From the NCBI GenBank assembly GCA_937872895.1, contig CALMUP010000003.1, positions 1-64,000 on the forward strand: a DNA stretch of 64,000 nt, in the 5' to 3' direction. Positions within the stretch are counted from its first letter, which is position 1. Every line of letters starts with the position of its first letter. Positions 1 to 64,000 of this stretch are shown piece by piece. Origin of the DNA: an uncultured Verrucomicrobiota bacterium (GTDB taxonomy: Bacteria; Verrucomicrobiota; Kiritimatiellia; CAIVKH01). The notes under the pieces are model-generated. The model was not told the DNA's origin. It worked only from the letters and a program-made list of their open reading frames with translations, and searched no databases. A program made the position numbers and the translations under genes.

Positions 1-182
1 GCTTACCCTTGCGCGGTGCGCCTGCGGCTTACCCTTGCGCGGTGCGCCTGCGGCTCACCCTTGCGCGGTGCGCCTGCGGCTCACCCTTGCGCGGTGCGCC
101 TGCGGCCCACCATTGCGCGGTGCGCCTGCGGCCCACCCATGCACGGTGCGCCTGCGGCTTACCTTTATGTGGTGCGCCTGCG
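1..182. repeat. 26-bp tandem repeat, seven copies
   Basis: Seven head-to-tail 26-bp units start at 1, 27, 53, 79, 105, 131 and 157. Each carries the core GCGGTGCGCCTGCGGC, and the last units diverge (most at 157-182). Each copy contains GCGC-GGT-GCGC, a small potential hairpin. The period is not a multiple of three, so the apparent open frames across it are artefacts of repetition. There are no unique spacers. The array may continue to the left of the window. Confidence 0.9.
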
Positions 183-195
183 GCGCTCGGTTGGG

Positions 196-240
196 CGGTC
201 CGTCGAGACGGACCGTGACAAAGCGCGATCGAGATCGCGC
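196..240. repeat. Two perfect GA-centred palindromes
   Basis: Positions 196-215 form a perfect inverted repeat with 9-bp arms around GA (arm CGGTCCGTC). Positions 223-240 form a second one with 8-bp arms around GA (arm GCGCGATC). Their centres are 26 bp apart, the same spacing as the tandem repeat just upstream. They lie 45-90 bp before the channel gene, so they could be operators, an mRNA leader structure or part of the repeat element. Function unknown. Confidence 0.75.
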
Positions 241-284
241 ACTCCACACCTCGGTTGTCCGTTGCTTTTTCCGGTGTGCCGCTT

Positions 285-1574
285 ATGCTCGATGCAGCGA
301 TGAATAAACCGGAATACCACCGTGGATGGACGTCCCTGCTGATCGGAATCACCCTGCTGCTGTCGTTCAGTTTGCCACTGGAGCAGATGGCCTACCACGC
401 GGAGTTGCACCACCCGCTCCTGCTAGGGATCCGCTGGTTCGGGTACCTCGTTTTCACCCTCGACCTGATCCGTCGCGTGTGCCGACATAACTACCGGCGC
501 GATCGGCTGGGTCGGTGGCACCTGGCGACCGACACCCTGGCCGCCGTGCCGCTTGGGCCACTGGCCTTCATCGCCGCCCCCGAAGCGGCACCGTGGTTCC
601 TGTCGCTGCTTCACCTGCTGCCGATCCTGCGGCTCGGCCGGGTGTACCGCGCAGCACGCGAGTGGCAACAGGCGTCGCCGGGCAGTACCGGATGGCGCAG
701 GATCGGGACGACCTTCGTGGGCATCAGCCTGCTGATCCACTGGATTGGTTGCTGGCAGTTGGCGGTGTATGACGTGGCCGAGGGCCACTCGTTCGCCATG
801 CACTACCTGCATGCGTTGTACTGGACCGTCACCACGATGACCACGATCGGTTATGGCGACATCACCCCCGACAAGAGCAATCCTACCCAGTTGCTGTTCA
901 CCATGGGCATCATGGCCATCGGGGCGGGTGTCTTCGGCTTCGTCATCGGCAACATCGCCACGATCATGGCCAACATCGATTTCGCACGGAACCAGCACCT
1001 CGACCGGATGCAGCGCATCACCACCTTCCTGCACTACAACCGGATCCCGTCACACCTGAGCCGCCGGATCAACGACTACTTCGCCTATATCTGGCAGACC
1101 CGCAAGGGGTTCAACGAGGCGGAGATCCTCGATGCCCTGCCGACCACGCTGCGGCGCGATGTGGAGATGCACCTGCGGCGCGACATCGTGGCCAAGGTGC
1201 CGTTCTTCCGCGGCGCGGACAACCTGATGCTCGGCGCCATCGTGTCCCGGCTGCATCCGTGCGTGGCGCTGCCGGACGAACGGATCATCCGGCGCGGGGA
1301 AATCGGAAGCGCCATGTACTTCATCGCGGCAGGATCGGTGGATGTCCTGGGGCCGGACGATGCGACGCCGGTGGCCACGCTGACCGATGGCAGCTTCTTC
1401 GGCGAGATCGCCCTGCTGGAGCATTGTCCGCGTGGGGCGGATGTCCGGGCGACCGACTTCTGCGACCTGTACCGGCTGGAGAAGTCGGACCTCGACGAGG
1501 TGATCGCGCAGTATCCGGCCTTTGGCGATCACATTCGCGCGATGGCGGCGGCCCGAAAGGCGCCCGTGTCATGA
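285..1574 (+). CDS. Voltage/cyclic-nucleotide-gated-type potassium channel
   Basis: An inner-membrane ion channel of about 429 residues with six predicted membrane segments. An S4-like segment has spaced arginines (ILRLGRVYRAAR), and the pore carries the selectivity filter TTIGYGD near residues 186-192, typical of K+ selectivity. The C-terminal ~110 residues form a cyclic-nucleotide-binding domain with the phosphate-binding-cassette pattern GEIALL and a following R-x-A. The architecture matches HCN/CNG/EAG-like prokaryotic channels. Whether cAMP or cGMP binds is inference. There is no clear ribosome-binding site; ATG at 285 or 300 and TTG at 255 are all possible starts. Its stop overlaps the next gene's start as ATGA, so the two are probably translated together. 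Confidence 0.9.
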   Translation: MLDAAMNKPEYHRGWTSLLIGITLLLSFSLPLEQMAYHAELHHPLLLGIRWFGYLVFTLDLIRRVCRHNYRRDRLGRWHLATDTLAAVPLGPLAFIAAPEAAPWFLSLLHLLPILRLGRVYRAAREWQQASPGSTGWRRIGTTFVGISLLIHWIGCWQLAVYDVAEGHSFAMHYLHALYWTVTTMTTIGYGDITPDKSNPTQLLFTMGIMAIGAGVFGFVIGNIATIMANIDFARNQHLDRMQRITTFLHYNRIPSHLSRRINDYFAYIWQTRKGFNEAEILDALPTTLRRDVEMHLRRDIVAKVPFFRGADNLMLGAIVSRLHPCVALPDERIIRRGEIGSAMYFIAAGSVDVLGPDDATPVATLTDGSFFGEIALLEHCPRGADVRATDFCDLYRLEKSDLDEVIAQYPAFGDHIRAMAAARKAPVS

Positions 1575-2164
1575 GGGCGCGGCGCGGTTGGCCCGGCTTG
1601 ATCGCGGCGGCATGGATTGTCGCAGCCGGCCTGGTCCAGGCGGGATCGCTGACCCTGGTGAACACCTACTGGAGTCCGGCCGATTTCGACGAGGATTTCG
1701 GGCCGGGGCTGCAACTGCAGGGCTCGTTCAATCCGATCTACGACATCATGCTGCGCATCGCGCGGTTTCCCGACATGGGGGATGATGTCATCACCGGCGC
1801 CGGACCGGTCGTGGTTGATCTCGCAGTCACACCGATCGAACTCGCGGCGATCGCGCACCTGCCCTATTTCGATGACCCATGGGCCCAGCCGTACTTCGGG
1901 GGCGGGTTCGGGTATTACCAGGTCGACTTGTCGGCCAAGGGTCCGGCGGGTGCGCTGGATTATTCCGTCAGCGATGAGGTGGGTCTGCTGCTCTTGGCGG
2001 GGTTGCGCCTGCACCTGTCGCCGGAGTTGATCATGACGGCGGAAACCACCTACCGATGGGTTGAGGCCAGGGCCCGCGGAGAAGATGCCGACGGGGATCG
2101 CTCGGCCTTCGACATCAACCTCAACGGATTTGGCGCCAGCATCGGTCTCGGCCTATTCTGGTAA
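1571..2164 (+). CDS. Small outer-membrane beta-barrel protein (hypothetical)
   Basis: This gene encodes 197 residues. An N-terminal signal peptide (arginines, then a hydrophobic stretch ending near AGLVQAG) is followed by alternating amphipathic strands rich in Gly and aromatics, for example PYFGGGFGYYQV. The chain ends in LGLFW, an aromatic terminus typical of BAM-assembled outer-membrane barrels. The size fits an 8-stranded barrel. The start at 1571 overlaps the channel stop (ATGA). No specific family is recognised. Pairing an inner-membrane K+ channel with an outer-membrane barrel suggests a shared role in ion or osmotic response, but that is inference. Confidence 0.7.
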   Translation: MRARRGWPGLIAAAWIVAAGLVQAGSLTLVNTYWSPADFDEDFGPGLQLQGSFNPIYDIMLRIARFPDMGDDVITGAGPVVVDLAVTPIELAAIAHLPYFDDPWAQPYFGGGFGYYQVDLSAKGPAGALDYSVSDEVGLLLLAGLRLHLSPELIMTAETTYRWVEARARGEDADGDRSAFDINLNGFGASIGLGLFW

Positions 2165-2287
2165 TCGACCAGGCCGGATCCGGACGCGAAACATGGCATC
2201 GACACCGCGTCAAAGGTGGCGCGGCTTGCCCTCCTGACCGGATAGGTCAAGACGCGAGGGAGGGGCCGGGTTTTCAACAACGGCGCG

Positions 2288-2316
2288 GCGTTTCCCCAAC
2301 GCGTTCGGGGGAACGC
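2288..2316. terminator. Hairpin between convergent genes
   Basis: A 10-bp stem (one G-U pair, GCGTTTCCCC paired with GGGGGAACGC) with a 9-nt loop lies 15 bp beyond the yidC stop and about 125 bp beyond the barrel gene. There is no T-run, so it is only a possible terminator for either convergent gene. The rest of 2165-2330 shows nothing else. Confidence 0.3.
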
Positions 2317-2330
2317 GTTCCACCGCCGGA

Positions 2331-4169
2331 CTACGCCTTGGCGGGCGTTTGGTGGGCTTCCTCGAGTTTCTTGCGCTGCTTGTAGACGAGTTGCTGGATG
2401 ATCATCAGGATGTTCTGGGTGGTCCAGTAAAGGGCCAGGCCGGAGGCGAAGTTGTAGAGGAACAGCAGCATCATCGCGGGCATCATGATCATCATGATCT
2501 TCTGTTGTTGCGGGTCGCCGGCGGCGGGCGAGACCTTCATCTGGATGATCATCGTCGCGGTCATCAGCAGCGGCAGGATGTTCAGGGCATCCCAGCCGAG
2601 CAACGGCAGGGCGAAGCCAAACTCGATCAGGCGTTCCGGCGCGCTCAGGTCGGAAATCCAGAGGAAGCTGGCAAAGCGCAATTCGATTGCGGTGCGCAGC
2701 ACGACGAACAGCGCAAAGAACACCGGGATCTGGACGAGCATGGGCAGGCAACCGCCGATCGGGTTGATCTTGTGTTCCTTGTACAGGGCCATCATGGCCT
2801 GCTGCATCTTCTGGGGGTTGTCCTTGTACTTCTCGCGGATCTCGGCCATCAACGGCTGGACCGAGGCCATGCGGCGCATGCTTTCGGTGCCCTTGTGGGT
2901 GATCGGCCAGAAGACGATCTTCACGATGATGGTGAGCAGGATGATGGCCACGCCGTAGTTCGCGTACACGTGGTCGTGGAGGAAGTTCAACAGCCGCAGC
3001 AGGAGTTTCGCCGTCGGTACGACGATGACGTCGAGGTAGGCGTTTTCCTCGAAACCCATCGCGCCGTCGCGGCTGTGGCTGAGGGTGGAGAGGATGCGGT
3101 AGTCCTTCGGACCGACGAAATACTCGTAGCTGCGGGTGTAGGTTTCACCGGGAACGAGCGACTGGTTCTGGAAGCCGAGGGTGGCGGCGACGGAGGCGAT
3201 GCGCGCCTCCTTGACGCGGGCACCGGCGCGTTCGGCATCGGTAACGTGGCGGCGGGCATACACCTCGATCCAGTCGGCGCCACCGGTCGCGGGGTCGGGC
3301 ATCAGGATCTGCACGAAGTACTTGTTCTTGGCGGCGACCCAGTCGGCGGGCTTCGGGGAGGGCTGGAAGGTGATTTCCTCGGGCAGGGTGGCGAGGTCGC
3401 GTTCGTCGCGCTCGACCTTGAATTGCTTGAGGATGACCTTGCCCCAGTTTTCCACGCCACCGGCGGGCGGAAGGGCATCGACGCCCATGTCGATCATGCC
3501 GGCGATGTCGTTGTGGGCGGCCTCCTCGGGGATCGGGCCGGTGCGGATCCGGTGTTGGCCGAGGTCGGCCTGTTCGGCACCGATGTTGCTGAACGAGTCG
3601 GTGACCTGGACCTGGTAGTTCGTGGCGAGCACGATCTCGCGGGTGAAGCGGAGGCCCCCGGCGGTGCGGGTGTAGGTCAGGCGATCGCTGCCGACCTCGG
3701 CGAGGGTGAAGTCGGATTGTTCGCCCCAGCCGGGAATGCCGCTGTACACCAGCGACGGGCGTTCGGTGAAGTCGAAGGTGATCAGGTTGCTGTCGAGCGG
3801 TAGGGTCTCGCGGTAATCGACCAGGGTGGCACCGACCAGCGAGGCGCCCCGCGAGGAAAAGACGAGGCGAAGCTGGCCGTTGGTCAGGACGGTAAGCACC
3901 TCTTCGCCGGCGGGCTCCTCGTCGACGGCAACTGCGGCGACCGGGGCCTCCGCGCTAGCGGTGGCGGATTCGACGGCAACCGGGATTTTCGCGGCCGGCG
4001 CGGTGGTCGCCATCCCGTCCACGGCATCATCCGTGGCGGCCTCGTCCACCGGTTGCTCCGCAGGCGGGCGGGCCGCCTGTTTATCAGCAAAAAAGGCCTG
4101 GTAGATATTCGGCCAGAAGACCAGCAGGACGATGAGAAGGAAAAAAATGACGTAATCCTGGCGTTTCAT
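2331..4169 (-). CDS. yidC: Membrane protein insertase YidC
   Basis: YidC/Oxa1/Alb3 insertase of 612 residues, which inserts and folds inner-membrane proteins with or without SecYEG. The start MKRQDYVIFFLL begins an N-terminal membrane anchor. Residues ~30-370 form an Ala/Glu-rich linker plus the large periplasmic beta domain of the Gram-negative type. The conserved 60-kDa inner-membrane domain follows, with a lysine in the first core helix (TIIVKIVFWPITHK, the position of the groove arginine in E. coli) and INPIGGCLPMLVQIPVFFAL. The tail is basic. The start was chosen because it overlaps the yidD stop (ATGA) and matches family N-termini. It is last in the rpmH operon; no mnmE follows. Confidence 0.97.
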   Translation of the reverse strand: MKRQDYVIFFLLIVLLVFWPNIYQAFFADKQAARPPAEQPVDEAATDDAVDGMATTAPAAKIPVAVESATASAEAPVAAVAVDEEPAGEEVLTVLTNGQLRLVFSSRGASLVGATLVDYRETLPLDSNLITFDFTERPSLVYSGIPGWGEQSDFTLAEVGSDRLTYTRTAGGLRFTREIVLATNYQVQVTDSFSNIGAEQADLGQHRIRTGPIPEEAAHNDIAGMIDMGVDALPPAGGVENWGKVILKQFKVERDERDLATLPEEITFQPSPKPADWVAAKNKYFVQILMPDPATGGADWIEVYARRHVTDAERAGARVKEARIASVAATLGFQNQSLVPGETYTRSYEYFVGPKDYRILSTLSHSRDGAMGFEENAYLDVIVVPTAKLLLRLLNFLHDHVYANYGVAIILLTIIVKIVFWPITHKGTESMRRMASVQPLMAEIREKYKDNPQKMQQAMMALYKEHKINPIGGCLPMLVQIPVFFALFVVLRTAIELRFASFLWISDLSAPERLIEFGFALPLLGWDALNILPLLMTATMIIQMKVSPAAGDPQQQKIMMIMMPAMMLLFLYNFASGLALYWTTQNILMIIQQLVYKQRKKLEEAHQTPAKA

Positions 4170-4444
4170 GGTGACGGTACACTCCGTGCGTGGGTTGGGC
4201 AGCAGGCGGGACGGGCAGCGGGAACCAGATCGATCCCGCCGGGGTGAAAGGGATGGCACCGGCCGATGCGCTTCACGGCCAGCCACATACCACGGAACAG
4301 GCCGTGCGCGGTAATCGCCTCGATGGCGTACGAGGAACAGGTCGGATAGAAACGGCAGCGGCCACCGAGCCAGTAGCCCAGCGTAACCTGGTAAAGCCGC
4401 ACTGCGGCCACCCCGATAAAAATTCCTGCCCGTGTGATTGTCAT
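4166..4444 (-). CDS. yidD: Membrane protein insertion efficiency factor YidD
   Basis: A small 92-residue protein of the YidD family, which sits at the inner membrane and assists YidC-dependent insertion. The diagnostic core is present: RLYQVTLGYWLGGRCRFYPT followed by CSSYAIEAI and, later, RCHPFHPGGIDLVP, including the conserved cysteines. It overlaps by 4 bp (ATGA) both with rnpA upstream and yidC downstream, so the trio is translationally coupled. The C-terminus is a short family-variable tail. Confidence 0.95.
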   Translation of the reverse strand: MTITRAGIFIGVAAVRLYQVTLGYWLGGRCRFYPTCSSYAIEAITAHGLFRGMWLAVKRIGRCHPFHPGGIDLVPAARPACCPTHARSVPSP

Positions 4445-4863
4445 GGGGATGTCACCAGGCCCGCCTTGCGGGCCAGCATTATAAAATCGTCCACCACCGC
4501 GGTCCACGGTGCGGCCACAATCGCGGCCCGGGCCACCAGAACCACATCATACCGCCCGGCCAATCCCGCGCGGTGGCGGCGGAACACCTCGCGCAAGCGA
4601 CGGCGGGCCTTCACCCGCTGCACCGCCCCGCCGACCTTGCGGCTGGAAACCACCCCCAGACGCCATGCAGCGTCATCGGCGGATCGCAACCACAGGACCA
4701 TGGTACGCCCCACCCACTTGCGTTGCTGGGAAAAGGTCTCCGCGAAATCCGTGGACCGGATCAACCGTTGCGATCGACCCAACCGTTGATCGGGTCCACG
4801 GGTTTGCCGGCCGGCCCTGCCCGGCGACGAATCGCCCTGCGGGCTGGCAGGTAAACCATTCAT
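4441..4863 (-). CDS. rnpA: Ribonuclease P protein component
   Basis: Protein subunit of RNase P, which helps the catalytic RNA remove 5' leaders from pre-tRNAs. The length is about 140 residues. An N-terminal RSTDFAETF region fits the family's F-x-x-x-F-type start, LGVVSSRKVGGAVQRVKARR matches the conserved RNR region (here K-A-R-R-R), and the following LREVFR helix is present. The N-terminal ~30 residues are longer than usual and Arg/Pro-rich, so the true start may be internal. It lies 10 bp after rpmH and overlaps yidD by ATGA, the classic bacterial order. Confidence 0.93.
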   Translation of the reverse strand: MNGLPASPQGDSSPGRAGRQTRGPDQRLGRSQRLIRSTDFAETFSQQRKWVGRTMVLWLRSADDAAWRLGVVSSRKVGGAVQRVKARRRLREVFRRHRAGLAGRYDVVLVARAAIVAAPWTAVVDDFIMLARKAGLVTSP

Positions 4864-4873
4864 GGCGTAACAC

Positions 4874-5011
4874 TTACGCGACGATCAGCGTCTTGCGGCC
4901 CTTCTGGCGGCGGCGGCGCAAGACCTGACGGCCGTCCTTGGTGGCCATCCGGGCACGGAACCCGTGGGTGCGTTTGCGCGATACATTTGAAGGCTGGAAC
5001 GTTCTTTTCAT
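4874..5011 (-). CDS. rpmH: 50S ribosomal protein L34
   Basis: A 45-residue ribosomal large-subunit protein beginning [20 protein letters not shown] and ending [11 protein letters not shown], a full-length match to the L34 family pattern. A GGGAG ribosome-binding site lies about 10 bp before the ATG. It is the first gene of the rpmH-rnpA-yidD-yidC operon, driven by the promoter at 5043-5070. No dnaA or origin-like DnaA-box cluster is visible beside it. Confidence 0.97.
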
Positions 5012-5042
5012 AACCACAATCTCCCATCAAAAAGAGGGGGGG

Positions 5043-5070
5043 AAACTAGCAGGTTTACCCGGCATGTCAA
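5043..5070 (-). promoter_or_regulatory. Sigma-70-type promoter of the rpmH operon
   Basis: Read on the minus strand: a perfect -35 TTGACA (5065-5070), a 16-bp spacer and a -10 TAGTTT (5043-5048). The predicted transcript start near 5036 leaves a ~25-nt leader that carries the GGGAG site of rpmH. Confidence 0.6.
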
Positions 5071-5186
5071 CCTAGAAGGGAACGGGAAGAATGGGCGATG
5101 GTTCATGGGTAGCGAAAGGGACATAGCATGGGGGGGGGAATGGATCATGGGTTGGGAAAGAAACAGGGGTGGAACCAAGGTGGGAC

Positions 5187-5233
5187 TTTCCAACGCCTGG
5201 AAAATGGTGCAGAGTCACGGTCCAATCATTGGA
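5187..5233. promoter_or_regulatory. Paired TCCAA/TTGGA dyads upstream of the kinase gene
   Basis: A 17-bp dyad TTTCCAACGCCTGGAAA (5187-5203) and a second one TCCAATCATTGGA (5221-5233) have centres 32 bp apart, about three helical turns. The arrangement looks like tandem sites for a dimeric regulator. They sit 20-65 bp before the start of the nucleoside-kinase gene. A weaker related dyad lies at 47908-47922. Confidence 0.5.
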
Positions 5234-5253
5234 AAGCATCACAGGGGAAGACC

Positions 5254-6927
5254 ATGCATCAAAAAGGGCAGATAACCGCCCGTCTGAACGACGGCCGGAG
5301 TGTGACGTGTGCGTTCGGGACGCCGGTAGAGGCATTGCTGGAAAAGGATACCGACGAGGCCGGGCGGCATTACCTCGGGGCGATGGTAAACAACCTGGTG
5401 GTAACCCTGGAGTTCCTGCTGGAGGTGGACAGCGACGTACAGTTCCTGACCTTTGCCGATTCGAATGGTTGGCGCATCTACCGCTCGACCGCCTGCTTCC
5501 TGCTCGCCAAGGCGGTGAAGGACTTGTTTCCCGACGCAAAACTGATCGTGGAGCACTCGATGGGGACGGGGTTCTACTGCTCGTTCGAGCAGGGTGGCCA
5601 GGAAGGCATGCACCAGGAGCAGCTCGACCAGGTCCGGGCGCGTCTGAAGGACATCATCGCCGCCAATGCCCCAATTGAGCGCCGCAAGGTCCTGTACGCC
5701 GACGCGGTGCGCCACTTCGAGGAACAGGGCCAGCCGGACAAGGCGAACCTGCTGAAGTTCCGCAACCCGCCGAAGGTCGTGGTGTACACCTGCGACGGTT
5801 ATACCGACCTCGCGCACGGTCCGCTCGCCCATTCCAGCGGCGCCATCACCCATGTGGACCTGATCCACGTCGGCCCCGGCTTCGTGATCCAGTTCCCCGA
5901 CCGTGGAGTGCCCCCGAAGATCCCGACCCTGCGCCCACAGCCGCAACTGTTCGCAGTCTTCCAGGAACACAAGAAATGGGGCCGCATCCTCGGCGTCAAC
6001 ACGGTAGGCCGCCTGAACGGGATCATCGCCGCGAAGGAAAGCGCCGACTTCATCCGCATCGCCGAGGCGCTGCACGAGAAGAAGATCGCCAAGGTAGCCG
6101 ACAAGATCAAGGAGGAGCGCGAACGCATCAAGTTCATCCTGATTGCCGGGCCCTCCTCCTCCGGCAAGACGACCTTCGCGAAACGCCTGAGTGTGCAACT
6201 GCGCGTGAACGGGTTGAACCCGGTGGCGATCTCGGTGGACAACTATTTCGTGGACCGCGACAAGACGCCGCGCGACGAGAAGGGCGAATACGATTTCGAA
6301 CACATCGAGGCGATCGACCTCGCGCTGTTCAACCAGCACCTGTCCGAGCTGGTGGCCGGCGAGAAGATCAGCCTCCCCCGCTTCAACTTCGAGCAGGGGC
6401 TCAAGGAATACCCCGGCGAGTTCCTCCAGCTCAAGGGCGACCAGGTGGTGATCCTCGAGGGCATCCACTGCCTGAACCCGCGGCTGACCGCGTCGATCCC
6501 CGCCGAGAACAAGTTCAAGATCTACATCAGCGCGCTGACCCAGCTCGGCCTCGACTCCCACAACCGCGTGGCCACCACCGACAACCGGCTGGTCCGCCGC
6601 CTGGTGCGCGACAACCAGTTCCGCGGCCATTCGGCCCTGACCACGATGAAGATGTGGCCCTCGGTGCGGCGCGGCGAGAAGACCTGGATCTTCCCGTTCC
6701 AGGAGGAAGCCGACCTCGCCTTCAACTCCGCACTGGATTACGAACTCGCCGTGCTGAAGCCGTTCGTCGAGCCGCTGCTCGCCGAGGTGAAGCCACACGA
6801 TCCGCAATATGCCGAGGCGCGGCGTCTGCAGGAATTCCTCGGCAGCTTCCTCGGCATCCCGCACGACCTCGTCCCGCCGACTTCGCTGCTGCGCGAGTTC
6901 ATCGGCAAGAGCAGTTTCCGGTATTGA
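5254..6927 (+). CDS. TGS-domain nucleoside (uridine) kinase-like protein
   Basis: A cytoplasmic protein of 557 residues. Residues ~1-65 resemble a TGS domain and ~70-220 the threonyl-tRNA-synthetase second additional domain (HSMGTGFYC region). Residues ~290-480 form a P-loop kinase of the uridine kinase/phosphoribulokinase family with Walker A GPSSSGKTT at 299-307 and the SVDNYFVDRD substrate-site motif. This fusion is a known family usually annotated as nucleoside kinase; the true substrate is not established. The start at 5254 has a strong AGGGGA ribosome-binding site 7 bp upstream, so in-frame codons from 5128 are rejected. Its stop is 5 bp from the next start. Confidence 0.9.
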   Translation: MHQKGQITARLNDGRSVTCAFGTPVEALLEKDTDEAGRHYLGAMVNNLVVTLEFLLEVDSDVQFLTFADSNGWRIYRSTACFLLAKAVKDLFPDAKLIVEHSMGTGFYCSFEQGGQEGMHQEQLDQVRARLKDIIAANAPIERRKVLYADAVRHFEEQGQPDKANLLKFRNPPKVVVYTCDGYTDLAHGPLAHSSGAITHVDLIHVGPGFVIQFPDRGVPPKIPTLRPQPQLFAVFQEHKKWGRILGVNTVGRLNGIIAAKESADFIRIAEALHEKKIAKVADKIKEERERIKFILIAGPSSSGKTTFAKRLSVQLRVNGLNPVAISVDNYFVDRDKTPRDEKGEYDFEHIEAIDLALFNQHLSELVAGEKISLPRFNFEQGLKEYPGEFLQLKGDQVVILEGIHCLNPRLTASIPAENKFKIYISALTQLGLDSHNRVATTDNRLVRRLVRDNQFRGHSALTTMKMWPSVRRGEKTWIFPFQEEADLAFNSALDYELAVLKPFVEPLLAEVKPHDPQYAEARRLQEFLGSFLGIPHDLVPPTSLLREFIGKSSFRY

Positions 6928-6931
6928 TCCC

Positions 6932-7450
6932 ATGCCGTCGTCGCCGGGCCTGTTCAGGAAATACGCCGAGGCCTTGAAGACCGAGGCCGGACGCAACGCG
7001 GGCTTCTTCACCGCCGCACAGGCCCGCGCCGCCGGCTACGCCGACAGCGTGCATGGGTACCACGTGGACAAGGGGGAATGGATCAAGGTCCAACGCGGCA
7101 TCTACCGCCTGGCCGGTGCCCCCCTGCCCGCCTGGCCCGAGCTGGTCGTTTTCTCCCTGTGGTCGCGCGACCGCGAAGGTATCCCGCAAGGGGTGATCAG
7201 CCATGAAACCGCACGGCAGGTCCACGGGCTCGACCGCCGCGCCGAAGGCCCCGTCCATATGACCGTGCCGCGCGCGTTCCGCAAGAATGCCGAGACGCCG
7301 GAAGGCCTGGTCCTGCACAAGGACGACCTCGCGGCCACTGCATGGGAACAGCGCGACGGCTTCCGCGTGCTGCGCGCGGAATTCTGCGGGCGCGGCGCAT
7401 CGTCGGCGTTGCATCCCTACGACGCGGTGATCCGCCGCGGCGAGGACTGA
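6932..7450 (+). CDS. AbiEi-type antitoxin-domain protein, orphan
   Basis: 172 residues. The N-terminal ~60 residues match the AbiEi antitoxin winged-helix pattern (GFFTAAQARAAGY, then WIKVQRGIYRL). The middle has VISHETARQVHGL and HMTVPRAFRK, typical of the C-terminal part of this family. AbiEi proteins bind DNA and repress or neutralise the AbiEii nucleotidyltransferase toxin. No AbiEii-like gene follows here; the next 385 bp contain no gene. It starts 4 bp after the kinase stop, so the two are probably co-transcribed. It may act as a stand-alone regulator; that is inference. Confidence 0.75.
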   Translation: MPSSPGLFRKYAEALKTEAGRNAGFFTAAQARAAGYADSVHGYHVDKGEWIKVQRGIYRLAGAPLPAWPELVVFSLWSRDREGIPQGVISHETARQVHGLDRRAEGPVHMTVPRAFRKNAETPEGLVLHKDDLAATAWEQRDGFRVLRAEFCGRGASSALHPYDAVIRRGED

Positions 7451-7835
7451 ATCGACCGCCCCGGATCCATTCCCATCCGGTTTGGGGCAAGCCGCTCCCT
7501 CACCAGGGTGCGTCACGTGGTCCACAACGCGTCTTCCTGCCCCCAACAACATCCTTCTCGGCGTCCTCCGTGCCCTCTGCGGTTAAAAATCCTCACGCCC
7601 TCTCCACCGTTCATCTTCTTCCGGCGTATAACGCCGGAACTACAGCAGGCCGCGCCCCAACGAAGTCCACCTCAGCGTCCTCTGCGGTTAAAAATACTCC
7701 GGCCCCCATCCGCGTGCTCCGCGTGATCCGCGGTTACATCTTCCCGCCATCTCCACCGTTCATCTTCTTCAGGCGCACAACGCCGGAACGACAGGAAGGC
7801 ACGTGGCGCATCGTTGTGTCAGCGCAACCAGATCC
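7451..7835. repeat. Gene-free region with dispersed direct repeats
   Basis: There is no credible gene. Two kinds of direct repeat alternate. Type A contains CCTCTGCGGTTAAAAAT (ending at 7590 and 7695). Type B is a 39-bp unit at 7602-7640 and 7751-7789 that begins CTCCACCGTTCATCTTCTTC. Copy one of B ends in a perfect 8-bp hairpin, TTCCGGCG/CGCCGGAA, at 7619-7639; in copy two the hairpin is degraded. The stretch 7711-7736 has further degenerate CCGCGTG-type repeats. It looks like an intergenic repeat island. Confidence 0.7.
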
Positions 7836-10538
7836 CTACTCGGTCAGACCGGCCTCGATGGCCAGGAACCGCACGTCGCCGGTGGCGGGTCCGGGATCGA
7901 GGGTGACCAGACCGGAACCGCGGAAGAAGGTGCCGGTGGCGTACCAGAACAGGTCATTGACCAGATCCCCATCGTTGAGGCGCACGCGGAACACGCGGTC
8001 GGTGGCGGTGGTAACCTGCACGTTGTGGTCTTCAAGGAGTGACACCCGCAGGAAACTGAGCGCGTTGATCGGCGACGTGCCGGCAAGGAATTCATCGCGG
8101 TTGGACACGCCGTCGCCGTCGGCATCCGCATCGCCGGCGGCGTTGGTCAGGGCCCCGAAGTAGGCGTATTCCCACTGGTCGCTCATACCGTCGGAATCGT
8201 TATCGGTATAGGACAACACGGTGACGATTTCGCTGCGGGTCGAGCGGCCGAGGTCATCCCACGCCTGCGCCTGCAACCGGAGCGGCCCGGCCCCGTAGTT
8301 GGTCAGTGCCACGATCGCGGTGACGCCGGTGGCCACGGGCTTGCCCTCGGCGAAGACGACAACCTGGGTGACACTGCCCATCGCGGCGGCGGTGGCGACC
8401 TCGGCGGTGACCACGCCGGTGCGCAACCGGTACACGCGGTCGGCCGGTGCGATGATCGTACACGCGAGGTCGTGGTTGGTCACCACGACGGTGACCGAGG
8501 CGCGGCCTTCCGTTTCCACGCCGGTCCCGTCGCGCACCGCCAGGGTCAGCTCATGCGGCCCGTTCGGCCACCCCGTGGTGTCCACCGTCCACCCCGGCAT
8601 CGCCTGGGTCACGCCGGCGGAGAGGAAGATCATCGCACGCGGCTTTAAGTTGTCGTCGTTGTCGTTGAAGGTGTCCGAAAAGTCCGGCCCGGTCAGGGTG
8701 CTTCCGCCCACGGTGCTGACCGAATACGCGACGTGCAGGTTCACGCCTTCCCAGGAATTCGTCCGGGCAAACAGCCACATTTCGGATGGTGGGGTCGCGG
8801 AAAAATCGAGGGGGCGGCTGTAGGTGGCGAGGCACCCGGCCGCATCCTGCAGGTTGGTGTTGTTGTTGATGACCGAGGCCAGGCCGTTGAGGATGCCCAG
8901 CGGCGAGGCGAGGTTGGTCGTGACCAGCCACTCGTTGGTGATCACACGGGCATCCAGGGTGGTGATGACAGCCCGGACGACATCACCCGAAACGGCGTTT
9001 CCGGACAACGAGACGGCCTCGCGGGCGGCGTGCGTGGAGGCGAGGAAGCTGTTCGACGGGATCGATGCCCGGACCGTGGTCACGGCAGCAGTACCGGCCG
9101 CAACGACCACCGCGATCGTATTGGTCGCCGAGCCGGGTGTCTTGTGCACAACCTCGATGCGGTCGCCGAAGGCCAGGGCGGTCACCGGCAGCGGCGGCGC
9201 GGCCTTGATCGCATTGGCGAGTCCCGCCGCCACGTCGTATAGGGTGTCGCCCGGTGCGACCGTGTAGGTGCGGGCAACGCCGTTGATGCGGGCGGTGACC
9301 ACATTGCCCGGCGCGGGGGCCCCGATGGAGGTGTTGGTCCGCCAGAAACCATCGACATACCAACCGGCCTGCGCGACCGGGCGGTCGATGGCGGCGACCA
9401 CCAGGCCGGCGAGGTTGGTTGTTCCGCTCACGGTGGTGCGGTTGGTCAGGCCGGGCCACGACACCGATGACGGTACCGCATACGGCGCACACAACGGATC
9501 GCCGAGGAACAGGCCCTGATAGGGATTCCGCACCGACATCCAGAAACTCTCTCCGAGGCTGAACCCCCGGGCATACCAGTAATGGAGCAACGGCGAAGCG
9601 AACTTGTTCGTGTAGGCGCAGGGTTCCACCACCGTGCCGTGGGTGCCGGCATAGCCGTTGGTGATCCATGACAGGATGGTCATTTGTCCGCCGGATGGCT
9701 CATACAGGTATCCGCCATAGGACGTCAGGTGCTCGCCAAACGACCCCGGCAGCGGTGGATTGGCCCCGATCCAGGAATGCGCGGTTCGACCCGCGACGAC
9801 TCCGATGATGTTGGAGGTGCCGATCACGGAATCGGCATTCAGCCATTGCTGGGTCTGCGGAGCGCCGTGGTACCGGGACAGGGTGAGCACCCGCTCGAAC
9901 TCCTCCCACTGTACGTTGCGAAACGTGTCCGTTGTCCGCATCAACAACACCCGCGAAACCGGCTGTTGATAATCAGCCTCCGTTGCGTGATCAACCTGGC
10001 GCTTGGCGACAAGCATGTTTGACGCGGTCAGCATGGATGCAAGCCGCAGCCGGTTGCTGCTGAATGATGCGGTATGGGAAAAGGCGCGTTCGCGGGCGTA
10101 ATAAGCATTGGCGCTTCCGGCGGCAATCTGGCAGCCGAACGTCCATGCATCCGGCGAGGTATAGAACCCATAGTAGAACGTTGCGGTCAGGCCGGCGTAC
10201 CGGTAGTCAAAGAATGGCGGCTGGAATACGCGGTAAGGGATATCGATCGAAAATACAACGGCATCAACCTGGTTCGACCAGGGTGCACGACCGATGTATG
10301 CCCTCACCGGCCCCTCGATGTCATTGGAATAAACCGCGATTGAAATACTGTTCGACGTCACCACCTGGACCGGGATGATCAGGTGATCCGGGATCCCGCG
10401 TTGTTCCGCGTAGTAGCGGCCGAGTTCCAGCGAACGTTCGCTGTTCCGGTTGACCACGACGGCGGTGCGCAAAGGGCTCCCGCCGGCCCAGACCGGCACC
10501 GCAAGCATGGCAAAAACCGCGGCCAACAACCAGTGCAT
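7836..10538 (-). CDS. Secreted TIGR03790-family protein with calcium-type repeats
   Basis: 900 residues, starting with an 18-residue signal peptide (MHWLLAAVFAMLAVPVWAGG). Residues ~20-330 match the TIGR03790 pattern (TAVVVNRNSERSLELGRYYA, then RGIPDHLI). This conserved domain of unknown function is found in large secreted proteins. The middle is beta-rich, with a LysM-like stretch (ARTYTVAPGDTLYDVAAGL). Near residues 785-840 two DxDxDG-type repeats (DNDSDGMSDQWEYAYFG; DADADGDGVSNRDEF) resemble thrombospondin type-3 calcium-binding units. A ~75-residue beta tail follows. It lies downstream of the potD terminator, so it probably has its own promoter. Extracellular or cell-surface role, function unknown. 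Confidence 0.8.
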   Translation of the reverse strand: MHWLLAAVFAMLAVPVWAGGSPLRTAVVVNRNSERSLELGRYYAEQRGIPDHLIIPVQVVTSNSISIAVYSNDIEGPVRAYIGRAPWSNQVDAVVFSIDIPYRVFQPPFFDYRYAGLTATFYYGFYTSPDAWTFGCQIAAGSANAYYARERAFSHTASFSSNRLRLASMLTASNMLVAKRQVDHATEADYQQPVSRVLLMRTTDTFRNVQWEEFERVLTLSRYHGAPQTQQWLNADSVIGTSNIIGVVAGRTAHSWIGANPPLPGSFGEHLTSYGGYLYEPSGGQMTILSWITNGYAGTHGTVVEPCAYTNKFASPLLHYWYARGFSLGESFWMSVRNPYQGLFLGDPLCAPYAVPSSVSWPGLTNRTTVSGTTNLAGLVVAAIDRPVAQAGWYVDGFWRTNTSIGAPAPGNVVTARINGVARTYTVAPGDTLYDVAAGLANAIKAAPPLPVTALAFGDRIEVVHKTPGSATNTIAVVVAAGTAAVTTVRASIPSNSFLASTHAAREAVSLSGNAVSGDVVRAVITTLDARVITNEWLVTTNLASPLGILNGLASVINNNTNLQDAAGCLATYSRPLDFSATPPSEMWLFARTNSWEGVNLHVAYSVSTVGGSTLTGPDFSDTFNDNDDNLKPRAMIFLSAGVTQAMPGWTVDTTGWPNGPHELTLAVRDGTGVETEGRASVTVVVTNHDLACTIIAPADRVYRLRTGVVTAEVATAAAMGSVTQVVVFAEGKPVATGVTAIVALTNYGAGPLRLQAQAWDDLGRSTRSEIVTVLSYTDNDSDGMSDQWEYAYFGALTNAAGDADADGDGVSNRDEFLAGTSPINALSFLRVSLLEDHNVQVTTATDRVFRVRLNDGDLVNDLFWYATGTFFRGSGLVTLDPGPATGDVRFLAIEAGLTE

Positions 10539-10564
10539 GGGGATACCATACCCGAAAAACGAAA

Positions 10565-10590
10565 AACCGGGGACAGGAAAGTCCCCGGTT
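10565..10590 (-). terminator. Rho-independent terminator of the pot operon
   Basis: A perfect 10-bp stem (AACCGGGGAC/GTCCCCGGTT) with a 6-nt loop. On the minus strand it is followed by TTTTTCGTTTTT. It lies about 25 bp after the potD stop. Confidence 0.85.
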
Positions 10591-10613
10591 CGTGCACGGC
10601 GCGAGGGCGCCGG

Positions 10614-11651
10614 TTACTCGGCGGCTTTCACCTGGTCCCACATCTTCGTGTAGAGGGCCAGGGCATCACCGACTTCATCGATGACTTCGCACTTAGCCTT
10701 GACTTCCTCTTCCAGGAAGATCGAGGGATCGTTACGGATCTCCTCGCTCATCAACGGGTACGCGGCGGCGTTGGGAGCGAGGTAATAGACGAAGTCGGTG
10801 TTCTCGGCCGCGACCTCTGCGTCGAGGAAGAAGTTGATGAACGCATGGGCGAGGTCAACCTCCTTGGCATCCTTCGGGATGACGAAGTCGTCGCAGGCGA
10901 TCGAGGTGCCTTCCTGGGGGATGACGAAGACGATGTCCTCGTTGTCCTCCATGACCTGCAGGATATCGCCGTTATAGCCATGCACGAGGAAGAACTCGCC
11001 GGAGGCGAGACCGGTCTTGTACTGCTCGTTCTCGAACTTGGCGAGGTTCTTCTTCCAGCGGATGACGATGTCGCGGGCCTCGGCCAGTTCCTGCTCGTTC
11101 GTCGAATTCAGGCTGTAGCCGAGGAACTTCAGCGCGGCACCGAGGGTTTCGCGCATGTCGTTGAGCATGGTGGCACGGCCCTTGATGGCCTCGAGGTCCA
11201 TCAGCGACCACGACGGCTCGACCTCGCCCAGCTTGCTGCCGAGGTAGGCGATGCCGCTGCTGGTCAGCATGTACGGGACGCTGTGGTCCATGGCCTTGTC
11301 GATGGCGATCTTCAGGTAGTCGGGATCGACGTTCGCGATGTTCGGGACCTTGCTGCGGTCGATCGGCTGGAGCATGCCCTGGTTGTACATCGTGCGCACC
11401 ATGTAGCTGCTCGGCATGATGATGTCGTAGCCGCTGGCGCCGGCCTTGAGCTTGGCATACATCGCCTCGTTGGAGTCGAAGGTATCGATGATGACCCGGA
11501 CGTTGTTCTCCTGCTCGAAGCGGGTGAGCAACTCGGGCTTGATGTAATCGGCCCACGTATAGACGTGCAGGGTGGGCTGCTTCTTCCCGCAGCCGGTCAG
11601 CGCCACGGCCAACCCGAGGGCGGCCAATCCGATGGTCAGGGTCTTCTTCAT
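10614..11651 (-). CDS. potD: Polyamine ABC transporter, substrate-binding lipoprotein
   Basis: 345 residues. The lipoprotein signal ends in the lipobox LTGC, so the mature protein would be lipidated at Cys21 and held at the periplasmic face of the inner membrane. The body matches the spermidine/putrescine-binding PotD/PotF family: LHVYTWADYIKPELLTRFEQ at the start, then YDIIMPSSYMV and DFVIPKDAKEVDLAHAFINF. It delivers polyamine to PotBC. The start was chosen for its signal peptide and because it overlaps the potC stop as ATGA. A terminator follows at 10565. Confidence 0.93.
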   Translation of the reverse strand: MKKTLTIGLAALGLAVALTGCGKKQPTLHVYTWADYIKPELLTRFEQENNVRVIIDTFDSNEAMYAKLKAGASGYDIIMPSSYMVRTMYNQGMLQPIDRSKVPNIANVDPDYLKIAIDKAMDHSVPYMLTSSGIAYLGSKLGEVEPSWSLMDLEAIKGRATMLNDMRETLGAALKFLGYSLNSTNEQELAEARDIVIRWKKNLAKFENEQYKTGLASGEFFLVHGYNGDILQVMEDNEDIVFVIPQEGTSIACDDFVIPKDAKEVDLAHAFINFFLDAEVAAENTDFVYYLAPNAAAYPLMSEEIRNDPSIFLEEEVKAKCEVIDEVGDALALYTKMWDQVKAAE

Positions 11652-12424
11652 GCTTTTTTCTCCGTGGTGAGTCGTTGACTGGTCCATACCGCGAGGAAGG
11701 TTACCACGAGTAGCAGGGTCGACAAAGCATTTATGATCGGCATGTTCTTGCTGTGCTTGATCATGCTGTAGATGCGGATCGGCAGGGTGGTCGAGCCGGG
11801 GCCGGCGACGAAGAAGGAGATGACGAAGTCGTCGATCGACAGGGTGAAGGCGAGCAGGCCGCCGGCGAGGATGCCGGGGGCGAGCATCGGCAATAGCACG
11901 CGCCAGGTGGTGTCCCACCAGCCGGCCCCGAGGTCTTGCGAGGCCTCGATGACCGCGAAGTCGAAATCCTGCAGCCGCGCCAGCACGACCATGGCCACAT
12001 AACTGATGCAGAAGGTGACGTGGGCGAGGTAGATGGTGAGCAGACCGAGTTTGAACCCGATCGCCGCGAAGAACAGCAAGAGGCTCATGCCCATCAGGAT
12101 GTCCGGCACGACCAGCGGCGTGTACACCAGCGTGTAGTGGAACCGCTGCAGGCGCGACGTGTAGCGGTGCAGGGCAAACGCGGCGAGCGTACCCAGCACC
12201 ATCGCGGACAGCGTGGAGGCCACGGCGATCAGCAGGGTGTTGCGCAGGGCGAGCCAGATCGGGCGGTCGTTGAAGAGCTTCGCGTACCAGTCGAGGGTGA
12301 AGCCCTCCCATCCACCGCCGAACCGAGCCGCGTTGAACGAGTTGATCACGAGGATCAGGATCGGCAGGTAGAAGAAGAGCAGCACGAGCAGCGTCGTGAA
12401 CAGCGGAATATGGCTGCGGTTCAT
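11648..12424 (-). CDS. potC: Polyamine ABC transporter permease PotC
   Basis: An inner-membrane permease of 258 residues with six predicted helices. It carries the EAA loop, EASQDLGAGWWDTTWRVLLP, which docks on the ATPase. The pattern MNRSHIPLFTTLLVLLFFYL plus NSFNAARFGGGWEGFTLDWY is typical of PotC/PotI. It overlaps potB upstream and potD downstream, each by 4 bp (ATGA). Confidence 0.94.
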   Translation of the reverse strand: MNRSHIPLFTTLLVLLFFYLPILILVINSFNAARFGGGWEGFTLDWYAKLFNDRPIWLALRNTLLIAVASTLSAMVLGTLAAFALHRYTSRLQRFHYTLVYTPLVVPDILMGMSLLLFFAAIGFKLGLLTIYLAHVTFCISYVAMVVLARLQDFDFAVIEASQDLGAGWWDTTWRVLLPMLAPGILAGGLLAFTLSIDDFVISFFVAGPGSTTLPIRIYSMIKHSKNMPIINALSTLLLVVTFLAVWTSQRLTTEKKA

Positions 12425-13296
12425 GGCGCCTCCTTCCGAGCCGGGGTACGGCGGCCCTGGAGCAGCAGGGCCAGCATCATCGGACCGAGCACGACGAGGG
12501 TCAGCAGTGCGGAGAGGCCGCTGGCGTGGGGCAGGTTCCGGTCGGACAAGGCGCGCTGGGCAATCTTGTTGCCGATCATCTCGCTGGAGGCACCGCCCAT
12601 GATGTCGGGAATCACATAGGAGCCCAGCGCCGGGATGAACACCACCAGCACCGCGGTGAGCAGGCCGCGCCGGATGCCGGGGATGAAGATGCTGGTGAAG
12701 GCCTTGAGCGCGCCGGCCCCGAGGTCCCGTGCCGCCTCCATCAACCGGAAGTCGAACTTCTCGGCGGCGGCGTAGATCGGCAGCACCGCGAACGGCAGGT
12801 GGGTGTAGACCAGCACCAGCAGCACGGCGTATTCGTTGTAGAGCAATTGGGTGTCCGGTCCGACCAGGTTCAGGGCGAGCAGGAGCTTCTTGATCGGCCC
12901 CTCCGGATGCAGCAATTCCTTCCAGGCGAAGACACGGACGAGGAAGTTGGTCCAGAATGGCACGATGACGAGGAGCAGGAGGCGCTGCCGCCACTTCACC
13001 CCGACCCGCGCCATGTAGTAGCCACACGGGATGGAGAGCAGGATGCAGACCGCGGTGGTGACCGCGCTCATCCACAGGGTGCGCCAGGCGATGTCGGGGT
13101 AGTTGGGGTTGGCGAGGCTGCGCCAGGTGTTCAGGGTCCAGCCGGCACCGATGCCGCCGTCGAGGCTGACCGGGCGGAACGCGATGGCGAAGATCATCAG
13201 CGTCGGGATCAGGAACAGCAGGACCAGCCAGGCCATCGTGGGCAGGCTGACCAGCCACTCCAGCAGGTTCTTTCGCTTGGCCGGGGTGAGGTCCAT
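12421..13296 (-). CDS. potB: Polyamine ABC transporter permease PotB
   Basis: An inner-membrane permease of 291 residues with six predicted helices and the EAA loop EAARDLGAGALKAFTSIFIP. The pattern VPFWTNFLVRVFAWKELL is characteristic of PotB/PotH. It starts 3 bp after the potA stop and overlaps potC by ATGA, so the operon order is A-B-C-D. Confidence 0.94.
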   Translation of the reverse strand: MDLTPAKRKNLLEWLVSLPTMAWLVLLFLIPTLMIFAIAFRPVSLDGGIGAGWTLNTWRSLANPNYPDIAWRTLWMSAVTTAVCILLSIPCGYYMARVGVKWRQRLLLLVIVPFWTNFLVRVFAWKELLHPEGPIKKLLLALNLVGPDTQLLYNEYAVLLVLVYTHLPFAVLPIYAAAEKFDFRLMEAARDLGAGALKAFTSIFIPGIRRGLLTAVLVVFIPALGSYVIPDIMGGASSEMIGNKIAQRALSDRNLPHASGLSALLTLVVLGPMMLALLLQGRRTPARKEAP

Positions 13297-13299
13297 GGA

Positions 13300-14454
13300 T
13301 CAGCGCGCCACCGGGGCATCGGGAAGGGTCATCATCTGCTCGTCGTTCTCGCTGTAGTGCTCGAGCATGAAGCCGTCGTCGGCATGCCACCAGACATACA
13401 CCGGGTCCTTCCACTTGACCGGCTTCTCGTCGAGCAGGTAGCGGCCGTGCTGCTGGTTGATGGAAAGCCGGTAGTCGCCGGTGCGGACCCAGTAGCGCGT
13501 GTGCGAGCCGAGGTAGACGATGTCCTCGACGACGCCGTGGAGTACGTTGTGCTTCGGATTCGGATCGGGGCGATCGCGCGAGATGCGAAATTTCTCCGGG
13601 CGCACGCTGAGGTGGATCGGGGCATTGACCTGGATGTTCTTGTCGTTGAAGCAGACGACTTCGCCGAGGCCCTCGACGAAGGTGCGGTTGTAGTCGGCGT
13701 CGATCTCCTCGCGCACCACGCCCTCGAAGAAATTGGTGTCGCCGATGAAGGCGGCGACGAAACTCGAACGCGGGGCCTCGTAGATCTCGCCGGGACCGCC
13801 GATCTGCTCGATGCGGCCCTTGTTCATGACCGCGATGCGGTCGCTCAAACTCATCGCCTCGCCCTGGTCGTGGGTGACGTAGATGAAGGTGATGCCGACC
13901 TCGTCGTGGATGTTGTCGAGCTCGATCAGCATGCGCTGGCGCAGCTTGAGGTCGAGGGCGGCGAGCGGCTCGTCGAGCAGCAGCACCCGGGGTTTGTTGA
14001 TCAGGGCGCGGGCAATGGCCACCCGCTGCTTCTGGCCGCCGCTGATCTGGTCGGGCTTCTTGTAGGCATGATCCTCCATCTGGATCAGCGCCAGCATCTT
14101 GTCGACCTCGCGCTTGATCTCGGCGGAGGGGCGGCGGGCGATGCGCAGGCCGTAGGCGATGTTCTCCCACAGGGTCATGTGGGGAAAGAGCGCATAACTC
14201 TGGAAAATGGTGTTGACCTTGCGTTCGTTGGGTGGCAGGCGCGTGATGTCCTCGCCATCAAGCAGCAGACGCCCCTCTTCAGGATGCTCGAATCCGGCAA
14301 TCATCCGCAGCAAGGTGGTTTTGCCACACCCGCTGGGGCCGAGAAGGGAAAAGAATTCACCCCGCCGGATGGAAAGCGATACGTCCTTGACTGCGGTAAA
14401 GGAACCAAACCGCTTGGTTACGCCCTCAATCTCGATGCTGTTTTCACTGGCCAT
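13300..14454 (-). CDS. potA: Polyamine ABC transporter ATP-binding protein
   Basis: Cytoplasmic ATPase of the importer, 384 residues. Walker A GPSGCGKTT is at 39-47, a Q-loop glutamine is near 85, the ABC signature ISGGQKQR is at 137-144 and Walker B VLLLDEP at 157-163. A C-terminal TOBE-like regulatory region follows (LSVRPEKFRIS; VVEDIVYLGSHTRYWVR). The start ATG at 14454 has AGGGAG about 11 bp upstream; an open stretch further upstream reads into non-coding DNA. It is the first gene of potABCD. The haloperoxidase gene lies 58 bp upstream on the same strand with no visible terminator between them, so read-through is possible. Confidence 0.95.
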   Translation of the reverse strand: MASENSIEIEGVTKRFGSFTAVKDVSLSIRRGEFFSLLGPSGCGKTTLLRMIAGFEHPEEGRLLLDGEDITRLPPNERKVNTIFQSYALFPHMTLWENIAYGLRIARRPSAEIKREVDKMLALIQMEDHAYKKPDQISGGQKQRVAIARALINKPRVLLLDEPLAALDLKLRQRMLIELDNIHDEVGITFIYVTHDQGEAMSLSDRIAVMNKGRIEQIGGPGEIYEAPRSSFVAAFIGDTNFFEGVVREEIDADYNRTFVEGLGEVVCFNDKNIQVNAPIHLSVRPEKFRISRDRPDPNPKHNVLHGVVEDIVYLGSHTRYWVRTGDYRLSINQQHGRYLLDEKPVKWKDPVYVWWHADDGFMLEHYSENDEQMMTLPDAPVAR

Positions 14455-14512
14455 GGCGCTGCATTCTCCCTGTTCAGCGAACGATGAAACCTTGGCCGGA
14501 AAATTGCAATCC

Positions 14513-16498
14513 TTATGGGACCGAAACGATCCGGTGCAACAACAAGCCGGACGGAGGTGCCGGATTGGTCCAGACCACCGAAGCCACGGTGGCCGTGATC
14601 GGACCGGAGACCGGCGCATAGATCACGCCATCAACCGAAGCCTCGACCCGGTACACATGACCGGTCAAGGCCGGCCAGGCGAGGACCATCGCATCATCCT
14701 GCACCCTGCCGCGAGCCGCCATGACCGGATGCGGCGCCGGTTCTCCGCGGAAATACTGCCGGGCCAGATCCATGGCGGCCCGCCCCACCCGCGCACCGAC
14801 CTTGCGGCCACCGAAGTCATCACTGGCGATATGGATGCCACCCCACAAACGCGAGATGCCCGCCAGGTCCGCGGCATCGTAGTAGGTCGCCCATTGGATG
14901 CGCGTCTCCTGGGAGGGCCCGTACTCGAAGGTCAGGTAGCCCGGCTGGGCGACGAACTCGCCGAGCCCGCCCGGAACAAACGGCGTACCGGTAAAACCGG
15001 CAAGGACCTCCGCGGCGGCGCGGCTGAACGTGCTGTGGCCGGAGATCATGCCCGCGAACGGCGGCGAGACAAAGGTGGCCTTCTGGAAAGGGAACCAGAA
15101 CGTCCCCGAGATCCAGTCCACACCCCCGACTTCGTTGGTCGGATCGGCCGGCTGCCCGGTCCAGTGGTACAGCGCCACCTGGTTCAGGTTCGTGGCGAGG
15201 TGGGCATGGCGCTGGCCAGGCGCGGAGGATTCCGCCGTGACGATCTCGGCCAGGCCCGGCTCGAGCGGCATCAACAGGGTCGCGCTCAACCAGCGGATCG
15301 CCGAGACCGGGCGCACGCCATCGTACACGCCCTTGTGGTTCCAGGCGGCGATCGCCGCGTCGTGCAGCGCGCCGTTCAATGCGAAGTACAGCTTCACATC
15401 CCATTCCAACGCATCGACGGCCTGCGTGGATCCGGCGATGACCTTGTTGGTGATCAGATCGGATGCCGCATTGGCCAGCGAATTCCAATGCCCCGGCGGT
15501 GACTCGGAATCCGGACCGTCCGCCCAGTATTCGGCAAGCACCCGCCCGTAATCGGCGCGGCGCACGAGGTTGGTCGCGTAGGGCTGCCCGGTGACCGGAT
15601 TGACCGGATGCCCGGCTCCGTCGCGGGTGCCGAGCGGATGGTTCCCCGTCACGCCGGGCGATGCATCGATGACCACCCCGTCCGCCGGATCAAGCCAACT
15701 GCCGAAACGGACCACCTCGAGCATCTCCTGCATGAACCGGTCTTCGCTTTCACTGAACAACTGCGGCGGCGGACCCACATCCTCGTGCACCTCATTGGTG
15801 GAAATACGCATCAGCGCAAAAGGCGTGACCCGGCCCCAGTGCGGACAGACATTGGTTTGCCAGGCCGAGGGATCAGGGATCCCGATCTGGGAAACCGGAT
15901 TCTCCAACGACAATGGCTGCCAACGGTTCGGGTCGTCCATGACGATGTACGAGGAGGCGACGACCAGCGGAGGATTGGCCGGGGTGAAACTGAACCTATA
16001 ATTGACGAACTCGTTGGCCCCGTCCGCCCAGCTGTTGGTCAGCACGGTCGCGGCGATCCGGTTACCTACGGCATACGGCGCATCCCCTGTGACCGCGACG
16101 AGGTTGGTCGGATAGCCGAGTTGCGTCATGCGCGTTGCCAGTGCGGCAAAGGTGGTGTTCGAGTTGACCGAACGCGCATAACGGTGGCGCAGCACCTGGT
16201 AGGCCGCATAGCTGATCGCCTCGGCCCGCGCGGCCGCGACGTTGGTGGGCACCGGGGCAACCTTCTCCTTCACCATGAACCCCTCGGCCACCGGGTCGTA
16301 CGCGGCCCAGGCGTCGTACATGGCGACGGAAAGGTGGAACAGGTTCCGGGCGTGCACCGGCGGCCGGACCAGGTCGATGCGGATCGCATCCAGCGCTTCC
16401 TCGTTCCAGATCCGGGCGACGGAAGGATCCGCCCGTGCGGCCAGCGTCACACCGGCCGCGCCCAGCATCCAGACCAACAACCTGCGGAAGGCACGCAT
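14513..16498 (-). CDS. Secreted vanadium-dependent haloperoxidase-like (PAP2 superfamily) protein
   Basis: 661 residues with an N-terminal signal peptide. The vanadate/phosphate pocket of the PAP2/haloperoxidase superfamily is visible: Lys389 with Arg396-Pro397 (WNHKGVYDGVRPVSAIRW), Ser486-Gly487-His488 (FAGMISGHSTFSRAAAEVL), and Arg550 with His556 (SRLWGGIHIASDDFGGRKVG). Family members oxidise halides with peroxide, or in some cases hydrolyse phosphate esters; which one applies cannot be told from sequence. The last ~65 residues form a beta tail (YRVEASVDGVIY) like those of the other secreted proteins here. Likely periplasmic or extracellular. Confidence 0.87.
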   Translation of the reverse strand: MRAFRRLLVWMLGAAGVTLAARADPSVARIWNEEALDAIRIDLVRPPVHARNLFHLSVAMYDAWAAYDPVAEGFMVKEKVAPVPTNVAAARAEAISYAAYQVLRHRYARSVNSNTTFAALATRMTQLGYPTNLVAVTGDAPYAVGNRIAATVLTNSWADGANEFVNYRFSFTPANPPLVVASSYIVMDDPNRWQPLSLENPVSQIGIPDPSAWQTNVCPHWGRVTPFALMRISTNEVHEDVGPPPQLFSESEDRFMQEMLEVVRFGSWLDPADGVVIDASPGVTGNHPLGTRDGAGHPVNPVTGQPYATNLVRRADYGRVLAEYWADGPDSESPPGHWNSLANAASDLITNKVIAGSTQAVDALEWDVKLYFALNGALHDAAIAAWNHKGVYDGVRPVSAIRWLSATLLMPLEPGLAEIVTAESSAPGQRHAHLATNLNQVALYHWTGQPADPTNEVGGVDWISGTFWFPFQKATFVSPPFAGMISGHSTFSRAAAEVLAGFTGTPFVPGGLGEFVAQPGYLTFEYGPSQETRIQWATYYDAADLAGISRLWGGIHIASDDFGGRKVGARVGRAAMDLARQYFRGEPAPHPVMAARGRVQDDAMVLAWPALTGHVYRVEASVDGVIYAPVSGPITATVASVVWTNPAPPSGLLLHRIVSVP

Positions 16499-16583
16499 GC
16501 CGGAACCCTAGGCCGATCGCGCCGCTGGATCAACCGCCATGTTGACGCTTGTCCGCCACCGGGCTTGTTGCTATGCAGGCCGT

Positions 16584-19124
16584 GTGTCGAACCGTCTGCC
16601 CATCTACGAAATCGAATCCACCCTGGTGGCCGCGCTGCGCCACCGGCGGCGTGCGGTGATCGCGGCACCCACCGGTTCAGGCAAGTCCACCCAGGTGCCA
16701 CAGATGCTGCTCGACCACGGATTGCTGGGCGATGGCCAGGCCGTGGTCCTCCAGCCGCGCCGCCTCGCCACCCGCCTGCTCGCCGCGCGCGTGGCCGAGG
16801 AACGCGGGGTCGTGCTCGGCCGCGAGGTCGGCTACCAGATCCGCCTCGAGAACGTGACCTCGTCGGCCACCCGCATCAAGTTCGTCACCGAGGGCATCCT
16901 GCTCCGCTCGATGTTGTCCGACCCGGACCTGCGCGGCGTGTCGGCCCTGGTCTTCGACGAGTTCCACGAGCGCCACCTCTACGGCGACATCACCCTCGGC
17001 CGCGCGCTGGAGATTCAGGCCTCGCGCCGCCCCGACCTGCTGATCCTCGTCATGTCGGCGACCCTCGCGGTGGACCAGGTCGCCGCCTACCTTGACCCCT
17101 GCAACGTCATCGAGTCGCAGGGCCGCACCTTCCCGGTGGAGATCCGCTATGCCGACCGCACCACCGAGGCCCCGGTGTGGGACCAGGCGGTCGAGGCCTT
17201 CGACCGGCTGGTGCGCGCCGGAACCCCCGGCGATGCGCTGATCTTCATGCCCGGGGCCTACGAGATCAGCCGCACCGTGCAGGCCCTCGAACACGCCCCG
17301 GCCGCGCGCGGCTGCGTGATCCTTCCGCTGCACGGCGAGCTGAACCCGCGCGACCAGGACGCCGCGGTCGCGCGCTACCCGCAACGCAAGATCGTCGTCT
17401 CGACCAACGTCGCCGAGACCTCGCTGACCATCGACGGCGTGCGCATCGTCATCGACGCCGGCCTCGCCCGCATCCCGCGCTACGATCCCTTCCGCGGCAT
17501 CAACACCCTGCTGATCGAACGGATCAGCCGCGCCTCCGCCGACCAGCGGGCCGGCCGCGCCGGTCGCACCGCCCCCGGCCTGTGCCACCGGCTGTGGACC
17601 GAACGCGAGCACCGCGATCGGCCGTTGCAGGAACTCCCGGAAATCAAACGCCTCGACCTCGCCGAGGTCGTGCTGACGCTGAAGGCTTCCGGCATCGACC
17701 AGGTCGGCGCATTCCGCTGGATCGAGCCGCCGGACGAACGATCGCTCGCGAAGGCCGTCCAGCTCCTGACCGACCTCGGCGCGCTGGAGCCGGACGAAAC
17801 CCACGGCGAGGGCCGTCTGACCGATCTAGGCCGCCGCATGATCGCCTTCCCGGTGCACCCGCGCTACGCGCGCATGATGCTGGCCGGCCAGCAGTTCGGT
17901 TGCGTGTACCAGGCGTGCCTGATCGCCGCGCTGACCCAGGGCCGCGACCTGCTGCTGCGGCGGCAGGGCGGCACGGTCGATGAACAGCGCGACGACCGCC
18001 TCGGCGACAACAACGCTTCCGACTACTTCCGGCTCGCCCGCGCCTGGCATTACGCCGACCAGCACCAGTACCGCCTCGAGGCGTGCAAGGCGCTCGGCAT
18101 CCACGCGGTCTCCGCCCGCCAGGTCAAGCCGCTGCTCGAGCATTTCCTGCACATCGCGGAACAGGAAGGCCTCGATGTCCGCTCGCGCCCGGTCGACGAC
18201 GAGGCGGTGCAGAAGTGCATCCTCAGCGGCTTCTCCGACCAGCTCGCACGCCGCCTCGACGGCGGCACGTTGCGCTGCCAGCTCGTGCACCAGCGGCGCG
18301 GCACCGTGGCCCGCGAGAGCGTGGTGCAGGACGCGCCCCTGCTGGTCGCCGGCGAGGTCCGCGAGATCGAGGGCAAGGGCGGCGAACTGAACGTGCTGCT
18401 CAGCCAGTGCACCGCGGTGAAAGCCGAATGGTTGCGGGAACTGTTCCCCACCCACTTCAACGAGGGCGTCGGGGTTACCTGGGACGCCGCCAACAAACGC
18501 GTCGAGGCTGAACGGCAGATCCGTTTCCGCGACCTCGTCATGGAAAGCAAACGCATGGACACGCCGCCGCTCGATGCCGCGGCCGACCTGCTCGCCAGCG
18601 AGGTCATCAAGGGCACCCTGACCCTGAAGCAGTGGGACCACGCGGTGGAGCAGTGGATCCAGCGCGTGAACAACCTCGCCGCCTGGTGCCCCGAACTCGG
18701 CATCACCGCCATCACCGAGACCGACCGCCACACCATGATCGCCCAGGTCTGCTTCGGTTCGGTCAGCTACAAGGACATCAAGGAAAAGGAGGTCTGGCCG
18801 GTGGTGCGCGAGTGGCTGAATTTCCAGCAACAGCAGACCCTCGACCAGTACTGCCCGGAGCGGATCTCCCTGCCCAACGGCCGCAAGGCCAAGGTGACCT
18901 ACACCACCGAGTCGCCCTTCATCGCGCTGCGCATCCAGGAACTGTTCGGCGTGGAGAACGCGGTAACGGTCGCCCGCGGCCGGGTGCCGGTGCTGGTACA
19001 CATCCTCGCCCCCAGCCAGCGCCCGGTGCAGATCACCCGCGACCTGCCGGGTTTCTGGCGCGAACATTATCCGCGCATCAAGCAGGAATTGCAGCGCAAG
19101 TATCCCAAGCACGAATGGCGGTAG
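16584..19124 (+). CDS. hrpB: ATP-dependent RNA helicase HrpB
   Basis: A DEAH-box helicase of 846 residues, close to the HrpB family length. From the GTG start, Walker A APTGSGKST is at 28-36, DEFH at 125-128 and SAT at 158-160. The C-terminal helicase motifs NVAETSLTIDGVR and QRAGRAGRTAPG follow. The HrpB-specific C-terminal domain is present (LPNGRKAKVTYTTESPFIAL). The cellular RNA target is unknown even for the family. GTG at 16584 fits family N-termini (LPIYEIESTL); ATG at 16539 would add 15 residues unlike the family. It is convergent with hpt, with 22 bp between the stops. Confidence 0.94.
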   Translation: MSNRLPIYEIESTLVAALRHRRRAVIAAPTGSGKSTQVPQMLLDHGLLGDGQAVVLQPRRLATRLLAARVAEERGVVLGREVGYQIRLENVTSSATRIKFVTEGILLRSMLSDPDLRGVSALVFDEFHERHLYGDITLGRALEIQASRRPDLLILVMSATLAVDQVAAYLDPCNVIESQGRTFPVEIRYADRTTEAPVWDQAVEAFDRLVRAGTPGDALIFMPGAYEISRTVQALEHAPAARGCVILPLHGELNPRDQDAAVARYPQRKIVVSTNVAETSLTIDGVRIVIDAGLARIPRYDPFRGINTLLIERISRASADQRAGRAGRTAPGLCHRLWTEREHRDRPLQELPEIKRLDLAEVVLTLKASGIDQVGAFRWIEPPDERSLAKAVQLLTDLGALEPDETHGEGRLTDLGRRMIAFPVHPRYARMMLAGQQFGCVYQACLIAALTQGRDLLLRRQGGTVDEQRDDRLGDNNASDYFRLARAWHYADQHQYRLEACKALGIHAVSARQVKPLLEHFLHIAEQEGLDVRSRPVDDEAVQKCILSGFSDQLARRLDGGTLRCQLVHQRRGTVARESVVQDAPLLVAGEVREIEGKGGELNVLLSQCTAVKAEWLRELFPTHFNEGVGVTWDAANKRVEAERQIRFRDLVMESKRMDTPPLDAAADLLASEVIKGTLTLKQWDHAVEQWIQRVNNLAAWCPELGITAITETDRHTMIAQVCFGSVSYKDIKEKEVWPVVREWLNFQQQQTLDQYCPERISLPNGRKAKVTYTTESPFIALRIQELFGVENAVTVARGRVPVLVHILAPSQRPVQITRDLPGFWREHYPRIKQELQRKYPKHEWR

Positions 19125-19146
19125 CGGACGCCGCGCGGCGGGTCGC

Positions 19147-19686
19147 CTACAGCAGCGTGACCTTGGCGATGTAGGGCAGCTCGCGGTAGCGGCTGTCGTA
19201 ATCGAGGCCGTAGCCGACGACAAAGTGGTCGGGGATGGTGAAGCCGACGAAGTCCGCCTTGAACGGCAGCACCCGTCGCTCCGGCTTGTCGAGCAACGCG
19301 CAGGTCAGCACCCGCTTGGCCCCCTTGTCCACCAGCAACTGGCGCGCGAACGTCAGGGTGCGCCCGCTGTCGAGGATGTCGTCGATAATCAGCACCTCCG
19401 CGCCGGCCACATCGACCGTGATGTCCTTGGTCACTCGTACCGTGCCGGACGACTCCATGCCTGAGCCGTAGCTCTCCAGCGTGAGGAAATCGATCCGCGG
19501 ATGTACCCCGTGCTGGTACAGGTCACGCACCAGGTCGGCCAGGAACATGAAGCTGCCGCGCAGGATGCCGATCATGACCAGGTTCTCGGAACGGCAATGC
19601 GATTCCATCTCGGAAACCAGCTCATCAACCCGGCGGGCGATGTCGTCGGCGGAGATCAGAATGTCTTTGATGTGGTGTGGCTTCAT
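19147..19686 (-). CDS. hpt: Hypoxanthine phosphoribosyltransferase
   Basis: A purine-salvage enzyme of 179 residues that joins hypoxanthine or guanine to PRPP. The PRPP-binding signature VLIIDDILDSGRTL is at about 98-111, and ILRGSFMFLADLVR and LLDKPERRV match the Hpt family. The length is standard. The start was set at MKPHHIKDIL; upstream in-frame codons add residues without family similarity. A monocistronic gene, convergent with hrpB and divergent from the propeller gene, with 98 bp between the two starts. Confidence 0.95.
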   Translation of the reverse strand: MKPHHIKDILISADDIARRVDELVSEMESHCRSENLVMIGILRGSFMFLADLVRDLYQHGVHPRIDFLTLESYGSGMESSGTVRVTKDITVDVAGAEVLIIDDILDSGRTLTFARQLLVDKGAKRVLTCALLDKPERRVLPFKADFVGFTIPDHFVVGYGLDYDSRYRELPYIAKVTLL

Positions 19687-19748
19687 AGGATGTGGGCAAC
19701 GATAGCAGGGCGACCCTCGAGGGCAAGCGGATAACAAACCGCTTCGGC

Positions 19749-19776
19749 TTGCTTACAGGCATCGTTTGCCTACGAT
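19749..19776 (+). promoter_or_regulatory. Possible promoter of the propeller gene
   Basis: TTGCTT (19749-19754) and TACGAT (19771-19776) are separated by 16 bp. The start codon lies only 9 bp after the -10 box and there is no ribosome-binding site, so the transcript would be nearly leaderless. Confidence 0.35.
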
Positions 19777-19784
19777 CTTGTACC

Positions 19785-21548
19785 ATGTCGATCTACCGAA
19801 CCATCGCCGCCCTATCCGTCGCCGCCGGGTTGACCACCGGAACGGCTACCGCCCTGGACCTCCCCACCCGGCTGTCTGGAACGGCGTGGCCAACCCAGCA
19901 TCGGGACTTCCGCAACTCGGACTACACCCCTATGCCCGCAACGCCGGAGCTGGAGGTGGCATGGACCGCGCTGGATGGTTATTCGATCATCACCGCCCCC
20001 ACCATCGGACCCGACGGGACCTTGTACGTGGCCACCGGCAAGGAGGGCTCCGGCAACCTTCACGCCTTCACCCGCTATGGGCGGCGCCTCTGGACTCATC
20101 CCGATATCGACTCCAAGGCGTTGACCAGTTCGCCGGTGATCGATGAGCGAGGCGTCATCTACCTCACCGACAAGGATCAGCTCTGGGCCATCAATCCGGA
20201 TGGTTCCACACGCTGGGTCAACCTCGTTCCCGCGCCCTTCGGCACCGCCCTCCTGCTTGGCTCCAACAGCGTGGGCGGCATCACGATCCGCGGACACGTG
20301 CTGCTGTTCAACCGGGACCTCGGCACGCTGAATGCACCACCGATCAAGCTCGATGGCATCGCGCCGGAAATCCCCACCAACCTGCTGGAAGTCTGGAACG
20401 GCCTCGTTGATCCGGCCATCATCGACACCATCATCGCCGGCCTGCTCGGGTACGGCTCCCTGGTGGCCAACACCCCGGCCATTCACCCCAACGGCAAGCT
20501 CGTGATCATCGCCACCGGCGATGGATTTCTCTATGGCATCAACATGGAACCGGGTTCCATTCAGGTCGTGTACAAGGTTCCTATCGGCGAGGGATCCGGA
20601 ACCAGCCCGGTGATTTCCGCCGATGGCAACAACGTGTACTTTTGTGACGGCGAAGGTTTCTTGCATTGCCATGACCCGCTGACCGGCGCCATCAAGTACC
20701 GCCTGTTCACCGGGAGAACCTATGCATCGCCCTCGGTGGATGAACAGGGTGTGGTCTATGTTGCGGGAAGCGACACCATTTACGCCATTCGCAACGGCGT
20801 CGTACTATGGCGCAACAATTTGAAGGCGTTGGCCCGGCAACTGGTCAGGCCGGCCATACACAATGGACGCCTGCTGATCCCCCGCAACCAACCATCGAGC
20901 GTGCTCAGCGTCACCCCGCGCCATGTGTTTTTCCAGACCGACATCGGCCATCCCTTTGATGTCGCAACCGGAGGACAAATCACCACCCCGCGCTGGACCG
21001 GCTTGATCGTACTCGATCGCGCCACCGGACGCCTCGCCACCCCACCCCTTCCCCTGCGCGACACCGGAGGCGCCGTCGTCACCATCAACGCGGATGGCCG
21101 CGTGTACTGCCCGCATGGCTCGATCACCACCTCGCTGGCAAAACAACTGCTGAATCCGATCCTGCCCCGCTCGCGCAGGTTTTCCGAACCACCCGGCGGC
21201 CTGACCGCCTTGCGCCCGCGCAATCCCTCATCGCTCATGCGGGAGCAACTTTCGGTGGCAACACGCTGGCTTTCCGATATCGTGCGCCATATCGATGCCA
21301 CCGACTATCCGGCGGCCGACCTGCTTCGGGATCAAACCACCACCCTGTTGCGCGGAACCACCCTGGTCCTGTCCGACGCCGTAACCAAAAAACAGGTGGC
21401 CATCCCTGATGCCGTGCGGATCAACCACCTGATGACAGCGGCCGAACAGGAGTTGGCAGGTTTCGAATTGCCACGCGATGCCGGCAACCTGCGCGCCGCC
21501 GCACAACGGCACCGGCTCGCCCTGGGCGGGATAGGCTCGACGCGATAA
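19785..21548 (+). CDS. Secreted PQQ-like beta-propeller protein
   Basis: 587 residues with a signal peptide (cleavage near TATALDLPT). At least five PQQ-type propeller blades repeat the pattern S/A-P-x-I/V-x-x-x-G-x-x-Y, for example ITAPTIGPDGTLYVATG, LTSSPVIDERGVIYLTD, GTSPVISADGNNVYFCDG and YASPSVDEQGVVYVAG. The C-terminal ~120 residues are helical and of unknown type. It has no PQQ-dehydrogenase residues that I can recognise, so it is better viewed as a scaffold or binding propeller in the periplasm or outside the cell. Monocistronic; the neighbour downstream is convergent (2 bp between stops). Confidence 0.75.
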   Translation: MSIYRTIAALSVAAGLTTGTATALDLPTRLSGTAWPTQHRDFRNSDYTPMPATPELEVAWTALDGYSIITAPTIGPDGTLYVATGKEGSGNLHAFTRYGRRLWTHPDIDSKALTSSPVIDERGVIYLTDKDQLWAINPDGSTRWVNLVPAPFGTALLLGSNSVGGITIRGHVLLFNRDLGTLNAPPIKLDGIAPEIPTNLLEVWNGLVDPAIIDTIIAGLLGYGSLVANTPAIHPNGKLVIIATGDGFLYGINMEPGSIQVVYKVPIGEGSGTSPVISADGNNVYFCDGEGFLHCHDPLTGAIKYRLFTGRTYASPSVDEQGVVYVAGSDTIYAIRNGVVLWRNNLKALARQLVRPAIHNGRLLIPRNQPSSVLSVTPRHVFFQTDIGHPFDVATGGQITTPRWTGLIVLDRATGRLATPPLPLRDTGGAVVTINADGRVYCPHGSITTSLAKQLLNPILPRSRRFSEPPGGLTALRPRNPSSLMREQLSVATRWLSDIVRHIDATDYPAADLLRDQTTTLLRGTTLVLSDAVTKKQVAIPDAVRINHLMTAAEQELAGFELPRDAGNLRAAAQRHRLALGGIGSTR

Positions 21549-21550
21549 TC

Positions 21551-21919
21551 CTAGAACTGCCCGGTACGCAACAGGACCAGCGTACAGGCGTCGAGGACCT
21601 CGATACCGGCGGCGCGCAGCGCGCCCGAAACATCCGGGTTCTCCGCGCCGGGATTGAAGATGACGCGGCGCGGGGCAAGGTCGAGCAAGGCCCCGGCCAT
21701 GCCGTCGCTCACTACCGGAGCCACATACATGGTCACCGTGTCCACCGATCCGGCCGGAAGTTCCTGCACCCGGCCCACGGCAGGCAAGCCTTCGATGTCC
21801 GCATGGCCCGGATTGACGGGGATGACTGCGTGGCCGTGTTCGCGCAGCAGGCGTACGGCCTGGTTGGAGTAACGCTCCGGGTTTGGCGAAGCACCGATCA
21901 CCGCGACGCACAGGCTCAT
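21551..21919 (-). CDS. CoA-binding (YccU-like) protein
   Basis: 122 residues with a Rossmann-type CoA-binding domain. The N-terminal CVAVIGASPNPERYSNQAVR is the nucleotide-binding glycine motif of the family; VIPVNPGHADIEG and FNPGAENPDV are also typical. Its biochemical role is not established in the family. It overlaps the hemB stop by 4 bp (ATGA), so it is co-translated with hemB. Confidence 0.87.
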   Translation of the reverse strand: MSLCVAVIGASPNPERYSNQAVRLLREHGHAVIPVNPGHADIEGLPAVGRVQELPAGSVDTVTMYVAPVVSDGMAGALLDLAPRRVIFNPGAENPDVSGALRAAGIEVLDACTLVLLRTGQF

Positions 21920-22908
21920 CGCGCCAGGACCTCGGCCGCGGTGCGCGCAAAGTAGGTCAGGATCATGTCCGCACCGGCGCGGCGGATCGACAGCAGGCTT
22001 TCCAGCATCGCCGCCTCCTCGGCAATCCATCCCTTCGCGGCAGCGGCCTTGATCATTGCGTACTCGCCGCTGACCTGGTAGGCCGCGACGGGCAAGGTCA
22101 CCGCGTTGCGCACCTCGCGGATCACATCCAGGTACGGCATCGCCGGCTTCACCATGACGATGTCCGCGCCCTCCTCGACATCGAGCAGCACCTCGCGGAT
22201 CGCCTCGCGCCGGTTGGCCGGATCCATCTGGTACGTCTTCTTGTCGCCACCGCGCGGGGCGGAATCGAGGGCATCGCGGAACGGTCCGTAGAACGAGGAG
22301 CAATACTTCGCCGCATAGGAGAGGATGCCGACCCCGGTAAAGCCGGCGGCATCGAGGGCGCGGCGGATCGCCCCGACCCGGCCATCCATCATGTCCGACG
22401 GGGCGACCAGGTCGGCACCGGCCTCGGCCTGGGCCAGCGCCATCGCGCACAGGATATCCACCGTACGGTCATTGACGATCTCGCCGTTCTCGACATAACC
22501 GTCGTGGCCGTCGCTGGAATAAGGATCCATCGCCACATCGGTGATCACCGCCAGCTCCGGTACCGCGTTCTTGATCGCCTTGACCGTCGCGGGAAGCAGG
22601 CTCTTCGGGTTCAGTGCCTCGCTCGCCACCTTGTCCTTCAGCCGGTTCGGCAGGGCCGGGAACAAGGCTACGGCCGGGATGCCCAGGCGGGCGGCGGTTC
22701 GTGCTTCCTTCACAATCAGGTCGCGGCTAAGCCGGAATACACCGGGCATCGACCGGATCGTCTCGCGGCGGTTGCGGCCCTCGCAGATGAACAGCGGCCA
22801 GATCAGGTGGTCCGGCGAGAGGGAGGTCTCGCGCACCAGGCGGCGCAGGGCGTCAGTGCGGCGGTTGCGGCGGGGGCGTTGCCGCAGGTCTAGGCGATGG
22901 TTTTCCAC
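21916..22908 (-). CDS. hemB: Delta-aminolevulinic acid dehydratase (porphobilinogen synthase)
   Basis: 330 residues; a cytosolic enzyme joining two 5-aminolevulinate molecules into porphobilinogen for heme. The Schiff-base lysines are visible in YAAKYCSSFYGPFRDA and MVKPAMPYLDVI. The metal segment reads DVAMDPYSSDGHDG, with Asp in place of the zinc-binding cysteine cluster, so this is the Mg2+/alkali-metal type rather than the zinc type. No ATG lies at the expected position. GTG at 22908 gives a family-like N-terminus, while TTG at 22968 would extend it by 20 residues. Followed by the overlapping CoA-binding gene. Confidence 0.95.
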   Translation of the reverse strand: MENHRLDLRQRPRRNRRTDALRRLVRETSLSPDHLIWPLFICEGRNRRETIRSMPGVFRLSRDLIVKEARTAARLGIPAVALFPALPNRLKDKVASEALNPKSLLPATVKAIKNAVPELAVITDVAMDPYSSDGHDGYVENGEIVNDRTVDILCAMALAQAEAGADLVAPSDMMDGRVGAIRRALDAAGFTGVGILSYAAKYCSSFYGPFRDALDSAPRGGDKKTYQMDPANRREAIREVLLDVEEGADIVMVKPAMPYLDVIREVRNAVTLPVAAYQVSGEYAMIKAAAAKGWIAEEAAMLESLLSIRRAGADMILTYFARTAAEVLAR

Positions 22909-22996
22909 CAACGCACTATGCCACACCAGACCCGCTCTGTCACGCCCCTGCCGGGTTCGCTCTTGCAATTTGCTGGCCGATATCCAAACTGGCGGC

Positions 22997-24964
22997 GTGG
23001 CTGGTGAGGCAACAACGGAAGCAACGACAGGGGCGCAACCCGCGTCCTCCTTCGCGGCCAGCCTGCTGATGGCGGGTGCCCTGCTGATCGTGTTCCTGCT
23101 TGGCTTGCGCTCGGTCAGCGGTTCTGAAATCTGGTTTCACCTGGCCGCCGGGCGCAACGCCCTCGCCTATGGCCCGGCCCAGATCGACCCATTCTCCTTC
23201 TCACTCCCGGCCAATACGCCATGGATCCAGGGTAGTTGGTTGTATGATCTGGCGGTGTACGGGGCCTGGTCGCTGGGCGGCAGCGGGTTGACCGTCCTGC
23301 TCCATGCCGCACTGACTACGCTGGCATTCGTGATCCTGATTCCGGTGGTGCGTCGGTACGGCAGCGAACTGGCCATTGCCGCAGCGATCCTGTTCTGCGG
23401 CTGGCTGCTGGCCCCGGCCCTGGTCATGCGGCCTGCACTTCTCGCCTTGCCGCTGATCGCCCTGGTCGTGCGCGGCACGGCGGGACGGCTGACCGGGTTG
23501 CGGTTCGGATGGCTGGTCGGGGTTCAAGTGCTTTGGGCCAATACCGCACCCTGGATGCTGCTCGGACCGCTCATCGCCTTGTTGCGCGGGCTTGAGCAAC
23601 AACGTCGCGCCACCGACGACACGCCGCCCTCCCGCTTTATCGTGCTGGCGGTGGTGATGACGCTGGCGACGGCGGTGAATCCATACGGATTCCGCCTTCC
23701 CATGGAATCCCTGGTCGCGATCAGCCAGCTGCGCGCCCCGGTATCGCTCGAGTGGATATCCCCCTTTGCCCGTGAATTTCTCGGTTATCCGTTGGCCAGC
23801 CTGGCCACCATCGCCCTGGTGCTGATCGCCGTGGTTTTCATCTTCCACCGCCAGGCACTGCCGCTCGTTCCCACCACCCTGGCCGTGATCGCGGCCTTTC
23901 ATCTGGTCCAGTCATCGTTGCACATCGACCTCGATGCCATTCTCGTATTCCCCTTCGTCGTGCTCGGGATTTCCTGCCTCGGCGACCTGGTCGCATCACG
24001 GGTTTCGTCCGGGGTGATCCGCGCCATCGGAAGCCTGACCCTGGCCATCGTCATCAGCGTATCCGGGTGGTCGATCATCACCAACCGCTACTACGTGGCT
24101 TCGGGCAGCGCATCGGCCTTTGGCTGGAAAGTGAATACCGATGCCTTTCCGGTCGCGGCGACCGAGGTCCTACAGAAGCTTGATCGCAAACCGGGCCGGT
24201 TAATCAATCTGGCTCATGACGGCGGATACCTGCTCTGGCGGATGCCGGGCGTGCGGGTATTTGCCGATCCGCGCGGCGGATTGTACGGACCGGGTTTTTT
24301 CGATGTACTATCGCGGGGATTGGTCGGTCACGAGGAATCCTGGAGCAAACTGATCGAGACCTACGATCCGGATGCCTTGTTGATTCCAGGATCGTGGACG
24401 GGAGCCGGGGCGGCGGCGTTCCGTCTCCTGCAGGGTGAGCAGTGGGCAATGGCCTATTATGACGGAAGCTCCATGCTGATTGTCCGGACCACCTCGGCCA
24501 ACCGCGCCCTGCTGGAGGATTCCGCCGGACGACGTCGCGGGTTGCAACTCATCGACGAGGCGCGCGAACGGTACGAGCGGCATGTGGACAACCGATTCGT
24601 GCGACCGCCCAATCCCTCCCGCCTGATTGGCGCGGCGGCGGTGTACCAGGCACTCGGGCGGTTCGAGAATGCCTTGCCGTTGAACCGATTGCTCACCCGT
24701 GGCTCTCCGCGGTATGTCGGAGCCTGGGTCAACCGGGGCATCGCCGAGCTCCAGGCAGCCGACACCGCAACGGCCATATCCACCCTGCAGCACGTCACCC
24801 GGATCATTCCTGGCAATCCCATCGGTTGGTTATGGCTTGGCAAGGCCTACCGTGCGGCCGGCCGCGAACACGACGCCACCACCTCCTTCGATCAGGCGCG
24901 GACCCTCAACCGGGCGATCACCGAACGTTTCCTCGCCGAACAAGCCGCACCACGCGCACCCTAG
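22997..24964 (+). CDS. GT-C-like multispanning membrane protein with TPR tail
   Basis: About 655 residues. Some 9-11 hydrophobic segments lie between residues ~20 and 370. The first extracytoplasmic loop carries IWFHLAAGRNALAYGPAQID followed by PFSF and WIQGSWLYDLAVY, a pattern seen in GT-C-fold glycosyltransferase-like proteins. A soluble region (~380-530) follows, then TPR-like helices (~545-650). A role in cell-envelope sugar transfer is possible but unproven. The start is uncertain: GTG at 22997 is used, TTG at 22970 is an alternative, and no clear ribosome-binding site is visible. Confidence 0.65.
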   Translation: MAGEATTEATTGAQPASSFAASLLMAGALLIVFLLGLRSVSGSEIWFHLAAGRNALAYGPAQIDPFSFSLPANTPWIQGSWLYDLAVYGAWSLGGSGLTVLLHAALTTLAFVILIPVVRRYGSELAIAAAILFCGWLLAPALVMRPALLALPLIALVVRGTAGRLTGLRFGWLVGVQVLWANTAPWMLLGPLIALLRGLEQQRRATDDTPPSRFIVLAVVMTLATAVNPYGFRLPMESLVAISQLRAPVSLEWISPFAREFLGYPLASLATIALVLIAVVFIFHRQALPLVPTTLAVIAAFHLVQSSLHIDLDAILVFPFVVLGISCLGDLVASRVSSGVIRAIGSLTLAIVISVSGWSIITNRYYVASGSASAFGWKVNTDAFPVAATEVLQKLDRKPGRLINLAHDGGYLLWRMPGVRVFADPRGGLYGPGFFDVLSRGLVGHEESWSKLIETYDPDALLIPGSWTGAGAAAFRLLQGEQWAMAYYDGSSMLIVRTTSANRALLEDSAGRRRGLQLIDEARERYERHVDNRFVRPPNPSRLIGAAAVYQALGRFENALPLNRLLTRGSPRYVGAWVNRGIAELQAADTATAISTLQHVTRIIPGNPIGWLWLGKAYRAAGREHDATTSFDQARTLNRAITERFLAEQAAPRAP

Positions 24965-24990
24965 CCATCCGCCCGCCACTACGCCCCCCA

Positions 24991-25015
24991 CTCCCAAAAG
25001 GGGTCAGTCCTCACT
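24991..25015. repeat. Left inverted repeat of the transposase element
   Basis: A 25-bp sequence containing AGGGGTCAGTCCTCACT, repeated in inverted form at 25970-25994 with 24 of 25 matches. It marks the left end of the element, 27 bp after the preceding gene's stop. Confidence 0.85.
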
Positions 25016-25051
25016 ATTGATTCTTTTTGTCGCATGGACGATAGTCCGGTC

Positions 25052-25981
25052 ATGCCAAGACAGCTACGACTTGAGTACGAAGGCGCCATTTACCACGCAC
25101 TGAGCCGCGGGGATCGGCGGGAACCCATTTTCCATGACCGGTCCGACCGGTTGCTGTTCCTTGAAACGTTGGCCGAGGCCTGCCAGAAGACGGGATGGTA
25201 CGTACATGCCTATTGCCTGATGGATAATCATTTTCACCTCGTCGTGGAGACGCCACAACCGAATCTTGTGGCCGGGATGAAATGGTTGCTGGGCACGTAC
25301 ACCATCCGCTTCAATCGCCGCCATCAACTATCGGGTCATCTGTTCGGTGGCCGTTACAAAGCCATCGTGGTGGATCACGCGTCACCGGGATATTTCAAGA
25401 CCGTCTGCGATTATGTTCACCTCAATCCGGCCAGGGCACACCTGCTCGGGAACAAGCAACCGCTCTCGACCTACCCTTGGAGCAGCTTTCCCGGGTATGT
25501 TCGACCATCCGGCATGCGTGCCTCGTGGCTGTCTGTTGACCGGCTTTTCGGCGAATTGGGACTCAACGACGATTCGCGAGGCCGGAAGGCGTATGCGGCA
25601 TACCTGGAGGCAAGGCGCAGTGAGGGCAACGATGAAGCATGGTCTAACATACGGCGGGGTTGGTTTTTCGGCGATGATGCCGTAAAGCGCGACCTCCTGC
25701 ATCAGCGGGAGACTCTTGCGCGAATGAGCCATTTGGGCAAGGAACGACAGGAGTGCACCATCGAGAAGGCGAAGCGCATCATTGACGACGAACTGAAGCG
25801 TCGCGGAAGCATGCGGAAAGATTTATCCCGCATGCGAAAAGGTGACCCGCTCAAAGTAGCGATTGCCAGAAGATTGAGACAGGAAACAACAGTTACGCTG
25901 TCCTGGATCGCCTCCCAACTATGTATGGGATCATGGACATACACATCAAACCTGATCAAAAGTGCAAAAAGTGAGGACTGA
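25052..25981 (+). CDS. REP-associated tyrosine transposase (IS200-like, Y1 family)
   Basis: 309 residues, typical of the longer RAYT proteins. The N-terminus MPRQLRLEYEGAIYHALSRG is the family signature. The HUH metal motif is at H60-F61-H62 (YCLMDNHFHLVVETP), and the likely catalytic tyrosine is Y121 in CDYVHLNPARAHL. A C-terminal helix-turn-helix region (VTLSWIASQLCMGSWTY) matches the long form. These enzymes nick and rejoin single-stranded DNA at REP-like hairpins. The start could also be ATG 25034. The stop codon falls inside the right inverted repeat. The gene appears intact. Confidence 0.92.
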   Translation: MPRQLRLEYEGAIYHALSRGDRREPIFHDRSDRLLFLETLAEACQKTGWYVHAYCLMDNHFHLVVETPQPNLVAGMKWLLGTYTIRFNRRHQLSGHLFGGRYKAIVVDHASPGYFKTVCDYVHLNPARAHLLGNKQPLSTYPWSSFPGYVRPSGMRASWLSVDRLFGELGLNDDSRGRKAYAAYLEARRSEGNDEAWSNIRRGWFFGDDAVKRDLLHQRETLARMSHLGKERQECTIEKAKRIIDDELKRRGSMRKDLSRMRKGDPLKVAIARRLRQETTVTLSWIASQLCMGSWTYTSNLIKSAKSED

Positions 25982-25994
25982 CCCCTTTCGGGAG
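25970..25994. repeat. Right inverted repeat of the transposase element
   Basis: The inverse of 24991-25015 with one mismatch. It overlaps the last codons and stop of the transposase gene. Confidence 0.85.
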
Positions 25995-26003
25995 GGGGCA
26001 TGA

Positions 26004-26034
26004 AAAGGGCCGCGTCGGATGGACGCGGCCCTTT
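26004..26034 (-). terminator. Rho-independent terminator of the Calx-beta protein gene
   Basis: A perfect 13-bp stem (AAAGGGCCGCGTC/GACGCGGCCCTTT) with a 5-nt loop. On the minus strand it ends in CCCTTTTCAT. It lies 24 bp after the stop at 26058. Confidence 0.8.
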
Positions 26035-26057
26035 CGTTGATGGCGTTGTGGCGGGGA

Positions 26058-29000
26058 TCAGGGTTGGTTGAGGCGGGTGCGGATCTGGTAGATCCGGTTG
26101 CCTTCGTTGGTGTCGCTTAGGGAGAACGGACTGCCGCTGCCGGGGATGTTGTTGCTCTGGGTGTTCCAAACCTGGGCGACCAGGTTGGTGGTCCAGAGGA
26201 CGTGGTAAAGGCGTCCGGTCACGGTGGCGAATTCCAGGGTGCGGGCACCGCTGCCGCCGCCGATGGTCTCGATCTCGAAGAAGGAGGCGCCGTTGGTGGG
26301 ATTGGTCCCGGCGATGTATTCGTCGAGGTTGATGAACCCGTCACTATCCGTATCGGCGTTGGCGGTGGCGCCGGTGGCCGAACCGAAGTACTGAACCTCC
26401 CAATCATTTGGGATGAGGTCACCGTCGTCATCGTTGCCACCGCCGGCCGGAGCGGGGATCTCCTGGCACGGGCTGAAGGCTCCGCGCGAGTGGGAATTGG
26501 TCTGCCATCCGCCGGTGGCGATCATTTCCGCGTAGTTGGTTCCCGTACCGCACAGGGACAGGGTGATGCCGAGCGCGGTGGCGCTCTGGGCGCCGATGTT
26601 GATAGATGGGATGCCGGCGGCCGGGCCGTTGATCGGTGTCGTGGACCCCTCGTATCCGATGAATTGAATCACGCCGGTGCTCTGGTAAACCAGGGCAAGT
26701 GCGTCGTTGGTTCCATTCTGCAGGGAACCTGACGGGGTGTAGGCGGCTTCATACCAGATCACGCCATAACCGTTGGACAGGTCGGGAATCACACCACTCA
26801 GCGGAATGTTGCTGTAGGTGGTGAGGGTGGTGCCGTCGTACAGGTAAACACTGTAGCCCGACAGGTCCGTTCCGGCCGGTCCGGCGACTTCGAATCCTTC
26901 GTTGGTATCGCCACCGGCATTGTCGTAGTGCAGTTCGTTGAACCAGAGGTTCAGCTGCATACCGCCGCCACCGGGGCCGGCCGGAGAGTTGGTGACGGTG
27001 ATGGTGATGGTCTCGCTGGCTGCGCCATCGTCATCCGCCGCGTAGAAGGTGACGGTGTACACGCCGGCCGGACCGGGTGAGGTCCAGGTGAAGGTGCCTG
27101 CGGTGTTGGTGGTGCCGAAGGTCGAGCCGGACGGAGCGTTGCTGACCGTCATGACGACCGGATCGCCTTCCGTGGCGGTGGCCGAAACGGCGAAGGTCAG
27201 CAAGGCGTTGGTCAGTGTGGTCTTGTTGCCGATCGCGTTCAACACCGGGGGCGTTCCGGCGGCATCGTTGTCGGTGATGGTCAGGGTGAATACCGATGGG
27301 GAGGTCAATCCTCCGCCGATGGCATTGGTCAGGGTCAGGATGACCGTCTCGGCCGATTCGATCACGGCATCGTCGTTGATGGTGATGGTTACCGTGGTCG
27401 AGGTTGTCGCGCCGTTAAGCGTCACATTGGTGGCGCTGATCGTGTAGTCGTTGCCGCCGCCAAGGGTGGCCGTGCCACCGAGGGCGATTTGCGCGGAAAG
27501 ATTTCCATCGGGTGCGGTTTTGACGATGGTCACCTCGAAGGTGCCGTCGGCTTCACCGGCGGTGGCGGAGGCGACCGCGAAGCGCAGGTTCGTGGTCACC
27601 GTGGCCGGGGCCAGGGTTTGGGCATTGTTGATGGCACCGGGGGTGGCGTTTCCGATGGTATTCGTCCAACTGAAGTCGGCGAAACCGGAGCCGGGGCCAC
27701 CGGTCAGGTAGATCGAGGTCAACGGGTTGGTATTGTCATCGCTGGCGGTGGTGTATTGATCATGGGCCAGGATCGCATTGTCGCCCTCGTAATCAACGGT
27801 ATGGACATTGACCGGACCCGTCTTTTTCACCAGAACGACCGAGTCGGCCGGACCATTCTGGATTTCATCCTGCGTCCAGGTGGCGGGTGTATAGTCGGCC
27901 GTTCCTTCGGCGGGATTCACCCGGCCAATCACGAAGAAACCATACCCGTTCCCCTCGTCCGAGAAGGTCCAATTGGCGGGGCCCAGATCGAATGAATTGT
28001 ACCCGCTGGTCTGCCCGTTGTTGACAAAGACCAGCTCGTAGTCGTCAAGGCTCAATCCTGCCGGGCCGGCAATTTCCACCCACTCGCTGGTATCGGTGCC
28101 GACACTATCGTAGTCCATTTCATTGATCCAGGGAGAGCCGGAGGGCGGAGGAAGCGCATCGTTGTCGTTGATCGTCAAGGTAAAGGCCCCGGGAGCGCCC
28201 AACGTGCCACCGACGACATTGGCCAGGGTCAGGATCACGGTTTCGTTGTTTTCGGTGTCGCCGTCATCAACAATCGACACGACCACGGTGGCCGAGGTGG
28301 TGGCGCCATCGAGGGTTATGTTGGTGGTACTGACGGTGTAGTCAGCGGTCAGGGTGGCGGTGCCGCCGAGGGTGATCTGGGCGCTGACGTTGCCATCGGC
28401 AACGGTCTTGACCACGGTCACGGTAAAGGAACTTCCGTTCTCGCCGATCGAGCCGGAGCTCGCGGTGAACTGGACGTTGGTGGTGGGGCCCCCACCCCCG
28501 CGCAGGGTGAGGATGTAATCCTGGTTGTTGGCGTTGTTCCAGGTGCCGATCGTGCCGGCCGCACCATCGCCCGTGGCATCGGTGCCATTGAAGTCCGACA
28601 GGGCTTTGGTGGCATTACCGGCCTCGGCGGATTCATTGGCACCGGTATCACCGGAGGCGGTGGCGAGCTTGGCGGAAACCAGATCGGTGAAGTTCGCCGT
28701 GTTTTTGGCGTTGCCAGAGGCGAAGGCGTGGATCATCCCGGTCGAGCCGGCCTTGCCGGAGCCGGCCTCCTTGATCATGATGATTTCCGCGGCGGCAATG
28801 TCAAACGTACCGGATTCCGCCGAAAAATAGGTCGTGTTGGTCAGGCCGACATCCAGGTTGAAGTCGCTACCGCCCACCGTGGTGTCGGCGGCGGAGGCAT
28901 CGCGGCGCAGCACAATCAGGGTTCCGGCGGGCAGGTTCGACCAAAGGGCATTCGTGGTGAAGGTGTAGCCACCTCCGTTGTCGTTGGCACCACTGCTTGA

Positions 29001-29168
29001 GTAATCCTTCAGGATCATGCCACGCATATCCAGGTTGTTCTGGATGACCAGCAGCTCCACCACATCCGGAGTGGCGTTGCGGAATTCGTTGATCACCACG
29101 GATTGACCGCGGGCGGATATGGAGGCGAGACTGGCGACGAGCGCGACGAGCAAGGCATACTGCTTCAT
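26058..29168 (-). CDS. Secreted Calx-beta / lamin-tail-like / calcium-repeat protein
   Basis: 1,036 residues with a signal peptide (MKQYALLVALVASLASISAR). Domains in order: lamin-tail-like (~22-90), Calx-beta (~233-339, ending FTLTINDNDA), lamin-tail-like (~343-516, INEMDYDSVGTDTSEWVEI), Calx-beta (~523-634, FTLTITDNDA), a putative Ig/cadherin-like domain (~639-726), lamin-tail-like (~736-896, FNELHYDNAGGDTNEGFEV), DxDxDG repeats (~909-959) and a beta tail to the end. Calx-beta and DxDxDG units bind Ca2+ in known relatives. AGGAG lies 7 bp before the start. It lies 105 bp downstream of the 29274 gene and is followed by a strong terminator. Surface or matrix role inferred. Confidence 0.82.
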   Translation of the reverse strand: MKQYALLVALVASLASISARGQSVVINEFRNATPDVVELLVIQNNLDMRGMILKDYSSSGANDNGGGYTFTTNALWSNLPAGTLIVLRRDASAADTTVGGSDFNLDVGLTNTTYFSAESGTFDIAAAEIIMIKEAGSGKAGSTGMIHAFASGNAKNTANFTDLVSAKLATASGDTGANESAEAGNATKALSDFNGTDATGDGAAGTIGTWNNANNQDYILTLRGGGGPTTNVQFTASSGSIGENGSSFTVTVVKTVADGNVSAQITLGGTATLTADYTVSTTNITLDGATTSATVVVSIVDDGDTENNETVILTLANVVGGTLGAPGAFTLTINDNDALPPPSGSPWINEMDYDSVGTDTSEWVEIAGPAGLSLDDYELVFVNNGQTSGYNSFDLGPANWTFSDEGNGYGFFVIGRVNPAEGTADYTPATWTQDEIQNGPADSVVLVKKTGPVNVHTVDYEGDNAILAHDQYTTASDDNTNPLTSIYLTGGPGSGFADFSWTNTIGNATPGAINNAQTLAPATVTTNLRFAVASATAGEADGTFEVTIVKTAPDGNLSAQIALGGTATLGGGNDYTISATNVTLNGATTSTTVTITINDDAVIESAETVILTLTNAIGGGLTSPSVFTLTITDNDAAGTPPVLNAIGNKTTLTNALLTFAVSATATEGDPVVMTVSNAPSGSTFGTTNTAGTFTWTSPGPAGVYTVTFYAADDDGAASETITITVTNSPAGPGGGGMQLNLWFNELHYDNAGGDTNEGFEVAGPAGTDLSGYSVYLYDGTTLTTYSNIPLSGVIPDLSNGYGVIWYEAAYTPSGSLQNGTNDALALVYQSTGVIQFIGYEGSTTPINGPAAGIPSINIGAQSATALGITLSLCGTGTNYAEMIATGGWQTNSHSRGAFSPCQEIPAPAGGGNDDDGDLIPNDWEVQYFGSATGATANADTDSDGFINLDEYIAGTNPTNGASFFEIETIGGGSGARTLEFATVTGRLYHVLWTTNLVAQVWNTQSNNIPGSGSPFSLSDTNEGNRIYQIRTRLNQP

Positions 29169-29216
29169 GATGCTACTCCTGACGTGATTCCCCGAACCGA
29201 ACGTGATGTACTTTCT

Positions 29217-29241
29217 ACAGGGTAGCCTAAAGCAACCCTGT
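29217..29241 (-). other. Hairpin in the spacer before the Calx-beta gene
   Basis: A 7-bp perfect stem (ACAGGGT/ACCCTGT) with an 11-nt loop in the 105-bp gap between 29274 and 29168. It has no T-run. It could be a weak attenuator or an mRNA-processing site; nothing else is seen in this gap. Confidence 0.35.
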
Positions 29242-29273
29242 TCGTTGAGCATTAAATGCCCGTGAGATTCCCT

Positions 29274-30143
29274 TTAATCCACCAGGCGAATCCGGAACTG
29301 CTGGACGTCGCCAGCGGCCCCGTTGGTGAACGCGATGCTGGACAGGGATCCGGTGGCGACCACGGGACCGCCAACATTGGTGAAGGTTACGTCCGGATCA
29401 TTGAGTGATCCGAGGGCGGCCTGGATCTGGTAGGTTTTACCGGACACGGAATCCCAGGTGACCTGCATGAGGTGGTTGCCGCCGCGAATGGCGTCCATGG
29501 AAAGGAAACTTGATGGATCGCCCAGGCCGGTGCCGGCGCGAAATTCCTCGAGGTCGGACATACCGTCGCTGTCGCTATCCCACAGGGACGAATTGCCACC
29601 GAGGGCTTTTTCCCAGGAATTGTGGACGCCATCGCCGTCGTCGTCGGCGGTATCGAAGGCATTGGTCGCGGCGGGGAATAGCGGATAAAAATAGGCCGGC
29701 TGGTTCACGGCAAACGGTTGGGAGTCGGTATAAAACGAGGCTGCCTCCACGGAGGGTGCGTTGTAGACCCGGGCCACGACGACCCCCTCTTCCGGTCGCG
29801 GCGACACGGAGGCGCTGAAGAACCCATCCAGGGCGGGGTTGGATGGGTTGACGCCTCCGCCGATCCGCGAGGTGAAGATCACCGGGTTGTCGGGATGGGG
29901 TGTTCCATCTACTGCGGGAGGATGAAGCACGGCGGGAGATTGCACGTGAAGGAAGTGGACCAGGTTCTCGGAACTGCTCGGCATGATGAATCCACGGGCG
30001 TCCACCACGGCCTGGGTCGACTCGACCTGGATGGGAACCATTTGAGCGAATCCTGGAGCGACCGCGCAGAGGCTGATGACGCACACGGCGATCAGGCAGG
30101 CAAGTCGGGTAACCGACCGGAATGATATCTTCATCGTGTTCAT
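29274..30143 (-). CDS. Secreted calcium-repeat protein (hypothetical)
   Basis: 289 residues with a signal peptide ending near APGFAQ. The first ~160 residues are beta-rich and not recognised. Residues ~163-216 hold DxDxDG-type repeats (FDTADDDGDGVHNSWEKALG and DSDSDGMSDLEEF), resembling thrombospondin type-3 units. The last ~75 residues are a beta tail (YQIQAALGSLNDPDV, ending FRIRLVD). Its ATG overlaps the stop of the giant gene (ATGA at 30140-30143), so it should be made together with that protein. ATG at 30134 is an alternative start. Function unknown. Confidence 0.78.
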   Translation of the reverse strand: MNTMKISFRSVTRLACLIAVCVISLCAVAPGFAQMVPIQVESTQAVVDARGFIMPSSSENLVHFLHVQSPAVLHPPAVDGTPHPDNPVIFTSRIGGGVNPSNPALDGFFSASVSPRPEEGVVVARVYNAPSVEAASFYTDSQPFAVNQPAYFYPLFPAATNAFDTADDDGDGVHNSWEKALGGNSSLWDSDSDGMSDLEEFRAGTGLGDPSSFLSMDAIRGGNHLMQVTWDSVSGKTYQIQAALGSLNDPDVTFTNVGGPVVATGSLSSIAFTNGAAGDVQQFRIRLVD

Positions 30144-33100
30144 GGTGTGGTCGCCTGCCCCAGCGGGTTACCCGTTGCGTTGTTGGTCAGGTAGTTCACG
30201 GTTTGGCCGGAGCCGTTCAGCTCAAAGGCGCGGAAGAAGTAGGTGGTACCGGGGTCAAGCCCCTTCACGACGACCTGGCTGGTGGTGCCGACGGAGAGGA
30301 TATAGTGGTTGGTCCCGAGCACGGAGCCGGCACCAAACAGGTTGGTTCCGGTGTAGGGGGTTCCGTCGGCCGGGAACTGGTTGATCGGACTGCCCATGCG
30401 ACCGACCAGGACACGCTGGCTGCCGTTTCCGGGGGTCCACTGCACGGTGATATTGGTGGCGGTGACATTCGAGAACACCAACGACGACGATTGGACGGTC
30501 GGTTCGGCGGCGACGGTGTAGGCGAGGTTGGTCAGCGAGTAGTTGCCGAGGCCGCCGGCGTTCTGGGCGCGGACGCGCCAGTAGTACGGGGTGGCGGCGG
30601 TGAGGCCGGTGACGCTAAAGGAGGTCACGTTGCCGGCGAGGCGGTTGCTGTAACCGGGGGCGTACACGCTAAACACGGTGGTGGTCGAGACATCGATCAG
30701 GTAATTCGTCGCACCTCCGGTGGCGGACCACAGGGCGGTGAAGCCGGAGGAGGTGCGGTTGGTCGCGCCGATCAGGACCACGTTGGTCGGGGCGGTCCAG
30801 AACGTACCGTCACCGGAATAGCCGATACCGACCGCGTTGGTGCCCCAGCCGCGGTAGTAGATCAAGGTGCCGGCGGGCAGACCGGAGCGGACATGGCTGT
30901 AGGCACCGGACGAGGTTCCGCCTTCGGCGAGGCTGTTGCCGGTCGGGGCGGGTGCGACGCCCCAGACGGTGCCGCGGGCGATCAGCGGTCCGGCAAACGA
31001 ATCCATCTGCGCACCGAGGGTGGCGGCGTTTGCGCTGATGTTGGAGACGGTTGGCAGCGACAGAATGGGAAGACCGGCGATGCTACGCGAACCGCTGTCG
31101 GGGGTGCCTTCCTCGGACAGGCTCGAGCTGCTGCTGTTGGTGGCGCGCACCCAGTAATAATAGGTCACGCCGGCGGTGGCGGAGTTGTCGTCGTAGCTGG
31201 TTGTGTTCGCAGTGACCGAGGCAAGGTAGCTGGCGGCTCCATAGGAGGCGGTTGTTCCACGCCAGATGCCGTACCCGGTTTCGTGGTCGATGTCGTTCCA
31301 GACCAGCATCACCTTCGTCGAATAGGTGTCATCCGAAGCGGACACGCCGGTCACGGTGGCGAGGCGGCGGTAGCCGGCATCGCCGGCACCGAAGGCGCTG
31401 GCCCCGGCGCAGTTGGTGCCCTTGATCCAGTAGTAATAAACCGTTCCGGGCACGGCGGCGGCATCGAGATAGTTCGTGGCATTGGCAACGGTGGTGCCGA
31501 TGAGCGATGCCCCGGCGGAGAGGTTTACGGTATGCCGCCAGACTTGATACCCCTCCTCGTTGGCGCCGTCGTTCCAGGCGACGGTCACGGCGGCGGTGGA
31601 GGTGCCTGCGGAGACGGAAGCCACGTTGATCACGGACGAGGTCACGGTGCAGTTGTTGGTGATGGTGATGTCGAACGCAGCGGGTGAACTGAAGCAGCCA
31701 TTGGAATCCGTTGCGGTGATCAGGAATGAGAAGACGCCGGCGGACGACGGGGTGCCGGCGATCACGCCGTTGGCTCCGAGCGAGAGGCCGGACGGGATAT
31801 TGCCACCGCTGATCGTGAAGGTATACGGAGCCGCGCCACCGGCTGCGCCGAACCGGTTGGAGTAGATGCTGGACAGGGTGCCGTTCGGCATGGCGGTATT
31901 GGTGATGGTCACGCTGGCACAGGTGGTGATGAAGGTGCGGGTGCCGAAGCGGCTTACACCGGCGCTGTTCGAGGCGACGAGCTGGATGTGGTACAGCGTG
32001 CCAGGGGAGAGGCCGGTGATGGGCAGTGATACGGAGAGGGCGATGTTGGTGGCGGGCAGGTTGGTGGTCGCCGAAACTGCGCCGTAGTTCGTGGTGGTTC
32101 CGTAGCGGAAGTACGCGGTGCTGGCCAGGCGGTTCGGATTCACGGTGCCAAGCAGGGTTGCACCGGAGCCGGACACGTTGATCGGAGCCAGGGCTTGCAC
32201 GGTCGGCGCGGCCGGAAGGGCATTGGTGATCTCGACCTGTGGTGGCGGATAGAGTTGGCTGGCGCTGAAGTCCAGCTCGTAGGGCACGGCGTTGCTCTTC
32301 ACGTGGATGATCACGGCATCATCGGCTTCGATGATGAAATTCTCGGCTGAACCAGTGCCGCCGGTGACGAAGGTGAACTGGCCGGTCGTGTTCACGAAAA
32401 TACGGGCTTTCGGTTGGGCGTAGGGTCCGTAGCCGCGCTGAAGGATACGGATTTCATCGGCGCGCTGCACATTGAGGCCCCAGACCAGGTTGGTGCGAAG
32501 GCCGAGTGAATCACCCAACTCGCGGACCCTGGTCGGCCGCGGCATATTGAGCGAGAGGATGTTGTAGGCCGAGGTCAGGATGAGCACCGGTTCGGCATTG
32601 GTCCAGGGTACGCGGCCGACGAGCAACAGGTTGGTCGAGGACGGGACAAAGATGCTGAAGCCGCGGTTGGTGGCGGGGAGCGACACGTGGTCGGACGGGC
32701 TGTCATCCACCGTGCTCAACCAACCCGGGCCGGCACCGCTGGAGAGCCAGTAGTTGGTCGCGTTGGGTTGGCCGAAGGCATTCGGCTCGTACAGGATCAC
32801 CTGGGTGGCGCTGGCGATGCTGTTGCCGGCGGGCAGACGGTTGACACCGAGGAATTCCTCAAGGGTGTTCACCAGCGGCACCATGCCCTTGCCGATGAAG
32901 TTGTAGCCGTTCACGCCGTTGACGTTCACGAGTTCGGCATTCATCGCGACGATGACCTGTTCACTGGCCGCGCCGACGCGCTGCAGCGACGGGATCCAGC
33001 CATTCACCGGGGCGACGCGGTAGAAGCGCATCGTCTTGTAGGGGAGGTTGCGCGGGTGCGGGCGGTTGCTGGAGCTGCCTTCGTTCAATCCGCCGAGGTC

Positions 33101-36100
33101 GACGAAATTCGTGCCGATGACGGTCTGGGCGAGTCGCCATGAACCGTTGATGGCGTCGCTGTAGCCGGTAGCATCGGTGTAGATCACGTCGTACGGGCGG
33201 TCGTTGAGGCCGACCCACTGGACGACCACGTCGCCGCTGGCATTTACGAAGGCCTGGGTGATGGTAAAGACGTTGAGGCGCTTGGTCTCGACATCGGAGA
33301 GCGGGCCGATGTTGCCGGCGGCATCAACGCCGGCCACGGCGATGCGGTACTCGATGCCCATGACCAGGTTCGACATGATGATCGAGCCGGTTCCGATGTT
33401 GCCCAGTTCGGGGTACTCGGTCGATACGGCGAGGTAGTTGTCGTTGGAGGTAGGGCCGGTCTCGGCATCGGTGTAGTAGATGCGGTAGGTGTACCAGGGC
33501 GACAGCGGCTCGCCATCGCCGCGTGGTCCGGCGCCGACGGTTTCATTGGCTGGCGGGTTCCAGCTCACCTTGATTTCCGAGGTGTCGTCAGCGACATCGA
33601 GGATGTCGTTGCTGAGGGCGAGGTTGGTGATCACCGCGGGTGGCGTCAGGTCGATGCGGGTGACATAGGGGACGTTCATGCCGCGAGCGCGGTCGTTGGC
33701 GCGGTCGTTGTCGTTATCCACCATGAACACGTAGCCGGTGATCACGCCTTCGTCGCCGGAGGAGAAGCTGGCGTTGTTGGTGGCGGCGAGGTCGCCGGCG
33801 GTCAGGGTCAACGGAGGCGACGTCGGGTTGTGGTCGTAGCGGTACTGGTACACGCCGGAGGCGTCGAGGGTGGCGTTGGCCCAGGCAAGGTTGATAGCCG
33901 TGGTGTTGGTCCACGACAGGTAGCGGGTCAGGGCGAGGTCATCGACATAGACCGAGGGCGAGGCCACGCTGACCGCGACGAGGCGCACGGTGGCGATGCC
34001 GGTGTAATCGATCGGCAGGCTGTAGGTGGCATAGTTGGTGCCGGAGATGGCATTGGTTACCCCGATGGCGACCCAGCCGGCGTTCAACAAGGTGGCGTAC
34101 TCGGCGGTGATGTAGTTGGTGGCGGTACCGGACGAGGCGCGGGCGGCATAGAACAGGGTGCCGGGCTGGCTGGCCAGCGGCAGTTCGAGCAGGGACCCGG
34201 TGACCAGGCGCAGGTTGCGATCGGGCGTGTTCGGTTCATCGGAGGTGCTGGCGGCAACCGAGGTCAATTGCCAGGTTCCATTGAGCGGGGTCATCGCGGT
34301 GGTCTGGTAGGTCGAGCCGACGGTATTCGACCAGCCTTCCCCGTCTTCGAAACTGGTGGCGAACAGCAAGGCGGAGCGGCTGTTGTAGGTGAGGTTCGAG
34401 AACGGAACACCGGAACGATCATCATCCACGACGATGAAGCGGTTGGTTCCGCCCACGATCACCGCGCTGTCGATCACCTCGCCGTAGCAGGCACCCAGGC
34501 TGCGGGCCGACCAGAGCAGGCTGTAGGCGCCGGTGTGGATGCTGCCGTACGGGATGGCCTCAAGCGGACTGTTGGTGGCGTACATCGTGGTGCCAGCGGT
34601 GACGATGTTCGACCAGTCCGACGAATAGACATCGGTTGCGGTCGGGTCGCGCAGGGTAAAGGTCGGCGTAAACGGCGGATCGATGGCGACACCGGCCGGG
34701 TGGCTGATGGTGATGGCGAGGCTGTAACCGCCGGCGGCGAGATCGCCATCGGTGATCAGGGCGGTCGCGGCAGGCTGGTCGTTGACATAGAAATCGGAGG
34801 CCTCGGGCTCGGCGCCACTGCCATCGGTCACGGCGATGAGGAACTGCTGGGTCACGACCAGGCGGTCCCCTACCCGGTCATTGTCGGCATCGGCGACGGT
34901 GACGCGCACGGTATAGGTGCCGCAGTCGGCGATGCCGGAGAGGTTGATCGACGAGGTGATGATCGGCTCCCAGTTCACCGCATCGCCGTCATTGGTGGGG
35001 CTGAAGGTGAACAAGCCGGTGTAGGCGATCCCGCCGAACGAATCGAGCACGGTGATGACGGGTGGCTCGGTGTTGAAGGCGATGCCGCTGGTGGTATCGC
35101 GCACCTGACCGGAGATAACGACGCTGACCAGTTCGGCGGGGTTGGTCAGGGTGGTCTGGCCGTTGATGGTAAAGAAGCCGATCTGCGGCGGGTCGGTGTC
35201 ATCATCGACGACGTTGAACGGGATGTTGGTGGAGCGGGCGGCGGCATCGAACGGCCGGTCGTTGTCCGTGTCGGCGACGTGGACCTGCGCGGTGTAGGTG
35301 CCGAGTTGGATGAAGGCGTAGGTGCCGGGGGCGACGCCGTTGGAGAACGACTGGAGGGTGGTCGTTCCGGCCGGGAAGGTGGTGGCGAAGTAGTTCGAGG
35401 CGACCTGGCCGCCGTTGGTGTTCATGACGACGTAGCGGAGGCCGGCCTCGTTGCTGACCGCCACACCGCTGAACACGTCCTGGACGAGGCCGGTGATGGT
35501 CCAGCCACCGAGGAAGATGTCCTCGTCGGTGATGGTGCCGGCGGAGCTGCAGACATCGGGGAAGGTGAAGTTGAACGCGGAGAGGTTGAAGGCGGCGAAG
35601 TCATCGCCGATCCAGTTTTCCTGGTTGCCGATGTAGAACAGGATGTCTTCGCGGCTACCGCCGATGGCGAGGACGTTGGTGTTGATGATGACGTTGTCGA
35701 ACTCGCCGACCGCGACGGCGGTGAAGCCGTCGACCAGTCCGGGCGGCAGGGCGGATGAGTGGGAATCGACCGCATCGACATCCCAGACGCCGGTGAGACG
35801 GTCGTTGAGGGCGTAGATGAACTGCGGGTTCGTGTCGGTGCCCTGGTAGGCGAGGATCTGTTCACCCTGAATGTTCGGCGAGAACGAGCCGAGGCTCTGG
35901 TGGAGGACGCCGACATTAAAGACCGGGGTATTGGTGGCGACCCAGCGGACCACCGTGCCGGCGGCTACGCAGTTGGTGGCGCGCCAGACCAGCGTGCCTT
36001 CGTTGTTGCGGAAGGAGGCGGTGCTGCTGCGCCAGCCATTGTCCGTGAAGCGGATCCGGGTGCCGGCGGGAATATCCACAAGGGTGACGAAAGCGAAGGC

Positions 36101-39100
36101 ATCCATGTTGGTGGCGGTCGGACCGCTGCCCCGGGTGAGGGTGTTCATGGCGAAGATGGCGATATCGCCGGCGACCAGGTTGGTGCGGGTCGGGTCGGGG
36201 CAGACACCGGGGCCGCCGCAACCGGTACCGCTGCCGCCGCCGACGTTCAACCCGAAGAAGTTCGGCGGGTTGGTGTCGTCGTCGATCACCAGGAACCGGT
36301 TGGTGCCCGGGCTGACGGTGGTGCTGGCGTTGGTGGAACCGAAGCAGAGGCCTTCGCTCTGGGCGGACCACACGATGGAGTAGTATCCGGTCATGACCGA
36401 GGTGTAGTCGGCGGCAGGCATGGTGTTGGTGGCGAAATAGTCGCTGCCGCTCTTGGCGATGGTGGCCCAGGTCAGCGGGGTGGTCGTATAGGCATGCAGG
36501 TTCGAAGGGTTGTACACGAGGTAACTGGGAGCGCCGGGGCCGTTGGTGACAATGTCGCCGGAGGGGTGGCTGATGGTCATGGCCATGCGCCAGCCGCCGG
36601 TGGAGATCTGGGCATCGGTCAGGAATGCCGAAGCGGCGGGTGTGTTGGTAATCAACAGGTCGCGGGCATTCGGGGAGTCACCACCGGCGCCGGAGGTGGT
36701 AATGACGAGGACAACGCCGTTGGTGGTGGAGCGGTCGTTGAGCCGGTCGGCATCGGCATCGGCGGCGACGACGCGCACGGTGTAGGTATTGCCGCAGGTC
36801 AGGAGCAGGCCGCTGAACCAGTTGGTCAGGGCGACCGGGGAGCCGAGGCCGGCACCTTCGGAGAGGCCGGTGACGGTATTGCTGGCGAGGATGGCACCGC
36901 TGGTGTCGAGGAACAGGAAGTAGGCGGGCTGGCTGGTGAAGGCGAGGCCGCTGCCGGCGTCCTGCACGAGGCCGGTGACCGAGAAGCCGCTCAAGGCGGT
37001 CGTGACATCGATGGTCGAACCGGAGCCGTTGACCGCAAAGGCGGAGAGAACGGGCGCAGCGGTATCGTCGTCAATGACGGTAAACAGGTTCGTGCCGCCA
37101 TCGATCACATCGCGGTCTATGATGCTGGCCACGCACGAACCAAGGTTGCTGGCCGACCAGACCACGGCGTAGGTGCCGAGGGCGACGTTGGTGAAGGCCA
37201 CGGTGGGCAGGGTGGTGTTGGTGAAACCGATGGCGGTGCCGCTGACGAAGGCATTGCTCCAGCGGGTGGCGCCGATGGCGATGCCGAGACCGTTGGTCAC
37301 GCGGAAGTACGGGGATTCGCTGTTGGTCTGGACGCCGATGGGATGGGTCAGGGTCATGGCCAGGCTCCAGGAGCCGGAGGCGATGGCGGCATCGGTCACG
37401 TTCACGGCGAGGCTGGCGGCGCTCCCGTTGACGAGCAGGTTGGTCGCGCGCGGGTAATCGGACGGGGTGCCGACGCCGGTGGTGCGGATGACCATGACGT
37501 TCTGGGTCACGGCGAGTTGATCGCCGGGGCGGTCGAAGTCGGCATCGGCGGCGAACACGCGCACGGTGTAATCCTCGCCGCACGAGAGTCCGGCGGAGAA
37601 CACGGTGGCGGTGACGGCGCTGCCGGCACCGGCATACAGGGCATTGCTTTGCACCACACCGCCGAGGCTATCGAACACCAGCAGGTAGGACGTGCCGCCG
37701 AAGGCAAGACCGGAGGCATCGGTGACGACGCCGGTAATGGCCACACTGGAGAAGGTGAGGTCGAGGTTGGTGGTGGCGCCGGCGAGTTGGAAGCCGGATG
37801 GTACCGGCGGATCGGTGTCATCGTCCACGACCAGGACGGACAGGGGGCCGCCGGTGGTGGACAGGCGGTCATCGGTCCGGTCGTTATCGGCATCGGTGGC
37901 GTACAAGAAGGCGGTATTCGTGCCGAGGGTGACGAGGTTCGTACTGATCGCCGCGCCGACGGTGTTGGAGAGCTGCTGCAGCGCGGTGTTGCCGTCGGCG
38001 AACAGCGTCGTGAAGAAGTTCGAGACGACGACCTGGCTGTTGGTATTGAGGATCACGAAGCGGGGGGCCCAGGCGTTGCTGACGGCAATACCGCTTCCGG
38101 TATCCTGTAACAACGCCTTCACCGGGTAACCGCCGGCGGCAATCTGGCCATCGGTCACCACTTGTTGCTCGCGGTTGCCGACTTCGACATCGTCGATACG
38201 GCGTTCCGCCGACCCGGACGGGCGGGTATCGCGGATACGGATATAGATATTGGTGTAGGCAGTCAGGCTGTTGGAGTAGATCTGGTAGGAGGTGGAGATG
38301 CTGCTGATCGTGGACAGGGTCGTCCAGGAACCGGTGGGATTGGCGGACCATTCCACCACGGCCGACCAGGAATCCGAGTTGGCCGACCGTTTATACCAGA
38401 ACGTGATGTAGGATGGCGTGGTCAGCAAGGGGGTGCGAATCCAGTCGCCGCTTCCGTTGAAGGTGACGTTCGAGTTGCCGGTGCGGGGATCGTTGCCGGC
38501 AAAAGAAGAGTTCTGGTCCCAGCCGGTGGGCGGGAACAGGCCTTCGAAGCTTTCGCTGATCAGCGTCGGGGTTTCGCCGATGTCATCGACGGTCATCGCG
38601 CTGTACACCGGTGGCGCGGTATCGTCGTCGGTGACGACGAGGTAGCCGTACTGCCGGTCGATCAAGGACAAGGAGTCGCCAATGCGGTCGTTATCGGCAT
38701 CGTGCAGGCTGGCGCTGATGCGGTTGGTGCCGAGTCCGTTCACGGTATTGGTCATCAACGTGGTGATGTCATCGCTGGAGAATGGAGCGGTCCAGGTCCA
38801 GACGTTGGTGGGTCGGGTTCCGGAGGTACCGGCGAAGGTGCTGCTGCGCGAGGCGTCGAAGTTCGCGGTGTTGCTGATTACGATCCCGTCGAGGGTGAAG
38901 CTCATGTTGGTGGACGGGCCCGTGGTGCCGCGGTTCAACCCCGAGTCATCGCGCGCACCGAGCCAGAAGAGCAGCGGGTTGCTGGCGGAGACGCCGGCGA
39001 GCGCGCCGTCGGTGGTGGGATAGATGAGATTGGTGGTGGCGCCGCCGCCGAGGGTGATGTTCGCGGCGCCGATGGCGATCTGCATGAAGCGCAAGCTGCC

Positions 39101-42100
39101 GCCACCGGTGTTGGTGGAGAGGATGGTTACCTGCTCGGGGATGTTGGTGTCATCGTCCACGATGGTCATGGTAAAGTTCGACGTGCTCCCGAATCCGCCG
39201 CGATCCACCGCCCCCACCGTGGTCGTATAGATGCCGAGGGTGACATTGGCCGGGGCGACCGGGCCGAAGGTTCCGGCCAGCGCGCCGGTCACCGTCGAGC
39301 CGTTGGCGGGGGCGGTGGTAAACTTGTTCGAGGCGGCGATCAACGTGCCGAGGTTGTTACGGATGAGGAAATACGGGGTGCCGACAGCATTCGACAGACC
39401 AGCACCGGCATCGTAAACGAGGCCGGTCACGGCAAAGCCGGCATTGATGGCCCCGTCGGTGTTGGTCACGTTGCTGACATTGAAGGCAAACAATTCGGGG
39501 CCGAGGTTGTCCACCGTGGTGACCGAACTGGTGGTTGAATTTCCGCCGGTGCAGCCTGCGCTTACCGGACGGACGCGCCAGTAGTAGGTGGCACCACTGA
39601 CCAGGCCGGTCACGGAAACCGAGGTGCCGGCGACCGGGCGGTTTTCATACCCGCCCACGTACGAGGATGCACCGTACCCGTAGAGCTGGATGTCGTCGAT
39701 GTTGACACGGTTGCCGCCACCGGAGGTTTTGATGATTCGCACGGCGATGCTGCCGGTTACGTTCAGGTTGGTGGCGGCGAAGGCGGTCAACGTGCCGGAG
39801 GAAGCGGTAAAGGTTCCGGCGGTGGACCAGGTCGTCCAGCCATCGGATGAATATTCAACGCGCGCTGCGGAGCTGCCGTCGCTGCCATACGTCGCGTACC
39901 ACAAGGTGATCGAACTCAATCCCATGTTGGTCGAGGACTGCATGCCGATCGATCCGGTGTTCTGGATACGGGCGGAATTCGCGCCGTTTTTCACATCGCT
40001 GCCGGAGGTTCCGATCAGTGCGTCGTGCAACCACCAGGTCGCACCGGCGATGACCACCGTACCCGATGCATAGGCGGCCTTGGTGACCCCTTCAAAGTCG
40101 TTGGTGTAGATGGATGCCGGCGTGGAGGCGCCAAAATCACCGCTCGACGAGACATCGATTTCATAACTCGATGCGCCGGGAAGGGCCGACCAGTTGGCGG
40201 TGAAGTCGGTGCTGTTGGTCGGGTTGGCGAACAGGCCGGTCACCACCGAGGTGAAACACTGGGCGACGAGGGTGTACTCATCGCCGTAGGACGTTCCGGC
40301 GGTGTTCTGGGCAAAGGCGCGGTAGTGATAGGTGACGCCGGGGATCAGGTTGGTGAGGGTCGAGACGAACACGCCCGTGCCGGTGCCGCTGTTGATGCGG
40401 TTGGTGGCGATGGTCGGGCCGGACGCGGTTCCGTACACGACACCGCGGTTGGTGACGGCGGAGCTTCCGGCGGAGGTGACGTTGCCGCCGGAGGTGGCCG
40501 AGACATCGGTGGTGGCGCTGGCGATGGTGGTGAGGACGACCGGGGGATCGCGGTTGATCAGCATGGCCCAGTTGGTGGCGACGCGGACTTCGTCGAAGTA
40601 GGCATGGCCGATCGTTCCGACGTCGGCACCGCCATGGATACGGACACCGTCGATACGGGTGATGCCGACACCCGAAACGGTGGCGGTGGCGGCCCAGGCG
40701 GCGGGTTCGATTTCGGGAACGGAGACACCGCGGTAGTAGGCCTGCACGAAGAGGCGATCGGTGTCGAAGTCGTATTTACCGACGACGAGGTAGGTATTAT
40801 TGGTGCTGTTTTCGAGACCGCGGATGTCGTAGGCGGCGAACTGGCGGGCGCCGCCGTAGGTGTCGATGCCGAGGGTGAAGCTGTGGCTGGGCGAGGAGAC
40901 TTTTCCGAAGAAGCCGGTTTCGACGGTGCCGTTCATGAAGCTCAAGCCGGCGAACTTGCTGAAGCCTTCATACTGGTAGGCGACGAAACCGGCGATATAG
41001 ACCTGGCCGTTGGTCACGGCGGGGAAGTAGCGGTGCATGCGGCCGGTGGTCGCGGAACCGGGGTCGGTCAGCTTGATCAGGTTGGCGGCATTGGTCGGGT
41101 AGAGCGGCTCGTCGGGGAAGGAGATTTCCGCGTTGTTGTTCGACAGGATGGTCCAGGTTCCGGCGACGCTGGTCCAGCCGGAGGTCCAGCCCCAGCCGCC
41201 GGTCAGCGACGGGGAAGTGGCCCCCACCCCGTTGGTATAAGCGAACTGTTCGGTGATCTCGTTGGCGCGGTAGACGGTGGTGGTCGAGCCGACAGTCACG
41301 CCGCTGGAGTAGTAGTCGTTGTTGATGGCATAGGCGCGGTAGAAGTTGGTTGAGCCGGGGCTGACGATGTGTTCGACCGCCGAGGTGCTGCTGCGGTGGA
41401 TGACGGTGGCGGAACCGATGGTGTCGCCGCGGTTGTAGGCGACGCCCTGGGTCGGGTCGGTGAAGGTGTCGGTGCTGTTGCGCAGGACGAGTACGGCGAG
41501 GTTGTTGCTGGCCCAGCCGAGGCGGTTCATTTCGGGTCCGTCGGTGCGGACCGAGAAGGCGGCGGGCGGCGGGATCGCGGTGACGGTCACGCTGATGGCG
41601 ACGGTGCGCGGGCTGTTCGTGGCGGTGGCATCGGTGATGGTGATGGTCGCGTTCGAGGTGCCGGGCGCGAAGGTGGAGGTGGCGAAGGTGATGGTGTGTT
41701 GCTGGCCGGCGTTGGCGGAAAGCGATCCGCTGACCGGGCTGACCGAAATCCAGTCGGCGTTGGTGCTGATGACGTGGTTCAGGATGCCGAAGCCGGTATT
41801 GGTCACCCCGAAGCTTTGGTTTCCCGGCGTGGATCCTTGCATCACCGAGATGGATATATTGGTCGGGCTGACGCCGATGCCGGGATCGCCGGAGGACGGG
41901 ATGATGTCATTCCAGCTGCGGCCGATGCGGATTTCATCGAAGTAGGTCTTGCCGGGAGTGCCGGCCGACGAGCCGGACGCGAGGCGGATGCCGTCGATGC
42001 GGGTGATTCCACTCAGGCCGGAGTTCGTCGCGGCCCAGCCGGTCGGTTCGGTTTCAGGCACGGACTGCGTTCCGATGAAGTAGGCGTTCACCTTCGCGAT

Positions 42101-45100
42101 GTCGTTGTCGAAGTCGAAGAAGCCCATGATCAGGTAGTCGTTGCCGATACCCGCGTTCAGGTTGTAGTCGGAGGTGACGCCGCCTACGGCGAGGCGCTGA
42201 TCGGCCGCACCGGTTTCGCCGAAGAACAGTTGTTCCGCGCCGCCGTTGTAGAACGAGACGCCCGACCACTTGCTGGCGCCGCTGAACTCGAAATTCATCA
42301 TGAAGCCGATGTACACCTTGCCGGTGGTCACGGCATCGAAGTAGCGGAAGGCGGTGCGTTCGGTATTATTCGGCGGATCCACCAGGACCTTGTTCGCGGC
42401 GGTGGCGGGGTAGTTTGTCTGGGTAGCGAAGCTGAGGTCCTGGATGGTGAAGGCGCCGGGGTTGGAATCCGACCAGGCATTGGTCCACCCCACCCCGCCG
42501 TTCAGCCCGTTCAGGCTCACGCCATTGGTATAAGCGAACTGGTCGATCGACTGGTTGGGCGGGTAGGTCGCCATGACCACGTTGCTGGCCACGCCGGGCG
42601 AGTAGTGGTTGTTGTTGACGGCGTGGAACGTGTAGTGCTGGGCCACGCCGGGTTGGACGACGTGCTGCACAGAGGAGGCGGAACCCTTGTAGACAACGCG
42701 TGAGCCGTCGGAGCCGACGGTCGAACCGGCGCTGTAGCTCGTGCCGTCGGCGGGCGTCGAGGGCGGGTTGGTCGCGTTGTGGACGACGAGGACTTCGAGG
42801 CCGGAGGGGGCGGTCCACGAAAGGCGGTTCAATTCAGGGCCGTCGTTGGTGACGACCACCGCGGTCGGATCGGGGATGTTGGTCAGGGTCAGGGTGACTG
42901 CGATGGTTTGGGGCGAGTTCGAGGCATTCGCATCGGCAAGGGTGATGGTGGCGTTGGAAACGCCGGCGGCGAGCAGGCTGCCGCTGAACGTGACGGTGTG
43001 CTGCTGGCCGGCGGATTCGCCGAGGGTCACGCCGGTCGGCGAGACGGTCAGCCAGGCGGCGTTGGTGGAAACGGTGTAGATGAGTTGGCCGAGGCCGCCG
43101 TTGGTCACGCCAAATCCGGCTGTTGTCGAGGAACCGATCATCGTGGTGACATTGATGGTGGTCGGGCTGCGCACGATGCCGGCCTGGACGCCGGTGCCGC
43201 GGATGGCGAAGTCGAACGGGGTCTTGCCGGTCACGTTGTTGGTGATGAATACGGTGGCATTGCGCTCGCCGACGGCGGACGGATCGAAGCGGATCTGGAA
43301 GGTGGAGCTTCCACCGGCCGCGATGCTGAGCGAGGGCTGGCTGATCACGGTGAAGTTGGCGGCGTGGGTGCCGCCGACCGCGACGTTATTCAGAGTGAGC
43401 GTCGCGTTGCCGTTGTTGGTGATGGTGAAGGTGCGGACGAGGTTCGAGTTCACCAGGCCGACGCGACCGAAGTCGGTGTGGTCGTTCACGTTCGGGGTAA
43501 GGTCCCCGTCGGCGATGGCGAGGTTGTTGCCGCGCACCTCGATGTCGGGGGCGATGACCAGCGTGGTCACCGACGAAGTGCTCGAGGAAAGGGTCGTGCA
43601 GAAGGCGTTGGTGGCGAAGACCCGGAAGTAGTAGGTCACGCCTGCGGTGAGGCCGGTCACGGCCTGGCTGGTTCCGGCGACGGTGCGGTTGGAGTAGCCG
43701 GGAACGAAACTCGCGGCGGAACCGCCGTTGGTCCAGGTCAGGTTGTCGAGGGCGACACGGCCACCCGACTTGTTGGTGATCATGATGGTGAAGTCGCCGC
43801 TGACCCCGATGTTCTGGACGACGGCGGTCAGCACCGACGAGCCGTACACGATATTGGTGGCGACCTTGGTGCTGTTCACAAAGATGTCGAACGAGTCGGC
43901 GCCGGTGAACTTCAACTGGTGGGTCACGCGCAGTTCGTCGATGCCACCGGTGATGACCTGGGAGATGAGGTAGGAACCGTTCGCGTTCTGCAGGGTAATG
44001 GCCGAGCCATCGATGGTCTGGTCGGTACGGGCGAGGAATCCGGTCCAGGCGACACCATTGTTGGTCCATTGGCGGGTCAGGTAGGAGGTGGTGGTTCCGC
44101 CGCCCATGTTGGTGAACACTTCGACACCATAGTTACCATCCGCCGCGACGGTAAAGGTGCTGCTGGTCGAGACATCGAGGATGTATCCGCTGGCGCCAAC
44201 AAAGGCAGTCCACGCTGCGGTGAAGTCCTGGTCGTTGGTCACGCTGGCGTAGAGGCCGGTGACGAAACCGGAGAAGCACGGGGTGGTCAGGCTGAGGGTC
44301 GCGCCGTAGGCGGTGCCGGCGCTGTTCTGGGCGAAGGCGCGGTAGTTGTAGGTCTGGCCGGCGACGAGATTGGTGATGGTGCTGGTGAAACTGCCGGTGC
44401 CGGTGCCGTTGGTGGATTGCGTGCCGGGCACGGTCGGGGTGGACGGCGAGACGGCCCAGACCACGCCGCGGTTGGTGACGAACGCGCCGCCATCGGCGGT
44501 GACGTTGCCGCCCGAGGTGGCGGTGAAGGCGTTGGTCGGGTTCGCGGTGGTGGTGGTGACGGTCGGGGTATTGGCCAAGGTGGTGGCGTTGCCGAGGGCG
44601 CTCCAGGCGGTAATGGTGCCCTGTCCGTTCTGGGCGCGAACGCGGAAGCCGAAATTCGATCCGGAGCCGAGGCCGGTCACCGAAATCGTGCCCCACGCGG
44701 AATCGGTGCGCCAGTGTTCGGTCGCGCCGAGGGTGCCGTTGGTCTGGACGAACAGGTTGTTGTTGGTGGTCTGGATCGAGAACAGGGTCGAGGTCGGGTT
44801 GCCGTTTTCGTTCACGGTGACGTTCAGCGTGCTGATGGTCGGGCTGCCGACGGTCGGGGCGGACGGGACGTTGGCCCAGGTCCAGAATTCGAGTTCCGAG
44901 CCGAGCGCGGTGCCGGCGACATTCTGGGCATAGGCGCGGAAATAGTAGCGGGTGTTGACGGAAAGGCCGGTCAGGTTGGCGGTATAGCTGCCGGTGCCGC
45001 TACCGGACTGGGTCTTGTTGTCGGTGATGGTCACGCCGGCGGTGGTCTTGTACACGACACCGCGGTTGGTTACCGGAGCAAAGCCATCGGCGGTGACGTT

Positions 45101-47881
45101 GCCGCCGACGGTGGCGGTGGTGGTGTTGGTGGCGGAACCGGCCACGGTGGCGACGGTGGCTTCGACCGAACCGGTGCCGCTGACGTGGAAGGCGACCTGC
45201 GGTTCATCGGGGTCGTTGCTGGCGACGAGCACGGCGGCGGTGCGCACGCCGGAAGCGGCGGGATCAAAGCGCACGGTCAGGTTTGAGGCACCACCGGGCG
45301 AAACGGTCAGGGGCAGCGAGGCGGGGGCGAGGATGGTGAATTCGGCGGCTTCGGTGCCGCTGGTGGTGATACCGCTGACCGAGAGGGCGGCTTCGCCCGC
45401 GTTGGTGATGGTGAAGGTGCGGTCCACGGTGCCGCCGCTGACCGGGGTCTGGCCAAAATCGGTGCCATTTACGCCGGCCGGAGTGTTGGTGGTGCCGAGG
45501 CCGGCGAGGTTGGTGCCGAGCACGGCGATCTGGGGTTGGGCGACGATGCGGAGCAATTCGGACCAGGTGTTGGCCACGCGGATTTCGTCGTAGAGGGTCT
45601 GGCCGATCGAGCCGTCGGGGGCGCCGAGGGCACCGGAGGCGAGGCGGATGCCGTCGATGCTGTTCGCGTGGCCGACAGCGAAGGTGCGGGAGACGTCCCA
45701 CGAGCCGGGTTCGGTTTCGGGGATGGCGGCGGTGCGGGCATAGACCTTGCCCTTCAGTTCGCGGGTGCCGAAGTCGTAGGTGCCGATCATCACGTACACA
45801 TTGCCGGTGCTGGTGTTGAAGTCGCCGAGGGTCGCGCCCGACACGGAATAGTCGGTGGCATTGCGCGAGGCGGTCAGGCCGAAGCGGTTGTTTTCGCTGT
45901 TGGGGATCTTGCCGATGAACACTTTTTCGGAGGTGTTTGACATCAGCGAGAAGCCGGCGAATTTCCACGGGCCCTGGTATTGGTAGCTGACCACGGCGGC
46001 GACGTAGAGTTTGCCGGAGGTGCGGGCGGGGAAACTGCGGGTGGCGAAGGGCTGGCCGCCGTTGCCGGGGTCGGCGACGCGGATGCGGTTGGCGGCCTTG
46101 GCCGGATAGTTGGTCTCGTAGGAGAGCGAGAAGGTTTCGGCTGTATAGGTGCCGGAGCCGACGGACCAGGCGCCGGACCAGCCGTTGCCGCCGTTGACGC
46201 CGTTCAGGGTCACGCCGTTGGTGTAGGCGACGGGTTCGACGATCTCGCCGTCACCGTAGGAGGTGGTGATCGCGGAGTCGGCGAGGCCGGGCGAGTAGTG
46301 GTTGTTGTTCACCGAGTGGAACGAATAGTAGTGGGTCGCGTTGGTGCGGACGATGTGCTCGAGGGCGGCCGCGCTGCCGTTATAGACCACGATACCGCCG
46401 CCGGGCAGGGCGTCGCCGGGGCTGTAGGCGGTGCCGTCGGCGGGGATGCCGGGGGCGCTGCCCTCGCGGTAGGCGATCAGCACGTTCTTGTCGGAGAGTT
46501 TCGTCCAGGCGAGGCGGACCATTTCGCGGCCATCGACCGTGGCGGAGGCGGCGGTCGGGTTCGGGATGTTGGTGATGATCCAGCTCAGGCTGACGGTGTG
46601 CGGGGAGTTCGAGGCGTCGGCCGAGGTGATGGTCACGATGCCGTTGCTGGTACCGGCGGACAGGCCGGTCGCGTTAAAGGTGATGGTTTCCTGCTGGCCG
46701 GCCTGTTCGGCGAGCTGGCCGGAGACGGGCGAGACGGACATCCAGGCCACGTTGGTGGTGATCGTGTAGTCGAGGCGGCCTCGGCCGACGTTGGTCACGC
46801 CGAAGGTTGCGTTGGCGGGGGCGGAGCCGACCATCGAGGTCACGGTGATCGAGACTGGGCTGCGCAGGATGCTGGCGAACATGCCGGTGCCGCGCACGGC
46901 GAAGTCATAGGGATTCTTGCCGGTCACGTTGTTGGTAAACTGCAGGGTGGCATTGCGCTGGCCGGAGGCCGAGGGGTCGAAGCGGACCTGGAAGGTGGTC
47001 GAGCCGCCGACGGCCAGCGAGGCGGCGGGTTGGGTAAGGACGATGAAATCGGCGGCATGGGTGCCGGAGGTGGTCACGGTGCCGAGGCCGAGCGAGGCGG
47101 ACCCGCTGTTGGTCACGGTGAAGGTGCGGACCAGGTTCGATTGGTTGATACCGACGGCGCCGAAATCGGTGTGGTCGGTGACCGTCGGGGTGGTGTCGCC
47201 ATCGGCGATCAGCGTGTTGTTGCCGAAAACATCGACGTCGGGGGCGGAGTCGGCAGCCACGGTGCCGAAGATGGCCAGGTCGATGCCCGACGATCCGAAA
47301 CTGGCGCCATCGGCAATGCGCGCGGTGCCTGCATTGTTGGCGGTCTTGAAACCATAGACGCGGAACTCGACCCCGGTTGAGCTGGTAATGCTCACCGTAG
47401 TGACGAAATTCGAGGTTGTCCCGGTATTGCGCCATTCGGCGATATCAGAGCCGAAATCGTCCACACTTGACCGAAGGACATAATTGGTCGGACCGGTACC
47501 GGAACGGGTGGTACGCCAGGAAAAATTGGTCACATCGATGAGGTAACCGGCGTCTGGAACAACGCGCAACGTAAAGTAGTCGTTGCTGGTGATCGCATTC
47601 GCAATGGTTGCCGCAGCGGGCATAGTCCAACTACTCGCCGACATGGAACCAGATGCCGAAGCCGCCACCAAGCCGGAACCGCGGGTGATGCGGGCATTCG
47701 GAGCTACCGTAGAGATATTCGCGGCCGCCGTGGTGTTGGTGGTGGTGTCCTGATTGCCGGCCAATCCGGTAAGGTCGAATCCGAGCAGCAATTCCGCTTG
47801 TGCGGGCCGGACAGTCAGTACAACACACAGGAGGGCGAGCAGCAGCGAAGGGATACGCAACGCCCGCGTCAGGTGGTCCAT
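30140..47881 (-). CDS. Giant secreted modular protein, ~5,913 residues
   Basis: A single uninterrupted frame. The signal peptide (LLLALLCVVLTVRPAQA) sets the start at 47881; upstream codons lack any signal. Approximate order: an N-terminal beta domain (30-215), choice-of-anchor-D (213-335), BACON-like (337-440), Fn3-like and jelly-roll module (443-777), a second anchor-D domain, several Fn3-like units, a third anchor-D/BACON/jelly-roll set (1446-1994), BACON plus jelly-roll (to ~2442), Fn3-like units, seven VDDDT modules (~2790-4494), a conserved terminal region (~4860-5217), then a tail of Fn3-like and putative-Ig units to 5913. It is Asn/Thr/Gly/Ser-rich. There is no LPXTG, PEP-CTERM or barrel. 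It is paralogous to the gene upstream and coupled to 29274. A surface adhesin or matrix protein is inferred. Confidence 0.88.
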   Translation of the reverse strand: MDHLTRALRIPSLLLALLCVVLTVRPAQAELLLGFDLTGLAGNQDTTTNTTAAANISTVAPNARITRGSGLVAASASGSMSASSWTMPAAATIANAITSNDYFTLRVVPDAGYLIDVTNFSWRTTRSGTGPTNYVLRSSVDDFGSDIAEWRNTGTTSNFVTTVSITSSTGVEFRVYGFKTANNAGTARIADGASFGSSGIDLAIFGTVAADSAPDVDVFGNNTLIADGDTTPTVTDHTDFGAVGINQSNLVRTFTVTNSGSASLGLGTVTTSGTHAADFIVLTQPAASLAVGGSTTFQVRFDPSASGQRNATLQFTNNVTGKNPYDFAVRGTGMFASILRSPVSITVTSMVGSAPANATFGVTNVGRGRLDYTITTNVAWMSVSPVSGQLAEQAGQQETITFNATGLSAGTSNGIVTITSADASNSPHTVSLSWIITNIPNPTAASATVDGREMVRLAWTKLSDKNVLIAYREGSAPGIPADGTAYSPGDALPGGGIVVYNGSAAALEHIVRTNATHYYSFHSVNNNHYSPGLADSAITTSYGDGEIVEPVAYTNGVTLNGVNGGNGWSGAWSVGSGTYTAETFSLSYETNYPAKAANRIRVADPGNGGQPFATRSFPARTSGKLYVAAVVSYQYQGPWKFAGFSLMSNTSEKVFIGKIPNSENNRFGLTASRNATDYSVSGATLGDFNTSTGNVYVMIGTYDFGTRELKGKVYARTAAIPETEPGSWDVSRTFAVGHANSIDGIRLASGALGAPDGSIGQTLYDEIRVANTWSELLRIVAQPQIAVLGTNLAGLGTTNTPAGVNGTDFGQTPVSGGTVDRTFTITNAGEAALSVSGITTSGTEAAEFTILAPASLPLTVSPGGASNLTVRFDPAASGVRTAAVLVASNDPDEPQVAFHVSGTGSVEATVATVAGSATNTTTATVGGNVTADGFAPVTNRGVVYKTTAGVTITDNKTQSGSGTGSYTANLTGLSVNTRYYFRAYAQNVAGTALGSELEFWTWANVPSAPTVGSPTISTLNVTVNENGNPTSTLFSIQTTNNNLFVQTNGTLGATEHWRTDSAWGTISVTGLGSGSNFGFRVRAQNGQGTITAWSALGNATTLANTPTVTTTTANPTNAFTATSGGNVTADGGAFVTNRGVVWAVSPSTPTVPGTQSTNGTGTGSFTSTITNLVAGQTYNYRAFAQNSAGTAYGATLSLTTPCFSGFVTGLYASVTNDQDFTAAWTAFVGASGYILDVSTSSTFTVAADGNYGVEVFTNMGGGTTTSYLTRQWTNNGVAWTGFLARTDQTIDGSAITLQNANGSYLISQVITGGIDELRVTHQLKFTGADSFDIFVNSTKVATNIVYGSSVLTAVVQNIGVSGDFTIMITNKSGGRVALDNLTWTNGGSAASFVPGYSNRTVAGTSQAVTGLTAGVTYYFRVFATNAFCTTLSSSTSSVTTLVIAPDIEVRGNNLAIADGDLTPNVNDHTDFGRVGLVNSNLVRTFTITNNGNATLTLNNVAVGGTHAANFTVISQPSLSIAAGGSSTFQIRFDPSAVGERNATVFITNNVTGKTPFDFAIRGTGVQAGIVRSPTTINVTTMIGSSTTAGFGVTNGGLGQLIYTVSTNAAWLTVSPTGVTLGESAGQQHTVTFSGSLLAAGVSNATITLADANASNSPQTIAVTLTLTNIPDPTAVVVTNDGPELNRLSWTAPSGLEVLVVHNATNPPSTPADGTSYSAGSTVGSDGSRVVYKGSASSVQHVVQPGVAQHYTFHAVNNNHYSPGVASNVVMATYPPNQSIDQFAYTNGVSLNGLNGGVGWTNAWSDSNPGAFTIQDLSFATQTNYPATAANKVLVDPPNNTERTAFRYFDAVTTGKVYIGFMMNFEFSGASKWSGVSFYNGGAEQLFFGETGAADQRLAVGGVTSDYNLNAGIGNDYLIMGFFDFDNDIAKVNAYFIGTQSVPETEPTGWAATNSGLSGITRIDGIRLASGSSAGTPGKTYFDEIRIGRSWNDIIPSSGDPGIGVSPTNISISVMQGSTPGNQSFGVTNTGFGILNHVISTNADWISVSPVSGSLSANAGQQHTITFATSTFAPGTSNATITITDATATNSPRTVAISVTVTAIPPPAAFSVRTDGPEMNRLGWASNNLAVLVLRNSTDTFTDPTQGVAYNRGDTIGSATVIHRSSTSAVEHIVSPGSTNFYRAYAINNDYYSSGVTVGSTTTVYRANEITEQFAYTNGVGATSPSLTGGWGWTSGWTSVAGTWTILSNNNAEISFPDEPLYPTNAANLIKLTDPGSATTGRMHRYFPAVTNGQVYIAGFVAYQYEGFSKFAGLSFMNGTVETGFFGKVSSPSHSFTLGIDTYGGARQFAAYDIRGLENSTNNTYLVVGKYDFDTDRLFVQAYYRGVSVPEIEPAAWAATATVSGVGITRIDGVRIHGGADVGTIGHAYFDEVRVATNWAMLINRDPPVVLTTIASATTDVSATSGGNVTSAGSSAVTNRGVVYGTASGPTIATNRINSGTGTGVFVSTLTNLIPGVTYHYRAFAQNTAGTSYGDEYTLVAQCFTSVVTGLFANPTNSTDFTANWSALPGASSYEIDVSSSGDFGASTPASIYTNDFEGVTKAAYASGTVVIAGATWWLHDALIGTSGSDVKNGANSARIQNTGSIGMQSSTNMGLSSITLWYATYGSDGSSAARVEYSSDGWTTWSTAGTFTASSGTLTAFAATNLNVTGSIAVRIIKTSGGGNRVNIDDIQLYGYGASSYVGGYENRPVAGTSVSVTGLVSGATYYWRVRPVSAGCTGGNSTTSSVTTVDNLGPELFAFNVSNVTNTDGAINAGFAVTGLVYDAGAGLSNAVGTPYFLIRNNLGTLIAASNKFTTAPANGSTVTGALAGTFGPVAPANVTLGIYTTTVGAVDRGGFGSTSNFTMTIVDDDTNIPEQVTILSTNTGGGSLRFMQIAIGAANITLGGGATTNLIYPTTDGALAGVSASNPLLFWLGARDDSGLNRGTTGPSTNMSFTLDGIVISNTANFDASRSSTFAGTSGTRPTNVWTWTAPFSSDDITTLMTNTVNGLGTNRISASLHDADNDRIGDSLSLIDRQYGYLVVTDDDTAPPVYSAMTVDDIGETPTLISESFEGLFPPTGWDQNSSFAGNDPRTGNSNVTFNGSGDWIRTPLLTTPSYITFWYKRSANSDSWSAVVEWSANPTGSWTTLSTISSISTSYQIYSNSLTAYTNIYIRIRDTRPSGSAERRIDDVEVGNREQQVVTDGQIAAGGYPVKALLQDTGSGIAVSNAWAPRFVILNTNSQVVVSNFFTTLFADGNTALQQLSNTVGAAISTNLVTLGTNTAFLYATDADNDRTDDRLSTTGGPLSVLVVDDDTDPPVPSGFQLAGATTNLDLTFSSVAITGVVTDASGLAFGGTSYLLVFDSLGGVVQSNALYAGAGSAVTATVFSAGLSCGEDYTVRVFAADADFDRPGDQLAVTQNVMVIRTTGVGTPSDYPRATNLLVNGSAASLAVNVTDAAIASGSWSLAMTLTHPIGVQTNSESPYFRVTNGLGIAIGATRWSNAFVSGTAIGFTNTTLPTVAFTNVALGTYAVVWSASNLGSCVASIIDRDVIDGGTNLFTVIDDDTAAPVLSAFAVNGSGSTIDVTTALSGFSVTGLVQDAGSGLAFTSQPAYFLFLDTSGAILASNTVTGLSEGAGLGSPVALTNWFSGLLLTCGNTYTVRVVAADADADRLNDRSTTNGVVLVITTSGAGGDSPNARDLLITNTPAASAFLTDAQISTGGWRMAMTISHPSGDIVTNGPGAPSYLVYNPSNLHAYTTTPLTWATIAKSGSDYFATNTMPAADYTSVMTGYYSIVWSAQSEGLCFGSTNASTTVSPGTNRFLVIDDDTNPPNFFGLNVGGGSGTGCGGPGVCPDPTRTNLVAGDIAIFAMNTLTRGSGPTATNMDAFAFVTLVDIPAGTRIRFTDNGWRSSTASFRNNEGTLVWRATNCVAAGTVVRWVATNTPVFNVGVLHQSLGSFSPNIQGEQILAYQGTDTNPQFIYALNDRLTGVWDVDAVDSHSSALPPGLVDGFTAVAVGEFDNVIINTNVLAIGGSREDILFYIGNQENWIGDDFAAFNLSAFNFTFPDVCSSAGTITDEDIFLGGWTITGLVQDVFSGVAVSNEAGLRYVVMNTNGGQVASNYFATTFPAGTTTLQSFSNGVAPGTYAFIQLGTYTAQVHVADTDNDRPFDAAARSTNIPFNVVDDDTDPPQIGFFTINGQTTLTNPAELVSVVISGQVRDTTSGIAFNTEPPVITVLDSFGGIAYTGLFTFSPTNDGDAVNWEPIITSSINLSGIADCGTYTVRVTVADADNDRVGDRLVVTQQFLIAVTDGSGAEPEASDFYVNDQPAATALITDGDLAAGGYSLAITISHPAGVAIDPPFTPTFTLRDPTATDVYSSDWSNIVTAGTTMYATNSPLEAIPYGSIHTGAYSLLWSARSLGACYGEVIDSAVIVGGTNRFIVVDDDRSGVPFSNLTYNSRSALLFATSFEDGEGWSNTVGSTYQTTAMTPLNGTWQLTSVAASTSDEPNTPDRNLRLVTGSLLELPLASQPGTLFYAARASSGTATNYITAEYATLLNAGWVAIGVTNAISGTNYATYSLPIDYTGIATVRLVAVSVASPSVYVDDLALTRYLSWTNTTAINLAWANATLDASGVYQYRYDHNPTSPPLTLTAGDLAATNNASFSSGDEGVITGYVFMVDNDNDRANDRARGMNVPYVTRIDLTPPAVITNLALSNDILDVADDTSEIKVSWNPPANETVGAGPRGDGEPLSPWYTYRIYYTDAETGPTSNDNYLAVSTEYPELGNIGTGSIIMSNLVMGIEYRIAVAGVDAAGNIGPLSDVETKRLNVFTITQAFVNASGDVVVQWVGLNDRPYDVIYTDATGYSDAINGSWRLAQTVIGTNFVDLGGLNEGSSSNRPHPRNLPYKTMRFYRVAPVNGWIPSLQRVGAASEQVIVAMNAELVNVNGVNGYNFIGKGMVPLVNTLEEFLGVNRLPAGNSIASATQVILYEPNAFGQPNATNYWLSSGAGPGWLSTVDDSPSDHVSLPATNRGFSIFVPSSTNLLLVGRVPWTNAEPVLILTSAYNILSLNMPRPTRVRELGDSLGLRTNLVWGLNVQRADEIRILQRGYGPYAQPKARIFVNTTGQFTFVTGGTGSAENFIIEADDAVIIHVKSNAVPYELDFSASQLYPPPQVEITNALPAAPTVQALAPINVSGSGATLLGTVNPNRLASTAYFRYGTTTNYGAVSATTNLPATNIALSVSLPITGLSPGTLYHIQLVASNSAGVSRFGTRTFITTCASVTITNTAMPNGTLSSIYSNRFGAAGGAAPYTFTISGGNIPSGLSLGANGVIAGTPSSAGVFSFLITATDSNGCFSSPAAFDITITNNCTVTSSVINVASVSAGTSTAAVTVAWNDGANEEGYQVWRHTVNLSAGASLIGTTVANATNYLDAAAVPGTVYYYWIKGTNCAGASAFGAGDAGYRRLATVTGVSASDDTYSTKVMLVWNDIDHETGYGIWRGTTASYGAASYLASVTANTTSYDDNSATAGVTYYYWVRATNSSSSSLSEEGTPDSGSRSIAGLPILSLPTVSNISANAATLGAQMDSFAGPLIARGTVWGVAPAPTGNSLAEGGTSSGAYSHVRSGLPAGTLIYYRGWGTNAVGIGYSGDGTFWTAPTNVVLIGATNRTSSGFTALWSATGGATNYLIDVSTTTVFSVYAPGYSNRLAGNVTSFSVTGLTAATPYYWRVRAQNAGGLGNYSLTNLAYTVAAEPTVQSSSLVFSNVTATNITVQWTPGNGSQRVLVGRMGSPINQFPADGTPYTGTNLFGAGSVLGTNHYILSVGTTSQVVVKGLDPGTTYFFRAFELNGSGQTVNYLTNNATGNPLGQATTP
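34400..39510 (-). repeat. VDDDT module array in the giant protein
   Basis: A run of about seven diverged units of ~110-250 residues. Each shows a G-L-V-x-D-A/T-x-S-G-x-A/V opening, an acidic A-D-A-D-N-D-R-x-x-D-R stretch, and a junction reading VVDDDTxPP. A distinct ~240-residue insert lies at about 35530-36240 (GDIAIFAMNTL; FVTLVDIPAGTRIRFTDNGW). Confidence 0.75.
40557..41262 (-). repeat. Jelly-roll-like module, copy 3 of the 5,913-residue protein
   Basis: Starts EITEQFAYTNG, contains LTGGWGWTSGW, YIAGFVAYQYEGFSKFAGLS and ITRIDGVRI, and ends near the FDEVRVATNWAML strand. Same unit as at 41900 and 45549. Confidence 0.75.
41900..42551 (-). repeat. Jelly-roll-like module, copy 2 of the 5,913-residue protein
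   Basis: Starts SIDQFAYTNG, contains LNGLNGGVGWTNAW, KWSGVSFYNG, MGFFDFDNDIAK and ITRIDGIRLASGSSAG, and ends YFDEIRIGRSWNDI. Confidence 0.78.
45549..46250 (-). repeat. Jelly-roll-like module, copy 1 of the 5,913-residue protein
   Basis: Starts EIVEPVAYTNG, contains LNGVNGGNGWSGAW, KFAGFSLMSNTSEKVFIGK, IGTYDFGTRELKGK and IDGIRLASGALG, and ends YDEIRVANTWSELL. Confidence 0.78.
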
Positions 47882-48344
47882 GGAATGGACAGAAGGAGTT
47901 CGGATTGTTCCAAGGTCTGGACCCACCCTAACGCAGCGTGATGATGCTGAAGCGTCACCCGGTACCGCTGGACATGTTGGCCTATTGACGTGGTTTCTGA
48001 TCATCCGTTTGGTTTCCGCTGCGGGCTCCGATACTTGGTGGATCAGGCCAACGCTTGATCGTGTCGGATAAACCGAGCAACTACCAGCCAAAAAGGAGGA
48101 GCCGCCGGTGCGGGCAACCCGCTCGGGCGTATCCATTCCACGATGTGATCGAAACGTTTTCACAATTGGGCGGGGTTTCCGTTCGAAGATCCCCCACTCT
48201 AGCCCCATACCAATACCTATCCTGTTTTAAAGGTAGATACGGGAGGGGTTAAATGGACGTGAGTTCTTGGTTAGGCCTGGATCAACGGCGGGGCATCCAG
48301 ACCCCAACACTCAACACATCCCGTTGTTCGTCAACAGGAAACAA
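47882..48344. other. Long leader/promoter region between the two giant genes
   Basis: No credible gene. It must hold the promoter of the 5,913-residue gene, but no convincing -35/-10 pair or ribosome-binding site is visible near the start. Two dyad-like sites stand out: TTCCAAGGTCTGGAC at 47908-47922 and the LacI-family-like TCGAAACGTTTTCA at 48149-48162. Confidence 0.5.
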
Positions 48345-48376
48345 AAGGCGGCGGCACGAGATCGTGCCGCCGCCTT
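48345..48376 (-). terminator. Rho-independent terminator of the upstream giant gene
   Basis: A perfect 15-bp stem (AAGGCGGCGGCACGA and its complement) with a 2-nt centre. On the minus strand it is followed by TTTGTTTCC. It lies 24 bp after the stop at 48400 and separates the two giant genes into different transcripts. Confidence 0.85.
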
Positions 48377-48399
48377 GCCAATCACCCGTTTGTTCCGGA

Positions 48400-51300
48400 T
48401 TACGGGTTAAAGTTCTTGTTGGGGGGCGTGTACCAGAGCCGGTTGGTCCAGGTCATGGTGGCCGCGTTACGTCGGATGACGATGACGGCGTCGTCCGGTT
48501 CGATGATGAACTGGGCCGGGTCGGCGGAGGCGCCGGGGCCAGGGGTGTTGTAGTACTGCCAAGTGGTACCGTCGGAGCGGAGGCGCAGGCGGGCCTTCGG
48601 GTTCTGGAGCGAGCCGTTGCCGCCTTGCGACAGGATGCGCACTTCGTCGGCGAGCACGCCGTTGTTGTTGCCGGTGAAGCCGGAGCCGCGGAAGCCCATG
48701 CTGGAGATGGGCACGCGCACCGGCATGTTGTGGCTGAGGATGTGGATCCGGTTCGAGGCACTTGAGCCGCCGGCGATGACCTGGGTCACTTCCTGGGTGG
48801 GCACGAGGCCGATGATCATCATCGACAGTGCGGGGGCCTGGTTGGTCTGCGAGTCGCCGGGGATTTCGATCAGGAAGCCCTGGTCGAGCGGGACGAGTTT
48901 ATTGTCGGCGTTGCTGTTCAGCGGTCCGCCGATCTGCCACAGCCACTGGCCGGAGGAGGCGAGCCAGACCATGGCGGTCACGGCGCCATTCTGGTTGCTG
49001 GTGCCGCCGGCGGTCGGGCTGAACCAGGAGATGCGGGTCGATTCGGCCATGGTCGCGCCGCGCGGCAGGATGTTCGTATTGAACACGTAGGACACGGTGG
49101 CGGTATCCGGGATGAAGAACAGCGAGTGCCAGTTCTCCCCGGTGTACAGGTTGAGCGGCTTGGTGGTGTACACCTCGATACTGCCGCGGCGCAACGTATT
49201 GTTCGTGGTCCAGGCGCCTTGGCGCGAGACGCGGTAGAAGCGCAGGGTGTTGTTCAGCGTGGTCGGGCGGACACGGGCCAACGCGGTGTTGCCGGTATCG
49301 GTCATCCAGCCGGCGTTGGTAATCGTGGTCAGGTACTTCCACTGGTTGGTAAAGCTATCGCTCATCGACAAGCTGTCCACATAGACCACGTCGTAGGTGC
49401 GTTCCTCGTTCCAGATCCACTGGACTTCGAGGTCGGTATCCACGCGGTTGAAGCCTTGGGTCACGCTGAAGATCGTGGTGATGCCGGTGACGGTGACGGC
49501 GGGTCCGATGTTGCCGGCTTCGTCGCGGCCCATGATCGAGATGGCGTACCGGGCGTCGAAGTTCAGGTTCGACAGCACCATGTTGGTGAACAGGTGGTTG
49601 CTGAGCAGGTTCGACCAGCCGGCGGACGAGCGGGTCAACTCGGTGGTGGTCGGGCTGGAGATATCGAGCTCATGGTAGCGGATAATGTAGGTGTCCCAAT
49701 CCGACAACGGTGCGGAGTCGGACTGACGCCAACCGGCGGCCCGGGCGGCGGAGACGTGGTTCGACCAGATAACCTTGATCTCGGTGGTGTCGTCGATGGT
49801 GGCATCAACCACGGTGGCCGCTTCCTGTACCGCGACCGGTGGGTTGGTATCGACGCGGATAATCATATTGACCACGTTGCCCATCGCGCGGTCGAACGGA
49901 CGGTCGCTGTCGTCGTCCACCGCGAAGATGAAGCCGGTGATCACGCCCTGCTGGCCGAGGATGCTCTGGACCGCCGTGGTGAAGGCGGCATTGACCGGGA
50001 TGCCGTCGTTGGTGGTGGCCGGCGGGATGCTGCCGACGGCCGGCGGCACGATGTGGTAGTCCTCGATGCCGGAGTAGTCATCCACCGCTGCGGTCCAGTT
50101 GATGGTAATCTGGGCATTGGTCATGTGGTTCGTGCCGATCCAGGTCGGGCGCGAGTTGATAGCAATGTCATCCGCGTAAACCTGGGTGCGGAACACGCCA
50201 GCGGTATCGACGCGGCGGATGCGGAACAGGAGGTTCGAGCCGGGTTCGTCGATGTTCCACGAGTAGGGTACATAACCGGGCACTGTAACCAGGTTGGTGC
50301 CATAGCCCACCCACGAGGCGCCGTCCCACCGCTCGAGGGCCAGTCCGGGATCACCGGCACCGGTGCCCACGCGGCCGGCATAGATGGACAGCGAACCGGG
50401 GTTGCTGATCGGCGGCAATTGCAGCCAGGACTGGGCGAACGCGTTGGTCAGGAAACCGAGGCGGCGGGTGCCCGACTGTTTCGGATCCAACGAGGTGTGG
50501 GTCACGCCCTGCCCGACCCAAGCACCGTACGGATCCGTATTGGTCCAGATGACGCCGCTGCTCAACGAGGAGACCGGCCAACCCTGGCTGGTCTCGAAAC
50601 TGGAGGCGAGGATACTGTCGCCACCGGTACTTTCACGTACATCCACGGCGGACATGGTCGGGCCGGCCACGTCGTCATCAAGCACCTGGAGGAAACCGAC
50701 CGTGGTGCCGGCCAAGGTGGCGCGGTCGTTGAAGCGATCGTTATCCGCGTCGGGTACACGGATGACGACGGGTACGGAGCCGGTGGCGCTCGACCCGGTG
50801 CGGTGCATCAACTGGGTGATGATCGTAGCGGTCAGTTCGCCGTTGCCGAAGGTCCAGACATTGGTCTGCAGTACGTTGGGCAGGTTCGCGGCGGAGGACA
50901 GGGTCGCGTTGAAGCCGGTGACCACGCCGGACAGGATGTCGCCGATGCTGAAGCTCATTACGTCGTTGGTCGAGCCGGAGGCACCGCGGCTGATGCCGGA
51001 ACCGGTGTCGATGACGCCGAAGGCGAACTCGAGGCCACGTGAACCGGAGGAAGCCATTTCCTCGTCGGTGATGGCGAAGATGGTGTTGTTGCCCACACCG
51101 GAGCGGCGGTCGTAGGTGTTGCGGATGGTGGTATCGCCGCTGCCGATGGCGAAGCCGTTGGTGCCGACGTAGAACGAGCGGTTCAGCACGCTGATGCCGC
51201 CGTAGGTGATGTTCTGGTTGGTCGGCGCATCGACATCGTCATCCGAGATACGGATGTAGCCAAAGAGTTCGTCGAACAGGAAGGCCTGGTCGTCCACGCG

Positions 51301-54300
51301 GTCGTCGTCGGCGTCCGGCACGGTGGCGCGCACTTCGAAGTCCTGGCCGGCCGAGCCGGAGCCGTCGCCGCCCCACAGGTCGGTGATGCGTTGCCAGGTG
51401 AAGTTGGTGCTCGAGAACGACCAGGTATTGGTCGCGGTCGGGACCAGGGTGTTGGCCGAGCTCCTCGCACTGTTGAAGTGGGCGATGTTGTTGGTCACGA
51501 AGCCCGGCATGGTGATGCTCATGTTGGTGGTCGGGTCGCCATCGGCCGAGCGCTGCAAGCCGCTGTAGTCGTCGTAGGCACGCAGGCTGACGTCCATGCC
51601 GTTCGAGGCGAGTACGCCATCGGTCACGAAATAGCGGAACACCTCGCCGACCGCCTGGGCGGATGCCGGGGCGGCGCTGGTCAGCACGGCCATGCCACCG
51701 GTGCCGCGGACCGGCACGTTGGTGTCGTCGTCGTACACGTAGAAGCGGAGCGGCGTGTTGATGGTGATGGCGCGGTTGGTCGGCACGGCATCCCAGGTTC
51801 CGCCGTTGGGCGCGGCCACGGTGCCGCCGCCGGGGTTGTTCTCGGCCGACACGGTCACGAAGTACTGGTTCTCGAAGTTGATGTTCGTGATGTTGAAGGC
51901 CCGGTATTGGAACGTGGTCACCGAGGTGGCTCCGTTGACCCCGAAGTAGTTCGTGAAGAACCGGTCGAGGTTGAACTGGTTGGTGGCCAAGCCGATGGCG
52001 AGCGGATCCCAGTTGGGCGAAACGCGGGCATTCGGCGAGCCGATGTTGCGGTTGGTGGCCACGGCATTGGTCAGGAACACGCCGAGCGGGCTGTCCCAGC
52101 GGACGGCGAAGTCGATGTTGTTCACCGACTTCAGTTCGGCATCGCTCAGGTTGGTGACGACCTGGTCGTACACCGAGGCATTGTAGTTCGTGCCGATGTA
52201 CACCAGGGTCGGCACGGGGCCGTTCAGCTCGTGGTGCTGCGGGCGCAGGCCCCACATGACTTCCTCCCAGCTCGGGCCGATGCGGATGCTGTCGAAGGTG
52301 AAGATCTGGTTGTTGTCGCTGGCCACGATCTGGATGCCGTCGATGCGGTCGATGAACACATTGTTCATCTCCACGGACCAGGCCGCCTCGAGGTCCGGAT
52401 TGGCGTGGGCGAGCTGGCTCTGGGTGTAGGCGCGGGCCTTGAACTCGCGGTTGTTGAAGTCGATCATCGCGACAACCAGGTAGTCCACGCCGCCGTTCAG
52501 GCCGTAACCCGAGTTCGAGCCGTCGAGCTGGTTGGTGCGGACCGAGCCGTTGTATTCAACGGTCAGCCGCTGGTTGGCCACGCCGAAGGCCTTGCCGAAG
52601 AAGCCGGTGACGGTGGTTCCGTTCAGCAGGTTCACGCCCATGTAGTCGGAGTTACCCATGGTATGGGCATTGTTCATCTTGAGGGCGACGTACATGCGGC
52701 CGCTGGTCATGGCCGGGAAGTTTCGCCGGGCCTTGCGGCTGCCGCTGCCATCTTCCGAGGCGTTGCCCAGGTCGATGAAGGCGGAGCGGGTCGGGGGCGG
52801 CGTGTCGGGCGGGTAGGCCCCGAAGTCCGGATAATCGCCGGAACCGGTTTCCACCAGACCGCCGGAGGTGGACCAGGAATTGGTCCAGCCAGTGCCGCCA
52901 CTCTGGCCGGACAGGTTGACAAACGAACCGTAATCGAACCCTTCGTACACGAGGCCGAAGGCGGCGGTGGCGGTGCTGCGCGGATTGTTCACCGCGGTGT
53001 TGGTGTTGTAGTCCGAGCCACCACCGGTGCCGTTGAATTCGTACACGCGGAAGTGGTAGGTCACGCCGGGAGCGAGTCCGACCACGGTGACGGTGCTGCC
53101 GGTATTGCGGTACACGATGAAGTTGCCGGATCCGAGATGGGAGCCGCTGCCGAAGGTGGCATTGGCGGTGTAGGTCTGGCCATCCACCGGGTGCTGGTTG
53201 ACTTCATTGGTGCCGCGGACGACGACCATGCGGCGGGAGCCGTTGCCGTTCTCCCAGTTGAGGGTGACGGTATTGGTGCCGATGACCGAGAACACGATGT
53301 TGCTGGCCTGGAGGGTCGGCTCGTCGCAGGTGGTGCTGGCGGTGGCGGTGGCCGGGTTGTTGGTCATGTAGTTGATGGTCTCGCCGGAGGCGCTGTTGAC
53401 CCGGTACGGGAAGATGGCGAAGTGGTAATCCACGCAGGCGGTCAGGTTCGACTGCAGGAAGGTATCCACCGCACCGGGGCTGACCACGGCGATACGCGAG
53501 CCGGGCAGGATCTGGTTGTTGGTGTAGCTCACGCCATCAACCGGCACATCGGTAACCGCACTGCCGTTGCGGCGTAGGATGACGTAACCATCCGGGGTGA
53601 AGGTTCCGCCGGGAATCGTCCAGGTGTTGGTGATCGTGGTGTCGCCGCCGGTGAAGGCGTTGAAGTTGATCACGTCCTCGGAGGGCTCGATCTTCAGGGT
53701 CCAGCGGCTGCCGTTGAGCGGGGTGCCCGAGGTCAGGTAGTCGGTGCTGCCGCTGCTGCCGTTGTACTCGAACACGCGGAAGAAGTACTGGGTCTCGCTG
53801 TTCAGCGACACGAAGTCGACGCTGGTGCCGGAGCCGTTGTAGATGACCTTCTGTCCGCCACCCAGGTCGGTGCCGGCGCTGAAGTCGGCGTTGGCGGTGT
53901 AGTTCGATCCATCCACCGGGGTGAAGGTGACGGCGGAGCCTTCGCGGGCGATGACGATGCGGGCGGCACCGTTACCGGGGGTCCAGCCGACGGTCATCGA
54001 CGAGGTGGTGATGTTCGCGAAGGTCATGGCCGAGGCGTGCAGGGTCGGTTCGCTGCTGAACTGGTTGAGCAGGGTTTCCCAGGTGCGGGCTACGCGGACT
54101 TCGTCGAAGCACAGGTTGCCGACGGCGCTGCCGGCGAGGCGGATGCCGTCGATGCTGGCGATGGCGGCGTTCGAGCGGACCAGGCTCCAGGTATTCGGCT
54201 CGGTCAGCGAGAGGGTATCGCCGGGGTTGAAGGCGCGGGTGCGGATGACGTCGTTGTCGAAGTCATAGTACAGCACGATCAGGTAGGTGGACTGGTAGAT

Positions 54301-57300
54301 GCCGAAGCCGGACTCGGTGGAGGAGCCGCCGAAGTCGATACCGAGCCACTGCGAGTTGAAGATCTTGCCCGCGAAGACGCGCTCGGTGGATCCTTCCATG
54401 AACGAGATGCCCGCATAGCCATTGTTGTCGTTCGCGTCCTTGCGCATGGCCACGGCGGCGAAGAGCTTGCCGGTCGAGACGGCCGGGAAGTGGCGGCGGG
54501 CGGTGATTTCCGAGGCGGTGCTGCCGCAGATCCGGTTGCTGACCGCGGCCGGATAGTTGTTCGGAACGGCCAGGTTGGTCATTGTGAGCGTGAAGGTCGA
54601 GCTGTTCCACGCGTTGGTCCAGCCGGTGCCGCCGGTCAGGCCGTTCAGCGCGGTGCCGGCGGTGTTGGTGAACGGATCGACGATCTCGTTCACGAAGTAA
54701 CCGATGACGGTCAGGTTGTTGGTTACGAAGCGGGTGCCGTTGGTCTGGTTGCCGGCGAGGGCGACCACCGCCTGGTAGGTGCCGGGGTTCAACGAGGCGA
54801 CATTCACCGCGGCGGTGTGGATCTGCGACTGGCCGTCGTTGAGGGTCACCGAGGTGTTCGGGTTCACGGTCAACCAGCCGGAGCCGCCATTGTAGGTGAT
54901 CGAGGCGTTGTAGATCAGCGGGCCGACACCGTTGTTGGTGACGGTGAAGTTCGGCCAGGTGCCGCTGCCGCTGACCGTACCATACAGCGAGGTGATGTTG
55001 AGCACGCTGGTATTGACCTGCATGCCGGCCAGGCTGGCGCCGGCCACGACCTCGAAGGTGAACTCGTTGGTGGCGATGGAGCGGTCGCTGGTGCGGTCGT
55101 TGTCGGCGTCGGCCACGATCACGCGGGCGGTCCAGGTACCGGTGATGGCGCTGGCCACCGGGTTGTTGTTCGAGCTGCCGATCACGGTCAGCGTGGTCGC
55201 ACCGCCGTTGCCGAACGGAACATTGTTGAAGGCCTGGCGCAACTGCATCACGCCGTTCGGATCCCACAACTCGAAGTAGGGCGAGCTATTGGGTTGGACG
55301 GTGTTGGTGCCGTTGACGTTGATGCCGCTGTTGCCTTGCGACGAACCGTCGACAACGCGGCCGGTGATGGACCAGAACGAACCGGAGAGCAGTTCGACCA
55401 CGCTGGCGGTGTGAACGCCTTCGGTACCGCGGATGGCGAAGTTGGTGATCAGCGGCGGCAAGGTGTCATCATCCGTGACGACGAGCCAGCCGTGCTGCTG
55501 GTCGAGCAACGAGTCGCGGTCATTGGCGCGGTCGTTGTCGGCATCGCGCCAGGTGATGGTCACGCGGTTGCTGCCGACCACGCCGGAGGCGGCGTTGGTG
55601 ACGAGGTTGTCGATCTCGCCGGGAAGCATCGCACCTACCCACGACCAGACGCTGGTGGCGGAGGTATTGGTGGTGTCGCTGAAGCCCGAGCTGCGGGTAG
55701 TATCCCAGTTGAACACGTTGCTGACGATGGCCGAACCGATGGTCAGGAACGACTGGCTTTCCGCATCGGTGGTGCCACGCGACAGGCCGGAACCGGCATC
55801 GCGGGCGCCGAAGTAGAACACCAGCGGGGTGGCGTTCGACACGTGGTTGGCCAGGTAATGGTCGGTCAGGCGGAAGGTGATGTTGGTGCTGCTGGTGCCG
55901 CCCACCGAGCCGACGGCGGTGTTGTTCGACGAGAGCTGCATGAAGCGGGTCGAGCTGGTGAACTCCGGCGAGTGGATGGCCATCACGGTCGGGGCGGCGG
56001 TGTCGTCATCCACCACGGTGAAGGTGATGGCGGTGCCGTTCGACAGGGCGGGGTTGTTGATGCTGGTCAGGCCGTTCGACGAGATCGCGCTCCAGCGGCC
56101 GGTGTAGGTGCCGAGCACGGTGTCGGCGAATCCGACGACCGACTGGGTGTTGTTCGAGGCCCGGACGGTCAGGCCGCCGTCGATGTAGGTGAAGGCATTG
56201 AACTGGCGATCGGTGATGACCTGCACGCCGAGCGGACTGAGGATGTCGTAGTTCGGGATGAAATACGGAGGCGTGGTGTTGACCGTCTCGATGCCGGCGC
56301 CGGAACGCAGGTCGAGGGCGACGGTGTAGGTGCCGTCGCGGATCTGGCCGTCGAACACGTAGTTCGTGGCGTTGCCGATCACGTAGTTGGTCGCGTACGG
56401 ACCGCCGGTCAGGCGGAGCAGGTCGGCCCAACTGGTGGCGACGCGGAGTTCATCGAAGTGTACCTCGCCGTTCCAGCCGATATCGGCGCTGGCGCTGAGG
56501 CGGATGCCGTCGATGCGGGTCGCCGAGGCGTTGGTGGCACCGGCAAAGTAGGTCGGCTCGATGGACGGCACAGACGTGGCCGAGTCATAATAGATGGCCA
56601 TCAGGGTCTTGGTATTGAAATCAAACCGGCCGATCAGCAGGTGTTCATTCGCGGCCGGGAAGCTGTTGGCCGCGCCGAAGAGGCTGCCGCCGCTCGGGGT
56701 GGAAGCACCGAACTGGTCATCACCACCGCCGCGGTGACCGAAGAAGCCCACTTCGGTGGAGCCGCTCATCAGGCTCACGCCACTTCGCTTGTTGTCGCCG
56801 GCGCCTTCGTTGAACTGGCGGCGGTACAGCACGGCAACGTACAACTGGCCGGAGGTGACTTCGGCCATACCGCGGGACGCGCTGTAGGTGGTGGAGTTGG
56901 TGGTCTTGATGACCAGGCGGTTCGCCTTCTCATCCGGCCACTGCGGCTGGAAGGCGGAGAAGTTGCCGCTATCGATCACCACATCCACCGGGGCGTTCGG
57001 GGCGGAGGTGGTCCAGGCGTTGGTCCAGCCCTGGCCGCCGTTCAGGCCGCTCACCGCGACGGCATTGGTGTAGGCGAACTGTTCGACGAGTTCACCCGCG
57101 CCATAGACTTCGGTGGTGGCGGAGGCGGTGACGCCGGTCGAATAGAAGTTGCCGCTGTACGAGAAGAATTCGTAGTGGTGGGTGGTCCCCTGCCCGACGA
57201 TGTGCTCGAGGCTGGTGGCGCTGCCCTTGTAGATGACGGTGCCGCCGCCGAGGCTGTCGCCGACGTTGTAGGGCGCGCCCTGGACCGGGTCGCCCGAGAC

Positions 57301-60300
57301 GGCTGCGCCGGCACGGTGCACGATCATGACGTTGGTATAGGTCTGGGTCCAGGCGAGACGGACCATTTCCTTGCCATCGGCGACGGCGGTCTGGTTGGTC
57401 GGGTTCGGGATGTTGCCGTCCACGGTGATCCGCACCGCGCGGTCGGTGTAGGTCACGGTGCCGGTTACGCCACCGAGCCAGTTGATCGAGGCGAAGGTGC
57501 CGATGACCGCACTGCTGTTCAAGCTGGTCACCACGGTGTAGGTGCCGGCGGCCCACGGGCCCTCGTTGCTGATGGTCAGGGTGCCGGCAACGGTGATGTC
57601 GTCCTGGACGAGGATCGGGGCGAGGCCGCTGTTCACGAAGGTAACGCGCAACTCGGCGGCGGCGCTCTGCATGGTGAAGTCCTCGGTGGTGCCATCGCCG
57701 ATGGTAATCGACGGGGCGGAGCCGACGACGTGGAACACGCCGGTTCCGGTGCCATCGGACGAGCCGAGCAGGAGGTTGTGGTCGGTCGTGATCACGCCAC
57801 CGGTGACGGTGTAGAAGCCGAACGATCCGGCGGTTGCACCAATGTTGAAGCTGGCGGTGCCGCTGACCAGGTCGAGGGTACCGCCGGTCTGGGTAACCAC
57901 GCCGGTCGCACCGGAGGCGAAGCCGACGACGAACGGGTTGTTCGCGATGACCGTGCCGTTGCCGCCGATGTTCAGGGCGGCCAAAGCACCGGCCTGGGTT
58001 CCGAGGTCGATGTCATGGGCCTCGAGTACGCCGCCGGTGACGGTGGCGGTGCCGCTGAAGTCGATTTCGAAATCGGACGTGCCGGATGCGACTACGCGGC
58101 CGCCACCGACCAGCAGGGTTGAGCCGGCGCCGCCGGCATTATCGGACAGGCGGATAATACTGCCCGTCACGGTACCGCCGTGTACCGCCATCACACCGGG
58201 TGCGTTGTTGCCGATGATGATGCTGGAGTTCGCCAGGAAGTCGCCGCCGGTGATCGAAACGATGCCGGTCGAGTTCGCCGTATCCGCGACTATCAATTGA
58301 CTGGTCGCGATCACCGATCCGCCAGACATGTACATGGCACCGAAGGACGGGTTGCCGCCGGTCGCGGTGCCGAGACGGACGCTGCGGCCAACGGAAACCG
58401 TACCGCCGTTCACGAACAGGGTGTTGGTGCGGGTGCTGTTGGACAGGTCGCCGACGATGATATCGGCGGTGCCGCCGTTCACGCTCACGGTGGCGGCGCC
58501 GCCGACCGTCATCAGGCCGAGACCATTGCGTCCGACGCGGATGGTTGGGGTGTCAACACGACCGCCGGTGACCTCAAACCGGCCGGTGGAATTGACATTG
58601 CCGTTGCCCATATAGATCTGCGTACCGACGGACAAGACGCCGCCGGTCATGGTGTAACGCCCTTCGGTGGCGGTTAGTTCGCCGATGGACACCGTGGCAA
58701 CCGTTACCGTACCCGCGTTCTGCAGGAAAACCGCGCGGTTGTTGGCGTTGCTCATACCGATGTGGATATTGCCGGCCACATCAATGCGTGACGCAACGCC
58801 GTTCACGATGGCGGTGGAGGCGCCGGCGGCGCCGACGATCATGTTGACGCTGGAGGTGAGGGTACCACCGCTCATGGAGAATACGGCCACGGAATTGTTC
58901 GACTGGCCGAGGATCAGGTTGCTGACCGAGAGTGAACCGCCGGTCTGCAACAAGGTTCCGGTAGTGCCCGAGTGACCGATGAAGAGGCTTGCCGCAGCAC
59001 GGCCGGCGGTGGCGACGACACCGGTGTAGCTGTTGCCGATGAAGGCGTTGTTGCTGAAGGCCGGTTCGGTATCGGCGGTCCAGTTCGCGGCGGTGTTCCA
59101 GTTGCGGTCGGCGCCGCCACCGGCATCCCAGATGTAGGTCGGGGGCGCCTGCAACAGGGCGTCCCAGGTGGTGGCGATGCGGATCTCGTCCCACCGGGTG
59201 ACCACGGTGCCGGAGCCGGACTCGAGGCGGACGCGGTTGATGCGGGTCGGGTCGGCATCGGTGATCTGGGCGTGGGCGGCCGGCTCGACCGACGGGATGC
59301 TCTGGGTCGCGTTGGTGAAGATCCAGCCGCGGGCGATGTCGTTGTCGAAGTCGTACATGCCGATGATCGTGTAATCCGTATCATTGGCCAGCGTGCCGCC
59401 GTTCTGGACGTTCAGGCTGCCGCCATCGACGGCGAACATGTTGACGTTGGTGGCACCGCCGCGTTCACCGTAGAAGATCTGCTCGACCCCGTTGTTGAAG
59501 AAGCTGAGGCCGGCGTAGCCCGAGCCGTTGCTCACGCGGAACTTGTAGGACACGTACAGCTTGCCGCTGGTGTACTCGGCGAATTCGCGGTAGGCGGAGG
59601 AGCTGGTTCCGGTCACCACGTTGCCGGCGTCGGCCGGATAGCCGGTGATGGCGGAGAACAGGGAGGTCGAGAAGCCGTAACCGCCGGACGACACGGTCCA
59701 GGCGTTGGTCCAGCCGATGCCGCCGTTCACGCCGGACAGCGAGGCGTTGTTGGTATAGGAGAACGGCTCGATGATCACGCCGGCGCCATAGACGGTGGTG
59801 GTGGCACCGACGGTGGTGACGGCGGAGTAGCGGTCGTTGTTGATCGTGTACACGTTGTAGAAGTTGGTGCTGCCGGGCTGCACGACCTGTTCAAAGAACG
59901 AGGCGGAGCCCTTGTACACGACGCGGCCGCCGCCGAGGGTGTCGCCGAGGTTGTAGGCGATGCCCTGGGTCGGGTCGGCGCTCGGGGCGTTGGTCTGGCG
60001 GCTGACAATGAGGATCTGGCGGCCGGACGGTTCGGTCACATCCACGCGCACAAACTCGGCGCCGGACGGGGTCGCGCTGACCACGGTGGGCGGCGGGATG
60101 GCGGTGACGACGAGGGTCACGACGATTTCCTGCGCGGCATTGGTCTGGTTGCCGGCCACGCGGTTGGTCGCGGTGTAGGTGCCGGTGGCGGTGAACGTGG
60201 CGGAGGCGACGTGGCCGGTGTGGATACGCACGCCGGTGATGCCGAGGCTGTTGTTGGTCGGGTTCGCGGCGAACCAGCCGGTGGCGCCGGTGCCGTAGGT

Positions 60301-63300
60301 CTGGAAGTTCGTGTAGATCAGTGTTCCGGCCGAACCGACGTTGGTCACGTTGAAGGTGGAGAGCACGTCGGGGTTGCTGCCGAGCATGGCGGTGTACGAA
60401 AGGGTCAGCGGACCGACGGCCAGGCCGGGGGCGGACGGGGGCTCGACCACCGAGAACGAGATCACGTTGGTGCTGCGCAACGAGTCGTCGGTGCGGTCGA
60501 TGTCGTAATCGACGGCGAAAACGGTCAGGGTGTAGGCACCGGCGACCATCGTGGCCAGCGGGAAGTTGTTGCTGACCAGGCCACCGGCGGTGGCGCCGCC
60601 GTTGGCGAAGTTCACCGCGAACACGCCACTGCTCACTGCCGAGCCGTCACGGGTCAGCACGAAGGTGTTGCTGTTGGCGAACAGGCCGCTGAAGGCATCG
60701 GTGACGGTGCCGGTGACCCAGAAGCCGCCGGTGAATTCGTTGTTGGTGTACACGGCACCGCTGAGAGCGCGGCCCTGGCCGATGAAGGTGCCGATGACCG
60801 GCGGCGTGGTGTCGTCGTCCACGACGGTAAACACGGTCTTGGTGCCGTTGGACAGGCTGTCGGAATTGGAGGTCAGCACGCCGTTCGAGTTCGCGGCGGT
60901 CCAGCGCGAGGTGTAGGTGCCGAGGGTCACCGAGGCGGCGACGGCACCGGCGTGGGTGGCGTTCGAGCTGAGCAGCACGCGGCCGGCATCGCTGAAGGTG
61001 TTGTTGGCAAAGGCCTGGTTGGTCAGGATGCGCGTGCCGGCGGAGTTCCAGATGTCAAAGCTCGGCAGGCTCGCGGTGTTTGAGATGCCGGCACTGTCAT
61101 AGAAGGTGAAGACAAACGGATAGGCGCCGGAGGCGACCTGAGCATCGGTCACGTTGCTGCCGCCGTTGATGGCGTAGCTGGATGCCACGGGGCGGGTCAG
61201 GCGGAGCAGGTCTGCCCACGACTGGGCGACGCGGACCTCGTCAAAGTAGGTTTCGCCGTTCCAGCCCGATGAGGCGCCCGACGCGAGGCGTATGCCGGTA
61301 ATCTGGGCGGCGGGGGTCCCGGAAACACTCACGGTGAAACTGGGTTCCGTCGAGGGAACAGCATCACCGCTATTGTAGAAGATACCGTTCATCGTGCCGG
61401 AGGCGAAATCGTAACGGCCGATGATCAGGCGATCGACACCGGCCGGGAACGAATCATTCCCGCCGGAGGTCACCGGGGATCCGCCCGCGTCCACACCGAA
61501 GCGGTCGTCGTTGCCCGAGCCGCCGGGTTCACCGACGAAGGCGATTTCGGTGCTGCCATTCATGAAACTGATACCGGAGAACTTGCCGTCGGCACCTTCG
61601 TTGAATTGGCGACGGTAGAGGGCGGCGACGTAGATCGAGCCGGTGCTGACCGAGGGGAACCCGCGGAAAGCGGCATAGGTAACCGAGCTGGTGGTGGCGA
61701 GCAACAGGCGGTTTCCGTTCTCGGTGGGCCAGAAGGGTTGGAAGGTTGAGAAGTTGCCCGAGTTGATCACGGCGTCGGTATTCGTGCGGGGCACGCTGAT
61801 GGTCCACGCATTGGTCCAGCCTTGTCCGCCACCGAGGCCCTGCAGGCCGACGGAATTGGTATAACCGAACTGCTCGACGAGTTCGCCGGTCTGGTACACC
61901 AGCGTCGTCGCTCCGGCGCTGACCACGGCGGAGTAGTGATCGTTGTTGATCGAGTAGAAGGCATACAGGTTCTCCGAGCCGGGCTGGACGACGTGGTCAA
62001 GGCTGGCGGCGCCGCTGTTGTAGAGGATGACGCGCGAACCATCGCCGAAGGTATAGCCGGCGGAATAGGTTGTGCCGTTGGTCGGCACGGTCGGTGCGTT
62101 CGTCTGCCGGTGGATGATCATGACATTGTAACCGGCATCCTTGGTCCAGGCCAGGCGGACCAGTTCGCGACCGTCCGGCGTGGCCGTCTGGGCGGAGGGA
62201 GCGGGAATGGCGGAGATCGTCCACGAGACGCTGACGGTCTTCGGGCTGTTGGTGGTGGCGCTGTCGCCGGTGATCGTGATGGTGGCGTTCGAGGTGCCGG
62301 GGGAGATGCCGGAAACGAGTTGGACATGGGCGGTGTGGACGTTGCCCGCGCCGGCGGCGGCGGTGAAGGTGTTGTTGCTCAGGCGCAGCCAGTTCGCGTT
62401 GGTGGCGAGGGTATAGGTCATCGAGCCGAGGCCGACGTTGGTGACCGCAAAGGCCTGGAAGGACGGCGACGGCAGCGAGCCGAGCACGGAGGAGAAGGCC
62501 AGCGTGGTCGGGAAGTTCGAGATGCCGCTACCGGCGCCGGTCCCCTGGATGCTGAAGTTGAACGGGTTCTCGGTCAGGCCGTCCTCGAAGGCGTCATCCG
62601 TGGTGGAGAAGCTCAGCGCGGCGGAGCGCAGGCCGGCCGCCGACGGATTGAACTGGACGGTGAAGGTGGTGGTATTGCTCGGGTTCAGGGTCGAGGCCGG
62701 CTGGGCGGTGACAATGAAGTCGGCGGCGTGGGTGCCGGAGGTGGTCACGGTGCCGAGGGACATCGCACGGTTGCCCGAGTTGGTGATGGTGTAAGTGATG
62801 TTCGAGGTCGCGCCGTTGACGCCAACCGAACCGAAGTCGGTGCCGTTGGCGGTGCTCGGGGAGGCCGAGCCATCGGCAATGGAGACGCCGGAGACGGTCA
62901 CGGCGATCTCCACAAAGGTGCCGGTGCCCTGGACGCGGAAGGTGTAGGGATTCTTCGCGCTGGCGACGGTGCTGGTGAACTGGATGTCGGCGAAGGCGGT
63001 GCCGGAGGTCGACGGGTTGAACTGCACCTGGAAGGTGGTGGTCGCGCCGATGGCCAGCGAGGCGGCGGGCTGGACGGTGACGATGAAGTTGGTCGGGTTG
63101 CCGCCGGCGTTGGTGGTGACGTTGCCGATGCCGAGCACGGCGGCGCCGCTGTTGGTGATGGTGTAGGTGCGGGTCAGGGTTCCGCCGTCGATGAGCACGT
63201 CGCCGAAATCGGTGTGGTCGGCGAGGGTCGGGGTGGTATCGCCGTCGGGGATCAGCACGTTGTTGCCGAACAGGTCGAGGTCCTCGAGGGCGGCAACGAC

Positions 63301-64000
63301 CGTGAATTCGATGTCGGTGGAGGTGGATTCGCTGTCACCGGCGCGGTCGATGTCGTAGTTCACGCTGAACACGCGCAGGGTGTAGCTGCCGGAGGCGGAG
63401 ACGTCGCCGGAGGCGATGGTGACGGTAAGCTGTCCATTGCTGCTGACCGCGGTGCCGTCGGCGAACAGCGCGGTGAAGGCGCCGCTGTTGATGGAGGCGT
63501 TGTTGCGGAACAGGGTCCAGCGGTTACTGGTGCCGCCGTAGACGCCGCTCTGGGCATCGGTCACGAGGCCGGTAACGACGAGGCCGGAACCGAGTTCGGT
63601 GTTGGTGTAGGTGCCGCCGGAGAGGGTGCGGCCGCGGCCGGTGAACCCGGAGTGGACGGGGCCGGTGGTGTCGTCGTCGGTCACGGTGAATGCCTGGTGT
63701 TCGATGGTGGTCAGGCGGTCATCGGTGCGGTCATTGTCGTTGTCGGCAACATACACGCGTGCGGTCCAGGTTCCGAGGCTGATATCTCCGGCGGCGATGG
63801 CGGCAGCGGAGCGGGCCAGCGGGGCGGCGGAGGCGAGGCCGGCGCCGTCGGACGGCGTGGTGGTAAAGGTCGCGTTGTTGATGGCCTCGGTGCCGGTCGG
63901 GTTGAGGATATCGAAGTGCGGGGGGAACGGATCGCTACCGGGAGTGCCATCGGCGTCGATTCCGCTGCCGGTGTCCTGCACGAGTCCGGTGAAGGACCAG
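48400..64000 (-). CDS. Giant secreted modular protein, 5' end outside the window (>5,190 residues)
   Basis: Open without interruption to the window edge, so the N-terminus and signal peptide are not seen. From the edge inward: a VDDDT module, two choice-of-anchor-D domains (~62560-63290), BACON-like and Fn3-like units and a jelly-roll module, a second such set, a beta-helix-like segment (57417-59135), a third jelly-roll, VDDDT-type modules (55030-56400), BACON plus jelly-roll (to 54066), Fn3-like units, a fifth jelly-roll (52250-52955), more DDDT/DDDV modules (~49900-51700), an Fn3-like unit and a terminal region ending WYTPPNKNFNP. The terminal ~350 residues align by eye with residues ~4860-5217 of the downstream giant. 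It is a paralogue; no sorting signal is recognised. Confidence 0.87.
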   Translation of the reverse strand, partial: WSFTGLVQDTGSGIDADGTPGSDPFPPHFDILNPTGTEAINNATFTTTPSDGAGLASAAPLARSAAAIAAGDISLGTWTARVYVADNDNDRTDDRLTTIEHQAFTVTDDDTTGPVHSGFTGRGRTLSGGTYTNTELGSGLVVTGLVTDAQSGVYGGTSNRWTLFRNNASINSGAFTALFADGTAVSSNGQLTVTIASGDVSASGSYTLRVFSVNYDIDRAGDSESTSTDIEFTVVAALEDLDLFGNNVLIPDGDTTPTLADHTDFGDVLIDGGTLTRTYTITNSGAAVLGIGNVTTNAGGNPTNFIVTVQPAASLAIGATTTFQVQFNPSTSGTAFADIQFTSTVASAKNPYTFRVQGTGTFVEIAVTVSGVSIADGSASPSTANGTDFGSVGVNGATSNITYTITNSGNRAMSLGTVTTSGTHAADFIVTAQPASTLNPSNTTTFTVQFNPSAAGLRSAALSFSTTDDAFEDGLTENPFNFSIQGTGAGSGISNFPTTLAFSSVLGSLPSPSFQAFAVTNVGLGSMTYTLATNANWLRLSNNTFTAAAGAGNVHTAHVQLVSGISPGTSNATITITGDSATTNSPKTVSVSWTISAIPAPSAQTATPDGRELVRLAWTKDAGYNVMIIHRQTNAPTVPTNGTTYSAGYTFGDGSRVILYNSGAASLDHVVQPGSENLYAFYSINNDHYSAVVSAGATTLVYQTGELVEQFGYTNSVGLQGLGGGQGWTNAWTISVPRTNTDAVINSGNFSTFQPFWPTENGNRLLLATTSSVTYAAFRGFPSVSTGSIYVAALYRRQFNEGADGKFSGISFMNGSTEIAFVGEPGGSGNDDRFGVDAGGSPVTSGGNDSFPAGVDRLIIGRYDFASGTMNGIFYNSGDAVPSTEPSFTVSVSGTPAAQITGIRLASGASSGWNGETYFDEVRVAQSWADLLRLTRPVASSYAINGGSNVTDAQVASGAYPFVFTFYDSAGISNTASLPSFDIWNSAGTRILTNQAFANNTFSDAGRVLLSSNATHAGAVAASVTLGTYTSRWTAANSNGVLTSNSDSLSNGTKTVFTVVDDDTTPPVIGTFIGQGRALSGAVYTNNEFTGGFWVTGTVTDAFSGLFANSNTFVLTRDGSAVSSGVFAVNFANGGATAGGLVSNNFPLATMVAGAYTLTVFAVDYDIDRTDDSLRSTNVISFSVVEPPSAPGLAVGPLTLSYTAMLGSNPDVLSTFNVTNVGSAGTLIYTNFQTYGTGATGWFAANPTNNSLGITGVRIHTGHVASATFTATGTYTATNRVAGNQTNAAQEIVVTLVVTAIPPPTVVSATPSGAEFVRVDVTEPSGRQILIVSRQTNAPSADPTQGIAYNLGDTLGGGRVVYKGSASFFEQVVQPGSTNFYNVYTINNDRYSAVTTVGATTTVYGAGVIIEPFSYTNNASLSGVNGGIGWTNAWTVSSGGYGFSTSLFSAITGYPADAGNVVTGTSSSAYREFAEYTSGKLYVSYKFRVSNGSGYAGLSFFNNGVEQIFYGERGGATNVNMFAVDGGSLNVQNGGTLANDTDYTIIGMYDFDNDIARGWIFTNATQSIPSVEPAAHAQITDADPTRINRVRLESGSGTVVTRWDEIRIATTWDALLQAPPTYIWDAGGGADRNWNTAANWTADTEPAFSNNAFIGNSYTGVVATAGRAAASLFIGHSGTTGTLLQTGGSLSVSNLILGQSNNSVAVFSMSGGTLTSSVNMIVGAAGASTAIVNGVASRIDVAGNIHIGMSNANNRAVFLQNAGTVTVATVSIGELTATEGRYTMTGGVLSVGTQIYMGNGNVNSTGRFEVTGGRVDTPTIRVGRNGLGLMTVGGAATVSVNGGTADIIVGDLSNSTRTNTLFVNGGTVSVGRSVRLGTATGGNPSFGAMYMSGGSVIATSQLIVADTANSTGIVSITGGDFLANSSIIIGNNAPGVMAVHGGTVTGSIIRLSDNAGGAGSTLLVGGGRVVASGTSDFEIDFSGTATVTGGVLEAHDIDLGTQAGALAALNIGGNGTVIANNPFVVGFASGATGVVTQTGGTLDLVSGTASFNIGATAGSFGFYTVTGGVITTDHNLLLGSSDGTGTGVFHVVGSAPSITIGDGTTEDFTMQSAAAELRVTFVNSGLAPILVQDDITVAGTLTISNEGPWAAGTYTVVTSLNSSAVIGTFASINWLGGVTGTVTYTDRAVRITVDGNIPNPTNQTAVADGKEMVRLAWTQTYTNVMIVHRAGAAVSGDPVQGAPYNVGDSLGGGTVIYKGSATSLEHIVGQGTTHHYEFFSYSGNFYSTGVTASATTEVYGAGELVEQFAYTNAVAVSGLNGGQGWTNAWTTSAPNAPVDVVIDSGNFSAFQPQWPDEKANRLVIKTTNSTTYSASRGMAEVTSGQLYVAVLYRRQFNEGAGDNKRSGVSLMSGSTEVGFFGHRGGGDDQFGASTPSGGSLFGAANSFPAANEHLLIGRFDFNTKTLMAIYYDSATSVPSIEPTYFAGATNASATRIDGIRLSASADIGWNGEVHFDELRVATSWADLLRLTGGPYATNYVIGNATNYVFDGQIRDGTYTVALDLRSGAGIETVNTTPPYFIPNYDILSPLGVQVITDRQFNAFTYIDGGLTVRASNNTQSVVGFADTVLGTYTGRWSAISSNGLTSINNPALSNGTAITFTVVDDDTAAPTVMAIHSPEFTSSTRFMQLSSNNTAVGSVGGTSSTNITFRLTDHYLANHVSNATPLVFYFGARDAGSGLSRGTTDAESQSFLTIGSAIVSNVFNWDTTRSSGFSDTTNTSATSVWSWVGAMLPGEIDNLVTNAASGVVGSNRVTITWRDADNDRANDRDSLLDQQHGWLVVTDDDTLPPLITNFAIRGTEGVHTASVVELLSGSFWSITGRVVDGSSQGNSGINVNGTNTVQPNSSPYFELWDPNGVMQLRQAFNNVPFGNGGATTLTVIGSSNNNPVASAITGTWTARVIVADADNDRTSDRSIATNEFTFEVVAGASLAGMQVNTSVLNITSLYGTVSGSGTWPNFTVTNNGVGPLIYNASITYNGGSGWLTVNPNTSVTLNDGQSQIHTAAVNVASLNPGTYQAVVALAGNQTNGTRFVTNNLTVIGYFVNEIVDPFTNTAGTALNGLTGGTGWTNAWNSSTFTLTMTNLAVPNNYPAAVSNRICGSTASEITARRHFPAVSTGKLFAAVAMRKDANDNNGYAGISFMEGSTERVFAGKIFNSQWLGIDFGGSSTESGFGIYQSTYLIVLYYDFDNDVIRTRAFNPGDTLSLTEPNTWSLVRSNAAIASIDGIRLAGSAVGNLCFDEVRVARTWETLLNQFSSEPTLHASAMTFANITTSSMTVGWTPGNGAARIVIAREGSAVTFTPVDGSNYTANADFSAGTDLGGGQKVIYNGSGTSVDFVSLNSETQYFFRVFEYNGSSGSTDYLTSGTPLNGSRWTLKIEPSEDVINFNAFTGGDTTITNTWTIPGGTFTPDGYVILRRNGSAVTDVPVDGVSYTNNQILPGSRIAVVSPGAVDTFLQSNLTACVDYHFAIFPYRVNSASGETINYMTNNPATATASTTCDEPTLQASNIVFSVIGTNTVTLNWENGNGSRRMVVVRGTNEVNQHPVDGQTYTANATFGSGSHLGSGNFIVYRNTGSTVTVVGLAPGVTYHFRVYEFNGTGGGSDYNTNTAVNNPRSTATAAFGLVYEGFDYGSFVNLSGQSGGTGWTNSWSTSGGLVETGSGDYPDFGAYPPDTPPPTRSAFIDLGNASEDGSGSRKARRNFPAMTSGRMYVALKMNNAHTMGNSDYMGVNLLNGTTVTGFFGKAFGVANQRLTVEYNGSVRTNQLDGSNSGYGLNGGVDYLVVAMIDFNNREFKARAYTQSQLAHANPDLEAAWSVEMNNVFIDRIDGIQIVASDNNQIFTFDSIRIGPSWEEVMWGLRPQHHELNGPVPTLVYIGTNYNASVYDQVVTNLSDAELKSVNNIDFAVRWDSPLGVFLTNAVATNRNIGSPNARVSPNWDPLAIGLATNQFNLDRFFTNYFGVNGATSVTTFQYRAFNITNINFENQYFVTVSAENNPGGGTVAAPNGGTWDAVPTNRAITINTPLRFYVYDDDTNVPVRGTGGMAVLTSAAPASAQAVGEVFRYFVTDGVLASNGMDVSLRAYDDYSGLQRSADGDPTTNMSITMPGFVTNNIAHFNSARSSANTLVPTATNTWSFSSTNFTWQRITDLWGGDGSGSAGQDFEVRATVPDADDDRVDDQAFLFDELFGYIRISDDDVDAPTNQNITYGGISVLNRSFYVGTNGFAIGSGDTTIRNTYDRRSGVGNNTIFAITDEEMASSGSRGLEFAFGVIDTGSGISRGASGSTNDVMSFSIGDILSGVVTGFNATLSSAANLPNVLQTNVWTFGNGELTATIITQLMHRTGSSATGSVPVVIRVPDADNDRFNDRATLAGTTVGFLQVLDDDVAGPTMSAVDVRESTGGDSILASSFETSQGWPVSSLSSGVIWTNTDPYGAWVGQGVTHTSLDPKQSGTRRLGFLTNAFAQSWLQLPPISNPGSLSIYAGRVGTGAGDPGLALERWDGASWVGYGTNLVTVPGYVPYSWNIDEPGSNLLFRIRRVDTAGVFRTQVYADDIAINSRPTWIGTNHMTNAQITINWTAAVDDYSGIEDYHIVPPAVGSIPPATTNDGIPVNAAFTTAVQSILGQQGVITGFIFAVDDDSDRPFDRAMGNVVNMIIRVDTNPPVAVQEAATVVDATIDDTTEIKVIWSNHVSAARAAGWRQSDSAPLSDWDTYIIRYHELDISSPTTTELTRSSAGWSNLLSNHLFTNMVLSNLNFDARYAISIMGRDEAGNIGPAVTVTGITTIFSVTQGFNRVDTDLEVQWIWNEERTYDVVYVDSLSMSDSFTNQWKYLTTITNAGWMTDTGNTALARVRPTTLNNTLRFYRVSRQGAWTTNNTLRRGSIEVYTTKPLNLYTGENWHSLFFIPDTATVSYVFNTNILPRGATMAESTRISWFSPTAGGTSNQNGAVTAMVWLASSGQWLWQIGGPLNSNADNKLVPLDQGFLIEIPGDSQTNQAPALSMMIIGLVPTQEVTQVIAGGSSASNRIHILSHNMPVRVPISSMGFRGSGFTGNNNGVLADEVRILSQGGNGSLQNPKARLRLRSDGTTWQYYNTPGPGASADPAQFIIEPDDAVIVIRRNAATMTWTNRLWYTPPNKNFNP
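52250..52955 (-). repeat. Jelly-roll-like module, copy 5 of the upstream giant
   Basis: The most diverged copy. It starts VYEGFDYGSFVNLSG, contains GGTGWTNSW, SGRMYVALKM, GYGLNGGVDYLVVAMIDF and IDGIQIVASD, and ends FDSIRIGPSWEEVM. Confidence 0.65.
54066..54690 (-). repeat. Jelly-roll-like module, copy 4 of the upstream giant
   Basis: Starts EIVDPFTNTAG, contains LNGLTGGTGWTNAW, GYAGISFMEGSTERVFAGK and ASIDGIRLAGS, and ends FDEVRVARTWETLL. Confidence 0.75.
56412..57097 (-). repeat. Jelly-roll-like module, copy 3 of the upstream giant
   Basis: Starts ELVEQFAYTNA, contains VSGLNGGQGWTNAW, RSGVSLMSGSTEVGFFG, IGRFDFNTKTL and RIDGIRLSAS, and ends FDELRVATSWADLL. Confidence 0.78.
57417..59135 (-). 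repeat. Beta-helix/passenger-like repeat segment inside the upstream giant
   Basis: About 573 residues starting IWDAGGGADRNWNTAANW, the opening typical of autotransporter-associated or PEP-CTERM-type beta-strand repeat regions. Some twenty short units follow with patterns such as TGGVLSVGTQIYMGNG, VNGGTVSVGRSVRLG and MSGGSVIATSQLIVAD, then a closing beta domain. It is inserted between a jelly-roll module and a BACON/Fn3-type unit. No equivalent exists in the downstream paralogue. Confidence 0.75.
59150..59780 (-). repeat. Jelly-roll-like module, copy 2 of the upstream giant
   Basis: Starts VIIEPFSYTNN, contains LSGVNGGIGWTNAW, GYAGLSFFNNGVEQIFYGE and IIGMYDFDNDIARG, and ends WDEIRIATTWDALL just before the beta-helix-like segment. 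Confidence 0.77.
61202..61889 (-). repeat. Jelly-roll-like module, copy 1 (within the window) of the upstream giant
   Basis: Starts ELVEQFGYTNS, contains LQGLGGGQGWTNAW, KFSGISFMNGSTEIAFVGE and IIGRYDFASGTMNG, and ends FDEVRVAQSWADLL. Confidence 0.78.

Follow-up and report, generated by a model that had tools for sequence, protein, structure and literature searches.

A tandem pair of giant, predicted secreted modular proteins in Kiritimatiellae with a class-wide tail domain and an adjoining partner gene

Introduction

Bap- and RTX-type adhesins are giant adhesins that are built from arrays of Ig-like domains. Giant secreted proteins are already known from the PVC group as well, and consecutive giants from lactic acid bacteria (PMC12057145, PMC11573180, PMC12863079). 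The PVC giants (Omnitrophota, Ca. Menyafoubacter) comprise thousands of residues with a signal peptide and beta-rich binding modules, and no membrane helix is reported for a 6,000-aa example (PMC12057145, PMC11573180). The consecutive giant extracellular genes Giant1-5 of Apilactobacillus kunkeei encode 3,000-8,000 aa (PMC12863079). Mostly, giant genes are reported singly, as outliers with unknown handling.

Here, we report on two adjacent giant genes, called A and B, in the first 64 kb of contig C3 (141.8 kb) from a 3.87-Mb draft genome (G000); this stretch of 64,000 nucleotides is referred to as the window. Their products share the length, the signal peptide, the beta-rich binding modules and the origin in the PVC superphylum with the PVC giants and the consecutive gene arrangement with those of A. 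kunkeei. An initial annotation of the window had missed the small partner gene next to A and the class-wide tail domain. Our search of the open-licence literature returned no paper on such a Kiritimatiellae system, and we found no earlier description there of the tail domain that recurs across the class, of its linked partner gene or of an old gene pair in this order.

Two giant reading frames on the minus strand

Gene A resides in a frame that is uninterrupted on the minus strand from 48226 to 30140, with the ATG of its signal peptide at 47881, and encodes a protein of 614 kDa with a pI of 4.6 (Table 1). The frame of gene B extends on the same strand from 48400 to 70548 (7,382 codons), i.e. 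6.5 kb past the window edge, and gives a protein of 7,380 aa (769 kDa, pI 4.8) from the ATG at contig position 70542. Of the initially annotated sizes, about 5,900 and more than 5,190 residues, the first agrees with A, whereas the second was a figure set by the window edge; extension beyond position 64000, as had been recommended, located the start of B. Sec-type signal peptides were recognised by eye in A, B and the partner. The initial description as a giant, secreted, paralogous, tandem and modular pair is thereby supported.

It is hardly conceivable that these frames were joined by assembly or polishing errors or are open through base composition. Long antisense frames do exist, e.g. of 1,361 aa, but the codon bias is of the coding type on the minus strand, curated domain models match in the A/B frame, and other genomes show conservation at the protein level that spans thousands of residues. 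The codon-position GC is constant and coding-like over all of A and B (third position 0.83-0.90). Moreover, comparable frames (e.g. 7,304, 8,028, 5,747 and 12,857 aa) occur in independent genomes, so that assembly or polishing error does not account for them, and the DNA identity between A and B peaks at about 75%, so that the pair does not represent an assembly duplicate. The second objection considered in the initial annotation, namely homology by composition only, is contradicted by many A-B high-scoring segment pairs (HSPs) in BLASTP, the best of which shows 42% identity over 1,022 columns (697 bits). The A-B alignment, the codon GC and the cross-genome protein conservation led us to reject artefactual or composition-only frames. 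The antisense frames opposite B are located at 53578-58122 on the plus strand, have a maximum length of 1,361 aa when counted from a start codon (54037-58122) and are probably a by-product of the high third-position GC, not genes.

Table 1. Coordinates of the genes, domains and modules of the locus, counted from the first nucleotide of the window
Feature	Position	Strand	Remarks
Gene A	47881-30140	minus	5,913 aa, secreted multidomain protein (predicted); signal peptide MDHLTRALRIPSLLLALLCVVLTVRPAQA
Gene B	48400-64000 in window	minus	ATG beyond window at contig position 70542
Intrinsic terminator 3' of B	48345-48376	minus	14-pair stem, fold z = -6.1
Partner gene	29277-30143	minus	289 aa; ATG overlaps stop of A
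Downstream gene	26058-29252	minus	1,064 aa; two Calx-beta, weak lamin-tail (LTD) match
Tail domain of A	32219-33292	minus	internal, followed by 692 residues
Extension of A after tail domain	30143-32218	minus	Fn3-like modules; kept in G007 orthologue
Tail domain of B	48406-49488	minus	extreme C-terminus
Jelly-roll-like module A1	45551-46216	minus	profile search
Jelly-roll-like module A2	41900-42523	minus	profile search
Jelly-roll-like module A3	40556-41221	minus	profile search
Jelly-roll-like module of B	61204-61851	minus	profile search
Jelly-roll-like module of B	59152-59745	minus	profile search
Jelly-roll-like module of B	56416-57063	minus	profile search
Jelly-roll-like module of B	54067-54657	minus	first of C-terminal pair conserved across genera
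Jelly-roll-like module of B	52258-52920	minus	second of C-terminal pair conserved across genera
Choice-of-anchor-D Ig-like modules of A	46883-47242, 45170-45535, 43190-43549	minus	
Choice-of-anchor-D Ig-like modules of B	62920-63282, 62536-62910	minus	
BACON-like modules of A	46565-46861, 42875-43168, 41573-41869	minus	
BACON-like modules of B	62206-62514, 60097-60411, 54706-55005	minus	
DxDxDR/VDDDT module run in A	34418-39430	minus	

Module composition of A and B

The module inventory was obtained by iterated profile searches of A and B. Both proteins contain anchor-D Ig modules (three in A, four in B), BACON modules (three and five, respectively) and Fn3-like modules, with one further Fn3-like type only in A; PATR beta-strand repeats are located at the N-terminus of B, outside the window. 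The choice-of-anchor-D model NF012200 scored 198 bits in A as well as 135 and 109 bits in B at a curated cut-off of 45, and BACON_2 (PF19190) scored 36.2 in A and 28.9 in B at a gathering score of 25, with other pieces marginally under it. The fn3 and PATR models were also confirmed in the A/B set. A 220-aa module, which is named jelly-roll-like by resemblance and known here from its sequence, is present in ten copies (three in A, seven in B). The DxDxDR/VDDDT modules account for 16 copies, nine in A and seven in B, and a longer variant occurs once in A and three times in B. Both types lack a Pfam match at their positions, and the best match of the jelly-roll profile among PDB sequences, CIP1 at E 0.53, is not significant. 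BACON, Fn3-like and jelly-roll modules recur together as a cassette of ~430 residues. The modules initially annotated as common to both proteins were thus recovered, anchor-D, BACON_2 and fn3 by models, jelly-roll and VDDDT as repeated families. DxDxDR motifs were counted eight times in A and seven times in B compared to about 0.05 in shuffled sequences, and the motif suggests that these modules may bind calcium.

All recognised modules of A and B are binding or structural. It has been proposed that PVC giant secreted proteins, such as those of Omnitrophota, serve as weapons or in predation, for which PMC12057145 cites West-Roberts et al.; for A and B such a role is very improbable, because Pfam and NCBIfam models revealed neither a hydrolase or lyase nor an Rhs or toxin domain in them.

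A class-wide tail domain

The terminal region that had been described as common to A and B is indeed present in both and includes a domain of ~340 aa; it is, however, terminal only in B and internal in A. In most scored carriers the domain ends about 2-5 residues before the stop codon, with A as the clear exception; a small number of frames end early at a frameshift or at the contig end. Strong copies were found in 41 of 193 genomes of the class. The 87 full copies reside in frames with a median length of 2,828 aa, 20 of which have at least 5,000 aa, up to a maximum of 12,857 aa, whereby some of these lengths are cut by contig ends. In a sample of 388 genomes of the phylum, strong matches were confined to the class, and three marginal matches outside of it belong to frames of 328-394 aa. 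The close relatives found through the domain bear the names Kiritimatiellae/Kiritimatiellia and Verrucomicrobia or are metagenome genomes labelled just 'bacterium', which places the genome of the window in this class of the Verrucomicrobiota. The frame of 12,857 aa (G279:C14:164337-202908) has a partner gene about 3 kb upstream.

No Pfam match, NCBIfam match at cut-off or PDB sequence match was obtained for the tail domain. Its structure was predicted with confidence (pLDDT 86, pTM 0.86) and has an Fn3-like start followed by a beta-rich part. The fold search returned no whole-domain PDB match and nothing that reached E 0.001; with the tail domain as well as with the partner, it gave partial Ig/Fn3-like similarity only. 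The distal 250 columns match TIGR02597 with an hhalign probability of 96% and E 1e-9, ending at both C-termini, with TIGR02597 represented by a seven-member alignment. The window genome has no match to the TIGR02597 family model, and the tail domain scores below its cut-off of 50 bits, with E = 0.003 for the best member. Judged by profile-profile comparison only, the tail domain is a distant relative of TIGR02597.

Further copies of the jelly-roll module or the tail domain, for which the initial annotation had suggested to look, were found neither upstream of B nor elsewhere on the contig. In the whole genome, no jelly-roll copy was found outside A and B, and the tail-domain carriers besides A and B comprise two smaller proteins and a fragment. 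The two proteins (2,294 and 2,227 aa) form pairs with an upstream partner gene (G000:C17:75576-83381 and G000:C20:61804-69422) and have no jelly-roll modules. The fragment is a 275-aa frame (G000:C9:136801-137118) with the distal third of the tail domain only, and similar frames of 151-205 aa exist in G002, G004, G005 and G007. A third giant gene of 7,424 codons (G000:C22:33385-55659, loci L126-L127) shows no similarity to either A or B in BLASTP at 1e-5; towards the C-terminus, its sequence resembles a C25-type peptidase by eye, with a TSP3 segment at the end.

The partner gene and its link to the giants

The stop codon of A overlaps the start codon of the partner gene (ATGA), and only about 22 bp separate the partner from the Calx-beta/LTD gene, so that A is very probably co-transcribed with the next two genes. 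From this arrangement in the sequence, A is probably the first gene of a three-gene operon (A, partner, Calx-beta/LTD). A and B are 518 bp apart. The strong terminator between them is real, as the initial annotation had stated when calling them separate transcripts, but this claim overlooked the likely operon. In a genome of another genus (G007), a 44% identical homologue of the Calx-beta/LTD gene adjoins the partner, and both follow the second giant. A Y1 (IS200-like) transposase gene is situated at 25034-25981 of the window, flanked by the Calx-beta gene on one side and the gene of a TPR protein on the other. Directly upstream of B (G000:C3:70741-77820), there are genes that resemble, by eye, those of an SGNH-hydrolase/TPR protein and a GH31-type glycoside hydrolase.

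The partner is composed of a predicted N-terminal signal helix, a conserved N-domain, a TSP3-like calcium motif (DxDxDG) and a C-terminal beta domain. The model, in which the N-terminal helix is present, is confident with a pLDDT of 91.7; in its fold search no match reached E 0.001, and the N-domain has no Pfam model. Because its TSP3 repeats made the full-length partner model match everywhere, the survey was based on an N-domain-only model, and strong N-domain matches in short frames were collected manually into the list of partners.

In many relatives, a full-length partner homologue adjoins a tail-domain giant on its upstream or downstream side. Among the 193 class genomes, 38 contain the partner, 41 the tail domain and 37 both (Fisher p = 6e-34), and among the 174 genomes outside model building the numbers are 19, 22 and 18 (p = 1e-19); since the genomes are related, these tests overstate the significance. 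In the 388-genome phylum sample, the partner is also class-specific. By an automatic measure, 33 of 78 partner genes are at most 1.5 kb away from a tail-domain giant (18 upstream, 15 downstream), which missed the partner in the window owing to the internal position of the tail domain in A. If it is counted, 34 of the 40 partners on the contig and strand of a giant adjoin it, i.e. the gene order varies while adjacency is kept. About half of the partner genes are off the contig or strand of any tail-domain giant, in genomes that are fragmented, and some have no large gene nearby (e.g. G000:C30). B has no adjoining partner in the window genome, and the partner following the first giant of G005 is interrupted by stops. 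Weak N-domain matches were also seen inside larger frames of the class that have no tail domain. The genomic pairing of giant and partner suggests that the partner may contact the tail domain and participate in anchoring.

Age of the tandem pair

The tail-domain tree unites A with the second G007 giant (100/100), whereas B falls together with the first G007 giant, G002 and G004 (99/98). Residues 4357-7380 of B (3,024 residues) are collinear with the first G007 giant (50% over 3,103 columns, 2,791 bits). Residues 3052-4491 of A match the second one with 52% identity (1,415 bits), and most of A is collinear with it, including the stretch after the tail domain. Since separate orthologues of A and B exist in the same order in G007, the A-B pair is older than the divergence of these genera. 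In six other giants, the last two jelly rolls of B have equivalents at a near-constant spacing of 577-592 residues. Together with the collinearity, this points to an old tandem arrangement with a stable C-terminal core and a length-variable N-terminal array.

The initial annotation regarded duplication followed by module shuffling as the simplest reading. For this pair, that reading is supported only in part: A and B are indeed homologous with different module order, but the G007 orthologues date the duplication before the divergence of these genera, after which the C-terminal part of B stayed collinear. An unlikely alternative is a recent tandem duplication with continuing module shuffling and no dedicated partner. 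The A-B homology with its differing order is consistent with it, as is the G005 pair, which looks recently duplicated with sister tail domains (100/100), whereas A and B each having their own same-order G007 orthologue and a DNA identity of about 75% at most speak against it. For the A-B pair, recent duplication was rejected on the G007 orthologues, the collinearity and this identity, while the sister tail domains in G005 indicate a separate duplication there too. In G007, an IS3-like insertion sequence/transposase, recognised by eye, is located between both giants (G007:C3:330603-333276), and in that assembly the second (downstream) giant consists of several separate frames, due to sequencing error or decay.

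Proposed function

We see an even chance that A and B act as a secreted surface fibre or polysaccharide-binding scaffold with a cognate partner at the tail, a proposal based on sequence features. Each giant would consist of a Sec signal peptide, dozens of beta-sandwich modules and the class-specific tail domain, and the array would combine anchor-D/ASH-type Ig, BACON and Fn3 modules, lectin-like jelly rolls and DxDxDR modules that are probably stiffened by calcium. In this putative Kiritimatiellae system, the gene of the giant adjoins that of a predicted secreted partner of ~290 aa, in which a calcium motif of the TSP3 type is present. The giant may pass the inner membrane by Sec and then reach the cell surface, where the tail domain together with the partner would hold or cap it. 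The variable N-terminal array could then extend roughly 0.2 micrometre outward, estimated from about 60 modules of 3.5-4 nm each, and bind polysaccharide or other cells. Surface location, calcium binding, partner-tail contact and carbohydrate binding are what we infer for this system. Pfam and NCBIfam models revealed no known surface anchor or export signal in A or B, and given that tail domain and partner have no significant fold match, no functional analogue backs the anchoring. A more general, tentative proposal is a two-component display or secretion system of the Kiritimatiellae, in which the calcium-binding partner would recognise the C-terminal domain and export, cap or anchor proteins that can be as long as about 12,900 residues.

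The chief rival to the surface fibre is a released protein, i.e. a soluble matrix or polysaccharide-capturing net that the partner cross-links or matures, with no anchor involved. This is possible, though we would rather doubt it. Consistent with release, the searches detected neither a membrane anchor or sortase nor an autotransporter barrel or type 9 signal, a matrix would suit the TSP3 motifs and the lectin-like modules, and the partner itself is predicted to be secreted. However, a strictly C-terminal, class-conserved domain occupies the usual site of sorting or anchoring signals.

Dozens of giant proteins from one bacterial class share a single C-terminal domain, and the small gene that is co-inherited with it and often adjoins it offers a handle on how such proteins may be exported or held. 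What seemed remarkable for its size can now be studied as a testable two-part system that recurs in the little-studied class Kiritimatiellae. The tail domain and the partner N-domain, both without a Pfam model, represent new targets for annotation.

Comparison with known systems

B contains PATR repeats as in classical autotransporters (type Va), but its C-terminus is the tail domain and no barrel model matched. For two-partner secretion (TpsA/TpsB), no TPS domain or TpsB POTRA/barrel Pfam match was obtained in the giants or the partner, the only Pfam match of which is TSP3. A sorting domain of type 9 secretion cargo was not matched by NCBIfam or Pfam models, nor were RTX nonapeptide repeats in A or B.

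The long Ig-like arrays resemble those of Ig-array adhesins such as the 7,651-aa adhesin of Mobiluncus mulieris (PMC10619420), and by this analogy an adhesin-like function of A and B may be considered; the module families are different, and no RTX repeats, LPXTG motif or type 1 secretion signal were recognised in A and B. TIGR02597 comprises uncharacterised stand-alone proteins of ~350 aa from other Verrucomicrobiota that are not fused to giants, and the tail domain ties this unexplained family to giant putative surface proteins. The PVC giants are described with lyases, Rhs-like or hydrolytic modules (PMC12057145, PMC11573180), whereas in A and B only binding or structural ones were recognised. 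Unlike the PVC giants as presented there, A and B possess the class-specific tail domain and, at A, the adjoining partner gene. The likeness to the A. kunkeei giants is one of description; these belong to a Gram-positive bacterium, have an SH3b-like C-terminus and, in three cases, alpha-helical repeats, and a partner gene is not described in the passages covered (PMC12863079). They are characterised as fibres of about 0.2 micrometre with a C-terminal domain proposed for envelope attachment (PMC12863079).

Follow-up and report, generated by a model that had tools for sequence, protein, structure and literature searches.

The repeated module carried by this window (the whole stretch of 64,000 nucleotides that was analysed, on contig C3) appears from its sequence profile to be a member of an unnamed ConA-like beta-jelly-roll family, distantly akin to fungal Cip1 (Pfam PF21340) and, according to a structure model, related in fold to the X122 domains of CAZy. 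Our favoured reading, to which we give a probability of about 0.55, is that it represents a new, probably non-catalytic Cip1/X122-like family whose members act as ligand-binding modules of giant proteins outside the cell. All ten copies lie in two adjacent giant genes, A and B, whose products have signal-peptide-like N termini and would be secreted by the uncultured Kiritimatiellia bacterium that carries them. The features are as follows.

C3 48400-70542, minus strand: giant gene A, 7380 aa, seven modules, start beyond the window
48400..64000, minus strand: in-window part of A
C3 65815-66444, minus strand: module copy of A, upstream of the window
C3 64462-65178, minus strand: module copy of A, upstream of the window
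61936..62535, minus strand: BACON-like (62254-62535) and fn3-like (61936-62208) domains before m3 (Pfam BACON_2/fn3)
61195..61896, minus strand: module m3, A residues 2883-3116
59830..60435, minus strand: BACON-like (60139-60435) and fn3-like (59830-60099) domains before m4
59143..59790, minus strand: module m4, A residues 3585-3800
57145..57411, minus strand: fn3-like domain before m5, without BACON
56407..57105, minus strand: module m5, A residues 4480-4712
54739..55035, minus strand: BACON-like domain before m6
54058..54699, minus strand: module m6, A residues 5282-5495, penultimate position
53023..54045, minus strand: three fn3 domains between m6 and m7
52246..52965, minus strand: module m7, A residues 5860-6099, last position
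48403..49662, minus strand: shared C-terminal region of A, ending ...EPDDAVIVIRR...WTNRLWYTPPNKNFNP and stop
30140..48208, minus strand: giant gene B, 6022 aa ORF, three modules
46298..46882, minus strand: BACON-like and fn3-like domains before m8
45542..46258, minus strand: module m8, B residues 651-889
42605..43189, minus strand: BACON-like and fn3-like domains before m9
41891..42565, minus strand: module m9, B residues 1882-2106
41312..41890, minus strand: BACON-like and fn3-like domains before m10
40547..41266, minus strand: module m10, B residues 2315-2554
32225..33457, minus strand: C-terminal-type region of B, same as that of A, then ~690 further residues with fn3/He_PIG domains

The sequence-only reading had claimed eight copies, and all of these are present on the minus strand, 4-10 bases away from the low-end coordinates given for them; the true total however is ten, because of the two copies upstream of the window, and the interval assigned to the set (45549-61889) omits m9 and m10, at 41.9 and 40.5 kb. 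A search of 80 kb in all six frames, and of the remainder of the 3.87-Mb genome, gave no additional copy. The order of landmarks proposed for the module holds across the copies, which share 26-56% pairwise identity (most of them only 26-45%; the nearest copy to m5 is m3, at 56%). Leave-one-out profiles, built from nine copies and searched against the tenth, recovered every copy with E-values between 2e-39 and 4e-71, while reversed copies did no better than 0.17, and the similarity is therefore far above chance. Using the residue numbering of m9, the columns invariant in 10/10 copies are G23, G24, G26, W27, W31, P53, R74, G82, G102, F114, G116, F152, E173, I190, D210 and R213.

The module has no match among the Pfam, NCBIfam or PHROGs models, in agreement with the earlier statement that no named family could be recognised. 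The guess of a ConA/LamG-like jelly roll was also borne out at the level of fold, since the AlphaFold2 model of m9 (pLDDT 89.4, pTM 0.89) is an all-beta ConA-like jelly roll. Structure comparison with VIA-align and Foldseek placed X122, GH131, PL14 and GH16-like enzymes, calreticulin and legume lectins among the nearest solved folds, with VIA-align Z values of 15.6 for TtX122B, 15.5 for GH131, 15.1 for PL14, 14.8 for calreticulin and 14.7-14.9 for legume lectins. By sequence, the only credible match of a 53-row profile (A3) to a solved protein is Cip1 (3zyp, E=8.2e-6), which covers profile positions 25-220, end to end. Re-aligned, A3 scores 26.8 bits against Cip1 while 500 Cip1 shuffles reach at most 11.1; the window copies alone score 8.7 bits, no better than shuffles, so that the match requires the broad profile, and with Cip1 as a single sequence hhalign reaches a probability of only 20%.

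In this alignment Cip1 W10 and W15 fall on module W27 (43/53 rows) and W31 (51/53), Asn40, a loop residue, on N58 (36/53) and Asp206, a bidentate ligand of the structural calcium (PMC3764139), on D210 (51/53). The module thus keeps the calcium-binding aspartate and the two N-terminal tryptophans of Cip1, but the proposed lyase residues Arg100 and Gln104 (PMC3764139) are replaced, the former mostly by Phe and the latter variably, and in the ethylene-glycol pocket, to which Glu194 and Tyr196 belong (PMC3764139), the glutamate becomes Gly and the tyrosine position is variable. The conserved Trp/Asp signature had been put forward as a possible glycan patch; since its counterpart in the Cip1 alignment is the structural calcium 'grip', GG-x-GWTNAW is probably part of this region rather than a binding site and more likely stabilises the fold. 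A single structural calcium ion probably stabilises the module, which is probably non-catalytic.

An enzymatic role, as a PL20/PL14/GH131/GH16-type polysaccharide lyase or glycoside hydrolase whose active site has moved, is improbable in our judgement. The presence of GH131, PL14 and GH16-like enzymes among the nearest folds and the Pfam name of the Cip1 family, 'Polysacc_lyase-like', could suggest it, but the positions of Cip1 Arg100, Gln104 and His98 are Phe or variable and, of the near-invariant acids, E/D8 is N-terminal and D210-E211 are in the last strand, D210 being aligned to the calcium ligand. We give similarly little credence to a divergent LamG domain (Laminin_G_3, PF13385) overlooked by its model. 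The fold class is identical, the last strand FDEIRIG resembles that of LamG_3 (e.g. DDVRLY in L117) and bona fide LamG_3 domains occur frequently in the same genomes, but 0/10 copies match PF13385 at E up to 10, hhalign against 20 same-class LamG_3 sequences gives a probability of just 1-3% over only ~30 columns, so that LamG was not sustained by sequence, and the N-terminal GG-x-GW-x-x-W part aligns to Cip1 instead.

Copies do multiply, as the identity of m3 and m5 and four tandem copies in genome G002 testify, yet it is very hard to credit that the repeats have expanded recently or neutrally with no function, or that they are an artefact of assembly. Identities are mostly low, as given above, and position-specific conservation between genera is strongly supported: in the tree the last modules (7 rows, 100/100) and the penultimate ones (7 rows, 100/99), m7 and m6 included, cluster across genomes by position and not by protein, being closer between genera than modules inside one protein. 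The tail order d-d-b-J-f-f-f-J-C recurs in seven ORFs of five genomes. With dS near saturation, dN of 0.12-0.49 points to purifying selection, and independent genomes repeatedly show open frames of 10-22 kb.

A pure spacer, in which jelly rolls and the neighbouring BACON, fn3 and Ig-like domains merely extend a rod, is unlikely but deserves more attention. The jelly rolls alternate with usually structural domains, the usual unit being BACON, fn3 and module, with the module last in most units; no pocket of a known binder is kept; X122 domains failed to bind any plant cell-wall polysaccharide tested; and DUF1735, a polysaccharide-utilisation domain, is proposed to be a membrane-bound spacer in a paper which also treats BACON and LamG (PMC11216935). 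However, distant relatives occur singly, without a rod to extend, on small exported proteins with PEP-CTERM or T9SS tails or on FecR proteins, and the last two positions retain their own sequence in relatives, a feature for which a generic spacer would have no use.

The preferred reading of ligand-binding modules draws on the fold, the link to Cip1, the unit architecture, the grouping by position and the purifying selection described above, and fits into the following picture. Both giant ORFs have signal-peptide-like starts: A begins with a signal peptide (...AGSAHA before T) and a PATR/beta-helix-like part, and B likely starts at an internal ATG before DHLTRALRIPSLLLALLCVVLTVRPAQA and E. Export is further supported by a count of only 7 cysteines in the 7380 aa of A and by the PEP-CTERM or T9SS tails of relatives. 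Against the picture, neither A nor B yielded a surface anchor of a known type. The two proteins would be extended extracellular fibres or adhesins, in which BACON, fn3 and Ig-like domains form a rod bearing the jelly rolls as repeated putative ligand-binding heads, polysaccharides or surface glycans being the likeliest ligands and many weak contacts together giving binding strength. The predicted role of the modules is probably to help these long proteins hold sugars or surfaces.

The sequence-only reading had described eight copies of a jelly-roll-like repeat of about 210-235 residues (hereafter the module), and all eight were found at the positions it gave, on the minus strand; the true total, however, is ten, since two more copies lie upstream of the window. 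The copies are carried by two adjacent giant ORFs, namely gene A (contig C3, 48400-70542), which encodes 7380 aa with seven copies, and gene B (30140-48208), which adjoins it and encodes 6022 aa with three. Their pairwise identity is 26-56%, and in a leave-one-out test the profile of nine copies recovered the tenth at E-values from 2e-39 to 4e-71. With these nine-copy profiles no further copy scored in the six frames of 80 kb, and the rest of the genome is without any copy beyond the ten. Outside the modules the giant proteins consist of HYDIN/ASH Ig-like, DUF1573, BACON_2, fn3 and He_PIG domains; their N termini resemble signal peptides, and gene A starts with passenger-type PATR repeats and encodes only 7 cysteines in 7380 aa. 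The long ORFs that run antisense to the giant genes on the plus strand (e.g. 54037-58122) were taken as shadow frames because all the recognised domains fall in minus-strand frames. Rfam gave no match in the window.

We then consider whether the module belongs to a described family. The earlier impression that it matches no named family held: the ten copies gave no convincing match in Pfam-A, NCBIfam or PHROGs, a profile built from them found no match among PDB sequences, and a search of open-access papers turned up no description of the module. Concerning LamG, whose type of fold had been suggested from the sequence, membership was not borne out at the sequence level, with neither a PF13385 model match nor profile-profile similarity. 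A divergent LamG_3 was likewise rejected, as hhalign gave a probability of only 1-3% over about 30 columns against twenty LamG_3 sequences, picked with PF13385 from genomes of the same class. Laminin_G_3 (PF13385) does share the ConA-like sandwich and a similar last strand, and is common in the same genomes, but it spans about 150 aa compared with 210-240, its N-terminal half is unlike that of the module and there is no profile-level similarity.

The guess of a jelly roll was confirmed by structure prediction. AlphaFold2, given the copy at 41891-42565 and an alignment of the remaining nine, returned a model with pLDDT 89.4 and pTM 0.89, containing 13 strands of at least 3 residues and one short helix. 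In comparisons with Foldseek and VIA-align this model fell among the ConA-like jelly rolls, with the two-sheet beta-sandwich of the ConA-like lectin/glucanase superfamily (Z of at least 8 for 794 of 1000 chains). The VIA-align Z was 15.6 for a domain of the sialidase BT_1020, 15.5 for GH131, 15.1 for PL14, 15.1-15.6 for X122 of Teredinibacter and 14.6-15.0 for calnexin/calreticulin and legume lectins. Since many unrelated functions are found at the same Z level, the fold alone is uninformative on function. The ConA-like lectins (legume lectins, the calreticulin globular domain, ERGIC-53) share the overall fold at a Z of about 15, but identity in the structural alignments is 2-12%.

A more specific relationship emerged from a broad 53-member alignment of the module family (A3). 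Searched against PDB sequences, its profile gave one significant match, Cip1 (3zyp, E=8.2e-6), colinear over the whole module from the GW-x-x-W motif through the FDEIRI strand. Re-aligned, Cip1 scored 26.8 bits, whereas 500 shuffled versions of its sequence gave 11.1 at most. It should be noted that this signal requires the full family: it is weak with sub-profiles, the copies from the window do no better than shuffled sequences when used alone, and hhalign against the single Cip1 sequence is weak. The fold result agrees with the literature, in which a distant similarity to Cip1 had already been noted for X122, a top fold match here (PMC10916295). A distant relation of the module family to Cip1 and X122 is thus supported.

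The calcium ligands of Cip1 are Asp5, Glu7, Ser37, Asn40 and Asp206, and cleft residues have also been proposed (PMC3764139). In the 53-member alignment the position of Asp206 is D in 51 sequences and that of Asn40 is N in 36, Ser37 is not conserved, and the tryptophans W10 and W15 align with W27 (a Trp in 43/53) and W31 (51/53); the cleft residues Arg100, Gln104, Glu194, Tyr196 and His83 are not conserved. Because the Asp206, Asn40 and Trp positions are kept and the cleft residues are not, we predict, from this one profile alignment, that the GG-x-GWTNAW signature is part of a calcium-holding N-terminal grip, and the module probably lacks the lyase site that was suggested for Cip1.

The Cip1 core of Hypocrea jecorina (PF21340, "Polysacc_lyase-like, Cip1-like") resembles the module in its colinear profile match, the N-terminal W..W, the bidentate calcium ligand Asp206, the bent-finger Asn40 position, the jelly roll and secretion. 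It differs in that Arg100, Gln104, Glu194 and Tyr196 are lost in the module, single copies fall short of the PF21340 model, and Cip1 has one core domain with a carbohydrate-binding module whereas here the modules form arrays in giant proteins. Even at an E-value limit of 10 the PF21340 model matched none of the ten copies; it had no match in eight searched genomes that carry the module family, and no match passed its cut-off among the 369 genomes in the class to which genome G260 belongs; a plasmid search for more Cip1 relatives gave no match. X122 (CAZy; Teredinibacter turnerae; 8q28, 8q29, 8q2a) aligns over 183-187 residues, is also found in large modular secreted proteins and has a calcium-stabilised jelly roll of its own. 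However, identity is 7-11%, X122 occurs in redox proteins that contain cytochrome domains, and X122 conserves an inner-face Arg118; none of its chains was among the A3 matches to PDB sequences at E up to 10.

When genome contigs were scanned for relatives of the module, 74 loci were returned. Close relatives belong mostly to Kiritimatiellia and other Verrucomicrobiota MAGs, where module-bearing ORFs reach 6900 aa in the DNA stretches examined, while distant ones have one or two modules together with PEP-CTERM tails (Planctomycetota, Opitutaceae) or T9SS tails (Flavobacteriales). Of 241 genomes from the phylum, 59 gave matches to A3; within the class, a close profile, built from the ten copies, detected the family at E<=1e-20 in 33 genomes out of 146, and the ORFs concerned are large with few exceptions. 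The longest of them, in a related genome, encodes 12857 aa with three modules (G669:C14:169887-181175). A viral origin of the module was rejected, as 0 viral contigs encoded a relative of the ten-copy profile. Among the distant relatives, FecR proteins with a terminal module were found in Rhodopirellula, Aporhodopirellula and Haloferula (L072:1272-2990, L087:8441-10153, L074:8873-10414); at the outer end of such proteins the module may be the sensor head in anti-sigma signalling.

The giant ORFs also have a C-terminal region in common, and gene B is followed by further genes:

48403-49662, minus strand: shared C-terminal region of gene A, about 400 aa, common to giant ORFs
32225-33457, minus strand: shared C-terminal region of gene B, about 400 aa, common to giant ORFs
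29274-30143, minus strand: exported-looking protein directly downstream of gene B
26058-29252, minus strand: second, larger exported-looking protein directly downstream of gene B
25034-25981, plus strand: IS200-like Y1 transposase-type gene, a short distance downstream of the giant genes

In most gene-A-type ORFs this region closes with a conserved tail, YxPPxxNFxP-stop, and the fuller last stretch conserved in most giant ORFs reads EPDDAVIIxRRxPxxxxWTNRxxYxPPxxNFxP-stop. Among the 146 genomes from the class, 36 contain this region at E<=1e-20; of these, 29 belong to the 33 that bear the module (Fisher p=8e-20, kinship ignored). The same genome holds two further giant ORFs with this region (on contigs C17 and C20), and small ORFs match it partially (C9:136801). 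Its AlphaFold2 model is poor (pLDDT 57); the region may serve in attachment or sorting. Both exported-looking proteins have a D-rich, calcium-repeat-like DxDxDG stretch and, after it, a short C-terminal tail; the larger also has Calx-beta domains. Giant extracellular proteins are known from Apilactobacillus kunkeei (Giant1-5; PMC12863079), and giant genes have been reported in PVC lineages, with Omnitrophota, Elusimicrobia and CG03 named (PMC12057145). Neighbouring genes and products of thousands of residues are shared features, whereas the Kiritimatiellia giants have their own common C-terminal region and module; no description of them was found in the papers searched.

In local models the usual unit is BACON-fn3-module (7 of 10 copies); the fifth copy is without BACON, the sixth without fn3, and three fn3 domains precede the seventh. 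The tail d-d-b-J-f-f-f-J-C (b, BACON; J, module; f, fn3; C, C-terminal region) is shared by seven ORFs from five genomes, one ORF having a d inserted before C, and paired neighbouring giant genes also occur in genomes G001 and G005. In G005 a giant ORF is interrupted by a frame change inside the C-terminal region (C1:136713-137357), which reflects either a genuine disruption or a mistake in the assembly. When 40 modules were placed in a tree, those in last position grouped together (7 rows, 100/100) and those in penultimate position formed a clade of their own (7 rows, 100/99), both despite different genera, while upstream modules multiply within lineages, as with four in genome G002. For the last module dN is 0.29-0.49 between genomes, at a dS near saturation, and 0.12 within G001, which indicates purifying selection.

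The giant proteins are thus exported-looking and built of beta domains, with jelly rolls that are position-specific. The BACON, fn3 and Ig-like domains would form a long flexible rod, along which the jelly rolls would serve as binding heads whose weak contacts sum. Polysaccharides are the likeliest putative ligand because of the fold and the partner domains. The jelly rolls could instead be pure spacers, and since tests of X122 against plant cell walls were negative (PMC10916295), this explanation is given a probability of roughly one quarter. If the jelly rolls do bind, a bolder and rather improbable reading would make the giants position-coded glycan readers: each position would have a fixed, differing sugar specificity conserved across genera, the string would recognise a particular mixed polysaccharide or partner cell, and new specificities would arise at the variable N-terminal end.

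The module is a new, sizeable family of known fold. This unnamed domain family is present in about a quarter of the sampled genomes of the Verrucomicrobiota phylum, as well as in Planctomycetota and Bacteroidota. The orphan proteins Cip1 and X122, whose structures are solved, are now tied to a large, testable bacterial family, and a repeat unit is defined for a little-known class of giant Kiritimatiellia surface proteins.
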